A stretch of 64,000 bases of DNA, from positions 35,833,732 to 35,897,731 of the forward strand of contig CM059572.1 of the NCBI GenBank assembly GCA_030386875.1, in the 5' to 3' direction. Numbering within the stretch: position 1 is the stretch's first letter; the number at the start of each line of letters is the position of its first letter. Under the pieces are notes generated by a model that saw only the letters and a program-made list of their open reading frames with translations, ran no database searches and was not told where the DNA came from. Position numbers and translations under genes: made by a program. The stretch is from Morinoia aosen. Lineage: Eukaryota; Arthropoda; Malacostraca; Amphipoda; Talitridae. Of the stretch, positions 1-64,000 are shown one piece after another.

Positions 1-116
1 TTGTTGTAGGGGAATTTACTTTGTTGTAGGGGAATTTACTTTGTTGTAGGGGAATTTACTTTGTTGTAGGGGAATTTACTTTGTTGTAGGTGAGTATTAC
101 TATTACTGTTGTAGGG
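1..116 (+). repeat. 20-bp minisatellite at window start
   Basis: TTGTTGTAGGGGAATTTACT, four exact units plus degenerate ones to about 120, probably extending left of the window. A piece of the same motif resumes at 669-690 beyond the MITE, so the MITE inserted into the array. Confidence 0.95.
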
Positions 117-124
117 GAATTTGC

Positions 125-668
125 GGTAAATGTGTAGCGTTGGATAGTAATCGATTTTCCAGTTTCCGGTGCCTACACATAGTTAATTAGATCTAAAAAA
201 AAATTTTATTCTATGCACTTTCCGTCGCAAATGAGTATTTACCGAGTTATAGCGGTAGGTTTAGTTTCGTCTTTGATGATGAATGCCCCCGAATAAACAG
301 CTACTCATTGATTTTTGAATTTTTGGTTGCGTGAATCACGGTAATAACATCGAAATAAACTACTTTTCTTTACACTTTTTACGACAAATGAGTATTTTAC
401 GAGTTAGAGCGGTAGGTTCAGTTTCGTCTTTGATGATGAGCGCGTTGGAAGCGAGACTCCATTGCAGTGTTGCCTTCCGACGCGCTCGATGAATTACTTG
501 TCGCTTCAAACACTTGAGTTGCCTTAACTAATTTACCGCTATAACTCGTGAAATACTCATTTGCGACGGAAATTGCTTAGAAGAAAACTCGTTAATTTCG
601 ACATAATTAACGATGTTTAGGCACCCAAAAGGGGAAAATCGATTACTACCCAACACTACACATTGACC
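125..668. mobile_element. Long-TIR MITE, first copy
   Basis: GGTAAATGTGTAGCGTTGGA at the left and CAACACTACACATTGACC at the right; 544 bp with two internal inverted blocks (AAATGAGTATTTTACGAGTT and complement). Flanks GAATTTGC (117-124) and GAGTTTAC (669-676) are a decayed 8-bp duplication. Confidence 0.85.
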
Positions 669-689
669 GAGTTTACTTTGTTGTAGTGT

Positions 690-1400
690 ACATCATCCAA
701 CGTGACCTTTCCTAAGTGGACTACGCTTCGCGTTGTGGCTCGCATCATGTCCACTCAGTGGAACTTACGCTGTCAGCTGCCCTACAACAACGACGTAAAA
801 TGCTTTGAAAAACTGGCCTTAGTTCATTGAACCAGCATCGCGTTCGTTCCACCTATTAGCATCGCTCGCAGCTGTTGCTCAACAGCCCGGTCACGTATGT
901 GCAGGTCTTCCAAAGCCCGTTTCTGCTTCGGTGCTAAACAGAGACCGGTGTGCGTGGGCAGCTCACGACCCAGCTTATATCTCCCAAAGCACGGACTGTA
1001 GTAGTTGTGACTTGTGCTTTACGTGTTTAGCAACGGATCTTGGAGAGATTTTAATACGAAGGTTAGAGGTCTTTCGGCAAATAATGTTGTTCCAGTATTC
1101 ATGCAGTACGTACTTAATCGCTCGAATGCTAAAGCACCCGCAGTTTTTTACCAGCAAAATCCAGAGGGACGAGCGAAATTCCAGAGTACATTTGTTGCCA
1201 GTAAGCAATTTAGGATTCAGGAATTATGAAATGGATACACACACCCGTCAATAAAACTCATCCCAAGCCAAGAAAGACCTTTTCATGTCTGTGTAACACT
1301 TCTTTAGTCGACACGTACTCTTTAGTGTAGTCTCCAGCCAATGGATGCTGTGGTCATGACTCCGAGACACGCTCCTCAAGAGACGCAGGAGAGGTATTAT
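690..1400. other. Unrecognised sequence upstream of the inhibitor exons
   Basis: Slightly GC-richer than the surroundings. The open frame 931-1254 has no recognisable domain and no cysteine spacing of the pacifastin type. Not called as a gene. Confidence 0.5.
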
Positions 1401-1419
1401 TAGGCTTAGGTAATTTAGG

Positions 1420-1740
1420 CTTGTCTATCCTATGCCATCAGGAGTGGCCGCACAGGAGAAAAACTGTTGGGTTACCTCAGCTGTAGATAGGCCTTCGACT
1501 TCTATCTTTCGAGCCCTCTTTGCTTCTTTCTGTTTTCATGCCTTCTTCGGTTACTCTTGTCTTTTTTCCTTTCCATCCTGAATTGCAGTATCCGTGTGCA
1601 GGATATCATGCGCGGGAACACACCTTGTGCGTAGATTCCTGATTTTCTACAATCCATACCAAATGCTTTCCTGACCACCTTTGCGATGGCTGAGGAGTTT
1701 AAACTAGTTTTGAAATGTTCTTGATACTAATAATAATATC
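1420..1740 (+). mobile_element. Dispersed retroposon, subfamily 2
   Basis: GGGTTACCTCAGCTGTAGAT, CTATCTTTCGAGCCC, GTGTGCAGGATATC, ACACCTTGTGCGTAGATTCC, ending near ATACTAATAATAATATC. Related to copies at 3440, 5849 and 19700. Confidence 0.75.
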
Positions 1741-1808
1741 CGTCGCACAAGGGTGACATCTCACTTAGGACGTCAAAAGATCCTGGTACGTTGCCACCTT
1801 GCCGACTC

Positions 1809-2165
1809 CCCCCTCAGGGGGATACAACTATTGTATCTATGGGAATTAGCGCTCCCAGGGGGACAATGTGAGGACCCGACTGAGAGATAGACCTTCTTTT
1901 TGTTGAAATAAAATGTTTTTGTTATGTTAAGAACCATCATTTTTCGGTTCACTGCTGTCCTGTTTTTTCAGCACCTACTACTTTCTTCTTCAACTTTGAT
2001 CTTGTTTCATAAACTTCTTTCTTATCTTACTGTATCTATGCCCTTTCTGCATAGATTCCGCATTCCCTTACCTCCATACTAAATTGTGCCTTCTTCCTTC
2101 CTCTCTTTGGATTGCCTTTGTTGCGGATAGGGAGGCTTAAGCTAACGAATAATCTAATCTAACCT
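1809..2165 (+). mobile_element. Dispersed retroposon, subfamily 1
   Basis: CCCCTCAGGGGGATACAACT, GGGAATTAGCGCTCCCAGGG, TTTTTCGGTTCACTGCTGTC, CTTTCTGCATAGATTCCGCA, GATAGGGAGGCTTAAGCTAA and a (TAATC)n tail. A near-complete copy. Confidence 0.85.
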
Positions 2166-2959
2166 TGCCGACTCCCATGGTATTTACATCAAAGTGAAAA
2201 CACCTCCGCTGGTGATTCTATGAAATGAAGGAAACTGGTAGAAAATAAGAGGAAAACTCATTTGAACGGTAAGCTTCCACTTCCTTCATTCAATTCCTCT
2301 CCTGAGAATAAGAAGGTGTAAAACATTTCTGCAACACAATTGTAACAATGGAGAGATCAGCCCCGAGGTTTCATTGCCCGGCCGCGCTTCCACTTGCGTG
2401 TCCGTTCTCGATAATATGAGGCATCAAACGGGTGACGTCTGTTTCTCACCAGAAAGCCTTGCTAATTAATGAATCAATAAAATATTTATCTCTTTACAAT
2501 CAGCTGTTGACGTTACGAACTAATATCAAACGATGGATAACAATAGAACGAAAGGCAAATGACCGCCTCCGTGTCGTCCAACCGACGTGCGTTGCGTTAT
2601 GGTTCAGGAACCCTTGATAGGTACATCCAGATCACTTGTATTACGTTGACAGTTATTATTTAACGTACCTCAATTCTTCTCATTCATTTACCTCAGCTAA
2701 TGTTCTTATAAGAAAAAGAAAATTGCCAAGGCAATCTGTTGGTCACAGGATGAAAGCCTAATGGGGCCAAAGTCTTTATCTTTGCAGTTCATTTAAAAAT
2801 CGGGCCCTAAGATCAAGAAGGAATTCCGACACGAAAATGCCGAAATAGTGCTCATGACGTGCAAAATTGCCTTGAACTTCATTATGCTCTTTACCTTGAG
2901 TTAAGTTGTTTTTAGTTGAGTAGCCACTATCCATTCAAAATTTAGTTTTCTCTTTCGAA

Positions 2960-3441
2960 TTCCCGCAGAGGAATACAACTATTTTTTCTATGGAATTAAC
3001 TCATCATGGGAAAAATGAGAGGTCCCGAGGTAGAGGTCAGGTAGGCAAATCATATTTTTACATCGTTACGGACCATATTTTTTTCGTTTCACTCCTATCT
3101 TGTTTTTCGGCCTCTCCTACTTTCATTTTCAGCTTTTATCTTGTTTCATAAACTTGTTTCCTAACTTGCTGATTCCATTCGCTGTGGATCTTGTGGTGAA
3201 ACGCACCCTATGTACAGATTCCATGTTCCCTCAACTCCATACTTAATGATACCTTCTTCTCTTTGAAACGCCTTTGTTGTGGTAAGAGAGACTTAAAACT
3301 AACCCATCTAATCTAACACACCTTGTGTTTAGATTCCCCATTCTCTTATATCCATACCAAATGGTGCCTTCATCCTTTCTCTCTTAGGGATACCTTTGTT
3401 GGGGTGAGGGAGGCTCAAATTATCTTATGATTTAATATCCA
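2960..3441 (+). mobile_element. Dispersed retroposon, subfamily 1, plus an extra 3' fragment
   Basis: A full copy runs to about 3316 (CCATCTAATCTAAC). A second partial 3' end follows (CTTGTGTTTAGATTCCCC to GGGAGGCTCAAATTATC) to about 3441. Confidence 0.78.
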
Positions 3442-3840
3442 GCCTATGGCAAGGGGACTGGCGCCCCCAAGGGAATACTGTGAGGTTACCTCAGTTACCC
3501 AGTAAAGCTTTTTTGCCGCCTACGTGCATGTTTTTCCCGTCTAAGCGATTTAATCGCTCAAATCGCTTAGGCGGCGAAAAACATGAGTGCAGGCGGCGAG
3601 AAAGTTAGACTGGGTATAGAGGTATCTTTCGAGTCCATATTGCTTCTTTCATTTTCTAGCCTTCTTCGCTGTTTCTTAGTTATCTGTTCTTCCTCTTCCT
3701 TCCAAACTTACTGTTTGTATGCGCAGGATATCCTGTTTGGGAACCTGTCTTGTGCGTAGATTCTCCGTGCTCTAAAGCCCAAACTGAACGATGTGTTCGT
3801 TTTTCCTCTCCTAGAAACATATTATGTACTTAACTCAAAC
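3442..3840 (+). mobile_element. Dispersed retroposon, subfamily 2, split by a fold-back MITE
   Basis: GGGGACTGGCGCCCCCAAGG and GTGAGGTTACCTCAG before the MITE; GAGGTATCTTTCGAGTCC and CTTGTGCGTAGATTCTCC after it. The joined flanks restore the family sequence CCTCAG.TATAGA.G. Confidence 0.78.
3498..3614. mobile_element. Fold-back MITE with TA duplication (Tc1/mariner-like)
   Basis: TA at 3496-3497 and 3615-3616 flank CCCAGTAAAGCTTTTTTGCC and GGCGAGAAAGTTAGACTGGG. The interior is itself palindromic (CTAAGCGATTT...AAATCGCTTAG), 117 bp overall. No coding capacity. Confidence 0.82.
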
Positions 3841-4610
3841 GAACTTAATGTGTAATCTTGCCCCTAATGATGCTTTCAATTTACGCAGTTTTGCTTCTCT
3901 CTTCTTTTCCTTCAATATGTTAGTATTGATACTGCGTTTTTTACGCGTTGTAGCATTTTGTTTTAACGGAAACTTTTTTTTTGCGGTGCCACGTGTACTA
4001 AACCTGAACTGCCGCACTGCGAGCGTCAAAACTAAACGAACACAATGGATAACGCCTGGTTATTGTGAGAAAATTACGACTGTGGTGACTTGTCATTTTC
4101 ATTTGTACTTCTCGGAACGATAAACAATAGATTTTTATAAGCAATCTTAAAAATTTATTTAATAATCCAAGTTATAAATTAGTGTTAAATGAGTGTTACC
4201 TCTAATAATGGTATTGAATCCCTGTCAGCTGTAAATTAGGCTGACTCGTGCTTTTAAAATTTCCCGTGTAATAGATAGAAACGTGTTTGCTATCGACACA
4301 TTAACAGGTAGAAGTCATAGACTTGCTCTCTACCTCGAAAAGACACTCGCTTTCATTTCAGTATAATTTGTGGGTGTGTGATACACTGATACAGCACTTG
4401 GCGCTCAGAGTGTGGCCACAGTGGAGCACCGAGCTGACATTTGTGCCGAGCAAAGCTAATGTTCTGTTTGCACAGAGGGGTCCTTGTGAGCCCTCACACT
4501 CCGCTTAGCAACCCATCGACGCAGATCCCAAAACACGCTGGCTATGTAGATTAATCGCAACACAAGCCGCATTATCAGACCGATCTTCAACGAAATTCGA
4601 AAGGATGGTC

Positions 4611-5012
4611 GATGCTACTACAGCGTGAGGTCTACCACACTATAGCGTGAGATCTACCTCTAATTAGTACTAAGGTCTACCTACTGTAGCATGAGATCTA
4701 CCTCTAGCTAGTACTATAGCGTGATGTCTACCACACTATAGCATGAGATCTACCTCTAGCTAGTACTATAGCGTGATGTCTACCACACTATAGCATGAGA
4801 TCTACCTCTAGCTAGTACTATAGCGTGATGTCTACCACACTATAGCATGAGATCTACCTCTAGCTACTACTATAGTGTGAGGTTAGGTTACTATTGGATA
4901 TTACTTATTTCCATACATTTTATTTAGCAATAAACACTAAATTTGTACATCTCAAACTACACCTGAGTGGGTAGACGATATATGGCGGTAGACCTCACGC
5001 TGTAGTAGCACC
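4611..5012. mobile_element. MITE with 8-bp duplication and an internal 52-bp array
   Basis: GGATGGTC duplications at 4603-4610 and 5013-5020 flank ends GATGCTACTACAGCGTGAGG and CCTCACGCTGTAGTAGCACC. Inside, three to four 52-bp units (TATAGCATGAGATCTACCTC...) have expanded one end. A short copy without the array is at 53118. Confidence 0.88.
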
Positions 5013-5190
5013 GGATGGTCTTACAGCACTGCAGTCTTACCTACCCGTAAGCTTGGCACACCTGCGTTATCTGTTTTTATTTTAAAACTTGCAAAGACAT
5101 TGTAGCTATAAATTCTTGTGCCTGGTACTTGTGCTCACCTTATACAAACGCAAAATAATTCTCAGAAGTTTTTTGCACTCGTCTAACCGG

Positions 5191-5537
5191 TCCTCGAGAG
5201 GAATGCAGCTATTGTGTTTGCGGGAACTAGGCTTCCATGGATAGATATGTAATGCCCCTAGCTGAAGGTTAGGTGATCATATGTTGAATTTTTTTTTTTG
5301 CACAATTCAAATTTTTTTCTGTTTACTCGTCTCTTTTACAGCACATTACTTTCTTCTTCAATACATACCTTGTTTCATTAACTCTTTTCCATCTCACTAT
5401 TTCTGTGCGCAAAGTGTGAGAACATGCGTTGTGCATAATTTCTTTGATTCCATACTAAATGAAACCTTCCTCTTTTAGGAAGAACACCTTGGTTGTGAGT
5501 AAGGAGGCTTAAACTAAGTTGTGATATTATCTAATCC
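5191..5537 (+). mobile_element. Dispersed retroposon, subfamily 1 (diverged)
   Basis: TCCTCGAGAGGAATGCAGCT, GGGAACTAGGCTTCCATGGA, CTGAAGGTTAGGTGATCAT, ending AGGAGGCTTAAACTAAGT and TTATCTAATC. Confidence 0.78.
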
Positions 5538-5848
5538 CTCGTCCGTTTGTAAGTATAAGACACCCATGCTTTGCCTGTATCACATACCACAGGTAATTTT
5601 AAAATAATTTCTTCTGGACACCGACTTGACTTCGTGACACTTAATGAACTGGAAAAACTAAGCCAATGGCTCTTACACGTTGAGCATTGACTGAACTCTC
5701 CTATGCTACGAAGATTTGCATTAATTTACTTATGTTATTTTGCATTCTCATCACATTTTGGACTTGTGCTCTATGAAAGTTTACCACATAGGTTCTTTAA
5801 AATATATTTTTCTCCTCCGTCGAAGAATGTTCAACAATGATGAACTTT

Positions 5849-6195
5849 CTCCCCTCAGGAGGCATGGGATAAACAATTGGTTCACATTAGTCAGGTTTGT
5901 CTATTCTCTGCTGTGGGTACTGGCGATCCCATAATTTTCTGTCGAGTTGCCTCAGCTATTTGTATGCCATTGGGATTTCTATCTTTCGTGCTCACTTCAC
6001 TTCTTTGAGACAGAGACAGCCATCCTATTATTTGTCTTTCTTTCCTCTTCCTTCTCAACTTACAGTTTCTAGGCACAGTGGGTGCGGACTCACCTTGTAC
6101 ATAAATCTCGCGTATTCCTCATTCCCTACTACAAGGTCTCTTCTCTTTCCTCTGCGAAAACATTCTGGCTAGGGGAACGGAGTTTTAGACTATAA
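5849..6195 (+). mobile_element. Dispersed retroposon, subfamily 2
   Basis: TCCCCTCAGGAGGCATGGGA, GTACTGGCGATCCCATAA, GAGTTGCCTCAGCTATT, TATCTTTCGTGCTCAC, ending GGCTAGGGGAACGGAGTTTT. Confidence 0.7.
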
Positions 6196-6199
6196 TACT

Positions 6200-7722
6200 T
6201 TACTTCAAGCAAACGTAATATCTACGTTAATTTAGAGCATTCGGCGTTCCGATTTAATTTTAAACTAGTGTGAGAGGCGAAGAGCTGTTCATCGTTCGCA
6301 ATCAAACAATACTCACAAGGTGAAACTGAACCTCTCAGCTATGCGCGTGACAAGAAAATAAACGGTATTTGGTTTGAATATTTAATTGGTCAGTCACCTG
6401 GTGACTCTAACATTGTACTAAATCCGAGCAGATGAGTGCCTTATGTAGAGTCACCACATCATTTGAGTCACTTGAAGCACTAACTTCCATTGAAATGCTT
6501 ATAAAATGCTTATGAAATTATGGTCGTGGCTATGATACCACAGCACCTATAGTGGCACCAAGGTATTAGTGAAAATATTATATTTTTGACTCCATTAATC
6601 TAAAAAAGTTAGTCTCATTTGTGCAGTGTTTTGAAACATTTTATATTTTTTTAAACCTAATGTTTTGTGTGAGCATCTATGATTTTGGCCGTCTTTGTAT
6701 TGGGCGACTGAAATGATAAAAAATTACATTAAGCTATAAAATATTTCTGACATTGAAAAAAATTATCGATAAATATAAACGATGCTCGGGATTGTATTCA
6801 ATTGGATGATTTGATTTGACCTGCTTTGCTGCGCAGCTGCAAAGATGGAACATGCAGAACGAACTTCAGCTTAGCAACGAACAACCCACGGGTTTCTTTT
6901 CTAAACAGATGGGAACTTTGTAATTAGCCAGCCAGATATCTTCGATCTACAATCTTTATCTGTCGCAATATTCAGATTGTGGCGCCTATGTTTCTTGGAA
7001 AAGAGTTTCAAATAGATCACGCTCATTAAAATTGCATTATCAATGCGTGGAAGCCCTCTTTAGAGCTTAACAAAAATACAAGTCACAACTTCCGTTGTTT
7101 GTGCCTTATACGGCCGTGGCAGAATACTGGAGTAAATTACTTGGAATTCTAATTGGTTGTAGACTGCAGTGTCGTCTCATACTCCGGGAAGCATCACGTT
7201 TTATGCGTTTTGTCTTCGAGGAGTTGGTCTTAGAAACAATTTACGTCGTAGCGACAAAAAAGACGTAAGTTCTCAGAGGACATTTGCCCAGTAGATTTAG
7301 CTATGCAATAACCAAGAGAACATCACCTCATTATTAAAAATCGGTGCTGTAATCGATGCAGGCTGTCGACTATTCAAAGCATCATTCACGTAACTGGCAT
7401 CATCGTCGCTGCGCAACGGCTGCACAAAAATTTCCCCTTGACCGCACTAGCTAAATTCAACGCAAACATCCCGCGTGAAGGCTACGCAGTTTTGGCTAGC
7501 AACAGCACACCTCGGAATCGGAAGCCATCCAAAACGCTGGGCCGACTTGCTTTTTTTTAGTTGAATTTACCCCCTACTCAATGGCATTGTATTTCATGTC
7601 GAGCTTTTTTCCCCCTCTTTCCTAGGTCACCTTAAACCCATTTAATTACACACAGATCTCAGCTGTAAAACGGAACCATCAACAAAAGTTATGTGATAAA
7701 TAAGGTTTGCGTTGCTTTGCAG
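6200..7722. other. Upstream intron or 5' flank without recognised exon
   Basis: AT-rich sequence before the first recognised exon. No signal-peptide exon ending in phase 1 could be identified. Since exon 1 begins with an acceptor in phase 1, the missing 5' part lies here undetected or left of the window. Confidence 0.5.
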
Positions 7723-7833
7723 GGGCCGAGACAGGCGAGTGCACGGACGGGTCTGTGTGGTACCAGGACTGCAACCGGTGCTGGTGCGTGCAGGGCCATG
7801 CTGCCTGCACTCTCAAGTTCTGCGTCGGGCGAG
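7723..7833 (+). CDS. Exon 1 in window: pacifastin domain 1
   Basis: Acceptor is the pyrimidine-rich tract ending TTTGCAG, donor is GAG|GTGTGT, phase 1-1, 37 codons. All six cysteines are present, with CNRCWC in the centre and the reactive loop CTLKFC. By analogy with locust inhibitors such as PMP-C, P1 is Leu, predicting chymotrypsin- or elastase-type targets. It starts in phase 1, so at least one coding exon lies upstream. Confidence 0.93.
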
Positions 7834-10800
7834 GTGTGTATTTCTTGTGTTTGCGCGCTCGCTTGCCTCATTTTAGCGGAGAGCAGCCTGCAGCACCAAA
7901 CTTCCTGTTCTGATGCTCCAGCGTGCTGTTGAAAAATGGTGGTACTTAAAATTAGACTTGGAGTGTATTTTTCGAGCTTTAACACGGAATGGGTTTCCAG
8001 TACTCGCTATTAGGTTCAAATTAATGAAATTTATCCTGAAATACTTTGAAAATTTATTTTTTTTCCTTAATTCCTTTTCCTATTTTTCCTTCGGTACTTA
8101 GTTTCGTGTATCGATTATTGGAGATACAAATGATCAGGTGCCGTGAAATGCTTGGAAACCTGATTGAAATATTAAATTCGCTATGGCGTTGAGAAAGATT
8201 ACGAACGCACTAATGAGCATTTATTAACATACAAGCGAGGCAGTGCGTATCTTTGCTACAGGAAAACTTGACATGTAAAATATCAACTAATCTACGTTCA
8301 TGGAGTGGCTTTTCTTGCCAACCCTTCATTAGGTTGATATACCTACAATGCAGTGCTAATAATACAATTTTTTTCATCAGAAACCAGGTCTGCACCCCAG
8401 TGTGAAGACGGCAGCCGCTGGATGCAGGACAACTGCAACTGGTGCAGCTGCATCAACGGCGTCGGCGTTTGCACCAAACGCGCCTGCCTGCCTAGTACGT
8501 TGTGGGTCTCTGCTGTGTGATTGGCGGGACGCGTTGTTTGTGAGATATGTTCTTAAAGTTATGGATGATCGATCTGTTTCTTCTATCTGTTTTTGATTGA
8601 AGTAATTTTTGTTTTTCGTGTCACACTGTCGTCAGAAAATTGTACATGTCTCAACCATTGGTTCAGTTATACGAACTTTGTTTGAGATTCTGGCGTATCG
8701 CTGTTTTTTAAATGCAATAGAAAATCGTACGACTCGGTTGTGAACCCCAGCTCCTTGTGGTTCTATACATAGCAACAGTATAAAATGTTACCACTGTTTG
8801 CAAGGGACTTGTATATTCCTTTGCGAGGTCGTGTTTTTACTCGAGAAAAACAAACTAATCCCTAGGCCCACAATCATTATTTCTGCCTTTAACACATCAA
8901 GAAGTTCATCGGAGCATGCCAATGACATTAAAACGTTAACTGCGGCGGGTTAAACTAAAGCTCATTATTCAACTCAAATTAGAATAAATTTTAGTGATCA
9001 GTTTTGAAAATAACGAATGCTAAATTGATCGTGCCTACATTTAGTGTTCTCCTAGCATTTATGAAAATTGAATTTGTGACTGCTAGTCGGCCAGGAGCAT
9101 TATAAAAATTCCCTCAGTGGCCACCGGTTGGTCACATCTCAGTCAAAGTGTTGATGTTACCACCTCGGTACGTCTGTTGCAGAATGGGCTGTCGAGAGGG
9201 CATCAGCGCAGGTAGCGGCTGGGCGCAGCATCTCTGCTGCTGATGACGGTGAGTGTGCCCAAATATAAGCAACTTGACACGACTGGGGCTGTTCTGAAGG
9301 GTATTGTCCTTCACCGCATTTTTGGGACTTAGCGCTTATCGAATATATTCAGGGCTCTTTTACTGCACTCATAATACAAGTCTCCTTCATTTCGTGTTTG
9401 TTTCATGTATTTCAGGTTTGTTTCCTTCATTTTTAGTATACTGGTTATGTCTGTCCCTGTTAGTAGTGTACTTTAAGGAGCTATAGTGCTGCCCAGGGCA
9501 AACGCTAGCTAAAGACAACGTCAAAATCACTTGTTGTTCGAGATTGTTTTGTGTATAGATTCGTACGAAACGTCGTTAGTTCTTCCCCCAGGGAAGTTCA
9601 CCGATAACTGACTGCTTTCAACCCTTGTAAAAGTCTGCATTGGTTGTAGTGGTGATTTTATCTTAGTGTTAATTATACATTATTTGAATACAAATACTGA
9701 AATAGTCTCTTGTGAGCTTAACTTAAGCGTTACACAAAGCCATGAGAGTCTTTGTTCCCTCTGCAGCGAGCGAGCCCGAATGTGAAGCGACAGGAGGACG
9801 TTGGCGCGATGGCTGCAACTGGTGCCGCTGTTCTGAGACCGGCGGCAGGGCGCTCTGCACCAGACGCGCTTGTCCCCCACGTGAGTAAACGAACGCTGTC
9901 GTGCATCGAGCTTGTTTGTATTGGTTGTGATTCTAATTTCCTTCGTGTCTTGTGCACCAGACGCGCTTGTCCCCCATGTGAGTAAACGAACGCTGTCATG
10001 CATTGAGCTTGTTTGTATTGGTTGTGATTCTAATTTCCTTTGTGTCTTGTGCAGCAGACGCGCTTGTCCCCCACGTGAGTAAACGAACGCTGTCATGCAT
10101 CGAGCTTATTTGTATTGGTTGTGATTCTAATTTCCTTTGTGTTTTGTGCACCAGACGCGCTTGTCCCCCACGTGAGTAAACGAACGCTGTCATGCATCGA
10201 GCTTGTTTGTATTGGTTGTGATTCTAATTTCCTTTGTGTCTTGTGCAGCAGACGCGCTTGTCCCCCACGTGAGTAAACGAACGCTGTCATGCATCGAGCT
10301 TGTTTGTATTGGTTGTGATTCTAATTTCCTTTGTGTCTTGTGCACCAGACGCGCTTGCCCCCCCCCCCCCCCGTGTGAGTAAACGAACGCTGTCAGGCAT
10401 CGAGCTTGTTTGTATTGGTTGTGATTCTAATTTCCTTTGTGTCTTGTGCACCAGAAGCGCTTGTCCCCCACGTGAGTAAACGAACGCTGTCAGACCACGT
10501 GCTCGTATGGGTCGTGATTCTAATTTCCTTTGTGTCTTGTGCACCAGACGCTCTTGTCCCCCACGTGAGTAAACGAACGCTGTCAGGCATCGAGCTTGTT
10601 TGTATTGGTTGTGATTCTAATTTCCTTTGTGTCTTGTGCACCAGACGCTCTTGTCCCCCACGTGAGTAAACGAACGCTGTCAGGCATCGAGCTTGTTTGT
10701 ATTGGTTGTAATTCTAATTTCCTTTGTGTCTTGTGCACCAGACGCTCTTGTCCCCCGTGTGAGTAAACGAACGCTGTCAGGCATCGAGCTTGTTTGTATT

Positions 10801-13800
10801 GGTTGTGATTCTAATTTCCTTTGTGTCTTGTGCACCAGACGCGCTTGTCCCCCGTGTGAGTAAACGAACGCTGTCAGGCATCGAGCTTGTTTGTATTGGT
10901 TGTGATTCTAATTTCCTTTGTGTCTTGTGCACCAGACGCTCTTGTCCCCCGTGTGAGTAAACGAACGCTGTCAGGCATCGAGCTTGTTTGTATTGGTTGT
11001 AATTCTAATTTCCTTTGTGTCTTGTGCACCAGACGCGCTTGTCCCCCGTGTGAGTAAACGAACGCTGTCAGGCATCGAGCTTGTTTGTATTGGTTGTGAT
11101 TCTAATTTCCTTTGTGTCTTGTGCATCAGACGCTCTTGTCCCCCACGTGAGTAAACGAACGCTGTCAGGCATCGAGCTTGTTTGTATTGGTTGTGATTCT
11201 AATTTCCTTTGTGTCTTGTGCACCAGACGCTCTTGTCCCCCGTGTGAGTAAACGAACGCTGTCAGGCATCGAGCTTGTTTGTATTGGTTGTGATTCTAAT
11301 TTCCTTTGTGTCTTGTGCACCAGACGCTCTTGTCCCCCACGTGAGTGAACGAACGCTGTCAGGCATCGAGCTTGTTTGTATTGGTTGTGATTCTAATTTC
11401 CTTTGTGTCTTGTGCACCAGACGCGCTTGTCCCCCACGTGAATAAACGACCACTGTCAGACCACGTGCTCGTATGGGTCGGGATTCTAATTTCCTTAGTG
11501 CCTTGTGCACCAAGCGGGCTTGTCACCCTCGTAAGTAAACGAACGCTGAGTGCGTCAGACAACAAGCTTGTATGCTTCTAATTTCCTTTTTGTCTTGTGC
11601 CTATTGGCGTTGGTTCGTGAGACGTGTTGTACTGTTGGCAGTCATGCAAGGAAGTGTATAGGAGGTTGTCCATATAATTTCCTTCGTGTCATGTGCCTCT
11701 AGTGATGATACGCGTGTCGTATTTATGCCTGCCGAACTATGTTCCTCAGTTAGTCCTGAAAAAAGTTATTTTTTTTGTGAATGAGATATTATGTGAATGC
11801 TCTTGAATGGAATATTGAAAGTATAAGAACTTCACAAATAATTCGTATGATTCTTTCGAAAATACGAGAATTTTCAGGGAATTAAATTCTTATTCCTTAC
11901 GTCGTGGTGTATCAGTTAAAAATACAGCAAACTAGTGTTCAAAAAACTTTGATGTTAGACTACACAATTCAATTTTGTGCACTGTTGATTATTATTTTAA
12001 CAGGCAATTTCCATAGGAGACAAAATTTATTTTTGAATTTGGTGTAATTATCACAGGAACCAACGAAATCCCATTTCACAATTTTCAGACTCATGTAACC
12101 ATGATACAACAGGGTCAACGAAATCCTATTTCCAATAGCGTGTGATCACATCAGGGTTCAACAAAACACCTCAACAGCTTAGAATTCTAACAGTGCCCAT
12201 CATCATCACATATCACAAAGAAGTGTAACTGTTGTGCAGTGATCATAGAGAAGCTGAACGACACGCCGGTATGTGAGGACGGTGCCCGCTGGAGGAAGGA
12301 CTGCAACTGGTGCTCCTGTCACGACGGTCGCGCTGCCTGCACGGAGAAGGCGTGCCTCTCTGAGCCTGCGCCCGGAGGTGGTAAGCGTTGTTGCTCCCAC
12401 TGCCTTTGTAAATAGCAGCGTTTTGATCTAAATCGGAAGTCGATTCTTTAATTTCTACTTCGATCTCGGGAAATGTGTGAATCTCTACCTGAATCTCGGG
12501 GAATGTGTGAATCTCTACTTGAATCTCGGGAAATGTGTGAATCTCTACCTGAATCTCGGGGAATGTGTGAATCTCTACTTGAATCTCGGGAAATGTGTGA
12601 ATCTCTACTTGAATATCGGAAAATGTGTGGATCTCTACTTGAATCTCGGAAAATGTGGGAATCTCTACTTGAATCTCGGGGAATGTGTGAACCTCTACTT
12701 GAATCTCGGGGAATGTGTGAACCTCTACTTGAATCTCGGGAAATGTACATATTAATCTCTTAGCATTATTAGTATTAAGTATTAATTTAGTATTAATTTT
12801 CTTAGCATCGGAGTCTCAGCAGGAAATTACTCGACTAAATCGAGGGTGATTTTTCGATAGTTTATACAATTTCTAGGATGATTTTTCGATAGTTTGTCGA
12901 AATACCACCCTAGAAATTGTACAAGCTATCGAAAAAACACCCAAGATTCGACGATGAAAGTTTAACCTTGGTCTACTCGTCGACGATATTTCGGTACGTT
13001 TTGATGAGAGGAGGTTGTCTCTTCACGCAGATTGACGTACCTTCTTGCGCCGTCGTCCGAGCCGCGTTTTGAAGGCCTGAAGCGCCAATTCATCTTTGGT
13101 GTGCTCACCAGTATTGCACTCATCAGTATTGGCCGGTGAAACATATTCCCACATCGTATTGAAACAACAATTTATTCGATTCTACAGTACGCACTTGAAG
13201 TAGAGTAGAACTGCACTTTTTAAATCAATTTTTACAGTAATAAAGAGAATCCACATAGTTTTAGTGTGATATCTTCGTGAGAACTCGTGTTACGATGAGC
13301 TGAAATTTTTTGGATCACGTGAAGTACATTCAAACGTTAGTTTTTTAATGATTTTAAACGTTTTTACTAGCGAATGCGCTGCCAAACATAATTGTTGAGA
13401 AGCTCACGATTGAAATACAAAATCTCCTTCTTTATGAAAAAAATAAATAAATAAATGTAAGGTAAATTATATCAGGGCCTGTTCATTTTTTTATTGCACT
13501 TAATATTTGGACGACAACTTTCTTTCCTACTATTTTAATCAGCAAAGAAATATAATAAAGCATGAAAGAATTAGCAATGCACACAATCATATATTCCCTT
13601 ATGTGAATGAAATTAAACAATCCTACACAGAAAAAAACTTTCATTTCACCACGAAGAATTTTCACTGTTCCTTTTATGGCATTTTTCTGGTACCAAAAAT
13701 TATTAGCTTGTCAATGGCAGTGAGAAGAACGAATCGTCAGACAAGGATTGATGCAGGACTGCCTGCTTACGGGCAGATGACCCGGCACCTTCTTGTAGTG

Positions 13801-16800
13801 GTACCGTTGTGATACCCAATTGCTCTTTTCCCTACCTTCGAGTTTACTTTCAATAAATTGAGATTTTGAATAGTTTTCCAAATTCCTTTAATTAGGTAAA
13901 ACTGAGCTGGGCGGTGGCTCTTGATCTTCGGATCTCATGTCCTATTGTATATTTATTTTTCTTCAATTTGGCCTACCTTCCAGGGCCTCCAAATTATTCA
14001 AGAAATTTACTGTAAATTACCTGGTCGAAGTTATTCCAAATTGATCAAATACTTTGGGATGTAAAGTAAAAACTTCGAATGGTTCTGGCAACCGCCAGAG
14101 GACAGCACGAACCCGATTTTGAGGCGAGGAGTATGCGCACGGAATGAAAAAATTATCCAAAAATGCTTACATATCCTGACAAAACAGGTTCAAACACTGA
14201 TAACAAAGTAGGTAGCGCCATTCAGTAAAAAAGAAAAACCAGAATATCAAAAACTGAACCCAATGATCGAGGCGACTCCAAAAACAGAATCTAACTGTGG
14301 CGACCATAAACTAGAGCACTGAAGGGAAAACTAAATTTAAATTATTGAAATAATTTATTTACCACTGGTGATACAGAGGTAGATATTCTTTGATAGACTC
14401 TCACTCGAAGAAGCCAGAAAATGCAATGAAACAAAAGGACGCTAAGATGCAAACAAATTACCAACAACGGACGACAGAAAAACAAAAATCGAACCTACTC
14501 TCAAAATAATCTTGGATGAAACGAAAACGCAAAACCTAGCGGGAAAAGAACGTAAATACCCAAGTTGCAGTAAAGAATCAGTAATTAATCACATACTTTC
14601 AATCCTTCAAAGATTTTCATTTCTCTACAAAATCAGACTAATTTAAAACAATTCAAAGTCTTAGAAACTAGTCGAGCCTGGAACAAAATTGGGTTCCGTC
14701 CGAGAGAAATCGGAAGGGATGCCCGCCTTTTTTTTCTTGAGGTCTTTGCCAAAAGAGTTTAACTGGTGCTCTCTGGGGGCAGAGCTGCCTTTACAAAAAG
14801 TTGGAAAAACTGCATGAAACTTATGAAATCAAAGGAGATGGAGAATACACAACACGTAAAAGTTATTAGTCAGCAACAAAAATTTGATTTCATTCTCAAA
14901 TTCACTGGAATAACTTGTAGGCAGCTGTTGAAGTAAACTTTCTCATTATCCGTCAGTAGCTATGGGAGGGAAGGTTCATCCAGTTTAATTAGGTATTCGA
15001 GAAGCGTAAAACTAGAAATATTCAGTGACGAGATGAAGACCTCATCTGTATGGAGACCAATTAGGAGACCCTTACTGGACCCAATGGTATCTGCGTTATT
15101 CTGCTCGGAAAGATAATTGTCCATTTGTGAAGTAAACCCAGCAATTAAGTTTTTATCCAGTTATCTATCAGAGTTATTAACCCTCAGTTTAACAGCAATT
15201 TTAGATATCAATTACCTCTTACCCAGACAAAACCCTACCTATGGAATTTCTTCTCAAATGAAGCCACGAGAGCCTCTTTTAGAGAGGGGTAATTCAACAA
15301 GGGGTAAAAAATAATGAAAGGAAGACAGAAGTACAACGCCGTTCAGAGCTTAATTACGAAGGAAGTTCCCCTCTCAATGCGCTATGCCTCAAAGATAGCC
15401 AAATGTCCTCTTAGAGCAGTTGAATGGCCTGACCTTTAAATGGTAATGAGGCTCGACAGAGCCAAATACTTGATGGGCTCGACGAATCCTGGTCGGAAAT
15501 GGGCTCTGAATGATTAACACTATGAAGTAAATATAAAGCAAACTTATTCAAAATAAGAGCACGATCTAAAAGAAGAAACTCAAATCACAGAAGAAAAGTT
15601 TGAGTCAGTGCACAGACGTTGTGCAGCATTTTTTCTTGAGGTTTAGGTCATCTTAATTTGGTCGGTTCAATGCGCGGAAGCGGTCAGAGCTTGGTGCGCT
15701 AAAGCCTAAACGGTAAATTTAAGTCTTATAAGAATTAATAAAAAAACTCCCCGACGTAGCAACCTTCTTCGCTCCCAATCATATGACTCCGATACAGTTC
15801 AAACCAATTATGTAGCGGAAAGAGGCCCGAGGATATTGTTCACAAATCTGTAAAATCCAATTAGGTATAAATAAATGTAACTCAGAGGTCTAAAGATCAC
15901 AGTTCAAATTTTCCCCAATTCAAAAGGGAAGCAATACATTTTAATTCCAAACCTTGATTATTCCTCAGTCCAACTCTCACAACCATGAGACTGCTCGATG
16001 TGTAAATTCGCTAAAAGTTTTAGACTTGATCTTGAAGGAAAAATCAAACTGCAAACTGGCGGCAGCGCGTCACCGCCATAAAGAAGAAATGCCAGCCTCA
16101 ATCTAACGAAATCAGTAACAGCTCAAAGCTAGGAGCTGACCAAACCACGACTCTCAAAATTTATAGAAACATAATATCAATCTTTGACTGTGGATCAATA
16201 ATCTATCACTCGGTAAGCCAAACAACTTTAAAACCCTGGAAATTAATTACATGCGAGGCCCTTCGAATCACTACCGGAGCAATTAATTCTATCCCAACAA
16301 GCAGTCCGTATGTTATATTCAATGAAATGCTCCCGACATTGGGTAAATTATCTTTCATTGTGCTCTTACTACCTAATCTGAAGCCAACTGGAAACCCCCG
16401 CTTTTAACTATACGGTAACGCCAAGCAATCAGCTACTCTTCCAAAACAGGACAATGATGCCAACTTTTCCTATCAGATTGTAAATTTTAATCGAAGAATC
16501 CAACTTGCGTGAACTCGAATAAAACCAAACTTTTCATGTACATAGACTATCAAACATCATGGGCATGGTACGACCAACTATAAATATAAAACTCGACTCC
16601 CCAGAAATGAAACTCCTGAAGCCATAATTTATCAAGAGTTTAAACGATTAACAGAAAATTACGATAAATAGGGTGCTATTTACACAGACGGCTCACGGGG
16701 AGAGAGGTACTGGCACCGCAACAGTGTGTCGTTGTGCCATTGTTCTCGCCGCAACACTCTCGAAAGAGGCCTCAATATATTCGGCTGAAATACACGCTGT

Positions 16801-19800
16801 ACACTTGGCCCTTGATATCATGAAAGATGAAAGACGCAAAATTCGTAATATACTGCGACTCTCTATGGGTTGTTACTGAACTAAATTACGGAACACACCA
16901 ACCAGTGCTAGGTCGAATACATAAAGCGCGATTCTTATGACGTCCAAATAAGCTGCAAATCAATTAACCCATGCTGGATCCATTCTCATGTTGGAATGGG
17001 CGTAACGATGTCACGAATGCAGAAGTCAAAAGCGCGTCTCAAAAACTTGAATTGATTTTAATTAGGTACCTGGATTTGAAACCTATAACACGACAACCCC
17101 TGATTAGTCAGTGGAAAACTAGATGGAAAAACTGCACTTGCAAAATGTTGGAAATACAATCATCACCACGAAAAAGGATAGATTTGGGCAAAATATCAGA
17201 CAGAAAGGAGGTAATACAGAAAACATGGAGAAAACGTCCGAAAATATACAAAGTAGGGAAGAATACAGGGCGCGATTTTTTTTAGCCACTCAATATAATT
17301 CATCTTTAAATTTCTGGTGAAGTGCTTGATGACGTTCGCATGGAAAATTCGACTAAAATTGTGTGAAAAGGAGAAATTTTAACGTCCACTAGGCTCATTC
17401 AACGTATTGTGCAAGTGAAAATGGGAACACGAAGATTCACAGCGACGTCGCGTAAGTTTTTACTTCCAAATGCAGGCTCTGAACTCTTCAGTAAGCTGCA
17501 CACCGTCTTTGTGTCTTTGTATCGTGATGTTCGTAACGCGTCCAATTCTGGCCATACCGCTTTCAGATAATCACATCTTTGCAATGGACCTAATTTCACA
17601 CAGAGATGAGTGCAGTATGGATTTAAATATCATAAATTTCAAGTGCCTGCAGTTATGCGTATTGTTTATTTGATTATTTCTCGTCAAGTTTTCCCAAAAA
17701 ACATGTGCGCGTGCAATGCAAGAAATTTTCCTAATCTAAAAACGCCTCGGAACAAAATAATAATTCCCGGGATTCCATTACAGTGACCGTCGTACTCGTC
17801 AAAGTTTAAACGCAACTGCAACACAATTCTGTCAATTAATTGCTATCAAATTGATCTCAACAATCGAGCTTGAAGCTCGGAGTATGCGCTGTAACCTCGC
17901 CTCTCTCAAGTGAAACTTCCTGTCATTTTGCAGGGTTAGGCTGACCATCCTGTCCGAATTTGCCTTTTCAATTTTAAATGTGGTTTTCCGCATCGTCTTT
18001 GTCATTGTCCGAAACGTATGAGTAATAAATTATGACGTAAAATCACTTCTCGGTCCATTGATTAAGGACTTGTTTCGCTCAACTAAAAATTTGAAAACTT
18101 GTTCTCTTTTCTAACTCTTGTGAAGTTCTTGTTGATACTGAGCGTATAATGTTACTTAAATGTTTGACATGTTCTTCGTGTTAAATATTGAATTAAAATT
18201 TTTCCAGAAGCGCTTTCCTATAGATGAAAATGGATCCCATGTAAGCACTGGATGAAAATAATTTCCAGGAAAAGTGACTACCATGTTCTCTCGCTCTAAA
18301 TGTCTGATTATTACAATAGTTTCAGCCATCAACACGGCTAAAGAGCTCAGAGGCACTTTTTTCATGAGTGCCAATCCATAAGTATGCGGCCTCAAATCCC
18401 AGCCAACTAACTCTCAACTTCCACACTAAAAACGACGCAACAATCGTTTGCGATGCAATCTTCTCAGGAAACCTGATGCGTCATTGTATGCAGGCAGGAT
18501 ACGAACCTGGGAATACCGCAGATTTCCTCAAGTGCCACTTGAATAGAATTTCCCTAATGAAACGACGCCGCAGTATTTACAGCGAAACTCCTTGCGTGAC
18601 GACGCCTGTGGGGATAATAACTCCACTCTGCTTCACTGGCCTTGTTCTCGGTAACATCGTACTCGTGTTGCATCCTTTTCAGAATCGTTCCAGAGCATAG
18701 AGCAGTGACAGTCAACGCTTGAGTTATATACATCTTATGTAAACGTCAACTTATTGGAATAGCAAATATATCCAGTTATACTTGAATAAAGAACCGCATC
18801 AGTTAGATAACTGGGACTACTTTTTCAGCCTCATAAGTTGAGGTTCTCATAGACCGTGTCCTCTAACTCAGGGGCTGACTACAAAAGCGTATTTGAAGGT
18901 TGGTGGAATTAAGCCTAAAACCATACGTTCCTATGTTCTGTGCAACTGATGGCAGTTTCTCAGTCCGAAGAATTAAGCGCTGTTTTTAATAATTCCGTAT
19001 TCTGCTCAGCTGGAAGCATGAGGTCATTTCGTACTTTATCAGTTCCCGTACTCTAATAAGCTGTGAGCCAGAGCGTCATTTGATGCAGGTAAACGCGCGT
19101 GTATACGATCTGCATTGAAGCCCGCAGTAAATGAATCATTAACGGGAAATATGCTCTTCAGTTCAGGATGGCTTGTATCGCCGGACGCAAGTAATTCAGC
19201 CTCATTATATTTATGAGTTTCCAGTCACGGACGGAAGACGATAGTTCTTCGTCATGCTTGAAAATTACAGCTAGTTGTTAAAGAAGTCGCTCCCATGGCT
19301 TGGGCGGTGACACTCGACTTACTTTCAAGTTCTGTTTGTACGCATCATTTTGTAGGAAGTCACTAATTTCTTACCCGTAGATCTCACTTTAATGCTAATT
19401 GGCCTTCGCGAAACTATGATACGGTAATGGATCTTCGGTCATATGGCAGGGGTGATAATTGTGCGATATGATGGACTAATATCACGATTCTTCAATGTTT
19501 AGAAAAAATTCACCGTTAAGAAGGTTCATTCAAGAGAATTTTTTCCATTTCATTTAAAGTTCAGAACTTCTTTCTAATGACGAAGCGAATGATTTGTTTT
19601 TGACAACTTGCCTAGAAAAGCTTCCATTTCTCGAGAGCTCTCCTGTTTTTTCCCGTGTAAGTAGGAATGAACTATTTCAGCAAGCAGTTACTTCATGTTT
19701 TCAATAACCTATAGGTTTGAATTTTTTAGGATTGTTCATCTTTTGCTGTAGGGACTAGCGTTCCTAGGGGAAGGGATACTGCCAGGTTACCTCAGCTATA

Positions 19801-22800
19801 GATGGGCCTTCAAGACTTTTATCTTTCGGGCCCAATTTGATTCTCTCACTTTTCATGCCTCATTCGATTTCTTTTCTTTTTCTCTTTTTCCTCTTCCTTT
19901 CTAACTTGTTGTTTCTATGCGCAAGGAATTCTGTGTGGGAAGGCACCTGGGCTTGTGCATAGGTGCCCTGTTTTTTTCAGTCCATACAAAATAGACCTTT
20001 CTCTTTGCTCGCTTGAGATCGGTTTTGTTATGGCTATGGCTGGGGAGTCTTAAAGTCACTAATATCCTAAGGAAAATAATCTTTCGTTCCTTTTTACGAT
20101 GTAGGTGCAACTGTAGAGATCGGCAAGGTATAAAATTCTTGTGTTACTTGATTGTGTTGTAGGGATGTACATACGAGTATACGCTTCAACTACTATGGTT
20201 TTTGTTTTCCTTCATCTCCTCAGGGGATGTAAATATTGTGTCTATGGGAATTAGCTCTCCCTCATGGAATACGTGGGGTCCCGAGCTAATTGTTTGGTGG
20301 GTCTTCCTTTTATTGAAATAGAACAGTTTTTTGTTACAGGCCATCTTTTCTCGGTTCACTGCTGTCTTGTTTTTTCAGTACTTTTGACTTTCTTCGTCAA
20401 CTTTCATGTTGTTTAGTAAATTTATTTTTAAATTTACTGCTTTTATGCACCTTGTGCATAAATTAGGTATTCTTATTCTTAAGTAACTCCATACTAAATG
20501 GTGCCTTCCTCCTCCTCATTGGAACGCCTTTTTTGCGGTTGAATTAGGCTTAAACTAACTTTTCCAACCGAATTTAATTCCTTAATTTCTTGAGTATATT
20601 CATGAAACTCAGGTGTCGCTGTAAATAGACTGCCTTCTAGCGCGTTCTTCATGCCTTCCTCCTTCCTCTCTTTAGATCGCATTTGTCGCTGCGGGTAGGG
20701 AGGCTAAAACTAACGACTAATCTAATCTAATCTAATCACGTTCTGTACAATCGTCTCCATATCTTCTTTATTAAGTCACCAGTATGTGCAAGCCTTTCAA
20801 AAGTCAAGTAAGCTATCTTAGAGACGGTATCTTTACGTTTTCTTATTTCACTTTTTCAAACTCTGATATGAATGACTATTAATGTTGCGTATCATGATGT
20901 GTCTACCAGTCAACAATCTCTTCTTAACACATTCGTAAGATCCAATATTTATATTACTTCATTAAATTTTTCGTATCAACTTAATTGATAAAAAATATTT
21001 TTCCTTGTAAGGGACAACGAGCACGAATGTCTTCTGATGAACTCAGTTCCAATTTTTCTATCGTTGAATTGACCGCTGCCGCTCGGGCCGTTTTCACAAC
21101 TCTGATACCCTATATGAACGACCCACTGTTGTCTGGCAGACCAGTGTTCTTTTTATTATTACGCCTGCACACAGCAGCCGTTACTACCATGTACTAGTCC
21201 ACCCCCTTTATTTGAAATAAAAAAGACGGCGAAATGAGAGAAAGGCCGTAAGAAATTAAAAAATATAATCTCTCGAGAGTTAATAAGGCCACGTGAACAT
21301 GGCCCGTCAAAATATACAGAGATGGAGCTTGTATCACAGATACGCTCCCCTCAGGGGGATACAACTATTGTATCTATGGGAATTAGTGCTCCCAGGGGAT
21401 CCATGTGAGGGCCCGAGCTAAAGGTTAGGTAGGCTTCTTTTTTGTTGTAATTAAATAGGTTTTTGTTTTGTTACGGACCATCATTTTTCGGTTCACTGCT
21501 GTCCTGTTTTTCAGCACCTACTACTTTCTTCTTCAACTTTTTTCTTGTTTCATGAACTTCTTTCCTAGCTCACTGTTTCTGTGCACCTTGTGCATAGATT
21601 CCACGTTCCCTCAACTCCATACTGAATGGTGCCTTCCTCTCTCCTCTCTTGGAACATCTTTGTCGTGGTTAAGGGAGGCTAAAACTTTCTTATATAAAAA
21701 TAATTATAATAATAATCACAGATACGCTCATCAGACAGTTTCGGCTGGCTTCGGACAGACCGACCGAGCGACGTACGCGGCTCTTATTATACACTACTAG
21801 TCCACCCCCCCTTTATTTGAAATAAAAAAGAGGGCGAAATGAAAGAGGGGCCGTAAGAAATTAAACAATACAATCTCTCGAGAGTTGATAAGGCCGCGTG
21901 AACACGGCCCGTCAAAATATATAAGGCTGAAGCTTGTATCATAGATACGCTCATCACACACTGCAGGCTGGCTTCGGACAGACCGACCGACGGACGGACG
22001 GACGGACGCGGCTCTTATTATAGTATAGATGATGTGGCGCTATTCTACTGAACGACGTTCCCGTCCCTTTCGTTCCAGATTTGCAGCGTAAAAATCATTT
22101 CGAGCGTCTTTTGATTCGGACACGGAAAATGTTGCGTTGATTTATTGATGTGGTATTTAGTATGATTTTGCAGCCATAAAGTTGGTAATTTATGCGCGTT
22201 CTCTTTATTTACTATTAAAAAATAGCATTAATACCATAAAGTAATTTTGAAAGACGTAATCAGTGTGAGTAGGTGATAAATCAGCAGAAGTACGCCCAAA
22301 GTCAGGCATTTTTCTAAGTCGTTCCACATGAGGTAATGTCTCTTCAATCGTCTGTAAATATATCAGGTTTCAGAAGAAATTTGGCTTGCAACTTCTCACA
22401 GAGGTATGACGATTGGTTTAAAATTTCTCCCGATAGTCTGCCAATCATTCTAAATATTTTCCTGGTAATTTGTTAGATGCTTTGTGTACATTCTTTCCCA
22501 ACACATCCGTCAAGTATTGTATTCTTTGTCGTCCGCTGGTACCCTCCATCTATTCCTTCTGTCTGCAATTACACAGATTTTACTATTTCAAATGTATATG
22601 TGCGTTGTTAGCTTTGAGCATTCTCCGTTTTTAAAAAATTGAATATTTACAACTTATTTCAAGTTGAAATTCACTTGGTGTTTAAATTTCTGTTTTTCTG
22701 TAATTCATTCACAATCTTCTCCTTTCCGTCATTATCAATTATTTTATACTAATCGGTCAACCCGTGATTGTTGCATGGCGATTACTAGCTTTTATTATCT

Positions 22801-25800
22801 AAGTTACATTTTTTTCGAGGGTTTAGCCCCGTTCATCATTTAGATTGCCAAACCCACTCATCAAGTTCCCAGAACAAACTTTTTTCCAATTTTATAGAGA
22901 AATTTCGTCCTCGGCCACCGGTGGCGTACGTAGCAGTAAAAGTGCTCATGTAAATGCTTTCGCAGAAGACGGTGCGTTTGAGACGAGATCCAGAGCAGTG
23001 GCCCCAGGCATGCCAGACCGCGTGTCGTGCGAGGCTGACAGCGTGACAGCGAGGTGGCGTCACAACTGCAACTGGTGCCGCTGCCTCGAGGGCCTTAGCG
23101 CCTGCACCAAGCGGGGATGTCCGCCGAGTGAGTACCCGTTTTCACTGTTCCCTTTACCACATTTTACTGGCGCTGAACTCTTTTGTGTGGAAATTGTGAG
23201 TATTGCGGAGGGAGTTGTAGGCCGTTACAAAAGCCCCGACGCTGTCGGCGCTCACCATCAAGTTCAAGTAACGTAGCGAACCTTGCTCCAATCTCTCGCG
23301 CCCTGTAGCTGAATGTCAGACACGTCACCGAATAGCCACATTTTGTGTTGAAAACCAAATGTACCCAAGTGATATGATTTCTAAAAATGCCAAAGTATTG
23401 CATCCCCCCCACGATAAAGGTCACAGATGTGAAAGTTTTATTTTAGAAATTTTTTTTCTCTTCGTTAAGTCTTGGTTGATGATGGCTGTTATCCCGAAAT
23501 GTTTCCATTCATTATGAGTTTTTACTGGTTTATCCTTGCCCTACTGTTTCCAATAAACCACGGGATATTCCACCAAATTTGCTTAGAGATTGCTCCGCGA
23601 AGGGCTATTTTGATATTACCTGCTGAATGGAACCGTTGGATCATGAGTGCATTTGGACTGCATGTATATCTCATACGTCTGTTCAATCCATCCTGTTTTT
23701 ACTTGCTTGGTAACTGTGCAGTTTGGCAAAACATTCACGATTGTAGAATATATGATTCCCAGAAACTTCAAGTACGGATGTCATGCGACGTCTAGTTCTA
23801 ATATATTGACGTCAATCGGATATCAAATGTTCGATAAGGTTTTGCAAATTCAAGGTGTGCGTTTTAATAAATTAGAATTCGACAAACCAGGTCTGCGGTC
23901 ACGACTGGAAGGCACTCCACAGTGTGAAGGAACCGTGCGATGGAAGCAGGACAACTGCAACTGGTGCTCCTGCCAGAACGGAACGGCAGCCTGCACCCTA
24001 ATGGCCTGCGTCAACAGAGACGGTGAGCTGTGCCAGATTTTCTAACAATTACGCCGTGGTGCACTGTAAGTTCTTGTTGCAATTTAAGTTACACTTAACG
24101 TTATTGATCACGACAAAATCTTCAAGCTTGTGCTTTTTCAAACATAATGAGAGCAATGATCATCTGGCTACACTGCTTGTTTATCTAATTCTATGAGTAT
24201 ACAAATAGACGACATAAGTGTTTTTTAACATAAAGAACAGATTATCTAGCAGCACTGGCTGTTATCTAATTCTATGAGGATGTAATTAGAATACATAATT
24301 TGTGTATTTTTGAACATGCAGCACAGATCATCTAGCTACGCTACAAAATAATCACAGTTTATTAGTACATAGAGTACAGCACTTCATAAGGCTCAAAGTC
24401 TAGTCACCCCCAGAAACAGTTAATTCTAGTACGGGAAGACACTGCTTCCACAAGGTTTTTTCAAATGAAATAAATGTACGAGGAGTTCGTGGGCTCGAAC
24501 TCAGGACTAGAGATCACCGCGCCAACACGCTATCGACTGCGCTGTCGATCGACAGCGCAGTCGATAGCGTGTTGGCGCGGTGATCTTTAGTCCTGAGTTC
24601 GAGCCCACGAACTCCTCGTACATTTATTTACTTCATAAGGCTTTAAATGAACGCTGCGAACGACTGAATTGAATCCAACACCCTCTCACTCTACAGAGTT
24701 CAGCACTTCATAAGGCTTTAAATGAACGCTGCGAGAGACTGAATTGAATCCAACACCCTCTCACTCTACAGAGTACAGCACTTCATAAGGCTTTAAATGA
24801 ACGCTGCGAGAGACTGAATTGAATCCAACACCCTCTCACTCTACAAAGTACAGCACTTCATAAGGCTTTAACTGAATGTTGCGCGAGACTGAATTGAATC
24901 CAACACCCTCTCACTCTACAAAGTACAGCACTTCATAAGGCTTTAAATGAACGCTGCGAGAGACTGAATTGAATCCAACACCCTCTCACTCTACAGAGTA
25001 CAGCACTTCATAAGGCTTTAAATGAACGCTGCGAGAGACTGAATTGAATCCAACACCCTCTCACTCTACAAAGTACAGCACTTCATAAGGCTTTAACTGA
25101 ATGTTGCGCGAGACTGAATTGAATCCAATACCCTCTCACTCTACAAAGTACAGCACTTCATAAGGCTTTAATAGAACGTTGCGCGAGACTGAATTGAACC
25201 CAACACCCTCTCACTCTACAGAGTACAGTACTTCATAAGGCTTTAACTGAACGTTGCGCGAGACTGAATTGAATCCAACACCCTCTCACTCTACAAAGTA
25301 CAGCACTTCATAAGGCTTTAACTGAACGTTGCGCGAGACTGAATTGAATCCAACACCTTCTCACTCTACAAAGTACAGCACTTCATAAGGCTTTAATAGA
25401 ACGTTGCGCGAGACTGAATTGAACCCAACACCCTCTCACTCGGCAGAGTTCCCACAAAGGCCTGAGGAGGAGCAGCAGGGACAGGTGTACGAGCCGGACT
25501 GCGTGGCGGGGTCTCGCTGGACGGAGAACTGCAACCATTGTCAGTGTGTCGACGGTGTCAAAACCTGCACGCTCATGGGCTGCCTCACAGGTTTGTGTGT
25601 CATCTACGAGGACGATTGCTTTTTTGCCTCAAATTGGTTATTAAATGTGTTTTATTCTTCTATGCAAGTTTAAAATGCATTTGGCGTACCCTTTTCCTAA
25701 TGTTCATTTACAGTTAACGACGAAATTATTCGTGCACCCCTCCTCTTTCAAAACCTTCTAGAATTGGTCACAAACTATTGTTGCCATATGTATAAGATTT

Positions 25801-28800
25801 TCACAGGGTGTGAAGCACATTAGTGAAAGTAATACGAAGTTTCTAAAACAAGCAATATTTTTTGAAAGGTTCAACAAGCTGAACTTCAGAAACACGATAA
25901 AGCAAAATTATTCATACAGTGAGAAGTATTACACTTTGAGGTGAATCCATCATTTGAGTACATCTTCAATAATCAATAGCGTGACCTTTCATCTTCATAA
26001 CATTTAATAAGAAATAACTTCAGGGCAGCTTATACTTCAATCGCGCACCCACAATCATTTTATATTGCTCTATCAAATACTACGATGACCTATTGGTGCG
26101 TGGAACATTTACTATCCACGTAGCAGTTACAAACTGAGTAGAAACTCATGCACCGCACCACGCCTGCCCACTGGAAATTCAGGGAGAACTTTAGCTTTGC
26201 TTGGTGTCTGACAAAATTCATGTGATTTTGCCGCGTGCAGAAGTAGAAGACACGTGTGAGGAAGACTCCGTGTGGAAGCGGGACTGCAACTGGTGCACTT
26301 GCAAGGAAGGCAAGCCTGCCTGCAGCAAACGCGCGTGTCGGCCTGTACCAGGTGAGCAACTCTCCCATAACACTTAGACCGTAATTGGTTCAGCTTAAGT
26401 TCAATACTCAACTCAAATTTAAACTCAATTGTAATAGCAACTTTGAAATTAGCAGTCATTAGCGGGATCATTCAATTATTTAGCTTTAACTTAGTATTTA
26501 TGAAAATTGAGTTCATGGCTACTAGTCGGTCAGCAGCATTATGAAAATCCTCTCCGTAGCTACTGGTGGTGCACGTTGCGGTTAAAGTGTTTAAGAGTTA
26601 ATGCATTGACAAGTTTATGCTTACGAGTTTTAACTCCAATTCACTTTTCTCATTTGATTAGCATTCAATTCTGTGTCGGTGCACTTGTGGATCAGGCAAG
26701 AGTCCCACGTTACAGGATGGGTGCACTTGGTTACAAATAATAACTGCATTCCTACAATTAATGTTTTGCTGCGTTGACGTGTATGTTGCTAAACTTTGTT
26801 GCAGGGCCCTGGATGTTGCTAAACTTTGTTGCAGGGCCCTGGATGTTGCTAAACTTTGTTGCAGGGCCCTGGATGTTGCTAAACTTTGTTGCAGGGCCCT
26901 GGATGTTGCTAAACTTTGTTGCAGGGCCCTGGATGTTGCTAAACTTTGTTGCAGGGCCCTGGATGTTGCTAAACTTTGTTGCAGGGCCCTGGATGCTGCT
27001 AAACTTTGTTGCAGGGCCCTGGATGGTGCTCAACTTTGTTGCAGGGCCCTGGTTGTTGCTCAACTTTGTTGCAGGGCCCTGGTTGTTGCTCAACTTTGTT
27101 GCAGGGCCCTGGATGCTGCTAAACTTTGATGCAGGGCCCTAGATGTTGCTAAACTTTGTTGCAGTGCCCTATATGTTGCTCAACTTTGTTGCAGGGCCCT
27201 GGATGTTGCTCAACTTCGTTGCAGGGCCCTGGATGCTGCTCAACTTTGTTGCAGGGCCCTGTATGTTGCTCAACTTTGTTGCAGGGCCCTGGATGCTGCT
27301 CAACTTTGTTGCAGGGCCCTGGATGTTGCTCAACTTTGTTGCAGGGCCCTGGTTGTTGCTCAACTTTGTTGCAGGGCCCTGTATGTTGCTCAACTTTGTT
27401 GCAGGGCCTTGGACGTTGCTCAACTTTGTTGCAGGGCCCTGCATGTTGCTCAACTTTGTTGCAGGGCCCTGGATGTTGCTCAAATTTGTTGCAGGGCCCT
27501 GGATGTTGCTCAACTTTGTTGCAGGGCCCTGTATGTTGCTCAACTTTGTTGCAGGGCTCTGGATGCTGCTCAACTTTGTTGCAGGGCCCTGGATGTTGCT
27601 CAACTTTGTTGCAGGGCCCTGGATGCTGCTCAACTTTGTTGCAGGGCCCTGCATGTTGCTCAACTTTGTTGCAGGGCCCTGGATGTTGCTCAACTTTGTT
27701 GCAGGGCCCTGTATGTTGCTCAACTTTGTTGCAGGGCCTTGGACGTTGCTCAACTTTGTTGCAGGGCCTTGGACGTTGCTCAACTTTGTTGCAGGGCCTT
27801 GGACGTTGCTCAACTTTGTTGCAGGACCCTGGATGTTGCTCAACTTTGTTGGCCGAAGTTTCTATAATTACAGCCGCTTATTTGTATAACCTTTCTGATG
27901 GACTAATCGGGGAAAATAAATTTAATTCAGATAAATAAAACGTTCGTAGGTGAAAAACTCGGTGAAACAGTAACGCACTAAGTAGCTGTGAGCTTCACAT
28001 TACGGCTTCTCTGTGTCTTTGGGAGGACAAATGAAGCCCTATGCTGCAAAAATAGCTCATATATTATTTTTTCTGTTTTTAGAACTGTGATACGTTTCCC
28101 AGTTGCTCAGTAAAAATTTAACGTGTGTGTCTTGTATATTTTACAAAAGGATCTCAATTTTTGAGACGACTGAATTTGGGTAGGTGGTAATTTTCTTCAT
28201 TGACAATACGATTATTGCTTAATTGTACCCGACAATATGTGCGCCACACACGCTTCCCTGCCCCCTGTGGCTATATAAGCGGTAAGCTCCGTGGGGCCCG
28301 TGCTCAATCGACCTCGTATCTCGCCTGTACCTCACCTGCTACAGTCCACACAATGAAGTGCCTCCAAGAAGTCTACTAGCGTTTCACTGCCCCACACAAA
28401 TATTTAAATATGGGACCAAAAAGAATATTTAATGACTTCTAGATTATTGAATGGATTTAAAAATATATATATATAAATATACTAATGAAATTATTGATAA
28501 AAGGAATAATATTTTTAGATATCTTTGTAACCAAGATACGCAGTCTGGCATAAACGCCACATTCAAATGAGAAAAGCATACGATTGTAGCGTAACTCCAG
28601 AGGTGACAAGCTGGGCAAAAGAACTTCTCATCTTCGTAACAGCAGCCTACTCCAACTGAGGAAGGATTTTGAACTTTGAGGATACCTTGAAGGAAGAGGT
28701 TATTTTTACATGCAAATAAATACCGAAAAACGTTAGAACAAAGGAGCTGAGAGGGCAAAAAATGTCGAGTTGTACTTGAGCTGTCTTCGGAAAGCGCCTG

Positions 28801-31800
28801 TTGCGATACTTTTGGCGTTCAGGTCGGTCTGCTTAAGAAAAAAGAAAGAAAAACAGTTTCTTTCCAATAGAGTTAAAACATGATATTTTTAACATTGGCT
28901 TTTAAAATATCTTAACATTAAGAGCTTAGTTGATAATTACACATTGGTATCGTAATACCCATGTAAAATGCCGAAACAAAAAGTGATTGACTGAAAAGCA
29001 CAAGAAATGCTTAGCGTTTGTTCCGGTCGTGTTAGGCTCTGCAGCTTTGAGGTCTATGTTGTGTCGGGTGATCACATTTGGCGGCAGGAGTGTGAATAAT
29101 TTCCGATTGGAGAATACAGTAAGAATGATAGATATAAAGTATTGATAGTATTATTAATGTGTTATAATAGTATTAGTGCAAATAATTTTAATAGTCATAC
29201 GACCTGCAGAGAAGCTTCTACAAAGCGACTCGGTTGACGCAATGTAAAGGCTAACACCACGTACTTCATAATTTTCCAAGGAATAATTTAACCTCCCCTG
29301 TAGTGGTTAGCAACAATACCTAAAGACCAATTATTTTGCACAAAATTTCAATTGCGTTCGAATTCACGAAACACATTGCAAAAATTCTACGAACTCTTCC
29401 TCTCAAAACTCCGTTTAGATTGTAAATTTTTGAAATGTACACGTATCCTTTCAACAGAAAAAGAAGAGGAGCCTTCGCTAGGGACGTGCGTAGAAGGCTC
29501 GTCTTGGAAAGACGACTGCAACACTTGCTCCTGCCATAACGGAAACGCTGTCTGTACGCTCCGAGCGTGCATTGGAGGTACGTGTGTGTGTGTGAGTTAC
29601 AGAGGTTACAGAGTGAGACCTTAATTTGACTTTTCCTCATATCTCACTTTCTTTTTTTCAGTCACTCGTTTTTGGTAGCTTAAGATTCATCTAAACGAAA
29701 GAAATGTAGAATTCAAAAACCAGAAAGAAATTTTAGTTTTAATCTTACGAAATCACGGGTAAAAGTTTCCCATTTCTTTCTTTGCATTTCTGTCCTATGT
29801 TTCGTAGAAAACCCTGAGTACAAAAGTGACTCTTCGGACTAAATTTTACCTGTTCAAATTCCAGCGGCAGTTGTTTCGCATTGCATTGTGTCAGAGCAGC
29901 AGAATATCGAACTAAATCGAGGCACATCTTTCCATTTCGACAGTCGTGAGACCAGCCGTCATTCCTGACCCATCTCAACCGCAAATCGCAGAAAGACCAC
30001 GCTACCAAAATAGACCAGCAGTCATACCAGACCCCTCTCAACCTCAAATCTCAGAAAAACCACGCGACCAAGATAGACCAGCAGTCATACCAGACCCCTC
30101 TCAACCTCAAATCTCAGAAAAACCACGCGACCAAGATAGACCAGCAGTCATTCCAGACCCATCTCAACCGCAAATCGCAGGGAGGGGTCGCAGCTTCAGC
30201 AGACCAGCCGTCATTCCAGACCCGTCCAGACCGCAGGTACAACCTCGGCCCCGCACAGCGGTGAGCTTGCCGACAGACGACCGGGACTGCGTGCCGGGCT
30301 CCCGGTTCTCCATCGACCGCTGCAACTGGTGTACCTGCACCTCCACCGGCCGCGCCGCCTGCACTCACAAGGCCTGCTTCAAGCGTGAGTCTGGGGCTCG
30401 GGCCTTAGTTTTAATGCGCGAGGGTTGGTAGTTCAAGCGGGAGGGTTGTTTCAAGCGTGAGGGTTGTTGTTTCAAGTGTGAGGGTTGTTGTTTCAAGTGT
30501 GAGGGTTGTTGTTTCAAGTGTGAGGGTTGTTGTTTCAACCGTGAGGGTTGTTGTTTCAACCGTGAGGGTTGTTGTTTCAAGTGTGAGGGTTGTTGTTTCA
30601 AGTGTGAGGGTTGTTGTTTCAAGTGTGAGGGTTGTTTTTTCAACCGTGAGGGTTGTGGTTTCAAGTGTGAGGGTTGTTGTTTCAAGCGTGAGGGTTGTTG
30701 TTTCAAGTGTGAGGGTTGTTGTTTCAAGTGTGAGGGTTGTTGTTTCAAGAGTGAAGGTGAGGGGGTTTCAAGTGTGAGGGTTGTTGTTTCAAGCGTGAAG
30801 GCTATCATTTTAGGCGTGAGGGTAGAAACTTTGAGCGTGAGGGTTGTTATTTCATGGATTGCGGTTGCACAGCTTGCCTCAAGCGGGTATGTGTACGTGT
30901 GCTACGTTGTAGAAGTTTCTGATAGCCAATTAGGAAACGACTAAAGCGTTAATATCAACTATTTTAGGTTTACTTGAAACTTGATTCATCGTATACTTCT
31001 CCCCACATTCATTGGTAAATCATGTACTTTTGCTAACAAATTTTTTCTTCAAAAGTGCAATTATTTTCAGAAATGGACAAGGTGTGCGAGGAAGGCGCTC
31101 GCTGGAAGCAAGGCTGCAACTGGTGTGACTGCGACGGCGGACTGGCGAAGTGTACCCAGCTGGCCTGCTTCGACGGTACTGTCAAGTCGTGAACTCTTCT
31201 GTACAGTCTTGGCGTGACCGCACGGAAAAGCCGCTCTATGCCTCCTACCTACTAACTTTCCGGGATAAATAATTATTTATCTTGTAATTATAATTAACCT
31301 CCGTATTGGCATGATCACAACCCCCTTGCATCCCAATCTTTAATGCTATTGCGACCCTTGCAAGCTTTGTAGATGGTACCCTCGTCGCTTAATATTGTCA
31401 TCTGTTTCGTAATGGTATGCTCTAAGGACTCAATGTGTTATTGTCCTTCAATGTAGCAGTCTTCCATAATGGAGCATGTCTTCCATAATGGAGCATGTCT
31501 TCCATAATGGAGCATGTCTTCTAGAGACAGCCTATCTACTATTCTTCCAATGATTTCACTCGGGTCTTGTGCTAACAATAAAAACCTGGTTCATCATCTC
31601 TCGTATTGTTTCATGTAATATTTTTTATTTCACCTGAAAGAGAAGGGCCTCGTCTTTCGGACGGTCAGTCCGATTTGTGTTGCTTAATCACAACAAACAC
31701 CATCCTTCCTTGACTAAAATATGGCATGATAGAACAAATTTTACAGCTCCGTATTTCAAAACCGGAATAAGTGTGTTATAAGTTAGACTTTCATGGCCAA

Positions 31801-34800
31801 ATTTGCTAGAGTAACAAATGTCACCAACAGTGGGTAAATATTCGACACACGCGAGTGTTCTCAAAAAGAAGCTTCTTGTCACAAAAGTTGACGCATTAAG
31901 GCGTCCGTCCACCACAGCCAACACTGGTGAAAAGTTCATCAGGCAGTCTGCAACGCATCCTCTTCATTCCGACATTTCCGTCGCCTCCACACTGTCCTGT
32001 CGTGTTACTTCAGTCATTCTCGCCAGTATTTTACAGTTACACTTGTTGCCTCACCAGTATTTTGTAGTTGTAGACAATTGTTGCCTCACCAGTATTTTGT
32101 AGTTGTAGACAATTGTTGCCTCACCAGTATTTTGTAGCTATAGACACTTGTTGCCTTGCCAGTATTTTGTAGCTACACTTCTTGCCATCAGTATTTTGTA
32201 GCTATACTTCTTCCCATCAGTATTTTGTAGCTACACTTCTTTCCATCAGTATTTTGTAGCTACACTTCTTGCCATCAGTATTTTGTAGCTATACTTCTTG
32301 CCATCAGTATTTTGTAGCTATACTTCTTGCCATCATTATTTTGTAGCTATACTTCTTGCCATCAGTATTTTGTAGCTACACTTCTTGCCATCAGTATTTT
32401 GTAGCTACACTTCTTGCCATCAGTATTTTGTAGCTATACTTCTTGCCATCAGTATTTTGTAGCTACACTTCTTGCCATCAGTGTTTCGTTGCAACACTTG
32501 TTGCCTTACCAGCATTTTGTTGCTACACATGTTCCCTTTTCAGTAAATTCAACTATAGTTCTGGCCTCCAGTATTTTGTTGCTCCATTTAAAGCCTCGAT
32601 AGCATTTTGTTGCTTCTCTGAAAGGCTCGAGAGTATTTGGTAGCCGCACTTATTCTTTCAGTATTTTGCAGCCACATTTACATGTATTCCCACCAAATTT
32701 TACAGCCACTCAGGTTGACCGGCCGTATTTTACTGCCCGCGTTATCTCATCACAGTATGTCACAGCCACGTACATTGTTAAAGCCTTCGCTGTGCGTCAC
32801 TCGCCAGATATTCCTGAAGGTCCGACACTTCTCAATGCACTTGTTTCATTTAACCAAGCATCCTCCCCCCATACTGTCTGCAAGTCCTCACGATTGTGCA
32901 TTTGAAGCACGTCTAACGCCTGTAAACGAATTAGCTGTAATAATAGTATCAAAATACTACACTAAGTCTTAGGTGTTTTGGTTGAGTTATATTTTTTTGG
33001 AGTACCCGACAATATTTTCAGTTGATTTACGGTGTAGTTCTTTGAAAATATAAAGAATTTGAATTTATATTGTCTTCCATTCATATCCCTTTCAACGCTT
33101 GTATTATGGTGAATTGAAATTTAACCCACAGAAAGTACACATCGGAGCACGATAAACATCTTTTTTCCAGCATTACTTCGGAAATAGAGTACAAGAAAAT
33201 GTCAAAGAAATTCGCTGTTATTGCCGAACATGAAATCCTCTTGTTCTCGAATTTCCACATGACTGCCGATTTGTATGAAAACAATAGAAGTCACTAAAAA
33301 TTCGTCACTGACACGTCTTTTTCTCCAGGCGTGTACCCCCAAAAAATTCATGAGACGTATTTTGTGTGTATTGTTTTCAATTGTATACGCTTACTGTGTC
33401 GCCTTGCATGTTGCATACGTCTGAACTTATTTTCCGCATGATTGTCTCTTGATACTTCAGATGAAGAATTTCACGCGAATTAATTTTACCATCGAGTTTA
33501 CTAACAATGAAATTATGAACTTGTTAACACTACTGCTCTTCTATTTCTATTTATCGCAGTTTACAAGTCTGTTTCTTCCGGCAAAACTGAAAGGAATTAA
33601 CTTTTTGAATTAAATATAAAGTAGGTAATAACAAGAGTAAGTTTATCGTTAATCTAACAAGCGTGGCTTGCTATATCAATTCACATATGCTGCATGGTAG
33701 AACAAGTACAAATTTTCACTTTCGTGACTGGGATAATTTATTGTAATAGAATAATAGTTATTAATTTAGAATAATTCATTTATGGGGGAGTAAACATAAA
33801 TATCTCCTCTGAATACTACTCTTGAAAATATTCAAAAGCGACAGTCAAGGCTATTAGAGAAAGTAGACATAGCTTCTGTATAGTACAAGTGGTTGAAATA
33901 AAGAAATTACGTCAATATATGCACATGGCCCAAGAATCCTTAACTATGGGCAGAGAGTGAATCTCTCCGTAGAGTTAACACTAAACAACCCTGTACGTTT
34001 TGCAGAGAGCGAGCAACTACAATAGTGCCTTTCTCAGTTCATTTAACAAGTCAGTTTGTATCTCTGATTACGTTATTGAGCAAATTTAAATCGGCACTTC
34101 TAAAGAGAAAGAGAAATCTGGTTTCAAACAGGCATCCTAAATGCATCGCTGACTTGGTAATTCATAGAAAAACGCCAATCTTCAGAAGCTAACTCGCCAA
34201 AATTACACCGGACGCCGCGTTTTCAGTATCAAAACCTAGAGTATATATTCCTTCACTGCATTAAACACAATAAAAAAATTTTCACTTAAGCAAGGACTTG
34301 GAGACCAAATGTGTTTTCATAAATTACCCAAGAACTCTATTTGAAATAGCCCGTGTTCAATTCTTCATCTGCCTCTTATGCTGAGCATCACTCCTAAAAT
34401 GCACCTCGGTGTCTCGTAAATAAATGTGCTCCTAGAGTCGACAATATTTATACAGATATATTTTCAGTAATATCACGAACCATGCCAAGGTATTTATAAG
34501 AAGGGCCACTTCCTTCGCGATAATTTGCAAACTCCCCACTGGAGCCTAGTTTTGTGCTCGTATTCACCGAAACCTTCGCCCAACTTGTACATAATTTAGC
34601 AATTTAACGAATTGCACTGCGTCTTCTCAAAGAAACCCATGAATAAACACGAGTGTATCAAGAAATACTCAATAGTAGGCTTTGGAAGAACTGTGCATGC
34701 TTTTAGTTCTGGGGCGGGAGTAAATTATTTGCACAACTCACTATCTTTGGACAATAATAAAAGAACGGGGGTCGAAGTCGCTAGAAACCATGCTCAAGTT

Positions 34801-37800
34801 AGAATTAAAGTCGCTAGAAACAATGCTCAATTTAGAACTGAATTCGCTAGAAACCATGCTTAAATTAGAAGTTTACTCAACGACCTTGAGTCAATAAAAC
34901 AAAATCGTTGCTTTGGCAGAGTTAACTTCGAATCATGAAGTAAGGTAAATGTAACTAAATGAGTAGGTAATTTACGAGGATGAAAAGAAGCGTAAAAACT
35001 TATAATTGAATGCATAACACAGTGCCAATTACGTGCATGAGCTTCTGCAAATTACACAAGCATGTGAAAATACTGTAGGGACGACAGTACATCCTTAAAA
35101 TCTTCAAAAATTATCTAAGACTTTGTGTCCCTGAATACCTGTAAATTATAATTTACAAGTATCCGGGAACGCGTACACTGAGAAATCGGGGTAAAACGCT
35201 TGTTTTTATGCGATATATTTTTCATTTCTCTCAACTGTGTAGTGTTTCTCTTGTGATCCATCTTTCGTCATCAGCAACTTAAGTATTCATACACTATAAA
35301 ATGCAAAAAATTTGACATTCACGAAGCTGTTGGTTACGGCAGTACTGCGATGTTAATATTCGGCGGCAGCAAAAAAATCACACAGTATTGCATTCATGAC
35401 TTCAGTTCATCACACAAGGTGAGTAAATTACGAAATATTTTTATGAATTTTTTAGCTAAAAGTCGTGTGCACCAGAAAGGGCGGTAAATACGAATAAATT
35501 TCATCAATTTCGAACTTCCGTGTTCGAAATTGATGAAATTTATAACGTCTATACCGTCAACTATCAGAAAATAGTTTGAAGACCACCTTCCAATTGCGTT
35601 AACATTGAACTTCCAAGGAGGAAAGTTAGCCCCCTATTCAGTAAACAAATTCAATGAATAAATAGACTGTGAGCCGGTTTTCTTACAGGTAGTTATCGTA
35701 GTTATCAAGAATTAAAGAATGTTTGAGTTTAATGACTTATTTAGAGCTCATAAATGTATTCAAAAAATCGCGACCGTCCTTCCAAATAAATCTATTTAAA
35801 TACCAGTAAGTCGTCTCTCAAGCTTGTATATTTGAGCTCTGTTCTCCTTTCTAGAAATGTTTTGTATTCTCGATATTTATTCATGTTTCCAACCTGTTCA
35901 TTGATATTATTCTTCAAGCTTCTTAACGATTGCCTATTTTCAAACACTGGGCAAGTTATTTCCAAAATCTAATAGCTAGCAACAAACGTTTGCAAGTTTG
36001 CAATGGTTGTTCCTTAGGCCTGGGTATCAAGAGAACTGTGTACATATGAACACGTCGTAATATTGAAGAATAATTAAATATAGTCCGCACCGTACTTCAT
36101 GATCAGAATAAATAAGTGCATTTAAAAACACAATTGAATTAATAAAACACAAAAGCCTTCTCACCAAAAACCTTTTTTGAATACATTCAGCTCAAAACCA
36201 GTTATCTAGGAAATTAGGTATTGATAAATATAGCCCTGTTAATTAGTAGAGGTAAATTTCAGAAATTAAAATGGATGCATTATTCAATCCAAACAATGTG
36301 TAAATGGTGATAGTCTCGAAAAATGGTAGAATCTGACATCAAGAGCATGGGGCACATTCACATGCATGTACTGTGCTCTGGTAGAATGGTCAAGCGATTA
36401 CCGTGCACAATCTTGACGACTACCTAGAATAGTCACGATTGCCATGCACAACCACAACGGTTGCCGAGCTTGATTGCTGCTACTACCGAGCAAAACCAAC
36501 AATTCCCGTGAGCAACGCAATCACAGCGATTACCGTTCGCATGCAAAACGATCTGAGCATAATCATAACGAATACTGAGCATTGTCATAACGAATACTGA
36601 GCATTGTCATAACGAATACTGAGCATAATCATAACGAATACTGAGCATAATCATAACGAATACTGAGCATAATCATAACGAATACTGAGCATTGTCATAA
36701 CGAATACTGAGCATAATCATAACGAATACTGAGCATTGTCATAACGAATACTGAGCATAATCATAACGAATACTGAGCATAATCATAACGAATACTGAGC
36801 ATAATCATAACGAATACTGAGCATAATCATAACGAATACTGAGCATAATCATAACGAATACTGAGCATAATCATAACGAATACTGAGCATAATCATAAAG
36901 AATGCTGAGCATAATCACAACGATCACCGCACAAAATCACGACAATTACCGTGCACAATAACCACGCCACAGCTTTTCTAACACATTATTCTTTGAAGGA
37001 ACGCAACAACAACACGCCGAGTTATGTCTCGCATACCAAGCACGCGACAACAAAAAATTTTTGAAATTATTGTTTTAAAACGATTATGTTGATTATTCCA
37101 CGTTGCAGATGTGGTCCGGGAGCCAGTGGCCTCTGCCCGGGCGGTGGCTGACGCTTCGATCGCTAGCACCTCCGCAGACGTGCTCTGCAAGGTGGGGTCG
37201 GTGTGGACGCACGGCTGCTCCAGCTGCACCTGCAGCAACGACGGCAAAGTCGAGTGCGAGACCAACAACTGCCCGCCTGGTAAGTGCGCTGCTGCTTCTT
37301 TGGGTCAGGCTTGGAATTGGAAGAGAACGAGTTAGGCGTGACTGCATGACAGTGTGTTGTGGGTGTTAGCCATGTTGAAGGCTAGGCATGAAGGATGTTT
37401 TTGATTTCATTCAAGCCTGATACATCATGGACATTGAATTTTCAAATGCCTTATAAGTAACACCAGGACGCAAAGACGGTTAGCAAAAAGCCCCTTCAGG
37501 CATTAAAGTTATTCTGCCTAGGTAGAAATTATACATATACTTGTTAGACGTGGCTGCACCGAAGTATGTATATGTTACAGGTGTTTGCCATGTTGAAGGC
37601 TCGGCATAAATTACTGCCTTTATTGACCTTATTGCGTCGAGGCGGAAGTTATACACACGTATTTGACGTGACATTGCCCAAGCGTCTAATGAGAGCTTCA
37701 ATGAAGTTTCAGGATTTGCAGGCACTCGTCATTTATATTCATGGATAGTTTATCAACTTATCCTCCAATTCAGATACCGCTGTTAAAATGGACCGTGAGA

Positions 37801-40800
37801 AAGTTCATATTCAAGTAACAACGCTTTCCTTTCAAATAAGCTGAAATGCTACTAAATCTGACATCACACTAGGCGCGAGAATATTCAAGTTTAAAAGAGT
37901 TTCAAGAACGATATGAAGAGCTCCAGAGTATGCGGGGACGACGCTGTTCTGCTATAAGTAAATCATGGCATAGCAATTAATTAAATTATAAAGTTGTGAA
38001 GAACAAGTTCCCCAGGGGGAGAGAAACCCTATGTTGTTGCTGTAGTGTAACTTTGAGAATCGCCTAACTTTTTCTGGGAAAGGGCTCCTATCTCGAATAC
38101 GTATAACAGAACGAGGAAAGGTTTTCTTTTCTGGGAAAGGGCTCCTATCTCGGATATGTATGAAAAAACGAGGTGGAACAAAAGCTCTTATGGCATTTTG
38201 TGCAGCGCCTCTCAAAAAAATAAGCATAGAAAGCTACTTACTTTTTATTTCAACTTAAATTCAAGCAAACCATTGTACCCGTGACCGAATCACGATTCTG
38301 ATATGTACTCGGCATACAAGAAGATGAGAATTAAATCTGACAAAGGAAAAAACAAATGACAAATGTTTGCTTAAAAGGAAAAAGACAACTTTGTCAAGTT
38401 CAGAGTAGAAATAGGGCGAAACTTCAATTAAAAACGAAACGCTCGTGTGTCACAAAACAAACATGTCTGAAATCGGTCCAAGTAAAATTAATTTCCAAAT
38501 TGTCTGGATCACTGCACTCTCACCGCTTTTGTCAAAGCAGAAAGCTGGAAATTTCGTAGGTATGTTGCAACACAGTATATGATTTATCGTTGAAACTCCC
38601 TCATGGGAATACAATTGTATTAATAAGGAAACTCCCTCATGGGAATACAATTGTATTAATAAGGAAACTCCCTCATGGGAATAAAATTGTATTAATAAGG
38701 AAACTCCCTCATGGGAATACAATTGTATTAATAAGGAAACTCCCTCATGGGAATACAATTGTATTAATAAGGAAACTCCCTCATGGGAATAAAATTGTAT
38801 TAATAAGGAAACTCCCTCATGGGAATACAATTGTATTAATAAGGATTAACACTCCCAGGGAGAAAATGAAAGATCCAGAGCTGAGAGCTAAATAGGCCTT
38901 CTTTTTGTTGAAATTAAATATGTTGTTTGTTGTGTTAAGTACCATCTTTTTTCGGTTCACTGCTCTCCTGTTTTTCAGCAACTCTAATTTTCTTCTTCAA
39001 CTTTTATGGATCTTGATAATCATCTTTCATAATATGCTATTTTTATGCTCAGAGGATCTTGCATAGGAAAACAACTCGTGCGTAGATTCTGCGTTCGCTC
39101 AACTCTTTACTTGAAATGCCTTTGTCGTGATTAGGAAGGCTTCAACTAATTTATCTATTTTAATCATCGTAGCAACACGAGCAGTTTGTTCGGTATGATG
39201 ACATTCTAGCTGTGTGATATATTTCAAGAACAAAGAAGGAATTTCAGAGCCTAAAATATGCAATGGCTTCTCAATTCACTTCTTGACTGCGGAAGTACAA
39301 ATCAAGTTTGCGCATGTTGATTCATCGAGATTATGCTTCTTCCCTGCTGTGAGTGCTTATGTGTAGTTGTAGAACACGTACGGCTTTGAAGAGAAAATCC
39401 GCGAAGTTTTTGATACAGTAAATAGTTTATACTGTGCATATGTGCACATATAACTGCGTGCACTGGACTAGCAACTAGCATATGTTATGGGTTACGCTTG
39501 AAACATTTGCTCTGGAAACAGCGTTGAAATTTGTCTGGAACATTTCAGGAGTGGATCAGACCGAAGTTGAGGACAGCTGTTCAGAAGGCGCCGAGTGGAA
39601 GCAGTCGTGCCTGGTGTGCCGGTGCGGCGATGATGGCAAGCCTCTTTGCTCCTCCAGCGCGTGTCCTGGTGAGGCTTCAGTAGTGCAGCTCCTGTGGGGC
39701 TCGAAAACTCTATTTCACAAATATTTTGAAACCAAATTTGTTGCTTTGAAACTTTGAAACCAACTTTGTTTCAAAATGCAATGCTTTGGGTCTTAAATTT
39801 ACAAGGTACAAGCATGCTGAGAGAGTCAGTCGTAGAAAATTTTAACGATGATCTAAGACCGTATCCTTTTTATGTTTTACAGAAACATAAGTCTAGCGAT
39901 CGTCGTGTGCGGTGAAGATTAAGTCTCCTTGTATCAAATGAACGATCCCTACATATTTCATTTCTTCTCCGTGGAGTGATTAGTAGAGCGTTTGGGAGAA
40001 AGTGTAGCTGTTTCAATGACTTATGACAAGGATTAATAGCACAAAGCATTTATCAGAGTTGACAGCTCGCTCTTTTGTTGAGTGTAGAAAACAGATAAGG
40101 TGGGTAGGAAAAGTTACAGGGCACGCCTTTTCACTCAATGAGCTCGTGCTTCCAGTTGCTTTAGGTTATGAGCTGAACCGAACTCTACTGTTACAAACGC
40201 AATAACAATCAGAAGCGACCAATAAAGATAAATGCATTTAAATCACGTACTCATCCGAGTTAATCTAATGCTGCAGTCAGACCTCGTCTAAAGAAACCAC
40301 AAAAATCTGTTGTTTAGAAATCACAAAAATCTTACTTTCTGTACAACATAATCATCTCTCTAAAGATCCCTTCCCACCATCAACAAAAAAACGGCAATTT
40401 TAAACCAGAGCTTCTATAACTACAGTTCAAATGTAAATAAACATCACAAAGTATTATTTGAATCGACGCAGGTTCAGAGGGAGGCAGTTCCGAAGTAAGC
40501 AGTAGCAACTCCATGCAGTGTCGTCCGGGATCCACCTTCCTTGAGGACTGCAACAGATGTCGCTGTTCCGACACAGGCCGCAAGCTCTGCACCAAAAGGC
40601 TTTGTCGTCCCGGTAATTAACGGGTCGTAACGCTCTATATGAATATTATTCCACTCGGGCTTTTTGATACGATGTTCGATATTCATGCTGAGCATGCATA
40701 TGGTAAGATCCGCTCCAACGGCATGTGTTTATGACTCTCCAATAGCTATTAGTGCGATAAAGACTTCTGGTGAGTTTAAAATTATGAGTTGTTTGAAAAA

Positions 40801-43800
40801 GCGACGAAAAAATGATGCAATCATATTAATTTTATGAGAAAACATTACTTTGCTTAAGTATCGAGAGTTCAAAGTCAAGTTAAGAATCTAGTACGGAAAG
40901 CTACTGCTTCCACAAGGTTTTTCAAACAAATAAATGTAAGTAAATGTACGAGGAGCTCACGAGATTAGAACTCAGGAACTTAAATTCACCGCACCAGAAC
41001 GCTATCGATCGCGCTACCGGCCACCCTGAGGGTGGCCGGTAGCGCGATCGATAGCGTTCTGGTGCGGTGAATTTAAGTTCCTGAGTTCTAATCTCGTGAG
41101 CTCCTCGTACATTTACTTACATTTATTTGTTTGAAAAACCTTGTGGAAGCAGTAACATTACTTTGGTGCAAGCAGAGCTGCATTCAAAGATTTCAGTAAC
41201 GTCTACATCAACTCTGTGGTTTCAAACTCTAGAAAAGCTAAAATTTCAGAAGCCGCATTTTTAAAACCACAAAACTTTATCTTAACGGTGTCAAGACTCT
41301 AGCAAGGCCGAAGTTCCAAAACCTTATTTCAAACGCACCTAAAGTTCATCGATGCGGCTTCTGACTAGCGAAGCCGCGACTGTAAAAGCCTTTTTTTAAA
41401 ATCCCCTCCTTTTTATTCACGCGGCTTCTGGCACTCGTGAAGCCGAGAATTTTAAAAACTCATTTTTTAACACACCTATTTAAGCTACGCTTCTCGGAAA
41501 CTAGTAAAGCAGCAATCCCAAAAATATCGTTTTCCTGTGCATGACTCCGACGACATCTAACCTACACACCTCAATGGTCTCAGGTTTGGCTCGGCCGGCT
41601 GGTCCGCAGTGCAGCGACGGCTCACTTTTCCTGGACAGCAGAAACTGCAACTGGTGCTTCTGCGACGACGGCAAGATTGCGTGCTCCCACTCAGACACAT
41701 GCGGTATGTTTTGGTTCGAACGCCTTGATTAATTTTAATTAAGGAAATTGCGCTTGAGTAAGTAAATTTTAACTCCTGTGCATGAAGTTTTTAATTCAAT
41801 TAAGAAGAAAACGTGCTTGAGTCGGTTGAAAATCCATTACGTGAGGGGCTAAATTTAATTAAGAAAAGTTGGATGCGTCGAGTGAAATTTCTCTTTGCGA
41901 GGGGTTTACTTTAGTTAAGAAAAAATGGTGTTGTTAGGGTTTGAATTTTCTTCCACGAGAGGTTTCATTTAATGAAGGAAAATTGGGCATAAATCAGTTG
42001 GAACTCACAAGTGAAACGGACCCGACCTAATGATAAAAAAATGGGCCAGCTTGGATGTAGAAAGCAAAGTCGAGGTCCACGATAACCAGGATTCAGATGG
42101 CTTTCTTACGTTTTCAGGCGTTGGCAGAGTTAACCTTTCGAAATTGCAGAAATTTGGAATGATTAAAAATGAACATTGCCTGCAAAGTTTCATTTTTCAT
42201 GACACCTCCTCGCCTTAACAGCGGTGTATACTTATCCCACACCTGTGTACTATGTTTCAATTCTTTCCAGAGTACAGCCTAGCAAACCATGTTTAACGAA
42301 ATAACTTTTAATTTTTTCCACATACGTAATTTTGAGTAAATTATCCTAAACTAGAGATATGAACTTCTTAACCTCCGCACTGGGATACTAAACACACATA
42401 CATCGCCCATAGCGCACTGATAGGCTGAAAGGTGAGCAACATACGTCGAACTAAATGTGAATGAGGAACGAAAGATAACCTCCCTAACAGTGCAATAGCA
42501 ACTTCATACATAGCGAGTTTTATACTTGCTCATTTCACTGCCACTTGATGCTGCTAGTCGTTAGTGATAATTAAAAACAAAAAACCCCTGGATATAATTA
42601 AATAAAATACACACAAAATTGAACATTCGAAGGTGTATTACGACACTATCTAGTATGTTCAACGCATTTGATGTCGTGGGAAAAACAATATTTTGTATAG
42701 TCAAGCGTTCGAAAGTGTAGTAATACCATATTGAGTACATTGAATGCATTCGAAGCCGTGGTAAAGTAATATTCAGAATTGCCAGTATCCAACATTTATT
42801 GAGACACACTGCTGGATCTTTCCATTCTTTGCTAAAACATTCTTTGGAATTTGAATTGATCCTGGCCGACCTCGACGATAATTTTGGAAACAGTCACCCT
42901 GCTTACGAACACTGCCCTGTATGTTGACGTGTGAGGGCGTTTGGAAAAAATGCCTGTATCGTAAGCTTGTTTTGTATAAGAACCTACACTCTTTAGCCCC
43001 TGGCGGCCCCTTACGCACAAACGAATCACAATTTATGAATTTATGTGCAGAAATATCGAAAACATTCTCTGTGCTCACACATTTTTTTAAACCCTTTTCC
43101 TATTCACAAAGTCGTCACTGCACTCCGACACTTTCATGATGATTTTAAATCAATTATAGCATTGAAAAACATATCACTTAATTTTGACACCTTCCTCATA
43201 AATGTCGATACAAGTTCAGCAATAACCAACGTGTCCCTTCACTCCGCTAATTTCCTCGTAACCGTAAAGCCAATTCTTTCCTCACTCCAGAATCCGCAAA
43301 GGCAAAGAGCGCTCTTCCGGCGAGCGTCATCAGTGCAACCGATGTCAACGAAGAGGCCGAAGGTGCTGCTGAGGAAGAAGCTTGCGATGAAGGCACTACG
43401 TTAGTACTGAAAATAGTAAAATTTGTCTACAATAAATGAAATTTCCATTCCTTTTCAGATGTTATTATATTTTATCGTCTTGGTTGCTCAATGTTCCTTC
43501 AGCCACATGAACAGCGTTATAAGTGCACGTGAGTAGCGATATCAACAAATGATATCTGATAGCACGCTGAAAAGTCAAAAAAACTAGGACGAGAAAGTAC
43601 CTACGGCAGAACAGCTCAGTTTGATTTATAAGAGTTACACACAAACACCTATGCTCACAGCTCACTACATGTGTGTAAGTAACACGGTATGCATAAGGTA
43701 CGTACATACAGTACCCCCTCCTCCGTTCGCGACTCACAGTTCGCGGCCCCGCATACTCGCGGATTTTGCTTTTTCAGTTTTTTTCATAATTTTTGCAATT

Positions 43801-46800
43801 TCGTGAATTTCTTTCACCATTTTTTTAACAGAACAATGCCCACATTCGCCCTTACAAATAAAAAGTTTTGATATAACAATGTAAGTAAATCTAAAATATG
43901 AAATTGGAAAAGAGAAATGAGAGATTACATATTATACCACATTATTATCGTTTTTAATTTTACATTTCTACATATTACTACATTATTACTGCATTAATGA
44001 CTGATACTGTCTTTAGAATGTTTATTAGGCATATTTTAGCGTGTGTAATATCTGTAATTAGGCATATTTTAGCGGGTGTCTTAAAACTGTTTCAACAATT
44101 CGCAAATTTCGGGATTCGCGGGAGGGGAAAGAACGTAAACACCGCGATTTGCGAGGGGATACTGTATTGATATCTCTGCGCATTGGTGACTGAAAGAGAG
44201 TTCAAACCAATCAACACCAGTGCCCACAGCTGGATGCATGAGTGTATACATTGATATCTCTGTGCGTTGGTGACTGCAAGAGAGTAACAGACCAACACCT
44301 GTGCCACAGCTGGATGCATGAGTGTATACATTGATATCTCTGTGCGTTGGTGACTGCAAGAGAGTAACAGACCAACACCTGCGCCACAGCTGGATGCATG
44401 AGTGTATACATTGATATCTCTGTGCGTTGGTGACTGCAAGAGAGTAACAGACTAACACCTGCGCCACAGCTGGATGCATGAGTGTATACATTGATATCTC
44501 TGTGCGTTGGTGACTGCAAGAGAGTAAGAGACCAACACCTGTGCCACAGCTGGATGCATGAGTGTATACACTGATATCTCTGTGCGTTGGTGACTGCAAG
44601 AGAGTATAACAGACCAACACCTGTGCCACAGCTGGATGCATGAGTGTATACATTGATATCTCTGTGCGTTGGTGACTGCAAGAGAGTAACAGACCAACAC
44701 CTGTGCCACAGCTGGATGCATGAGTGTATACATTGATATCTCTGTGCGTTGGTGACTGCAAGAGAGTAACAGACCAACACCTGTGCCACAGCTGGATGCA
44801 TGAGTGTATACATTGATATCTCTGTGCGTTGGTGACTGCAAGAGAGTAACAGACCAACACCTGTGCCACAGCTGGATGCAGAACTGCAACAGGTGCCGCT
44901 GCATCAACGGAGTAGCGCTGTGCGACCGCCGCGCTTGTGTCCCGTTCACAGAAGCCGACGAGTCGTCTTCTGCAGCAGCGTCTCCGACAGCGCGGTGCCT
45001 CAAGCCAGTCGACTCCGGGCCCTGCTTCGCCTCCTTCAGGAGGTTCAGGTAAGCCATTGTTGCTCATAGAAATTCTTGCTGGGGTAGAATCCCAAAAACG
45101 TCGACCAGTATTCCTGAGGTGCTTCTGTTAGACACTGATTTTGTGGGACAATGTTTTGGAGGAATCCAAATGACGCGGTCCAGTTATCCTGAGGTGCCAA
45201 GTGTAAAGCGGTTGATATCAATGTTCCATTTAGTCCGCAAATCATTGTTACAGACTCCTTAGCAGAGAAGGAATCATCATTGATAAGAAAGGATATAAAA
45301 GGATGTTTTATTCCAATCAAGTTGTAACGAGTCGCAAACCCCCAGTCGCTAACCCCCAGTCGCTAACCCCCAGTCGCTAACCCCCAGTCGCTAACCCCCA
45401 GTCGCTAACCCCCAGTCGCTAACCCCCAGTCGCTAACCCCCAGTCGCTAACCCCCAGTCGCTAACCCCCAGTCGCTAACCCCCAGTCGCTAACCCCCAGT
45501 CGCTAACCCCCAGTCGCTAACCCCCAGTCGCTAACCCCCAGTCGCTAACCCCCAGTCGCTAACCCCCAGTCGCTAACCCCCAGTCGCTAACCCCCAGTCG
45601 CTAACCCCCAGTCGCTAACCCCCAGTCGCTAACCCCCAGTCGCTAACCCCCAGTCGCTAACCCCCCAGTCGCTAACCCCCAGTCGCTAACCCCCCAGTCG
45701 CTAACCCCCAGTCCTACTTCCTCAGGTTCAATCCTGCCAACAAGAGATGCGAAGGCTTCTTGTACGGCGGCTGCGCTGGGAACGACAACAACTTCGAGTC
45801 TGCGGACGACTGCCAGCAGACGTGTGGAGGCGACTCACCTGTCTTAGGTACCACTTTGTGCCAAAATAACAAGTCTTGTATTTTATTTTTAGCATCAACC
45901 TTGCTGAATTTTTCCAGTTTATCATGCCTTAAAAGAATAAGAAAATTGATTATCATATTAACTGAAACACTTAATCGTCGATATTCAAATTCAATTGTTT
46001 ATTGGTTGATTTTAGTAAATTTGATAGGCAGTTTTTTCCGTCTTTTAACGCGTAATGCGCTAGGTTCTGCATTGATGAGGAATTAGGTCGGGATGAACAA
46101 TGTTTCACTTGCCTTTGGCGTTCTTGTACAGTAATCAAGTAATGTCAAGTATAACATTCGAGTCATATTCATTTGACACCGCGTGTACTTTTTGCCATCG
46201 TGGGCTCAATGGTACTGAAAACCTTTTCCGTCAGCATTTTGTACTCATATTACCGCCACCACCAACTGGCACTGGCATCAGGTTGTCACCGACATCAGAA
46301 CGAGGACGTAACAGTCACCTGACGGTAAACTCTAAAGAAGAGATTAAGGCAGAAATTTAGCGAGAAATACAATAAGTTAAGGCTGTTCTCGAACTGGGAT
46401 GTTATAGAGTTAAGGTCACACTCAAGCGCATCACCATAAATGAGCTCATAGTCTGCCGTTACCATTGTGACTTCCCATTACTTGCACTAATCTAGAAAAC
46501 AAATTTATTTTGGTAAAAAGTACGTGATTCTTTGAATGTGACACACTAACTGATCTAAAATATGAGATAAAATTCCCCGGTTGTCATGATTTCAAAGCTA
46601 TAATATGTTAGTGGAATATTTATAGTTTTACAATGGGATTAAAAATATATTTTTTGTTGAGCTCTTTCTTTACACTTGTTATTTTCATTTTTCGGAATGT
46701 AATCTTGGTTTACGACCGAGATTTTGATTGAGCCCCAGAGCTTAAAACGTTATAATTATTCGCTATAAGATATGAAACGTTAATTCACGTTATAACGTTA

Positions 46801-49800
46801 TAATTATTCACGTTATCTACCATAACTCATTCATGACCTACGAGTATCTGTTCAGTTTCATCATACTGAGCACCAACAAGTGGCTCATCTAACACCATTG
46901 ATCTGCAAAAAAATTTGTTCCACTCTCCAATTGCCTATAGGAGTTATAATGATTTTCAAGCTCTATTAACCCACGGAGGAGATAGATGATATGTCTGCTT
47001 ATAAAACACGAGGGAATTTCCTTTTGCGCTCAAATCCGCTCCTCAGTTTTCGACATTACTATTAAAATCTCTTCGACATAACTACAGAAGACCCTTGTCT
47101 CCGGAAATAAAGTTACTGAAAATCTAACCCTGATCTTCATCATGTGAAATGAAACGCTGTGCTCGCAAGCCCTGAAGGAAACACGCCCTCATCATTTGCC
47201 ATTCAACATCAGCCAGTCAACATCAGCCAGTCCACCTTACAGTGCCGCGTCTTAAAGAGCAAACTTTTGTTCCTTCAGACGCTACCTGTGACCGCCGGCT
47301 GTGCCCCAACCACCGGGAGGTCGCCTACATGGAAGCCAAAGGTTGCACTCCTGAATACAAAGATGCGAGTTGCTGCCCGACTAGCTTCAGCTGCCCAGGT
47401 AACTAATCATTTCTTGCTCAGAAAACTTCTACGTAAGCTTGAGAATTGAAAATACCTTGAGTTTCTCTCAGTTATAGGTTGTCAGATGACACTAAGACAT
47501 GTCTATTTTGAATTATGAATAGGTTATGACGAATTTTTATTCATGTATAGGGTAAGACAAATTTTAAATTATGTATGGGGAAAGACAAATTTTAAATTAT
47601 GTGCAGGGCATTGATACGACGTATTTTCGTCTCGAGTGTTAGTGTGACTTGTTTTATAGTTGGAAAATTGACATTGTGGATTTTCAATCAACAGTGCGGC
47701 GAGAATTTCCCGAGCAGGGGTCTTATGAGTCCATCACTCATATACAGGAACAAGGAACTCTAATTGCCTCGAGGGCGGCGATATCTAACTTCGTAGTCTA
47801 CAGTAGCATGTTAACACTCGGTGATAAGTGACATCTTTTTATTGAAAAAAGCAATCAAATGAATGGGAATCACGGCGATAATTCAAATACTGAGAGCGGC
47901 TCAGCAGCTTTCTAGCTATGCCGAAAAATACCGAACGTTCCTCGCTCTCATTTCACTCTAAAGCGACGCTCTGTCTGAATAATTTCATGCGATTGAAATT
48001 GATATTGGAATTCAGGGGAATGTTTGACCAAGATGGCAAAATGAATGCAAGTTAGGTAGATCTTCTGACACTCTAATGTTGAGTCTTCAACATGTAACGG
48101 AATATAATCTGATGATGCATTTAATTACCTTTTCATGTATTGATAATGTTGGTTCGCGATATCTTCGGAGTAGACTTCTGCTCCTGTATAACTCCGAGTA
48201 TTACCCAGAATGCTGAAGTTAGCGTGTGAAAGTTTTATCACTTTGACTGCGACGTGCGCCACCGGTGGTACATGGAGATAATTTTCATAACGCTGCTGAC
48301 CGACCAGTAGTCGCAAATTCAATTTTCATAAATACTTAATCAAAGCTAAATGAAGGCATGATTCAGTTCATGTTTTGTATTTTCAAAATAGTTTACTACA
48401 ATTGACTCTAAATTTGAGTTAAGCGTTGAACTTAATATTTAGTTGCCGCACTCAAAGTGTTAAACTAAATTGCTGATAATTATATCCTAGATATTAATCC
48501 CTGTTCAAATTAATGAAAGCTCTTCCGGGGAAAACACAATTTTCATGCGAAGTTTTTGACTTTGGCCATGTTCACAAAACGCCAGACGAACTGTATAATT
48601 CTGAAACGTTTGAGGTACTTATTTTACACGAAACATAAAACGAAACCGACATGCTGAAAATAACAAGCCACCAGTTGTACATCGTTATTCGTAACGGCAA
48701 ACCTGTTGCCAGAGAAAATTTTTGTTATCATAAGAAGAGCTCTACTCGAGAAGGCTGCAGCAAGTCCTCCCTACAATACATTTATCACGATGCAGAAGCA
48801 CCCAGCAGTGACAGCGACGCCTGCACGTACAACAACATCACGTACGCGGTTGGCGAGAACATCCCCGTCGAGAATCCGTGTTCGAGGTGCCGCTGCAGTG
48901 GCGGACCGTCTGGGTGAGTCGAACGCGGGAAAATTCTTCTTTGCTGAAGAGAACATTTGGAATGAACCGAGTGCTGTACTTGCTATGTTAGTCGGGTCCT
49001 ATGCGGTCATAGGGCAATACAAATGAACTTGCGTTTTTGTTAGGGTTTCTTCTTCAATCCCATGTAGGTAAGGCCAGTCACGCACGGGCTCGGAGTAGAA
49101 GTGCAGTAGGACGGATAGAATAAAGCCAAAAACTGCTCGCGTTTTTCTGCGTAAGTCGAGGGAGCAGTTGTGAGATTAACTCTCTGGTGTCGTAATTCTT
49201 GTTTGCAATGCTCACATGACTCTAGAAACCTGCATCAGTGTGTTTACTCGTTGCACGATGTAAATACGAATAGCTGGCTCAAAAATAATTTTTTTTATCC
49301 TATTCCCACCTATAACTTTAAACAAATTGCTCCTCTTGGTAAAGGATTGTGCACACAAACCGACGTTGATGATATGTTCCATTTCTTACGCCCCAGACAA
49401 GGTAATGGGCGTGGATTTGATTAAAATGGTCTCCATATTTATGGAACTGTTGTTATGTTCATGCCCAGTCTAACCTTTTACGAGGGCATCGATGATTTTA
49501 GCCTCCCTCTGCACATTTAGCTACTCGGAGAAGAAGTTAGACTGGGGATGAAGAAGGGGACCAGCTATAAAGACGTTTCCTCTCATTTCTTGCGAAACGT
49601 TTAATCGATTAACACTTACCCTAAGTTCTTTTGACACCTGTCTATCAAAGATACAAAATTTTACGTTATGAGGATAATAATAAAAGCCCACTGACTTGAA
49701 CTGCACAAAATAACACTTTCTATTCCGTTCACCAAAATGTCCATTGTAAATTAGATCCTAAAACAAATTTGATGTTAAACGTAGTGTTATATTTATTTTT

Positions 49801-52800
49801 GTTCCTTTGTCTTGCTACTGCGGCATTGTTATTTAAATGAAAATTGGCTCATCTGATACTCCCTCCATAGACTAAGAAACTGAAAATATCTACAACCCGT
49901 TGGCAATGATGTGAAGATTAATTAAAGCGTTTTTTTTGCATAAGTGATGTAAGCTATTACAACGGTACGCCTCATTTTTACGAAACATTCAATGTTCATT
50001 AATTAACATCGGTGTCTTATTTCTCCGATCGTAGAGCGGAAATAAGCTGCATCAGCGTGGAGTGTCCATCTCTCTTCCAACGTCCGGACCCAAACTGCCG
50101 CCGACTTTACAAACTGGACCAGTGCTGCTCCTACGACAAAATATGCGGTGTGTACCTTCTTCATTAGTGCAATCTTGAGCCCTAGCGTTTGCTTGAAAAG
50201 TACAGGATGGGCCAAAAATACCCAAACACTGTTCAAAATATTGGTAATCAGCGTATCGCTGATACTGTCTTCTTTCCGATAACAGAAATCACATGAAAAT
50301 TGTTCCATTTATATCGGAGTTACTATTATTTACAGTCAAACTTTGAGTTTTTGTAGTCCAACTCACTATTGGGAAGGTCACAGTGCTCTTCTTGACAGCT
50401 GATGCAATGCCATGTGCGTGAAAATAAATATTACAATTGAGGGTTTCATTCATGCAAAGTCAATCTGATACAAATTGATATCCTGACCAATGGTCAGGGC
50501 ATTACATCGGAAAACTTAGATGAATATTCACTACGTCTATACAATTTGTGTGTGCTGAAATCTTAACATTTGTCCCTCCGCCTCATCTATGCGACACCCC
50601 CTTCACTTGCAACACCCCCCACCCCCCCACCCCTCCTACCACTCGCAACACTCCCCTTTACCTACTAGACCTCTACCATGCTTGCTTCGCCAACAGAAGA
50701 GGACGGCGAGAGCGAGGTGGCCACCAGGTCTGACACGGCCACCTGCGAGGCCGACGGCCGCACCTACAAAGAAGGCGACAAGATGAACCTAGAAAACACC
50801 CCGTGCCAGCGCTGCGTGTGCGGTGCTAACTACACGGGACCCTATGGCGAGGGTTGTGCTCCCGTTGATTGTGGCTACGACTCCAGGTAAAAAAAAAATC
50901 CTGCAATGTTTGTTCCAAAACTCTGGTTTGTTCCCGACTGGGTTTCGAGTTTTATTTTTTTATTTGGTTGGTTTGTTCGTTGTCCTTTTCGGTGCTGCAA
51001 CCGAGTTATTTACACGCTGTCTTTTGATGTCTTGAGTTGAGGGATCTTGTGCTTTCGTGGATGAAATGTAGAACACTGATTAAGAGGTGTGATCATCGCT
51101 GAGGAGGGTGTAAGGGAATCTTCGCGATAACCTATTACATCTCAAAAATAAGCAGTTACTCTATGGCTTTATTATCTACCCTGCGGAAGTAATCGTAGCA
51201 CAGAAACATTCCATTCACCTCTGAAGAAAATTGTTTTCGTATCCATAGTGGAATTTGTCATCCAATAAATGCCATTGCTTGATGCTGAGTGCTCAAATTT
51301 ACTTTAAAAATTAGCCCAAACTAGAAGAATTTGACATTAAAATTTTATGCAAAGTAGCCTCACCTCACTTGGAACACACCTAAGGAGAACCTATGTTACT
51401 AATGTCTCCCCACAAAGAGTATAATTTTTGAAAGTTCTGCTCCTGATGAAGCGTTTAACTAATTTTGTCGCAGGAGCGCCAGTCGCATCAGCAGAGGCTG
51501 CGTTCCGCTCTACTACAAAGCTCGATGCTGTCCCATCTCCTACATCTGCCGTAAGTGCCCTATCGCATCTTTACAATCTAACGATGTCCTTGGAATACAA
51601 CCATACCTTTCGAGTCTAGCCCTGTCCTAAATCCACCCCTGTCTCCAAATTCAACTATGCTCTTAAAATTCAACAATGTCTTTGGAATTAAAAAATTTTC
51701 TAAGACTCGAACCATGCTCCTGACGTCCAACTATGGCCATAACATTCAGTCATGTCCTTAGAATCCTGCCGCACCTATAAAATTTTACAATATTCCTCGG
51801 ATTCAATCAATTTTTTATTTCAATCTTTGTTCTCGAACTCTGCCCGTGCTCTTAAAAATCAGCAATGCACATAAAATAAGATCATGCTCCATAGGAAACC
51901 CAAAGGTACGTTAACTTAGATAACTGAACTTCCACACGTTAACCGATCTTTTTCTAACCTTTTCTATCTTAGCCAAACTATGCTAAACTTGCAAGCATAC
52001 GAGCGACCAAAGTTGCACAGACTTCAAGTTAGCTTGACAGAAGCTGTCACCAGCTTAAAACTAGAGGAAATGGCGATTTAATAAACATAGAAAAAAATAA
52101 AAGCCATGTGTTTCAAAAAAAATTGTCATTCACGATATGTTCTCCTATTACTCGGTAATTACTCGGCTCGGTAATTTTTGTCGGACTATATTGGAATACT
52201 TCACCCGCTGTCATGTCGATAATGACAAATTATCGAGTGTAAAACCTGGAGAAATGGAATTTGCTCTTATCTCTGAATTCCGAAGAAGACGTGCAGATTG
52301 GGACCCTAGATACACAAGTTTCACTAACGGCTGGTGAATTCTTGGTTGTTGAAAGAAGTAAAAAACCTTCAAGATGCATTTCCTGAGAATATTGTTCTTA
52401 CAGATGAAAGTAAGAAAACCATGAAATATATGGGATTCATTACTTAGAGCCCGGAAGTGAGGTTTGTTTGCATAAATTATTTGCTCAAGAAGAAGTAATT
52501 ATTGCAGGCAAATTTTGCACCGTAAACGACAGTTATGTGTGCATTTAACGCGAAGCAAAAACTAAGCATTAAGGCGATTGTGTGATCAAAATTACTTCAA
52601 TTGTCACTCTCGTGCATTAGGGTAAACCTAAACTACTCGTATTCTCGCCTATTTCAACCTATCCCAGCCTAAATTATTTTAACCTAAATATGAATTTTCT
52701 GATTATCGAATGATAGTTGAGTGTAGCTCCGTTACCGCGTATGACTCATATTGCCTCCAAATTCTCAGATAAATAATGAAAGAAAAAAAAATGTTATTAT

Positions 52801-55177
52801 TATTTCATATCATAGGCTTTTATTTAACCTTACATCGTATTAATAAACTCAAACTACCCTGTTGTAATCGTCATAGGCCGCCAAAATTACGCTATGAGTA
52901 TCTACTCCCCTAATGCTATGAAGACATGTCTTTTTTCTGGTAGGATTTGTGAACTCATTTAGAGAGTAATTTTACCTTTTCATTGGTTTCTTGTTAACAA
53001 CATCCTCTAACTTTCATCTCATGGCTATCATTTGTTTGTTTTGCAGCTGGAGACAGCCAAGTGGATGCGGACCAGTCACAAGCCAACCCTGACGGTGAGA
53101 TATCCTTCAAATTTTGTGTGCTACTATAGCGTGAGGTCTACAGACATGTATCGCCTACCCACGTGTAGTTTGAGATGTAAAATTAAATGTATGGAAATAT
53201 TTAAAATTCATTAGTAACCCAACCTAACCTCACGCTATAGTACTAGCTAGAGGTAGATCTCATGCTACAGTGTGGTAGACCTCACGCTATAGCAGCACCC
53301 AATTCCGCTCACCACATGGTCCAACAGCTAAATTAGGTTGCTCCAATGAGAAGTTGCAAATATTGGAAATCTTGGAGCGCGTATATTTGAAAACTGCATG
53401 GAGGCCTGTGAAAGAATACGTAAAACTGCGAAATGTGTACTGATCTACCCTCAGATTTTTCCCATATTTATTTTTTGAAATGGACGTAGAGGAATATTGA
53501 ATTCAGGAACTACGGTACCCCATTCCGGCGTTGATAAACAGTTTCATCACCAGTTGCGTTCACCTTACCCACAAGTAGGGATGTCTCAACATGTTCATTG
53601 TTATAGTTCTCTGATTAACGGTTCTACTGATGTATTGTTCGAGGCAGAAAACTTTTTAAAATTAATTTTAATATCCCACTTTACGTATATTTGTTCAATA
53701 CAAGGTGAAACTGAAGCATTATGTATTTGTTCTAGAGTATTATGGGGACTCAGCATTTTGGGTTAATTAATGAAAGATTGATATGTTCAAAATTGAAGAG
53801 GCATTGAAGGATGTATCATGAGTTAGTCACTCTTCACGTTGTTCAAGTGAAGAGACAGCTGTACTTTTATGCCGCCCTCTTTATTAAGTAATTTTTGGAT
53901 TTGACCGATCGTTACTGAATGCTGTTGCTTTTAATAAGACGCGTACAACAGTAACTAATAATACTCCAATTTGCAATAAATCTCTGATAATTCATAATTT
54001 ATCATAGTTTTTCCCCCTTAGAAATCGCTCAAATAATGAGAACAGACGAAGCAGATGCCACTATACAGTGCCTATTAACTCATCATTCATATCTTTATAC
54101 CTACGATTCGTAACCTTGATACGGAGCATGATGCTGTTTATTATCTGTTAAAAAAAGCTACGCAAGTGTTTTACATACAAACGATGTGTGCACAATTCAG
54201 TGAGATGTATTCTCCTTGAAACTTTTCTTAAAAATTAATAAAAATATTAGAAACGTTTTTTAATGGAACTGCAAAACTGAACCAACAAAATAAATTTATT
54301 TCAGTATTCACGATCGGCATTTAAAAAACATCAACAGAACTAAAAAGTAAGTATTCTTATTTGTACTGCGACATCAGTTGAAATTTTTCACTTTCAGGTC
54401 ATGCATTAGGCAAACTAGACTGTACCTATTAACTCAACTCAGAATGTAATACCCATACTAAAGAAAAAAGGTACACAGACGAATTTTGCCCTAACTGTTA
54501 GTACAGCCTAGAATATCACAAGCTAGCACACGGCTACCATGGGAGACAACTTTCGCCTGAAAATTGTGGGTTTGAACCTCCGTGAGTTGGGTGTTACTTC
54601 TCTTTGGGAAAAAGAAGAAAGTCCCTATTTCCCACTTGACCAGGGTGCGTGCTATACATAAATACCGCCAACACTAGGTGTTATCCCTTTGTGACTGGGC
54701 ATCAACTATAAGGCTTTCGAAAGCCCAACGGATAGAGTAACGACAAAACTCAGAATCTGATTTTTAGATTTCAATAACTCAGCAAATAATTAAAAAACAT
54801 TTTCGAGTGGTTACTATTATAGGAAGGAGTTAGTGTATCAGTGATATTTCGATTACTACTTGATATCAGAGTTGGGGCTTTTGTAGCCCACCCAACACAC
54901 ATAATGACATGTGTGACCTTTAATGGAACAAAATACTAATGATCGAAAGCAATTCGTTTGAACAGGAATGACTAGGTATTTTTTACTATTATTCCTTGAG
55001 ATATTTTGTATATCCTCCTCAGGTGCAACAGAGGACGTTTGCACGTTCGGCGACATCACAGTGGCCCTAGGAAAAGAGCTTGCTACGACGCAAGACAAAA
55101 TCAGGTGTTCGTGTGAGACCCCGCCCTCCGTAACGTGTGTTGACACTCCCGTCACTCAAGCACCTTTGAGAATTTGA
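7723..55177 (+). CDS. Multi-domain pacifastin/Kunitz/VWC-like protease inhibitor gene (25 exons, 5' partial)
   Basis: Gene-level entry. The coding join is 7723-7833, 8381-8494, 9767-9880, 12240-12380, 22966-23127, 23891-24022, 25447-25590, 26241-26351, 29458-29577, 29944-30384, 31071-31175, 37109-37279, 39549-39668, 40472-40612, 41584-41703, 43291-43399, 44872-45048, 45726-45847, 47279-47398, 48796-48913, 50035-50147, 50697-50886, 51474-51550, 53047-53094, 55023-55177. All introns are GT-AG. Phases are 1 throughout, except phase 2 at junctions 16/17, 17/18, 20/21 and 22/23, and every junction agrees, leaving 1157 open codons. The pacifastin pattern C-x(9-12)-C-N-x-C-x-C...C-T-x-x-x-C recurs 16 times. 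Pacifastin and Kunitz domains are canonical inhibitors of extracellular serine proteases, so the product is inferred to be secreted. The signal-peptide exon was not found, and a missed exon in the long introns 4 or 11 cannot be excluded. The function in the animal (prophenoloxidase cascade, digestion or development) is not shown by the sequence. Confidence 0.9.
8381..8494 (+). CDS. Exon 2: pacifastin domain 2
   Basis: Acceptor TTTTTTCATCAG is strong; donor is CCTA|GTACGT; phase 1-1; 38 codons. The domain has [15 protein letters not shown] and the reactive loop CTKRAC. The predicted P1 is Lys, so trypsin-like proteases are the expected targets. A short linker of six residues precedes the first cysteine. 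Confidence 0.93.
8932..9155 (-). mobile_element. Decayed piggyBac-type MITE in intron 2
   Basis: CATTTATGAAAATTGAATTT, CTAGTCGGCCAGGAGCATTA and CAGTCAAAGTGTTG match, in reverse, the MITEs at 48239 and 59166. Ends are degenerate. Confidence 0.6.
9767..9880 (+). CDS. Exon 3: pacifastin domain 3
   Basis: Acceptor is TTGTTCCCTCTGCAG, donor is CCAC|GTGAGT, phase 1-1. The domain has GCNWCRC and the loop CTRRAC, giving a predicted P1 of Arg (trypsin-type). Its last 27 bases together with the donor are the seed of the 97-bp tandem array that follows directly. Confidence 0.93.
9854..11540 (+). repeat. 97-bp minisatellite carrying the end of exon 3 and its 5' splice site (about 17 units)
   Basis: Each unit repeats the exon 3 end (coding CTRRACPP or close variants) with the GTGAGTAAACGAACG donor, plus about 60 bp of intron ending in a pyrimidine-rich tract and a CACCAG or GCAGCAG. 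The spacing between successive GTGAGTAAAC sites is 97 bp, with an 89-bp variant near 10490. Variants are small, such as ACGCGC/ACGCTC and CCACGTG/CCGTGTG. The array sits entirely in intron 3. Long open frames on both strands are by-products of the periodicity. Confidence 0.95.
12240..12380 (+). CDS. Exon 4: pacifastin domain 4
   Basis: Acceptor is GTTGTGCAG, donor is GGTG|GTAAGC, phase 1-1, 47 codons. Motifs are CEDGARW, DCNWCSC and the loop CTEKAC. The predicted P1 is Glu, which is unusual for a pacifastin domain. A Glu-specific target, or loss of inhibitory function, are both possible. A tail rich in Pro and Gly follows the last cysteine. Confidence 0.93.
12465..12750 (+). repeat. 30-bp minisatellite in intron 4
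   Basis: About 9.5 units of a 30-bp motif (GAATCTCGGGAAATGTGTGA followed by ATCTCTACTT), starting 85 bp after the exon 4 donor. The unit length is a multiple of three, so all frames stay open; these are not genes. No match to the neighbouring exon was seen. Confidence 0.92.
12828..12955. repeat. Imperfect inverted repeat (hairpin) in intron 4
   Basis: A left arm beginning TCGAGGGTGATTTTTCGATA pairs with a right arm containing TATCGAAAAAACACCC. A second internal copy of GATTTTTCGATAGTTT sits in the loop. Arms are about 45 bp and imperfect. Probably an old fold-back MITE; no target duplication was established. Confidence 0.65.
12956..16080. other. Intron 4 sequence, mostly unrecognised
   Basis: AT-rich sequence without a supportable gene. 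The only notable piece is the possible pacifastin pseudoexon near 14713-14800, listed separately. The 3' part (from about 15300) may be decayed upstream sequence of the jockey-like relic, but no diagnostic reverse-transcriptase motif was recognised there. Confidence 0.5.
14713..14800 (+). pseudogene. Possible dead pacifastin exon
   Basis: Two blocks resemble exon 4 in the right order. GGGATGCCCGCC resembles the CEDGARW coding block, and AACTGGTGCTC followed by GAGCTGCCTTTACAAAAAG resembles the NWCS...AACT.K block. A T-run and extra bases separate them, the frame is broken and cysteine codons are lost. This may be a decayed domain of the same gene; chance similarity is not excluded. Confidence 0.35.
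16090..17250 (+). mobile_element. Jockey-type non-LTR retrotransposon relic (RT thumb and RNase H)
   Basis: An open stretch of about 95 codons up to 16407 reads like the region after the RT palm of jockey/I-type elements: [43 protein letters not shown]. From 16673 an RNase H follows: [12 protein letters not shown] in place of the usual YTDGS, then [20 protein letters not shown]. Near 16970 the terminal part WIHSHVGM and, after a frameshift, [14 protein letters not shown] appear, then a W..W C-terminal tail. Stops and frameshifts make it dead. The 5' half is missing or too decayed to recognise. Confidence 0.75.
17251..19690. other. Intron 4 sequence without recognised features
   Basis: AT-rich intron. 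Short open frames are present on both strands, but none has a recognisable domain, splice context or codon bias. Nothing supportable is seen. Confidence 0.5.
19700..20090 (+). mobile_element. Dispersed retroposon, subfamily 2
   Basis: It shares GGTTACCTCAGCTATAGAT, TCTTTCGGGCCC, a C/T-rich centre, TTTCTATGCGCA and a 3' GGCTGGGGAGTCTTAAA with the copies at 1420, 3440 and 5849. The 3' half is related to subfamily 1. It is in the same (+) orientation as the host gene. Confidence 0.7.
20211..20740 (+). mobile_element. Dispersed retroposon, subfamily 1 (copy with duplicated 3' end)
   Basis: The head TCCTCAGGGGATGT and TCTATGGGAATTAG is followed by TCGGTTCACTGCTGTC, ending with GGCTTAAACTAACTT near 20557. 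A second 3' fragment ends at 20737 with GGGAGGCTAAAACTAAC and a (TAATC)n tail. It may be two insertions, or one copy broken by an insert. Confidence 0.75.
21190..22026. repeat. Tandem pair of a 221-bp repeat, first copy interrupted by a retroposon
   Basis: The sequence from TAGTCCACCCCC through CTCTCGAGAGTT, GGCCCGTCAAAATATA, GATACGCTC and GGCTTCGGACAGACCGACCG to CGCGGCTCTTATTATA occurs twice. The first copy (21195-21797) is split after GATACGCTC by the retroposon at 21348-21714. The second copy (from 21798) has the same site uninterrupted. The 3' part has a GACG microsatellite. Confidence 0.88.
21348..21714 (+). mobile_element. Dispersed retroposon, subfamily 1, with 15-bp target-site duplication
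   Basis: The best-defined copy of the family. It is flanked by ATCACAGATACGCTC at 21333-21347 and at 21715-21729. The head is CCCTCAGGGGGATACAACTA. The body has TTTTTCGGTTCACTGCTGTC and TTCTTCTTCAACTTT, and the tail is A/T-rich (TAATTATAATAATA). The duplication and tail indicate target-primed retroposition. The 367-bp length suggests a SINE or the 3' end of a LINE. No clear tRNA, 7SL or 5S head was recognised. Confidence 0.9.
22027..22885. other. Intron 4 sequence without recognised features
   Basis: AT-rich sequence. No exon, repeat unit or RNA gene could be supported. The last part (about 22880-22945) contains GGCCACCGGTGGCGTACG, a fragment of the piggyBac-type MITE family, ending about 20 bp before the exon 5 acceptor. 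Confidence 0.55.
22966..23127 (+). CDS. Exon 5: pacifastin domain 5
   Basis: Acceptor is AATGCTTTCGCAG, donor is GCCGA|GTGAGT, phase 1-1, 54 codons. The N-terminal linker is long (about 20 residues), and the first cysteine loop is the longest in the array (12 residues between Cys1 and Cys2). Core NCNWCRC, loop CTKRGC; predicted P1 Lys (trypsin-type). Confidence 0.92.
23891..24022 (+). CDS. Exon 6: pacifastin domain 6
   Basis: The acceptor is weak (GACAAACCAG, little pyrimidine) but is the only one giving phase 1. The AG just before the first cysteine at 23921 would give phase 0. Donor is GACG|GTGAGC. Core DNCNWCSC, loop CTLMAC; predicted P1 Leu. Confidence 0.9.
24394..24630 (-). mobile_element. 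Hairpin SINE copy 1 (inverted tRNA-like heads)
   Basis: The element is flanked by 13-bp direct repeats ACTTCATAAGGCT at 24381-24393 and 24631-24643. Positions 24469-24630 form an 81-bp-arm palindrome with almost no spacer. Each arm is tRNA-like: on the + strand the right arm has an A-box-like CAGCGCAGTCGA at 24554 and a perfect B box GTTCGAGCC at 24598, 44 bp apart as in tRNA. The unpaired part at 24394-24468 is the body/tail when read on the - strand, so the element is a - strand SINE preceded by an inverted copy of its own head. Confidence 0.85.
24631..25446 (+). repeat. 75-bp minisatellite ending in the acceptor of exon 7 (about 11 units)
   Basis: Units begin CTTCATAAGGCTTTAA and end CAACACCCTCTCACTCTACAG. 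The last unit ends CACCCTCTCACTCGGCAG, which is the exon 7 acceptor. Each unit therefore repeats the pyrimidine tract and 3' splice site; in several the AG is changed (TACAAAG). A partial unit before the hairpin SINE (24371-24393) shows that the SINE landed in the array. Confidence 0.95.
25447..25590 (+). CDS. Exon 7: pacifastin domain 7
   Basis: Acceptor is CTCTCACTCGGCAG, the end of the 75-bp array; donor is ACAG|GTTTGT; phase 1-1; 48 codons. An acidic/Gln-rich linker precedes Cys1. Core NCNHCQC, loop CTLMGC; predicted P1 Leu, with Met at P1' as in domain 6. Confidence 0.92.
26241..26351 (+). CDS. Exon 8: pacifastin domain 8
   Basis: Acceptor is GCCGCGTGCAG, donor is CCAG|GTGAGC, phase 1-1, 37 codons. 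Core DCNWCTC, loop CSKRAC, where Ser replaces the usual Thr after Cys5. Predicted P1 is Lys (trypsin-type). Confidence 0.92.
26386..26593 (-). mobile_element. Decayed piggyBac-type MITE
   Basis: Internal sequence resembles, in reverse, the MITEs at 48239 and 59166: TATTTATGAAAATTGA, CTAGTCGGTCAGCAGCATTA, TACTGGTGGTGCACGTTGCG, and an end resembling GCAGTCAAAGTGTTAA. The left end is degenerate, so limits are approximate. Confidence 0.6.
26794..27850 (+). repeat. 30-bp minisatellite, about 35 tandem units each resembling a 3' splice site
   Basis: The unit reads TTGCTAAACTTTGTTGCAG plus GGCCCTGGATG. The first half of the array has CTAAAC; the second half mostly CTCAAC. Every unit thus has a branch-point-like yUnAy and a TTTGTTGCAG|G acceptor. 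It lies in intron 8, 440 bp past exon 8. All six frames stay open because the unit is 30 bp; the predicted peptides are artefacts. Confidence 0.95.
27900..29450. other. Intron 8, right part
   Basis: AT-rich intron apart from the GC-rich TATA-promoter-like block at 28265-28380. No exon with pacifastin cysteines is seen. Confidence 0.5.
28272..28379 (+). promoter_or_regulatory. TATA core promoter with short coding start, possible relic
   Basis: TATATAAG at 28272 is followed about 32 bp later by an initiator-like CTCAATCG (A at 28306), then a GC-rich leader and CACACAATGAAG with an ATG at 28353. The frame stops after eight codons at 28377. This layout (strong TATA, short leader, ATGAAG start) is typical of insect cuticle or other secreted-protein genes. 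No downstream exon was recognised, so it may be a dead or truncated gene end, or an internal promoter. Confidence 0.4.
29458..29577 (+). CDS. Exon 9: pacifastin domain 9
   Basis: Acceptor is ATCCTTTCAACAG, donor is GGAG|GTACGT, phase 1-1, 40 codons. An acidic linker precedes Cys1. Core DCNTCSC, loop CTLRAC; predicted P1 Leu. Confidence 0.92.
29944..30384 (+). CDS. Exon 10: proline-rich 21-residue repeats plus pacifastin domain 10
   Basis: Acceptor is ATTTCGACAG, donor is AAGC|GTGAGT, phase 1-1, 147 codons. The exon opens with four full 21-residue repeats ([12 protein letters not shown] followed by a charged tail such as SEKPRDQD) and a partial fifth. These are encoded by a 63-bp coding minisatellite and probably form an extended linker. 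The domain follows: core RCNWCTC, loop CTHKAC, predicted P1 His, which is unusual. Confidence 0.92.
30376..30860 (+). repeat. 21-bp minisatellite derived from the donor of exon 10
   Basis: About 20 units of GAGGGTTGTTGTTTCAAGTGT. The exon end reads TTCAAGC|GTGAGT, and units with TTCAAGCGTGAGG occur in the array, so the unit contains the exon end and the donor. Most units have TTCAAGTGTGAGG or TTCAACCGTGAGG. The unit is seven codons long, giving meaningless open frames on both strands. Confidence 0.93.
31071..31175 (+). CDS. Exon 11: pacifastin domain 11
   Basis: Acceptor is GCAATTATTTTCAG, donor is GACG|GTACTG, phase 1-1, 35 codons, the shortest pacifastin exon. Motifs are CEEGARW, GCNWCDC and the loop CTQLAC; predicted P1 Gln. 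Confidence 0.92.
31440..31515 (+). repeat. Short tandem repeat in intron 11
   Basis: Three and a half units of TCTTCCATAATGGAGCATG (19 bp). Confidence 0.85.
32035..32640 (+). repeat. 29-bp minisatellite in intron 11
   Basis: The unit is CTTGCCATCAGTATTTTGTA plus GCTACACTT, with about 14 well-conserved units in the centre. Degenerate longer units occur on both flanks (to about 32770), such as GTTGCCTCACCAGTATTTTG. Each unit has CATCAG or CACCAG, but no relation to an exon was found. Confidence 0.92.
32775..36540. other. Intron 11, mostly unrecognised
   Basis: AT-rich sequence of 3.8 kb without supportable exon. It contains a three-unit 33-bp repeat at 34770-34868 (GTCGCTAGAAACCATGCTCA...) and a perfect hairpin at 35494-35543, listed separately. 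Confidence 0.5.
35494..35543. repeat. Perfect 22-bp inverted repeat with 6-nt loop
   Basis: ATAAATTTCATCAATTTCGA begins the left arm, ending AC; after TTCCGT the exact reverse complement follows. No flanking target duplication was identified. Confidence 0.85.
36548..36925 (+). repeat. 22-bp minisatellite in intron 11
   Basis: About 16 units of GAATACTGAGCATAATCATA plus AC, with an alternative CATTGTCATAAC variant interspersed. It ends about 180 bp before the exon 12 acceptor. Confidence 0.93.
37109..37279 (+). CDS. Exon 12: pacifastin domain 12 (atypical)
   Basis: Acceptor is ATTCCACGTTGCAG, donor is CCTG|GTAAGT, phase 1-1, 57 codons. A 26-residue Ala/Val/Ser-rich linker precedes Cys1. All six cysteines remain, but the conserved Asn after Cys2 is Ser (GCSSCTC) and the loop is CETNNC, lacking the Cys-Thr pair. 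Predicted P1 is Thr. Inhibitory activity may be altered or lost. Confidence 0.88.
38593..39168 (+). mobile_element. Dispersed retroposon, subfamily 1, with a tandemly expanded head
   Basis: Seven 36-bp units (GAAACTCCCTCATGGGAATA plus CAATTGTATTAATAAG) match the family head, whose normal form is CTCCCCTCAGGGGGATACAA plus CTATTGTATCTATGGGA. The rest of the element follows from 38846 (AACACTCCCAGGG, GGCCTTCTTTTTGTTG, TTTTCGGTTCACTGCTCTCC) and ends near 39168. Confidence 0.85.
39549..39668 (+). CDS. Exon 13: pacifastin domain 13 (atypical)
   Basis: Acceptor is GGAACATTTCAG, donor is CCTG|GTGAGG, phase 1-1, 40 codons. The six cysteines are kept; the centre is SCLVCRC (Leu for Asn) and the loop is CSSSAC; predicted P1 Ser. 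Confidence 0.9.
40472..40612 (+). CDS. Exon 14: pacifastin domain 14
   Basis: Acceptor is TTGAATCGACGCAG, donor is CCCG|GTAATT, phase 1-1, 47 codons. A Ser/Gly-rich linker is followed by CRPGSTF, DCNRCRC and the loop CTKRLC; predicted P1 Lys (trypsin-type). Confidence 0.92.
40853..41153 (-). mobile_element. Hairpin SINE copy 2 (253-bp near-perfect palindrome)
   Basis: Flanked by 12-bp direct repeats AACATTACTTTG at 40841-40852 and 41154-41165. Positions 40902-41154 form a palindrome with 126-bp arms around a single central base at 41028. The right arm has an A-box-like TAGCGCGATCGA at 41040 and a B-box-like GTTCTAATC at 41085, 45 bp apart. The unpaired part 40853-40901 corresponds to the tail of copy 1 (TCTAGTACGG...AAG). 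Same architecture as copy 1, but the arms extend 45 bp further into the body. Confidence 0.88.
41584..41703 (+). CDS. Exon 15: pacifastin domain 15 (atypical loop)
   Basis: Acceptor is TCAATGGTCTCAG, donor is TGCG|GTATGT, phase 1-1, 40 codons. Core NCNWCFC is typical, but the reactive loop CSHSDTC has one extra residue and no Thr after Cys5. The P1 assignment is uncertain (His or Ser). Confidence 0.9.
43291..43399 (+). CDS. Exon 16: acidic linker and first cysteine of pacifastin domain 16
   Basis: Acceptor is TTTCCTCACTCCAG, donor is CTAC|GTTAGT, phase 1 in and phase 2 out. It encodes an Ala/Glu-rich linker and then ACDEGTT. Joined to exon 17, this gives [16 protein letters not shown], the exact C-x9-C-N-x-C-x-C spacing of the family. 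Reading exon 17 alone from an upstream AG would give a truncated first loop, so this split model is preferred. Confidence 0.85.
43709..44164. mobile_element. Non-autonomous pogo/Tigger-like MITE
   Basis: TA duplications (43707-43708 and 44165-44166) flank terminal inverted repeats CAGTACCCCCTCC...CGCGACTCAC and GCGATTTGCGAGGGGATACTG. The CAGT ends with a CCCCTCGC...CGCGG repeat are typical of pogo/Tigger transposons. The 456-bp interior has no transposase. It sits in the left edge of the 80-bp array. Confidence 0.75.
44167..44880 (+). repeat. 80-bp minisatellite carrying the acceptor of exon 17 and its first 9 bases
   Basis: Units run GAGTGTATACATTGATATCT through ACTGCAAGAGAGTAACAG to CCAACACCTGTGCCACAG|CTGGATGCA; spacing is 80 bp (82 in one). 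The last unit runs directly into exon 17, so every unit contains the real 3' splice site plus nine exon bases. About nine units. The long minus-strand open frame of 328 codons here is a by-product. Confidence 0.94.
44872..45048 (+). CDS. Exon 17: rest of pacifastin domain 16 plus first half of Kunitz domain
   Basis: Acceptor is CCTGTGCCACAG, donor is TTCAG|GTAAGC, phase 2-2. The first part is [10 protein letters not shown] and the loop CDRRAC (Asp for Thr; predicted P1 Arg). After a Ser/Ala linker the Kunitz domain starts: [17 protein letters not shown]. The residue after the second Kunitz cysteine, the P1 position, is Phe, predicting chymotrypsin-type inhibition. Confidence 0.9.
45327..45714 (+). 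repeat. 14-bp minisatellite upstream of exon 18 (about 27 units)
   Basis: The unit is CGCTAACCCCCAGT, nearly invariant, with two units carrying an extra C. Each has CTAAC, the metazoan branch-point consensus, and CCCCCAG. The last unit stands 11 bp before the exon 18 acceptor (CTACTTCCTCAG), so its CTAAC is well placed to be the working branch point. Confidence 0.95.
45726..45847 (+). CDS. Exon 18: second half of Kunitz/BPTI domain
   Basis: Acceptor is ACTTCCTCAG, donor is TTAG|GTACCA, phase 2 in, phase 1 out. With exon 17 the cysteine spacing is 8-15-7-12-3, the exact Kunitz signature, including FNP, FLYGGC and NNFES. The intron within the domain interrupts the segment before FNP. Confidence 0.95.
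45848..47278. other. Intron 18, no recognised features
   Basis: AT-rich intron with no repeat array. An undetected N-terminal VWC-like half exon here is unlikely, because the phases of exons 18 and 19 already match. Confidence 0.5.
47279..47398 (+). CDS. Exon 19: orphan C-terminal VWC-like half module
   Basis: Acceptor is TTTTGTTCCTTCAG, donor is CCAG|GTAACT, phase 1-1, 40 codons. The cysteine pattern C-x4-C...C...CC-x5-C ([17 protein letters not shown]) equals the second halves encoded by exons 21 and 22/23. It follows the Kunitz domain without its own N-terminal half. Confidence 0.85.
48239..48459 (+). mobile_element. piggyBac-type MITE
   Basis: Terminal repeats CACTTTGACTGC and CGCACTCAAAGTG are flanked by TTAT (48235) and TTAA (48460). 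It is 221 bp, the same as the copy at 59166, and shares CGTGCGCCACCGGTGGTACA. Non-coding. Lies in intron 19. Confidence 0.8.
48796..48913 (+). CDS. Exon 20: VWC-like domain A, N-terminal half
   Basis: The acceptor CACGATGCAG is weak; donor is TCTGG|GTGAGT; phase 1 in, phase 2 out. The pattern [12 protein letters not shown]...PCSRCRC matches the start of a VWC domain (C...Y..GE...C..C.C). Confidence 0.85.
49464..49546. mobile_element. Small inverted-repeat MITE
   Basis: Ends CCCAGTCTAAC and GTTAGACTGGG are similar to the TA-flanked MITE at 3498. Flanks do not show a clear TA duplication. Lies in intron 20. Confidence 0.45.
50035..50147 (+). CDS. Exon 21: VWC-like domain A, C-terminal half
   Basis: Acceptor is TTTCTCCGATCGTAG, donor is TGCG|GTGTGT, phase 2 in, phase 1 out. 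Pattern is [18 protein letters not shown] (C-x4-C...C...CC-x5-C). Confidence 0.87.
50697..50886 (+). CDS. Exon 22: VWC-like domain B, N-terminal half
   Basis: Acceptor is CTTCGCCAACAG, donor is TCCAG|GTAAAA, phase 1 in, phase 2 out. After an acidic linker: [19 protein letters not shown] and CAPVDC, giving C..Y..GD..C..C.C and the following C-x4-C. The intron lies after the C-x4-C pair, whereas in domain A it lies before it. Confidence 0.87.
51474..51550 (+). CDS. Exon 23: VWC-like domain B, C-terminal end
   Basis: Acceptor is AATTTTGTCGCAG, donor is TGCC|GTAAGT, phase 2 in, phase 1 out, 77 bp. It encodes [18 protein letters not shown], completing the CC-x5-C signature. Confidence 0.87.
51551..53046. 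other. Intron 23
   Basis: AT-rich. Between 51560 and 51860 a loose repeat of AACTATG/CTTAGAATTCAA-type phrases is seen but has no clean period. A possible MADF-like relic at 52252-52336 is treated as a finding only. Confidence 0.45.
53047..53094 (+). CDS. Exon 24: 16-residue linker exon
   Basis: Acceptor is TTGTTTGTTTTGCAG, donor is GACG|GTGAGA, phase 1-1, 48 bp. Encodes a polar stretch [15 protein letters not shown] without cysteines. Supported by strong splice sites and matching phases on both sides. Confidence 0.75.
53118..53299 (-). mobile_element. Short copy of the 8-bp-TSD fold-back MITE
   Basis: Inverted ends CTATAGCGTGAGGTCTAC and GTAGACCTCACGCTATAG, with an interior matching in reverse the element at 4611-5012 (CATTTAATTTT..., CTAGCTAGAGGTAGATCTCA). 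It begins 23 bp after the exon 24 donor. No internal array. Confidence 0.8.
53300..55022. other. Intron 24, no recognised features
   Basis: AT-rich sequence; no exon or repeat array supported. Confidence 0.5.
55023..55177 (+). CDS. Exon 25: terminal exon, orphan VWC-like N-terminal half and stop
   Basis: Acceptor is TATATCCTCCTCAG, phase 1 in, stop TGA at 55175-55177. [13 protein letters not shown]...[13 protein letters not shown] is an N-terminal VWC-like half without the CC-x5-C part. The frame ends in a Pro/Thr-rich tail. Possible poly(A) signals are AATAAA at 55466 and 55525. Confidence 0.82.
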
Positions 55178-55465
55178 AATGTTTGAGATCTGGGTAAAAA
55201 GTTTCCATAGTTTTAAAGTTTTCAAAAGTGAACGGAATTCGTTATATTTTCTTAGCTTAGTCATTTAGAATTGCGACGTTACGTCTTATTTTCAAAATTT
55301 GCTCTGTTCATTTTCTACTCCTCGTTAAAATACGCTATAAATGGACAAATTAGTCATATATGAATAATTGTCGAACATGTTCCATTTCTCCGTACTTTAA
55401 AATTTGTCTGCTTCAATATAAGGATATACAGCTCCACTGCGAGCATGAAAATGATCACTTCAGAA

Positions 55466-55471
55466 AATAAA
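55466..55471 (+). terminator. Candidate poly(A) signal of the inhibitor gene
   Basis: AATAAA, 289 bp after the stop codon; a second AATAAA occurs at 55525. Either would give an ordinary 3' UTR. Motif only, no transcript evidence. Confidence 0.4.
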
Positions 55472-55599
55472 ATTATTATTAATTGCTTTATTGTGTAGTA
55501 TTAATAGTGAGATGGTATAAATTTAATAAAAATCACGAAAGTGCTGCTTTACTTGTAAAATTTACATCAGAACCGAAAAGTTGACGAGCAAATGACGGG

Positions 55600-57450
55600 T
55601 TTGATGAAGAGCGCGCAGCTGTGCATCGTGCACAACCGTACGGATGTGTACAATGGTTGCTTGAATCTCCCACTCCAAAACTTGGAAGGGAATCATACTG
55701 TGTGCGAACAATCGCTCGAACTGTTGACGATTAAAAATAGAACTTCTTGTAAACCTGAACTAGTTCAATGACTTTTAAGGCAGGAATCCTGTGGTAGATC
55801 GATAAGAAAAACTCATGTGTGTCAATCTCGCTATCATGAAACACTTGTTTACATTCACACTCGAGACTGCTTGAATTTATGCTCATGAGCTTTCCCAGAG
55901 CGCGTTCGAAAACACATTTCAGAAACTGTATTTTAATAAATTCTATTGTCTTTTATTGCATTCATTTGTCCTGTAAATGTGAATTTTGTTTTTTTCATTA
56001 GTGAAGCGGAGCTTAGCTTAGTTTCCTACTTTGTCCTATGAATAATTACCCATACATCATTTTAAAAAGTTGTTTCAGAAGTGACTCTCGTGAGTGAGAA
56101 GTGAAAATTCAGTCTTATGAATGGCAAAAATATAGGATTTTTCACACGAGAAAATGACTTTTTTTCAAATATGTTAATACAAGCACACGAAACTAATTTG
56201 TACCAGTATCCAAGAAGGCCCCATCTCCAAATCTACACTCAAATCTAAGTTTTTTGATTAATTTTGAGTCAAATTGCCAATTTCATTGCTCTCAATCTCA
56301 GTGACACTTATCAATGCAATAATTTTGTGGTTTTAGGTCAGAAGGCAAAGATTATTTAAAGTCATGCTTAAGACATGGTATTATGATAGTGAAGCTATTT
56401 TTGTTTGCGCACACGCAATGAGAAAGTAATTCTTGCATTATTTTTCATGAATGTATTTTACAACACTGTTAGCTTGGAAAATATGGCTGCTTGGGAACGG
56501 ACATTTGAAAAAATTTCGTGGAGCACAGAAAATGGCTGACGTCTTGGAATTCTTTATTCAGAAAATTTAACTTGAATTAAATAAATATAAATAATGAGTA
56601 ATTGATGTTCTCATGCTATGTTATAAGCTGTGTTAAATCTTGTTCTGAATTAAACAGATGAATTCCATCTTTTAACAATGCTTGATGAAAAGTATAGCTT
56701 TAAATCCTACTTTTTATTCGTTCAAAATAGTATTCTAGAGGATGTCTAGATTTTGAATGAAGAAAGATAATACACACATCATTTCTTAACGTACCCTTAT
56801 TAGTGAGATGTCTTATGTTAGCTTTCTCAAAAAATTCGTAACTGCAGAGTTTTGCTCATAAAGTTGTCTAAAAAATCTTACATTTGCGTAATAATTTATT
56901 TTCTCATAAGACACGTGTGCATTTCTTAATACGATGTAGCACCAACAAACTCGCAAGAACGACCTATATCATGGTCTACCATGACCTATATTCGAGTACG
57001 CTAAATTCGAGCTCAGCAAGCCTCTAGATAACTTTCCAAATCAAGTGTTTGGCTCTCTCAATCAAGTTGAAAGGGAGCAAAATATTTTTTCAAACTATAT
57101 GGTTTGTTCCTAATAGTGTACACCAAATTAATATTACCTTGTATTTTAAATTTCACAACGTTACGACCTTGTTTATCTTGTTCGCAATGTAGTCCTTGTT
57201 CAACTTTACATCATATTCGCGTCGTGATTTTTATACGAGGGAAAAACAGAGGAAAGAAAGTTTCACGAGCCAAAATGAATAAAGTTATGATATTGTATAA
57301 TTCATTTATATTTAGAATATTAAAAAAAGCGTGGAACATATAACAATTTTTTTATCTATAGAATGAATTGATGGACATGCAATAATTTTTATGAGCGTAT
57401 TTTTTTAATCGAATAGTCTTTTCATTAGTCGGGAATACTGTTCCTGTATA
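55600..57450. other. Intergenic region between the two genes
   Basis: AT-rich sequence with no open frame of note and no tandem array. The promoter of the downstream gene probably lies at its right end, but no TATA box was identified. Confidence 0.5.
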
Positions 57451-57479
57451 AGAAAGTTACGACGGACGACCAGTCACGA

Positions 57480-57617
57480 CCTTCCCAATTCCCAATTTCC
57501 ATTCCGGCAGTATGCACCTACAAATACGATGGAGTGCAGTGTTATGTTACGCTAAGAGCGAAGGCTTCAGCTGAAGCCTAACTTGCGAAGTGCGGTGCTC
57601 GTCTACGGAAAAAATAG
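57480..57617 (+). other. Probable non-coding first exon of the Taspase-1 gene
   Basis: A block richer in G+C than its surroundings ends in a strong donor, AAAATAG|GTAAGT. The next exon (61155) begins with an acceptor before its start codon, so an upstream non-coding exon is required. This is the best candidate. The 5' limit is a guess. Confidence 0.5.
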
Positions 57618-58487
57618 GTAAGTAAGGCTAGAAATTTATTAACCTATGGGTAAAATAGATAATAATTATTCTCCGCAATTTTTGTTCATGGTATTGATAG
57701 TAATTGGCAATAATTAGTAAGTCTGAACTGGACGTAATAAAACACTAGAAGGATTTCTTTGTCGCGTGTGAAAGAATAATAGGTAACTGCTCATCATTGA
57801 GAATAACAGCGCTTATATAATTAATACACCAAGAAAACGATTGTCCATGGGCATGAATAATTATTTTGAGTTTATGGTAATATAATAAGGTATGTTCCAA
57901 TTCAAGCAAGGTTAGGTATCAGATTGCTGGTTAATTCAACTAATTCGTTAGAATAGAAGCTGGTTAGTGCAGTTCTCAGCAGGTAATGTGTTTAGTTAAA
58001 TGAGAAGTTAGTATATCAGTATGTAAATAAAGAGTACAGTATTACCTTTAATTTCTATTTTCTTTGTCAGATATGGAAATCAGTTAATTATGAGACATTC
58101 AGCATGTATTTCCCAGATGCACAGGGTGCATTGAAGAAAACTTGTTTATTTCGATCTAATTAACTATGTTTACGCATCGAAATTTACAAAATCAATTACT
58201 GTTCTTTTCTTCAGATTTACCAAAAATTGTTGGAAAGGTCAGCAAATTTTCATCAAAATTGAACATTGTAGAATGCATAAATTGAATGAAATAAAATTTG
58301 AGCCACATGTATCATGCTGCCTCATGCAAGTACTTGGGATATTGTTTAATTATCTCATGTTTAATAGAGTTAGATTAAGTTAAGAATGTTATCTTCCACC
58401 AACCACTGTCATGTGACGAAAAAGAAAAATTGTAAAACTGCATTCTTAAGGCTTAGAAAAAAATTTATGCTTCTTGTAAGAATTTAC

Positions 58488-59439
58488 GGTAAATGTCGAA
58501 GATTAACCGAAAATCTATTTTCCACTTTTTGTATCCTTAACGTAGTTAATTAGGTCAAAACAAACAAGTTTTCTTCTACGCACTTTTTGTCGTAAATGAG
58601 TATTTTACGAATTATAGTGGTAAGTGTAGTTTTGTCTGATGACAAAAGCGCTCAAATAAACAGCTAACTACTCATTGATTTTTTTAATTTTTGTTGTTGG
58701 TATCATGGTAATAACATTGAAATAAACTGCTTTTCTTCTATACACTTTTTTTGTCAAATGAATAATTTTTGAGTAAGAGCTGTAGGTTTTGTTTTTTGCG
58801 TGATTGAGCTGTTGGAGTTCGTTTGAATACTTTGTAATTTATTATTAGCTCACCCCGCAAAGCTTGCGGAGCCTGAACCCACTTCTAGGATCTTTCAGTT
58901 GGCAACACAATAGAAATTATCACCCATAAATAATGAATTATAGCAATATGTTGACTTTCGTCTAAGATGGTGGGGATGAGCTCAATCATTTGAGCGCGGC
59001 AGAAGAAAGCACCCATTGTTGCCAAATACCGCTTGATGAATTACTTCCCGCTTCAAACATTTGGTTGCAGTAACTAATTCACTGCTATAACTCATAAAAT
59101 ACTCATTTACGATGGAAAGTGCATAGAAGAAAACTTTTTTATTTCGATCTAATTATCTATGTTAACACTTTGACTGCAACGTGCGCCACCGGTGGTACAC
59201 AGAGGTAATTTTCATAATGCTGCTGACCGTCCAGTAGTTGTAAAGTCCATTTTCATAAATATTTAATCAGAGCTAAATGAATGCAAGATCCAGCTTATAT
59301 TTGGTATTTTTAAAATAGCTTATTACAATTGATATTAAATTTGAGTTTGGTGTTGAATTTAATATTTAGCAGTTGCAGTCAAAGTGTTAAGGTACTTGAA
59401 AATCAAATATCGAGTCCCGGTTAACCCTCAACATTTACC
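58488..59439. mobile_element. Long-TIR MITE with 8-bp duplication, interrupted by a piggyBac-type MITE
   Basis: Ends GGTAAATG...ATTTTCCACTTT and CAACATTTACC are flanked by GAATTTAC at 58480-58487 and 59440-59447. Internal inverted blocks include AAATGAGTATTTTACGA and its complement. It is related to elements at 125 and 59751. The 8-bp duplication points to hAT, P or Merlin superfamilies; none is decided. Confidence 0.85.
59166..59386 (+). mobile_element. piggyBac-type MITE nested in the long-TIR MITE
   Basis: TTAA at 59162-59165 and 59387-59390 flanks CACTTTGACTGCAACG and GTTGCAGTCAAAGTG. The interrupted host reads CTATGTTAAGGTACTTGAAAAT, matching CTATGTTGAGGCACCCAAAA in the sister copy at 60069, which confirms the insertion. 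Confidence 0.9.
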
Positions 59440-59750
59440 GAATTTACTTAGGCTCATCCAAAAAGATCAGTAAAAGTTATTATTGAACTATTTAAATAAC
59501 TTAATGTCAACTGTGGTTTAATTAATTCATTAATTTTTTATATCTATCCATCCTGAAATAACACCCTGTGCATAAGTGATGTACATACCAATTCTAAAGT
59601 TACACCTTGAATTATTTCCTTTTAATTATGAAAGGGTACTATTAAAAGAATTATTAGTGGGCCAATTTTTTTTCCATAATCCTAACAGCTTGAATTGAAT
59701 AGTCTTCATCAATGCAATACAGAAATATATGGTTGTTGGCTTGAACTTTT

Positions 59751-60124
59751 GGTAAATGTGTAGCGTTGAGTAGTAATTGATTTTCCACTTTTGGATGCTT
59801 TAACATCATTAATTATGTCAAAATAAACGAGTTTTCTTTTATGCACTTTCCGTCGCAAATGAGTATTTTACGAGTTATAGCGGTAAATTAGTTACGGCAA
59901 CTGAAGTGTTTGAAGCGGCAAGTAATTCATTGAGCGCAGCGTATGACAACACTGCAATGAAGTCTCGCTTTCGGCGTGCTCGTCATCATGGACGAAACTA
60001 AACCTCAAATACTCATTTATGACAGAATGTGCATAGAAGAAAACTTGTTTCTTTTGATCTAATTAATTATGTTGAGGCACCCAAAAGTGTAAAATTGATG
60101 ACTGACAAATCCTCAACATTTACC
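59751..60124. mobile_element. Long-TIR MITE, second copy
   Basis: GGTAAATGTGTAGCGTTGAG at the left and CCTCAACATTTACC at the right, about 374 bp; interior inverted AAATGAGTATTTTACGAG and CTCAAATACTCATTTATGAC. Flanks GAACTTTT and GAATTATC do not match well, so the duplication has decayed or is absent. Confidence 0.8.
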
Positions 60125-60379
60125 GAATTATCTTCATTAGTTATACCATTGAAAGATTAATTTTTTATGCTGAATGAAAAGTATTGTATTTCTTAAGAAA
60201 AGCCATTTTGAAATAAATCTATATATATTATTTATTTACCATAAATTTCCCATTTTTAGCATATAATTATTGAAAAGATAGAACCAATTAGCATAACTAT
60301 AGCTCATGAAAATATTTTACAATAAATAAATAAATACTTGCTTTTTTAAAGTAAATATAAAAATTTGTGCCATTTCCCA

Positions 60380-60735
60380 TTATTCTTTAGAGAGATACAG
60401 CTATTATATCATTATAAATTGGAGCTTCCAGGGCCAAGAACATTAAGTCTTATGCTGAAGATTAGGTTGGCCTTTATTCTGTTGATACAAAATAGATTTT
60501 TGTTTTGTTACAGGCCACCTGTGTTTATTTTATAGCTGTCTTCCTTTCAACACCTTTAACTTTGTTCCTCAACTTTCATCTTATATAAAAAAACTTCTTT
60601 GATCTTGCCATTCCTGTGTGTGCCAGGTATGGGGACATGCTTTTCTTTCCCTTTTTCTGTCGTGAAAGATGCCTTCCTCTCTTCAGATTAGAATACCTTT
60701 GTTGTGGATTGAGAAGCTTAAAGTTTCTTATAATA
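60380..60735 (+). mobile_element. Dispersed retroposon, subfamily 1 (diverged)
   Basis: Head AGAGATACAGCTATTATAT, GGCCTTTATTCTGTTGATAC, TTTTGTTACAGGCCACC, then GTTGTGGATTGAGAAGCTTA near the 3' end. In intron 1 of the Taspase-1 gene. Confidence 0.7.
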
Positions 60736-61154
60736 TACATTACATGCCAAATATGCTAAGTAAAAATGAAAAAAAAATTAACGCATAAAAAAATTTGTTC
60801 CTCTGGACGATTAATTCTGTTTTAGCTAACAAGTTTGAGTTTTCAAAAATGTTTATTCCAAATGCTGAAATGCTCTAAAACAAGATTTATTTGCCCCTCA
60901 TTGTTAACAATGTAAATAATGTTGGAAATTATCAGTATTCCTAAGCAACTTGAAAAATTTTGGCAGAACTGTTTCAAATACATGATTATGGTTTCTGAAA
61001 ATTTGTGTTAAAATCTTGCTAAAATTATGTTGGAGTTAAAATAAGCACAATTGTTACCAAATATTGATGAATTAATCATTTTCTGCTGTGTGAAGTCCAT
61101 TTAATGAATAACTTGCTTTGAATGATAATTAACTGCAAATCTTGTTCTTTACAG

Positions 61155-61209
61155 TGAAACAAATCAAAAACATCACAGAAAATGGCAGGTTACATTGCTG
61201 TGCACGTTG
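61155..61209 (+). CDS. TASP1: Taspase-1, first coding exon (start codon at 61182)
   Basis: Acceptor is CTTGTTCTTTACAG, donor is GTTG|GTAAGT. A 27-base leader is followed by GAAAATGG; the frame MAGYIAVHV ends in phase 1. Joined to the next exon it gives VHVGAGDHS, the Taspase/asparaginase-2 family opening (HAGAG-type motif). Taspase-1 is a threonine protease that self-cleaves before its catalytic Thr and processes MLL/trithorax-type proteins and TFIIA in known animals. The catalytic Thr lies beyond this window. Confidence 0.85.
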
Positions 61210-62199
61210 GTAAGTTAGTTTTATATCCTCTGCATAGATTTTATCTTGTATGTTTTGGTATTTCAATTAGTAGTTAAAGAAATTCTGATACTGTTTGTTG
61301 AATGCATTCTAGGTCTCTCACCATATAGCATTTCTATATTTTTGTATCAAAATAATTTGAGTTTTCTCATTCTTGATTGATATCCATATACATTTTCTGA
61401 CTGTTATTTTGATGAGAAGCTTGTGAAACTGTTTCTTCAAGCAAAGGTAATCCAATAATGTAAGAATGGTTTGTTTTATAGTCTAAGGAAAAAAATTTAA
61501 ACTAGAATAGTAAATATGTTACCATTTATTCTAGAAAAGAAGTATCTTCTCAAAAGCCAAGTGTTCCTTAGCCTGTGAGTTTAATTGTCTTTGAAGTTGG
61601 TTGTACTACACAATGATTGTGAGTAGGCTTAGAAATTTGTAAACTTATCTAGCAGTTAACCATTTGGATTTGCAAGTTTATTCAGGAAAATGTAAAAAAA
61701 ATACATATGAATTGCAGCAGTAAGCTAAATTCATTTGCAGAACATAGTAAATGGGTAAATCAAATTCATTATTTAAAGCTATCTCAGGTTTTTGTATGCA
61801 AAATTATTGGTTTGACTATATCTTCAATTTCAGAAACTTTTTGTGGTATAATGAGCGACTCCTACATAGTTCGATGACTAATAAAATTTTTCTAACATTT
61901 CATTCAACTGTAGTCACACTTTGGGAAGAAAAATTATTTACAAAATATTTCTCCAAACTAATATTTCTTGGACTTGCAGACAAACAACAATTTTTTTACT
62001 TCCTTGTGAGTTCATTGCACTTTGTTAGGTGTGGCCAGGTGGTCATGTCAGATTCTGTGTTGAGTGAACAGTTGTACAGGCCTAATCTGGCTCATACACT
62101 CTTGACAATGGTTGGCACTTCTATTTTAAAATATAAGCATTCATATTTCTTGTTTAGAAGCTAATAAAACATTTGATCCTTATTTTTTCAGCATCCTAG

Positions 62200-62532
62200 A
62201 TGGAGCGTATTAGCTTTGGAAATGTGAGGGCCCAAGCTGAGAGTTAGGTAGGCCTTCTTTTTGTTGAAATAAAATGTTTTTTTTTATGTTAAGGACCACC
62301 TTTTTTCGGTTCACTACTGTCCTGTTTTTCAGTACCTCTGACTTTCTTCTTCAACTTTTATCTTATTTCATGAACTTCTTTCCCATCTTACTGTTTTTAT
62401 GCCCTTTCTGCATAGATTCCTCATTTTCTTATCTCCATACTAAATGGTGCTTTCCTCCTTCCTCTCTTCGATACGCTCTATTTTTGCAGCGGTTAGGGAG
62501 GGTTAAACTAACTTATAATCTAATCTAATCTA
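62200..62532 (+). mobile_element. Dispersed retroposon, subfamily 1
   Basis: GAGCGTATTAGCTTTGGAAA, GAGAGTTAGGTAGGCCTTCT, TTTTTTCGGTTCACTACTGT, ending GGTTAAACTAACTTATAATC with a (TAATC)n tail. Confidence 0.82.
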
Positions 62533-62678
62533 GCTTTGAAATTTGTTTAGTTATGCTTACCACTCTTCATTTGAGTGCTGAAGGTGGATGGCACTATACA
62601 TTTTAGTTGTAATTTTTGCAATATCATTTTATGAATAAATTGCTATGCTTAGCTCATGCAGTCATGAATGTACCTCAG

Positions 62679-62746
62679 GTGCTGGAGATCACAGCCTCTC
62701 CAATCATCCAGTGTACAAGTTTTGGATGAAGGAAGCATGCAGGAAG
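62679..62746 (+). CDS. TASP1: Taspase-1, second coding exon
   Basis: Acceptor is ATGTACCTCAG, donor is GGAAG|GTGAGA, phase 1 in, phase 0 out. Encodes GAGDHSLSNHPVYKFWMKEA then CRK. This matches the family segment of an HAGAG-like motif followed by a helix with a conserved Ala-Cys (human: H-x-G-A-G...C-x-x-A-C). The next exon is not found before the window ends. Confidence 0.83.
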
Positions 62747-63270
62747 GTGAGACATGTTACCATAAAGGCAATGTAGTCCTGCTACTTAACTCTCGGCTCA
62801 ACACTTTGATGCAGGTTGCTCTTTTCTATTTTGATTTATTAACTATAAGGAAGAAGTCATGCAAATGTGGCTCAGTTATGGCTCCAAAGATAGGCTTCTG
62901 TGTGCTCTGCGTAGTGTCTTGATTAGTTTTTGTTTAAATTATGCATCTGTTCAGATCATCAACTCCGTGTGTTCCAGTTTAATAACCACGTATGCGATAC
63001 ATCGGATAATTTGAAGTTGGTTTTTCATGAGAAATGTCGATATTGATACCGGATTCTGAATGTAACTCTGAAACCGCTAATCTTCACTGTGAGTGCAGTA
63101 GAAGATAATACTTCTTGCTTTGGTTTATTGTCAGGACTGTTGCCTAATGATGCAAGGTGAAGCTAAGTAATTTATTTAATTATTTACTCATCAATTTATC
63201 ACACCTCGACACTATTAGGACTAATATGTTTTCTTGTGAACAAAATGTTATTTAAATTGTCACTCATAAA

Positions 63271-63592
63271 ATCCCCTGAAGTGAATGCAATTATTGGATC
63301 TATGAAAATTAGCGCTCCTAGGGGGAACATGTGACATCCAGAGCTAAAGGTTTGGAATGGGTTTCATTGATTGAGATAAAAAGTTTTTTTGTTTTTTGTG
63401 ACCATCTGTTTTTGGTTCACTACTGTCCTGTTTTTCAATGCCTACTACTTTTTTCTCAACTTACTTTTCCTATGCACCTTGTGCATAGATTCTGCATTCC
63501 CTTAACTCCAAACTAAATGGTAACTTCCTCCTTCCTCTCTTTGGGGTGTCTTGTTGTGGTTAGCGAGGCTTAATCCAACTGTAATCTAATCT
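63271..63592 (+). mobile_element. Dispersed retroposon, subfamily 1
   Basis: TCCCCTGAAGTGAATGCAAT, TCTATGAAAATTAGCGCTCC, GGTTCACTACTGTCCTG, TGCACCTTGTGCATAGATTC, ending GCGAGGCTTAATCCAACTGT and TAATCTAATCT. Confidence 0.82.
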
Positions 63593-64000
63593 GTCACTTA
63601 CAAAAAACAAAGGTTGGAGGGGGGGGGCGATTTTTAGTGAAACATTCCTAGGATAACAATGACAAAATTATTTCTAAAGTCATTCAGAAATTATGATAGT
63701 TCTTGTAGAGTTAAAAATATCAACTCCTATATAGCTACTTTGTCAAAAGTTTAAAATGCTTTACTTGTTCCAAAGCAAAATTGACGAGTTGTTGGCCCAA
63801 GCTTTTTTGAATTTAGCAAGTTATTCATTTTACCACCACTGTCTGTTTCATTTTACATTATTTAATTGAATTTTTCCTTCCATGAATAGATTCTGTTTTT
63901 TGTGAGTAATATCGTTGTTTATTATCTATTCAAAACTAACTTCTCATAGTACTAGCTAATGAATTCGGCATTTGGTTTTTCTACTTTTTTAATGTTAATG

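Follow-up and report, generated by a model that had tools for sequence, protein, structure and literature searches.

Introduction

Tandem repeats of exon/intron boundaries, termed mirages, have been described in the lancelet amphioxus, where they are known in the globin, Adh, TnC and PGBD5 genes (PMC3087553, PMC3902484). The reported units measure 150-160 bp in the globin genes BflGb6 and BflGb9 (PMC3087553), 60 and 108 bp in PGBD5 (PMC3902484) and 10-72 bp in the Adh minisatellites (Canestro 2002, as cited in PMC3087553 and PMC3902484). The 5' and 3' boundaries of exons are both affected and regular splicing is undisturbed; the edge units escape homogenisation, and array length is unstable between alleles or somatically (PMC3087553). 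According to the available excerpts on other systems, internal tandem repeats at exon-intron boundaries alter gene structure in recent human paralogs (De Grassi and Ciccarelli 2009, PMC2812944). Intron gain through tandemly duplicated AGGT segments is described by the Rogers model, in potato RdRp (PMC4974935) and, as repeat expansion, in Cryptococcus (PMC2395259). In the account available, the repeats of the earthworm metallothionein gene lie in intron 1 and are not placed at a boundary. Within the open-access literature searched, partly in excerpt, we recognised no arthropod boundary repeats of this kind, and the term mirage in this sense was found only for amphioxus.

Here we analyse a window of 64,000 nt from the amphipod Morinoia aosen. 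The preliminary description of this window was aware of no described system resembling its junction arrays. The lancelet repeats are such a system, and the present arrays probably belong to this known kind.

Results

Tandem arrays at the exon boundaries of an inhibitor gene

The window contains a multi-exon pacifastin/Kunitz inhibitor gene, as indicated by PF05375 and PF00014 profile matches and translations. Its junctions are pacifastin exon calls on which phase-1 splice sites were imposed, and are predicted from sequence alone. TRF recovered all of the arrays named in the preliminary description, with periods of 97, 75, 21, 80 and 14 bp. Two donors of the gene are copied by the 97- and 21-bp arrays, and two acceptors by the 75- and 80-bp arrays. 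In the motifs below, a slash marks the junction. The features around array 1 are as follows.

9767..9880, + strand: pacifastin-domain exon, final 25 bp within array 1 (PF05375, translation, splice sites)
9856..11548, + strand: array 1, 97-bp unit, 17.4 copies by TRF, 18 units counted (TRF, unit-by-unit reading)
12450..12746, + strand: 30-bp array, 69 bp past donor 12381; unit without a donor, by eye

Array 1 starts 25 bp inside the exon and repeats the donor CCCAC/GTGAGT at 9881, with GTGAGTAAACG kept in 15 of the 18 units. The exon-side edge unit is 97% identical, and 14/18 units fall at 96-99%; two inner units are at 90% and 88%, the penultimate unit at 82% and the distal unit (11506) at 72%. 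Searched against the 1.99-Gb genome, the 97-bp unit was matched 18 times, always within 35843587-35845328. Introner elements are defined by dispersed copies at many genes. For array 1 only, a dispersed element of this type was rejected, the unit being matched solely in its own array.

24394..24629, no strand: insert between the leftmost partial array-2 copy and array 2 (read directly)
24630..25441, + strand: array 2, 75-bp unit, 10.8 copies, acceptor region (TRF)
25447..25590, + strand: pacifastin exon adjoining array 2, acceptor CTCGGCAG/AGTTC (profile match, translation, splice sites)

The end of array 2 lies ~5 bp upstream of acceptor 25447. In its unit 1, the exon version AGAGTTC is fused to the intron version AGCACTTC. 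The microhomology at this duplication joint is AGAGTNC, and this is the sole joint that resolved to a clear microhomology. The insert contains a near-perfect palindrome at 24461-24629 and is flanked on both sides by ACTTCATAAGGCT.

29944..30384, + strand: pacifastin exon ending at donor 30385 (profile match, translation, splice sites)
30420..30823, + strand: array 3, 21-bp unit resembling the donor TTCAAGC/GTGAG (TRF rows 30445-30798, 16.8 copies, and 30420-30823)

Array 3 begins ~35 bp downstream of donor 30385. The donor matched the array unit (TTCAAGCGTGAG) better than in every one of 200 shuffles (p = 0.005). Close to its start, the same exon carries a coding 63-bp (21-aa) repeat at 29949-30180.

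44166..44880, + strand: array 4, 80-bp unit, 8.9 copies, holding an acceptor and the first exon bases (TRF)
44853..45048, + strand: exon with a shortened pacifastin domain and the first part of a Kunitz domain (profile match, translation)
45330..45713, + strand: array 5, 14-bp unit AGTCGCTAACCCCC, 27.3 copies (TRF, sequence)
45726..45847, + strand: exon with the second part of the Kunitz domain (PF00014, E = 2.3e-13)

The exon that follows array 4 starts at 44853 (phase 1) or 44872, and the acceptor is inside the array either way: CCACAG/CTGGATGCA is kept in 9/9 units and GTAACAG/AC in 6/9. Array 5 ends 12 bp upstream of exon 45726. Its unit includes CTAAC, which resembles a branch-point motif and is a putative one.

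The arrays look locally seeded because their periods differ and, in the 1.99-Gb genome, the 97-bp unit occurs only in its own array.

Comparison with described boundary repeats

As do mirages in the accounts available, arrays 1, 2 and 4 cover boundaries, array 3 joining them by its similarity to the donor, and both donors (9881, 30385) and acceptors (25447, 44853/44872) are affected. Mirages were described in a chordate, amphioxus, whereas the present arrays occur in a 1.99-Gb genome with a pacifastin cluster, as suits an arthropod. The splicing of amphioxus mirages was checked by RT-PCR, whereas the present arrays are known from DNA alone; in contrast to amphioxus, an excess at junctions was measured here. 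The human cases share the placement of minisatellites at boundaries. However, they involve segmental duplications and a changed exon-intron structure, while here, judging by sequence, most exons stay and introns swell. As in AGGT-type intron gain, the tandem duplication spans splice signals; unlike in that process, the present copies lie inside introns.

Arrays at junctions exceed chance in two families

Within the window, an array edge fell within -60..+40 bp at 5/30 junctions, against 0.68 expected when the 21 arrays were re-placed outside coding exons (5000 placements, P = 0.0006); this test is post hoc because the window had been flagged for the pattern, and two Kunitz junctions in the table of the window are 1-2 bases off. 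Across the contiguous 200 kb of the pacifastin cluster, arrays occurred at 6/51 junctions, compared with 1.27 expected by rotation (P = 0.0024) and 1.09 by re-placement, a count reached in 0/2000 placements; the part of the cluster outside the window contributed 1/21. Locus L015 lies outside this stretch and so is absent from the 51 junctions. When phase 1 was imposed, 28/28 pacifastin exons had a candidate acceptor and 26/28 a donor, several of them weak, and the acceptors of L011, L012 and L015 were set by hand.

The Kunitz family was chosen as a control ahead of reading its sequence, and 20 of its 27 matches were sampled. Arrays were present at 11/27 non-redundant junctions (15/35 counting duplicates), with sites assigned by eye once the TRF output was known and possibly 1-2 bases off; among the remainder, 2/16 had an array at 40-120 bp. 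The non-redundant count leaves out the C4 duplicates L054, L060, L061 and L066. Both ends of L057 and the donors of L056, L058 and L064 were left out, and weak rows were still counted: L063 (a GT run beside the array), the acceptor of L067 (a poor site) and L068 (28 and 35 bp away). The SH2 sample covered 10 of 41 matches, with a single donor side taken for each; 0/10 donors had a TRF array within 40 bp and 0/10 scored by the standard alignment test.

Of the 17 near arrays in the pacifastin and Kunitz families, 9 lay at acceptors and 8 at donors. Array edges numbered 17 in a near zone of ~7800 bp and 4 in a next zone of ~8480 bp (P = 0.002), with zone lengths worked out by hand and the Kunitz next zone being short and searched less sensitively by TRF. 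TRF also overlooks low-identity arrays, and decayed repeats were seen near junctions at L006 and L049, by alignment, and at L051 and L078, by eye.

Cruder measures gave no clear excess. Tandem arrays make up 9.5% of the 200 kb and are common throughout the region. A local copy matching at 21/30 or more was present for 6/57 junction-centred 30-mers versus 14.6% of all positions, and in a pseudo-junction alignment the pacifastin (5/54) and Kunitz (6/29) values compared with 16% of 2448 pseudo-junctions. The latter comparison was judged unfair because array interiors were counted, and was therefore redone on edge-eligible positions. Copies spanning the junction were then found at 10/76 junctions versus 35/1391 comparable non-junction positions (Fisher P = 5.6e-5), the Kunitz part of the 76 not having passed through the eligibility filter; under identical eligibility, a spanning copy was found at just 3/49 pacifastin junctions. 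Overall, arrays at junctions exceed chance in the pacifastin and Kunitz families.

Arrays at paralogous and duplicate loci

Further junction arrays occur at the paralogous pacifastin exons L012 and L015, and decayed copies at L006. Together with the junction counts, these exons bear out part of the preliminary description, namely that arrays arose separately and locally at both kinds of splice site; such births are also commoner than chance. The exons of the duplicate Kunitz loci L053 and L054 are identical at 156/156 positions, and their donor arrays differ: L053 has 7.4 imperfect copies followed by a copy of the exon end and its donor, and in L054 the near-perfect copies number at least 17.4. 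Among the C4 and C21 duplicates, which are loci and not alleles, arrays clearly differ in 2/4 pairs with exons 97-100% identical. At SH2 locus L070, a two-copy donor duplication (20/21 identical) looks like an early stage of array birth. A G-rich coding strand was seen in some of the donor units, for example CAGGGTGAGGG in L053, L054 and L067.

Discussion

We consider it probable, at roughly 70%, that the arrays are mirage-type minisatellites that arose by local tandem duplication at microhomology and then expanded. A short segment reaching from just within the exon into the adjoining intron would be duplicated in tandem where a few bases of microhomology allow slippage or mispairing; slippage or unequal exchange would then turn two copies into an array. 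Selection would fix the exon, so that the array would accumulate on the intron side and its copies would be dead or decoy splice signals. We infer the slippage mechanism, the disregard of the copies by splicing and the reason for the preference for exon edges. Among the mechanisms put forward previously, replication slippage explains the microhomology joint of array 2, while no evidence ties splicing intermediates or R-loops to the arrays.

Survivorship is a possible, if doubtful, alternative: births would be even, and the tens of bases next to exons would be shielded from transposon insertion and deletion while arrays are diluted deeper in introns. No special mechanism has to be invoked, the large genome is in keeping with it, and the balance of acceptors and donors among the near arrays fits it; however, the excess falls sharply between the near and next zones, where a gradual fade would be expected. 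Splice-site capture, in which an array arises beside an exon and the boundary shifts to a signal inside it, shortening the exon, is unlikely. The first cysteine loop of the array-4 exon (CHSWMQNCN) is indeed shortened relative to another exon, and the acceptors of this exon, L012 and L015 score poorly, but those of L011, L014 and L021, which have no arrays, score equally poorly. Moreover, the donors at arrays 1 and 3 retain the usual exon end and phase, and capture therefore cannot explain these two arrays.

That introns are rich in minisatellites, some of which abut exons by luck and are noticed, seems quite improbable. The density of arrays in the 200 kb, the two cruder measures, the single array among 21 junctions outside the window and the SH2 donors accord with chance; the pacifastin counts under both rotation and re-placement, and the drop from 11/27 to 2/16 in the Kunitz family, do not. 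We hold it very unlikely that mutation tied to splicing or transcription, by R-loops, G-rich donor quadruplexes or reverse-transcribed intermediates, made the arrays. The excess in two families and the G-rich units of L053, L054 and L067 would suit such a process, but no spliced or reverse-transcribed sequence was seen at any joint read, array 2 is a plain microhomology joint, the SH2 donors are free of nearby TRF arrays, and acceptor arrays are as frequent as donor arrays. A broader version is something of a long shot: exon edges would be mutational hot spots in this lineage, with seeding coupled to transcription or splicing at junctions across many genes, such that introns would expand away from exons and mirages would be general in animals rather than a lancelet oddity.

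The excess measured in the two inhibitor families opens the question to testing in any comparable annotated genome. Should the excess prove to be genome-wide, minisatellites would be born at exon boundaries beyond lancelets as well. There would then be a testable route by which introns grow, exons shorten and introns are perhaps gained, and gene annotation would need caution, because many array copies contain a plausible splice site.

Tandem arrays at the splice junctions of the pacifastin gene

The pacifastin domain is chiefly an arthropod domain. A profile search of the genome (1.99 Gb, 29 contigs) yielded at least 28 pacifastin matches, 14 of which lie in the window on the + strand and are followed there by a split Kunitz domain. 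With phase 1 imposed on the pacifastin exons, a candidate acceptor was called in 28 of 28 and a candidate donor in 26 of 28; several of these sites are weak. The five arrays listed in the preliminary description were all recovered by TRF.

Tandem arrays of the window (window positions)
9856-11548: array 1, 97-bp unit; starts 25 bp within an exon and copies the end of that exon together with its donor and 72 intronic bp
24630-25441: array 2, 75-bp unit; extends up to the following exon's acceptor
30445-30798: array 3, 21-bp unit; resembles the donor immediately upstream
44166-44880: array 4, 80-bp unit; includes the acceptor of an exon with a shortened pacifastin domain
45330-45713: array 5, 14-bp unit; ends 12 bp short of a Kunitz exon

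A genome search with the array-1 unit, the only unit covered, found no match elsewhere. The distal copy of this array (11506-11548) would encode CTKRACHP, which is closer to the other pacifastin exons (CTKRAC) than is the present exon (CTRRACPP). Homogenisation between this exon and its array may have occurred. Because the first unit of array 2 fuses AGAGTTC, the exon version, to AGCACTTC, the intron version, the duplication seems to have been bounded by a pair of AGAGTNC motifs spaced 75 bp apart. The leftmost partial copy is split from array 2 by an insert (24394-24629) with a near-perfect palindrome at 24461-24629, ACTTCATAAGGCT on either flank and parts that appear tRNA-like by eye; it is possibly a foldback element, or a SINE-like one. 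A coding 63-bp repeat (21 aa; 29949-30180) begins 5 bp into the exon that ends at the donor similar to array 3. At 26783-27851, 424 bp past the nearest pacifastin exon, lies a 30-bp array of 35.6 copies with several open frames, the unit of which has an acceptor-like TTTGTTGCAG/GG.

Among pacifastin loci outside the window, arrays stop at the acceptor in L012 (units of 64-66 bp, 73% alike) and L015 (82-bp unit), and L006 has decayed donor copies. L015 also carries a 9-bp array of 120 copies (positions 1-1080; CAGGTGTGT on the + strand), downstream of a pacifastin exon on the minus strand.

Excess of arrays at junctions

Tandem arrays occupy 9.5% of 200 contiguous kb, so some contacts with junctions are expected by chance. 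In a rotation test of exon-facing array edges at -40 to +40 bp from a junction, 6 of 51 pacifastin junctions had an array against 1.27 expected (P = 0.0024). Independent re-placement using a -60 to +40 zone gave 6 observed versus 1.09, a count reached in 0 of 2000 placements. Five of the six cases fell among the 30 junctions of the window and one among the 21 outside; the window-only comparison (5/30 versus 0.68 expected, P = 0.0006) is post hoc.

The Kunitz set was chosen as a second test, and 20 of 27 matches were fetched with flanks of 200 bp per side. An array edge lay at -60 to +40 bp in 11 of 27 non-redundant junctions, a raw count within these flanks; two of the remaining 16 had an edge at 40-120 bp. 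Clear cases were L050, with a 55-bp unit over the donor, and L053, L054 and L067, in which the 11-bp CAGGGTGAGGG is repeated starting at the donor. The L067 acceptor also has an array, less clearly.

In a third family, SH2, TRF detected an array within 40 bp of the donor in 0 of 10 donors. The array of L076 begins ~48 bp past the donor, and the L070 donor has a two-copy tandem duplication (20 of 21 bases identical; p = 0.002 with the target from 10 bp past the donor, 0.02 at the standard setting). These data demonstrate a junction excess in the inhibitor genes, but not one that holds across genes as a whole.

A stricter alignment test found a spanning local copy at 10 of 76 junctions; among comparable positions away from junctions the figure was 35 of 1391 (Fisher P = 5.6e-5). 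Pacifastin contributed 5/54 (P = 0.015 by itself) and Kunitz 5/22 (P = 0.00026 by itself). Under the eligibility rule of the non-junction positions, through which the Kunitz set was not passed, pacifastin gave 3/49, which taken alone is not convincing. Two cruder measures of local copies gave no clear excess: 6/57 junctions versus 14.6%, and 5/54 (pacifastin) and 6/29 (Kunitz) versus 16%.

Origin and turnover of the arrays

The arrays are most simply explained if tandem duplication occurred locally, at microhomology, and slippage or unequal exchange came afterwards. A stretch at the exon edge would be duplicated in tandem and its copies then amplified, while selection would keep the exon fixed. 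In L053, the terminal part of the exon was copied along with the donor. Turnover looks fast, since duplicate Kunitz loci on contigs C4 and C21 have exons 97-100% identical and arrays clearly different in two of four pairs. The near-identical loci are L053, L055, L059 and L065 on C21 and L054, L060, L061 and L066 on C4, with an in-frame stop in L060; they may reflect a recent duplication with one copy decaying, or misplaced haplotype sequence.

Exon edges could be favoured as a mutational hot spot or because arrays survive better near exons; possibly, too, splice sites were captured out of arrays. Array edges fall sharply past 40 bp (17 versus 4 in similar lengths, P = 0.002, the Kunitz outer zone being short), and survival is therefore not likely to be the sole cause.

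Relation to known systems

The preliminary description knew of no comparable system. In the literature searched, 'mirages', tandem repeats over exon/intron boundaries, appear in amphioxus only (PMC3087553, PMC3902484). Related phenomena are repeats at the exon-intron boundaries of duplicated genes in humans (PMC2812944), intron gain through tandem duplication (PMC4974935) and repeat expansion in Cryptococcus (PMC2395259). In this genome an excess at junctions has been measured, though not yet a general one. Since mirages are described from amphioxus, the splice-junction arrays of M. aosen look like an already known kind, in an apparently new animal branch.
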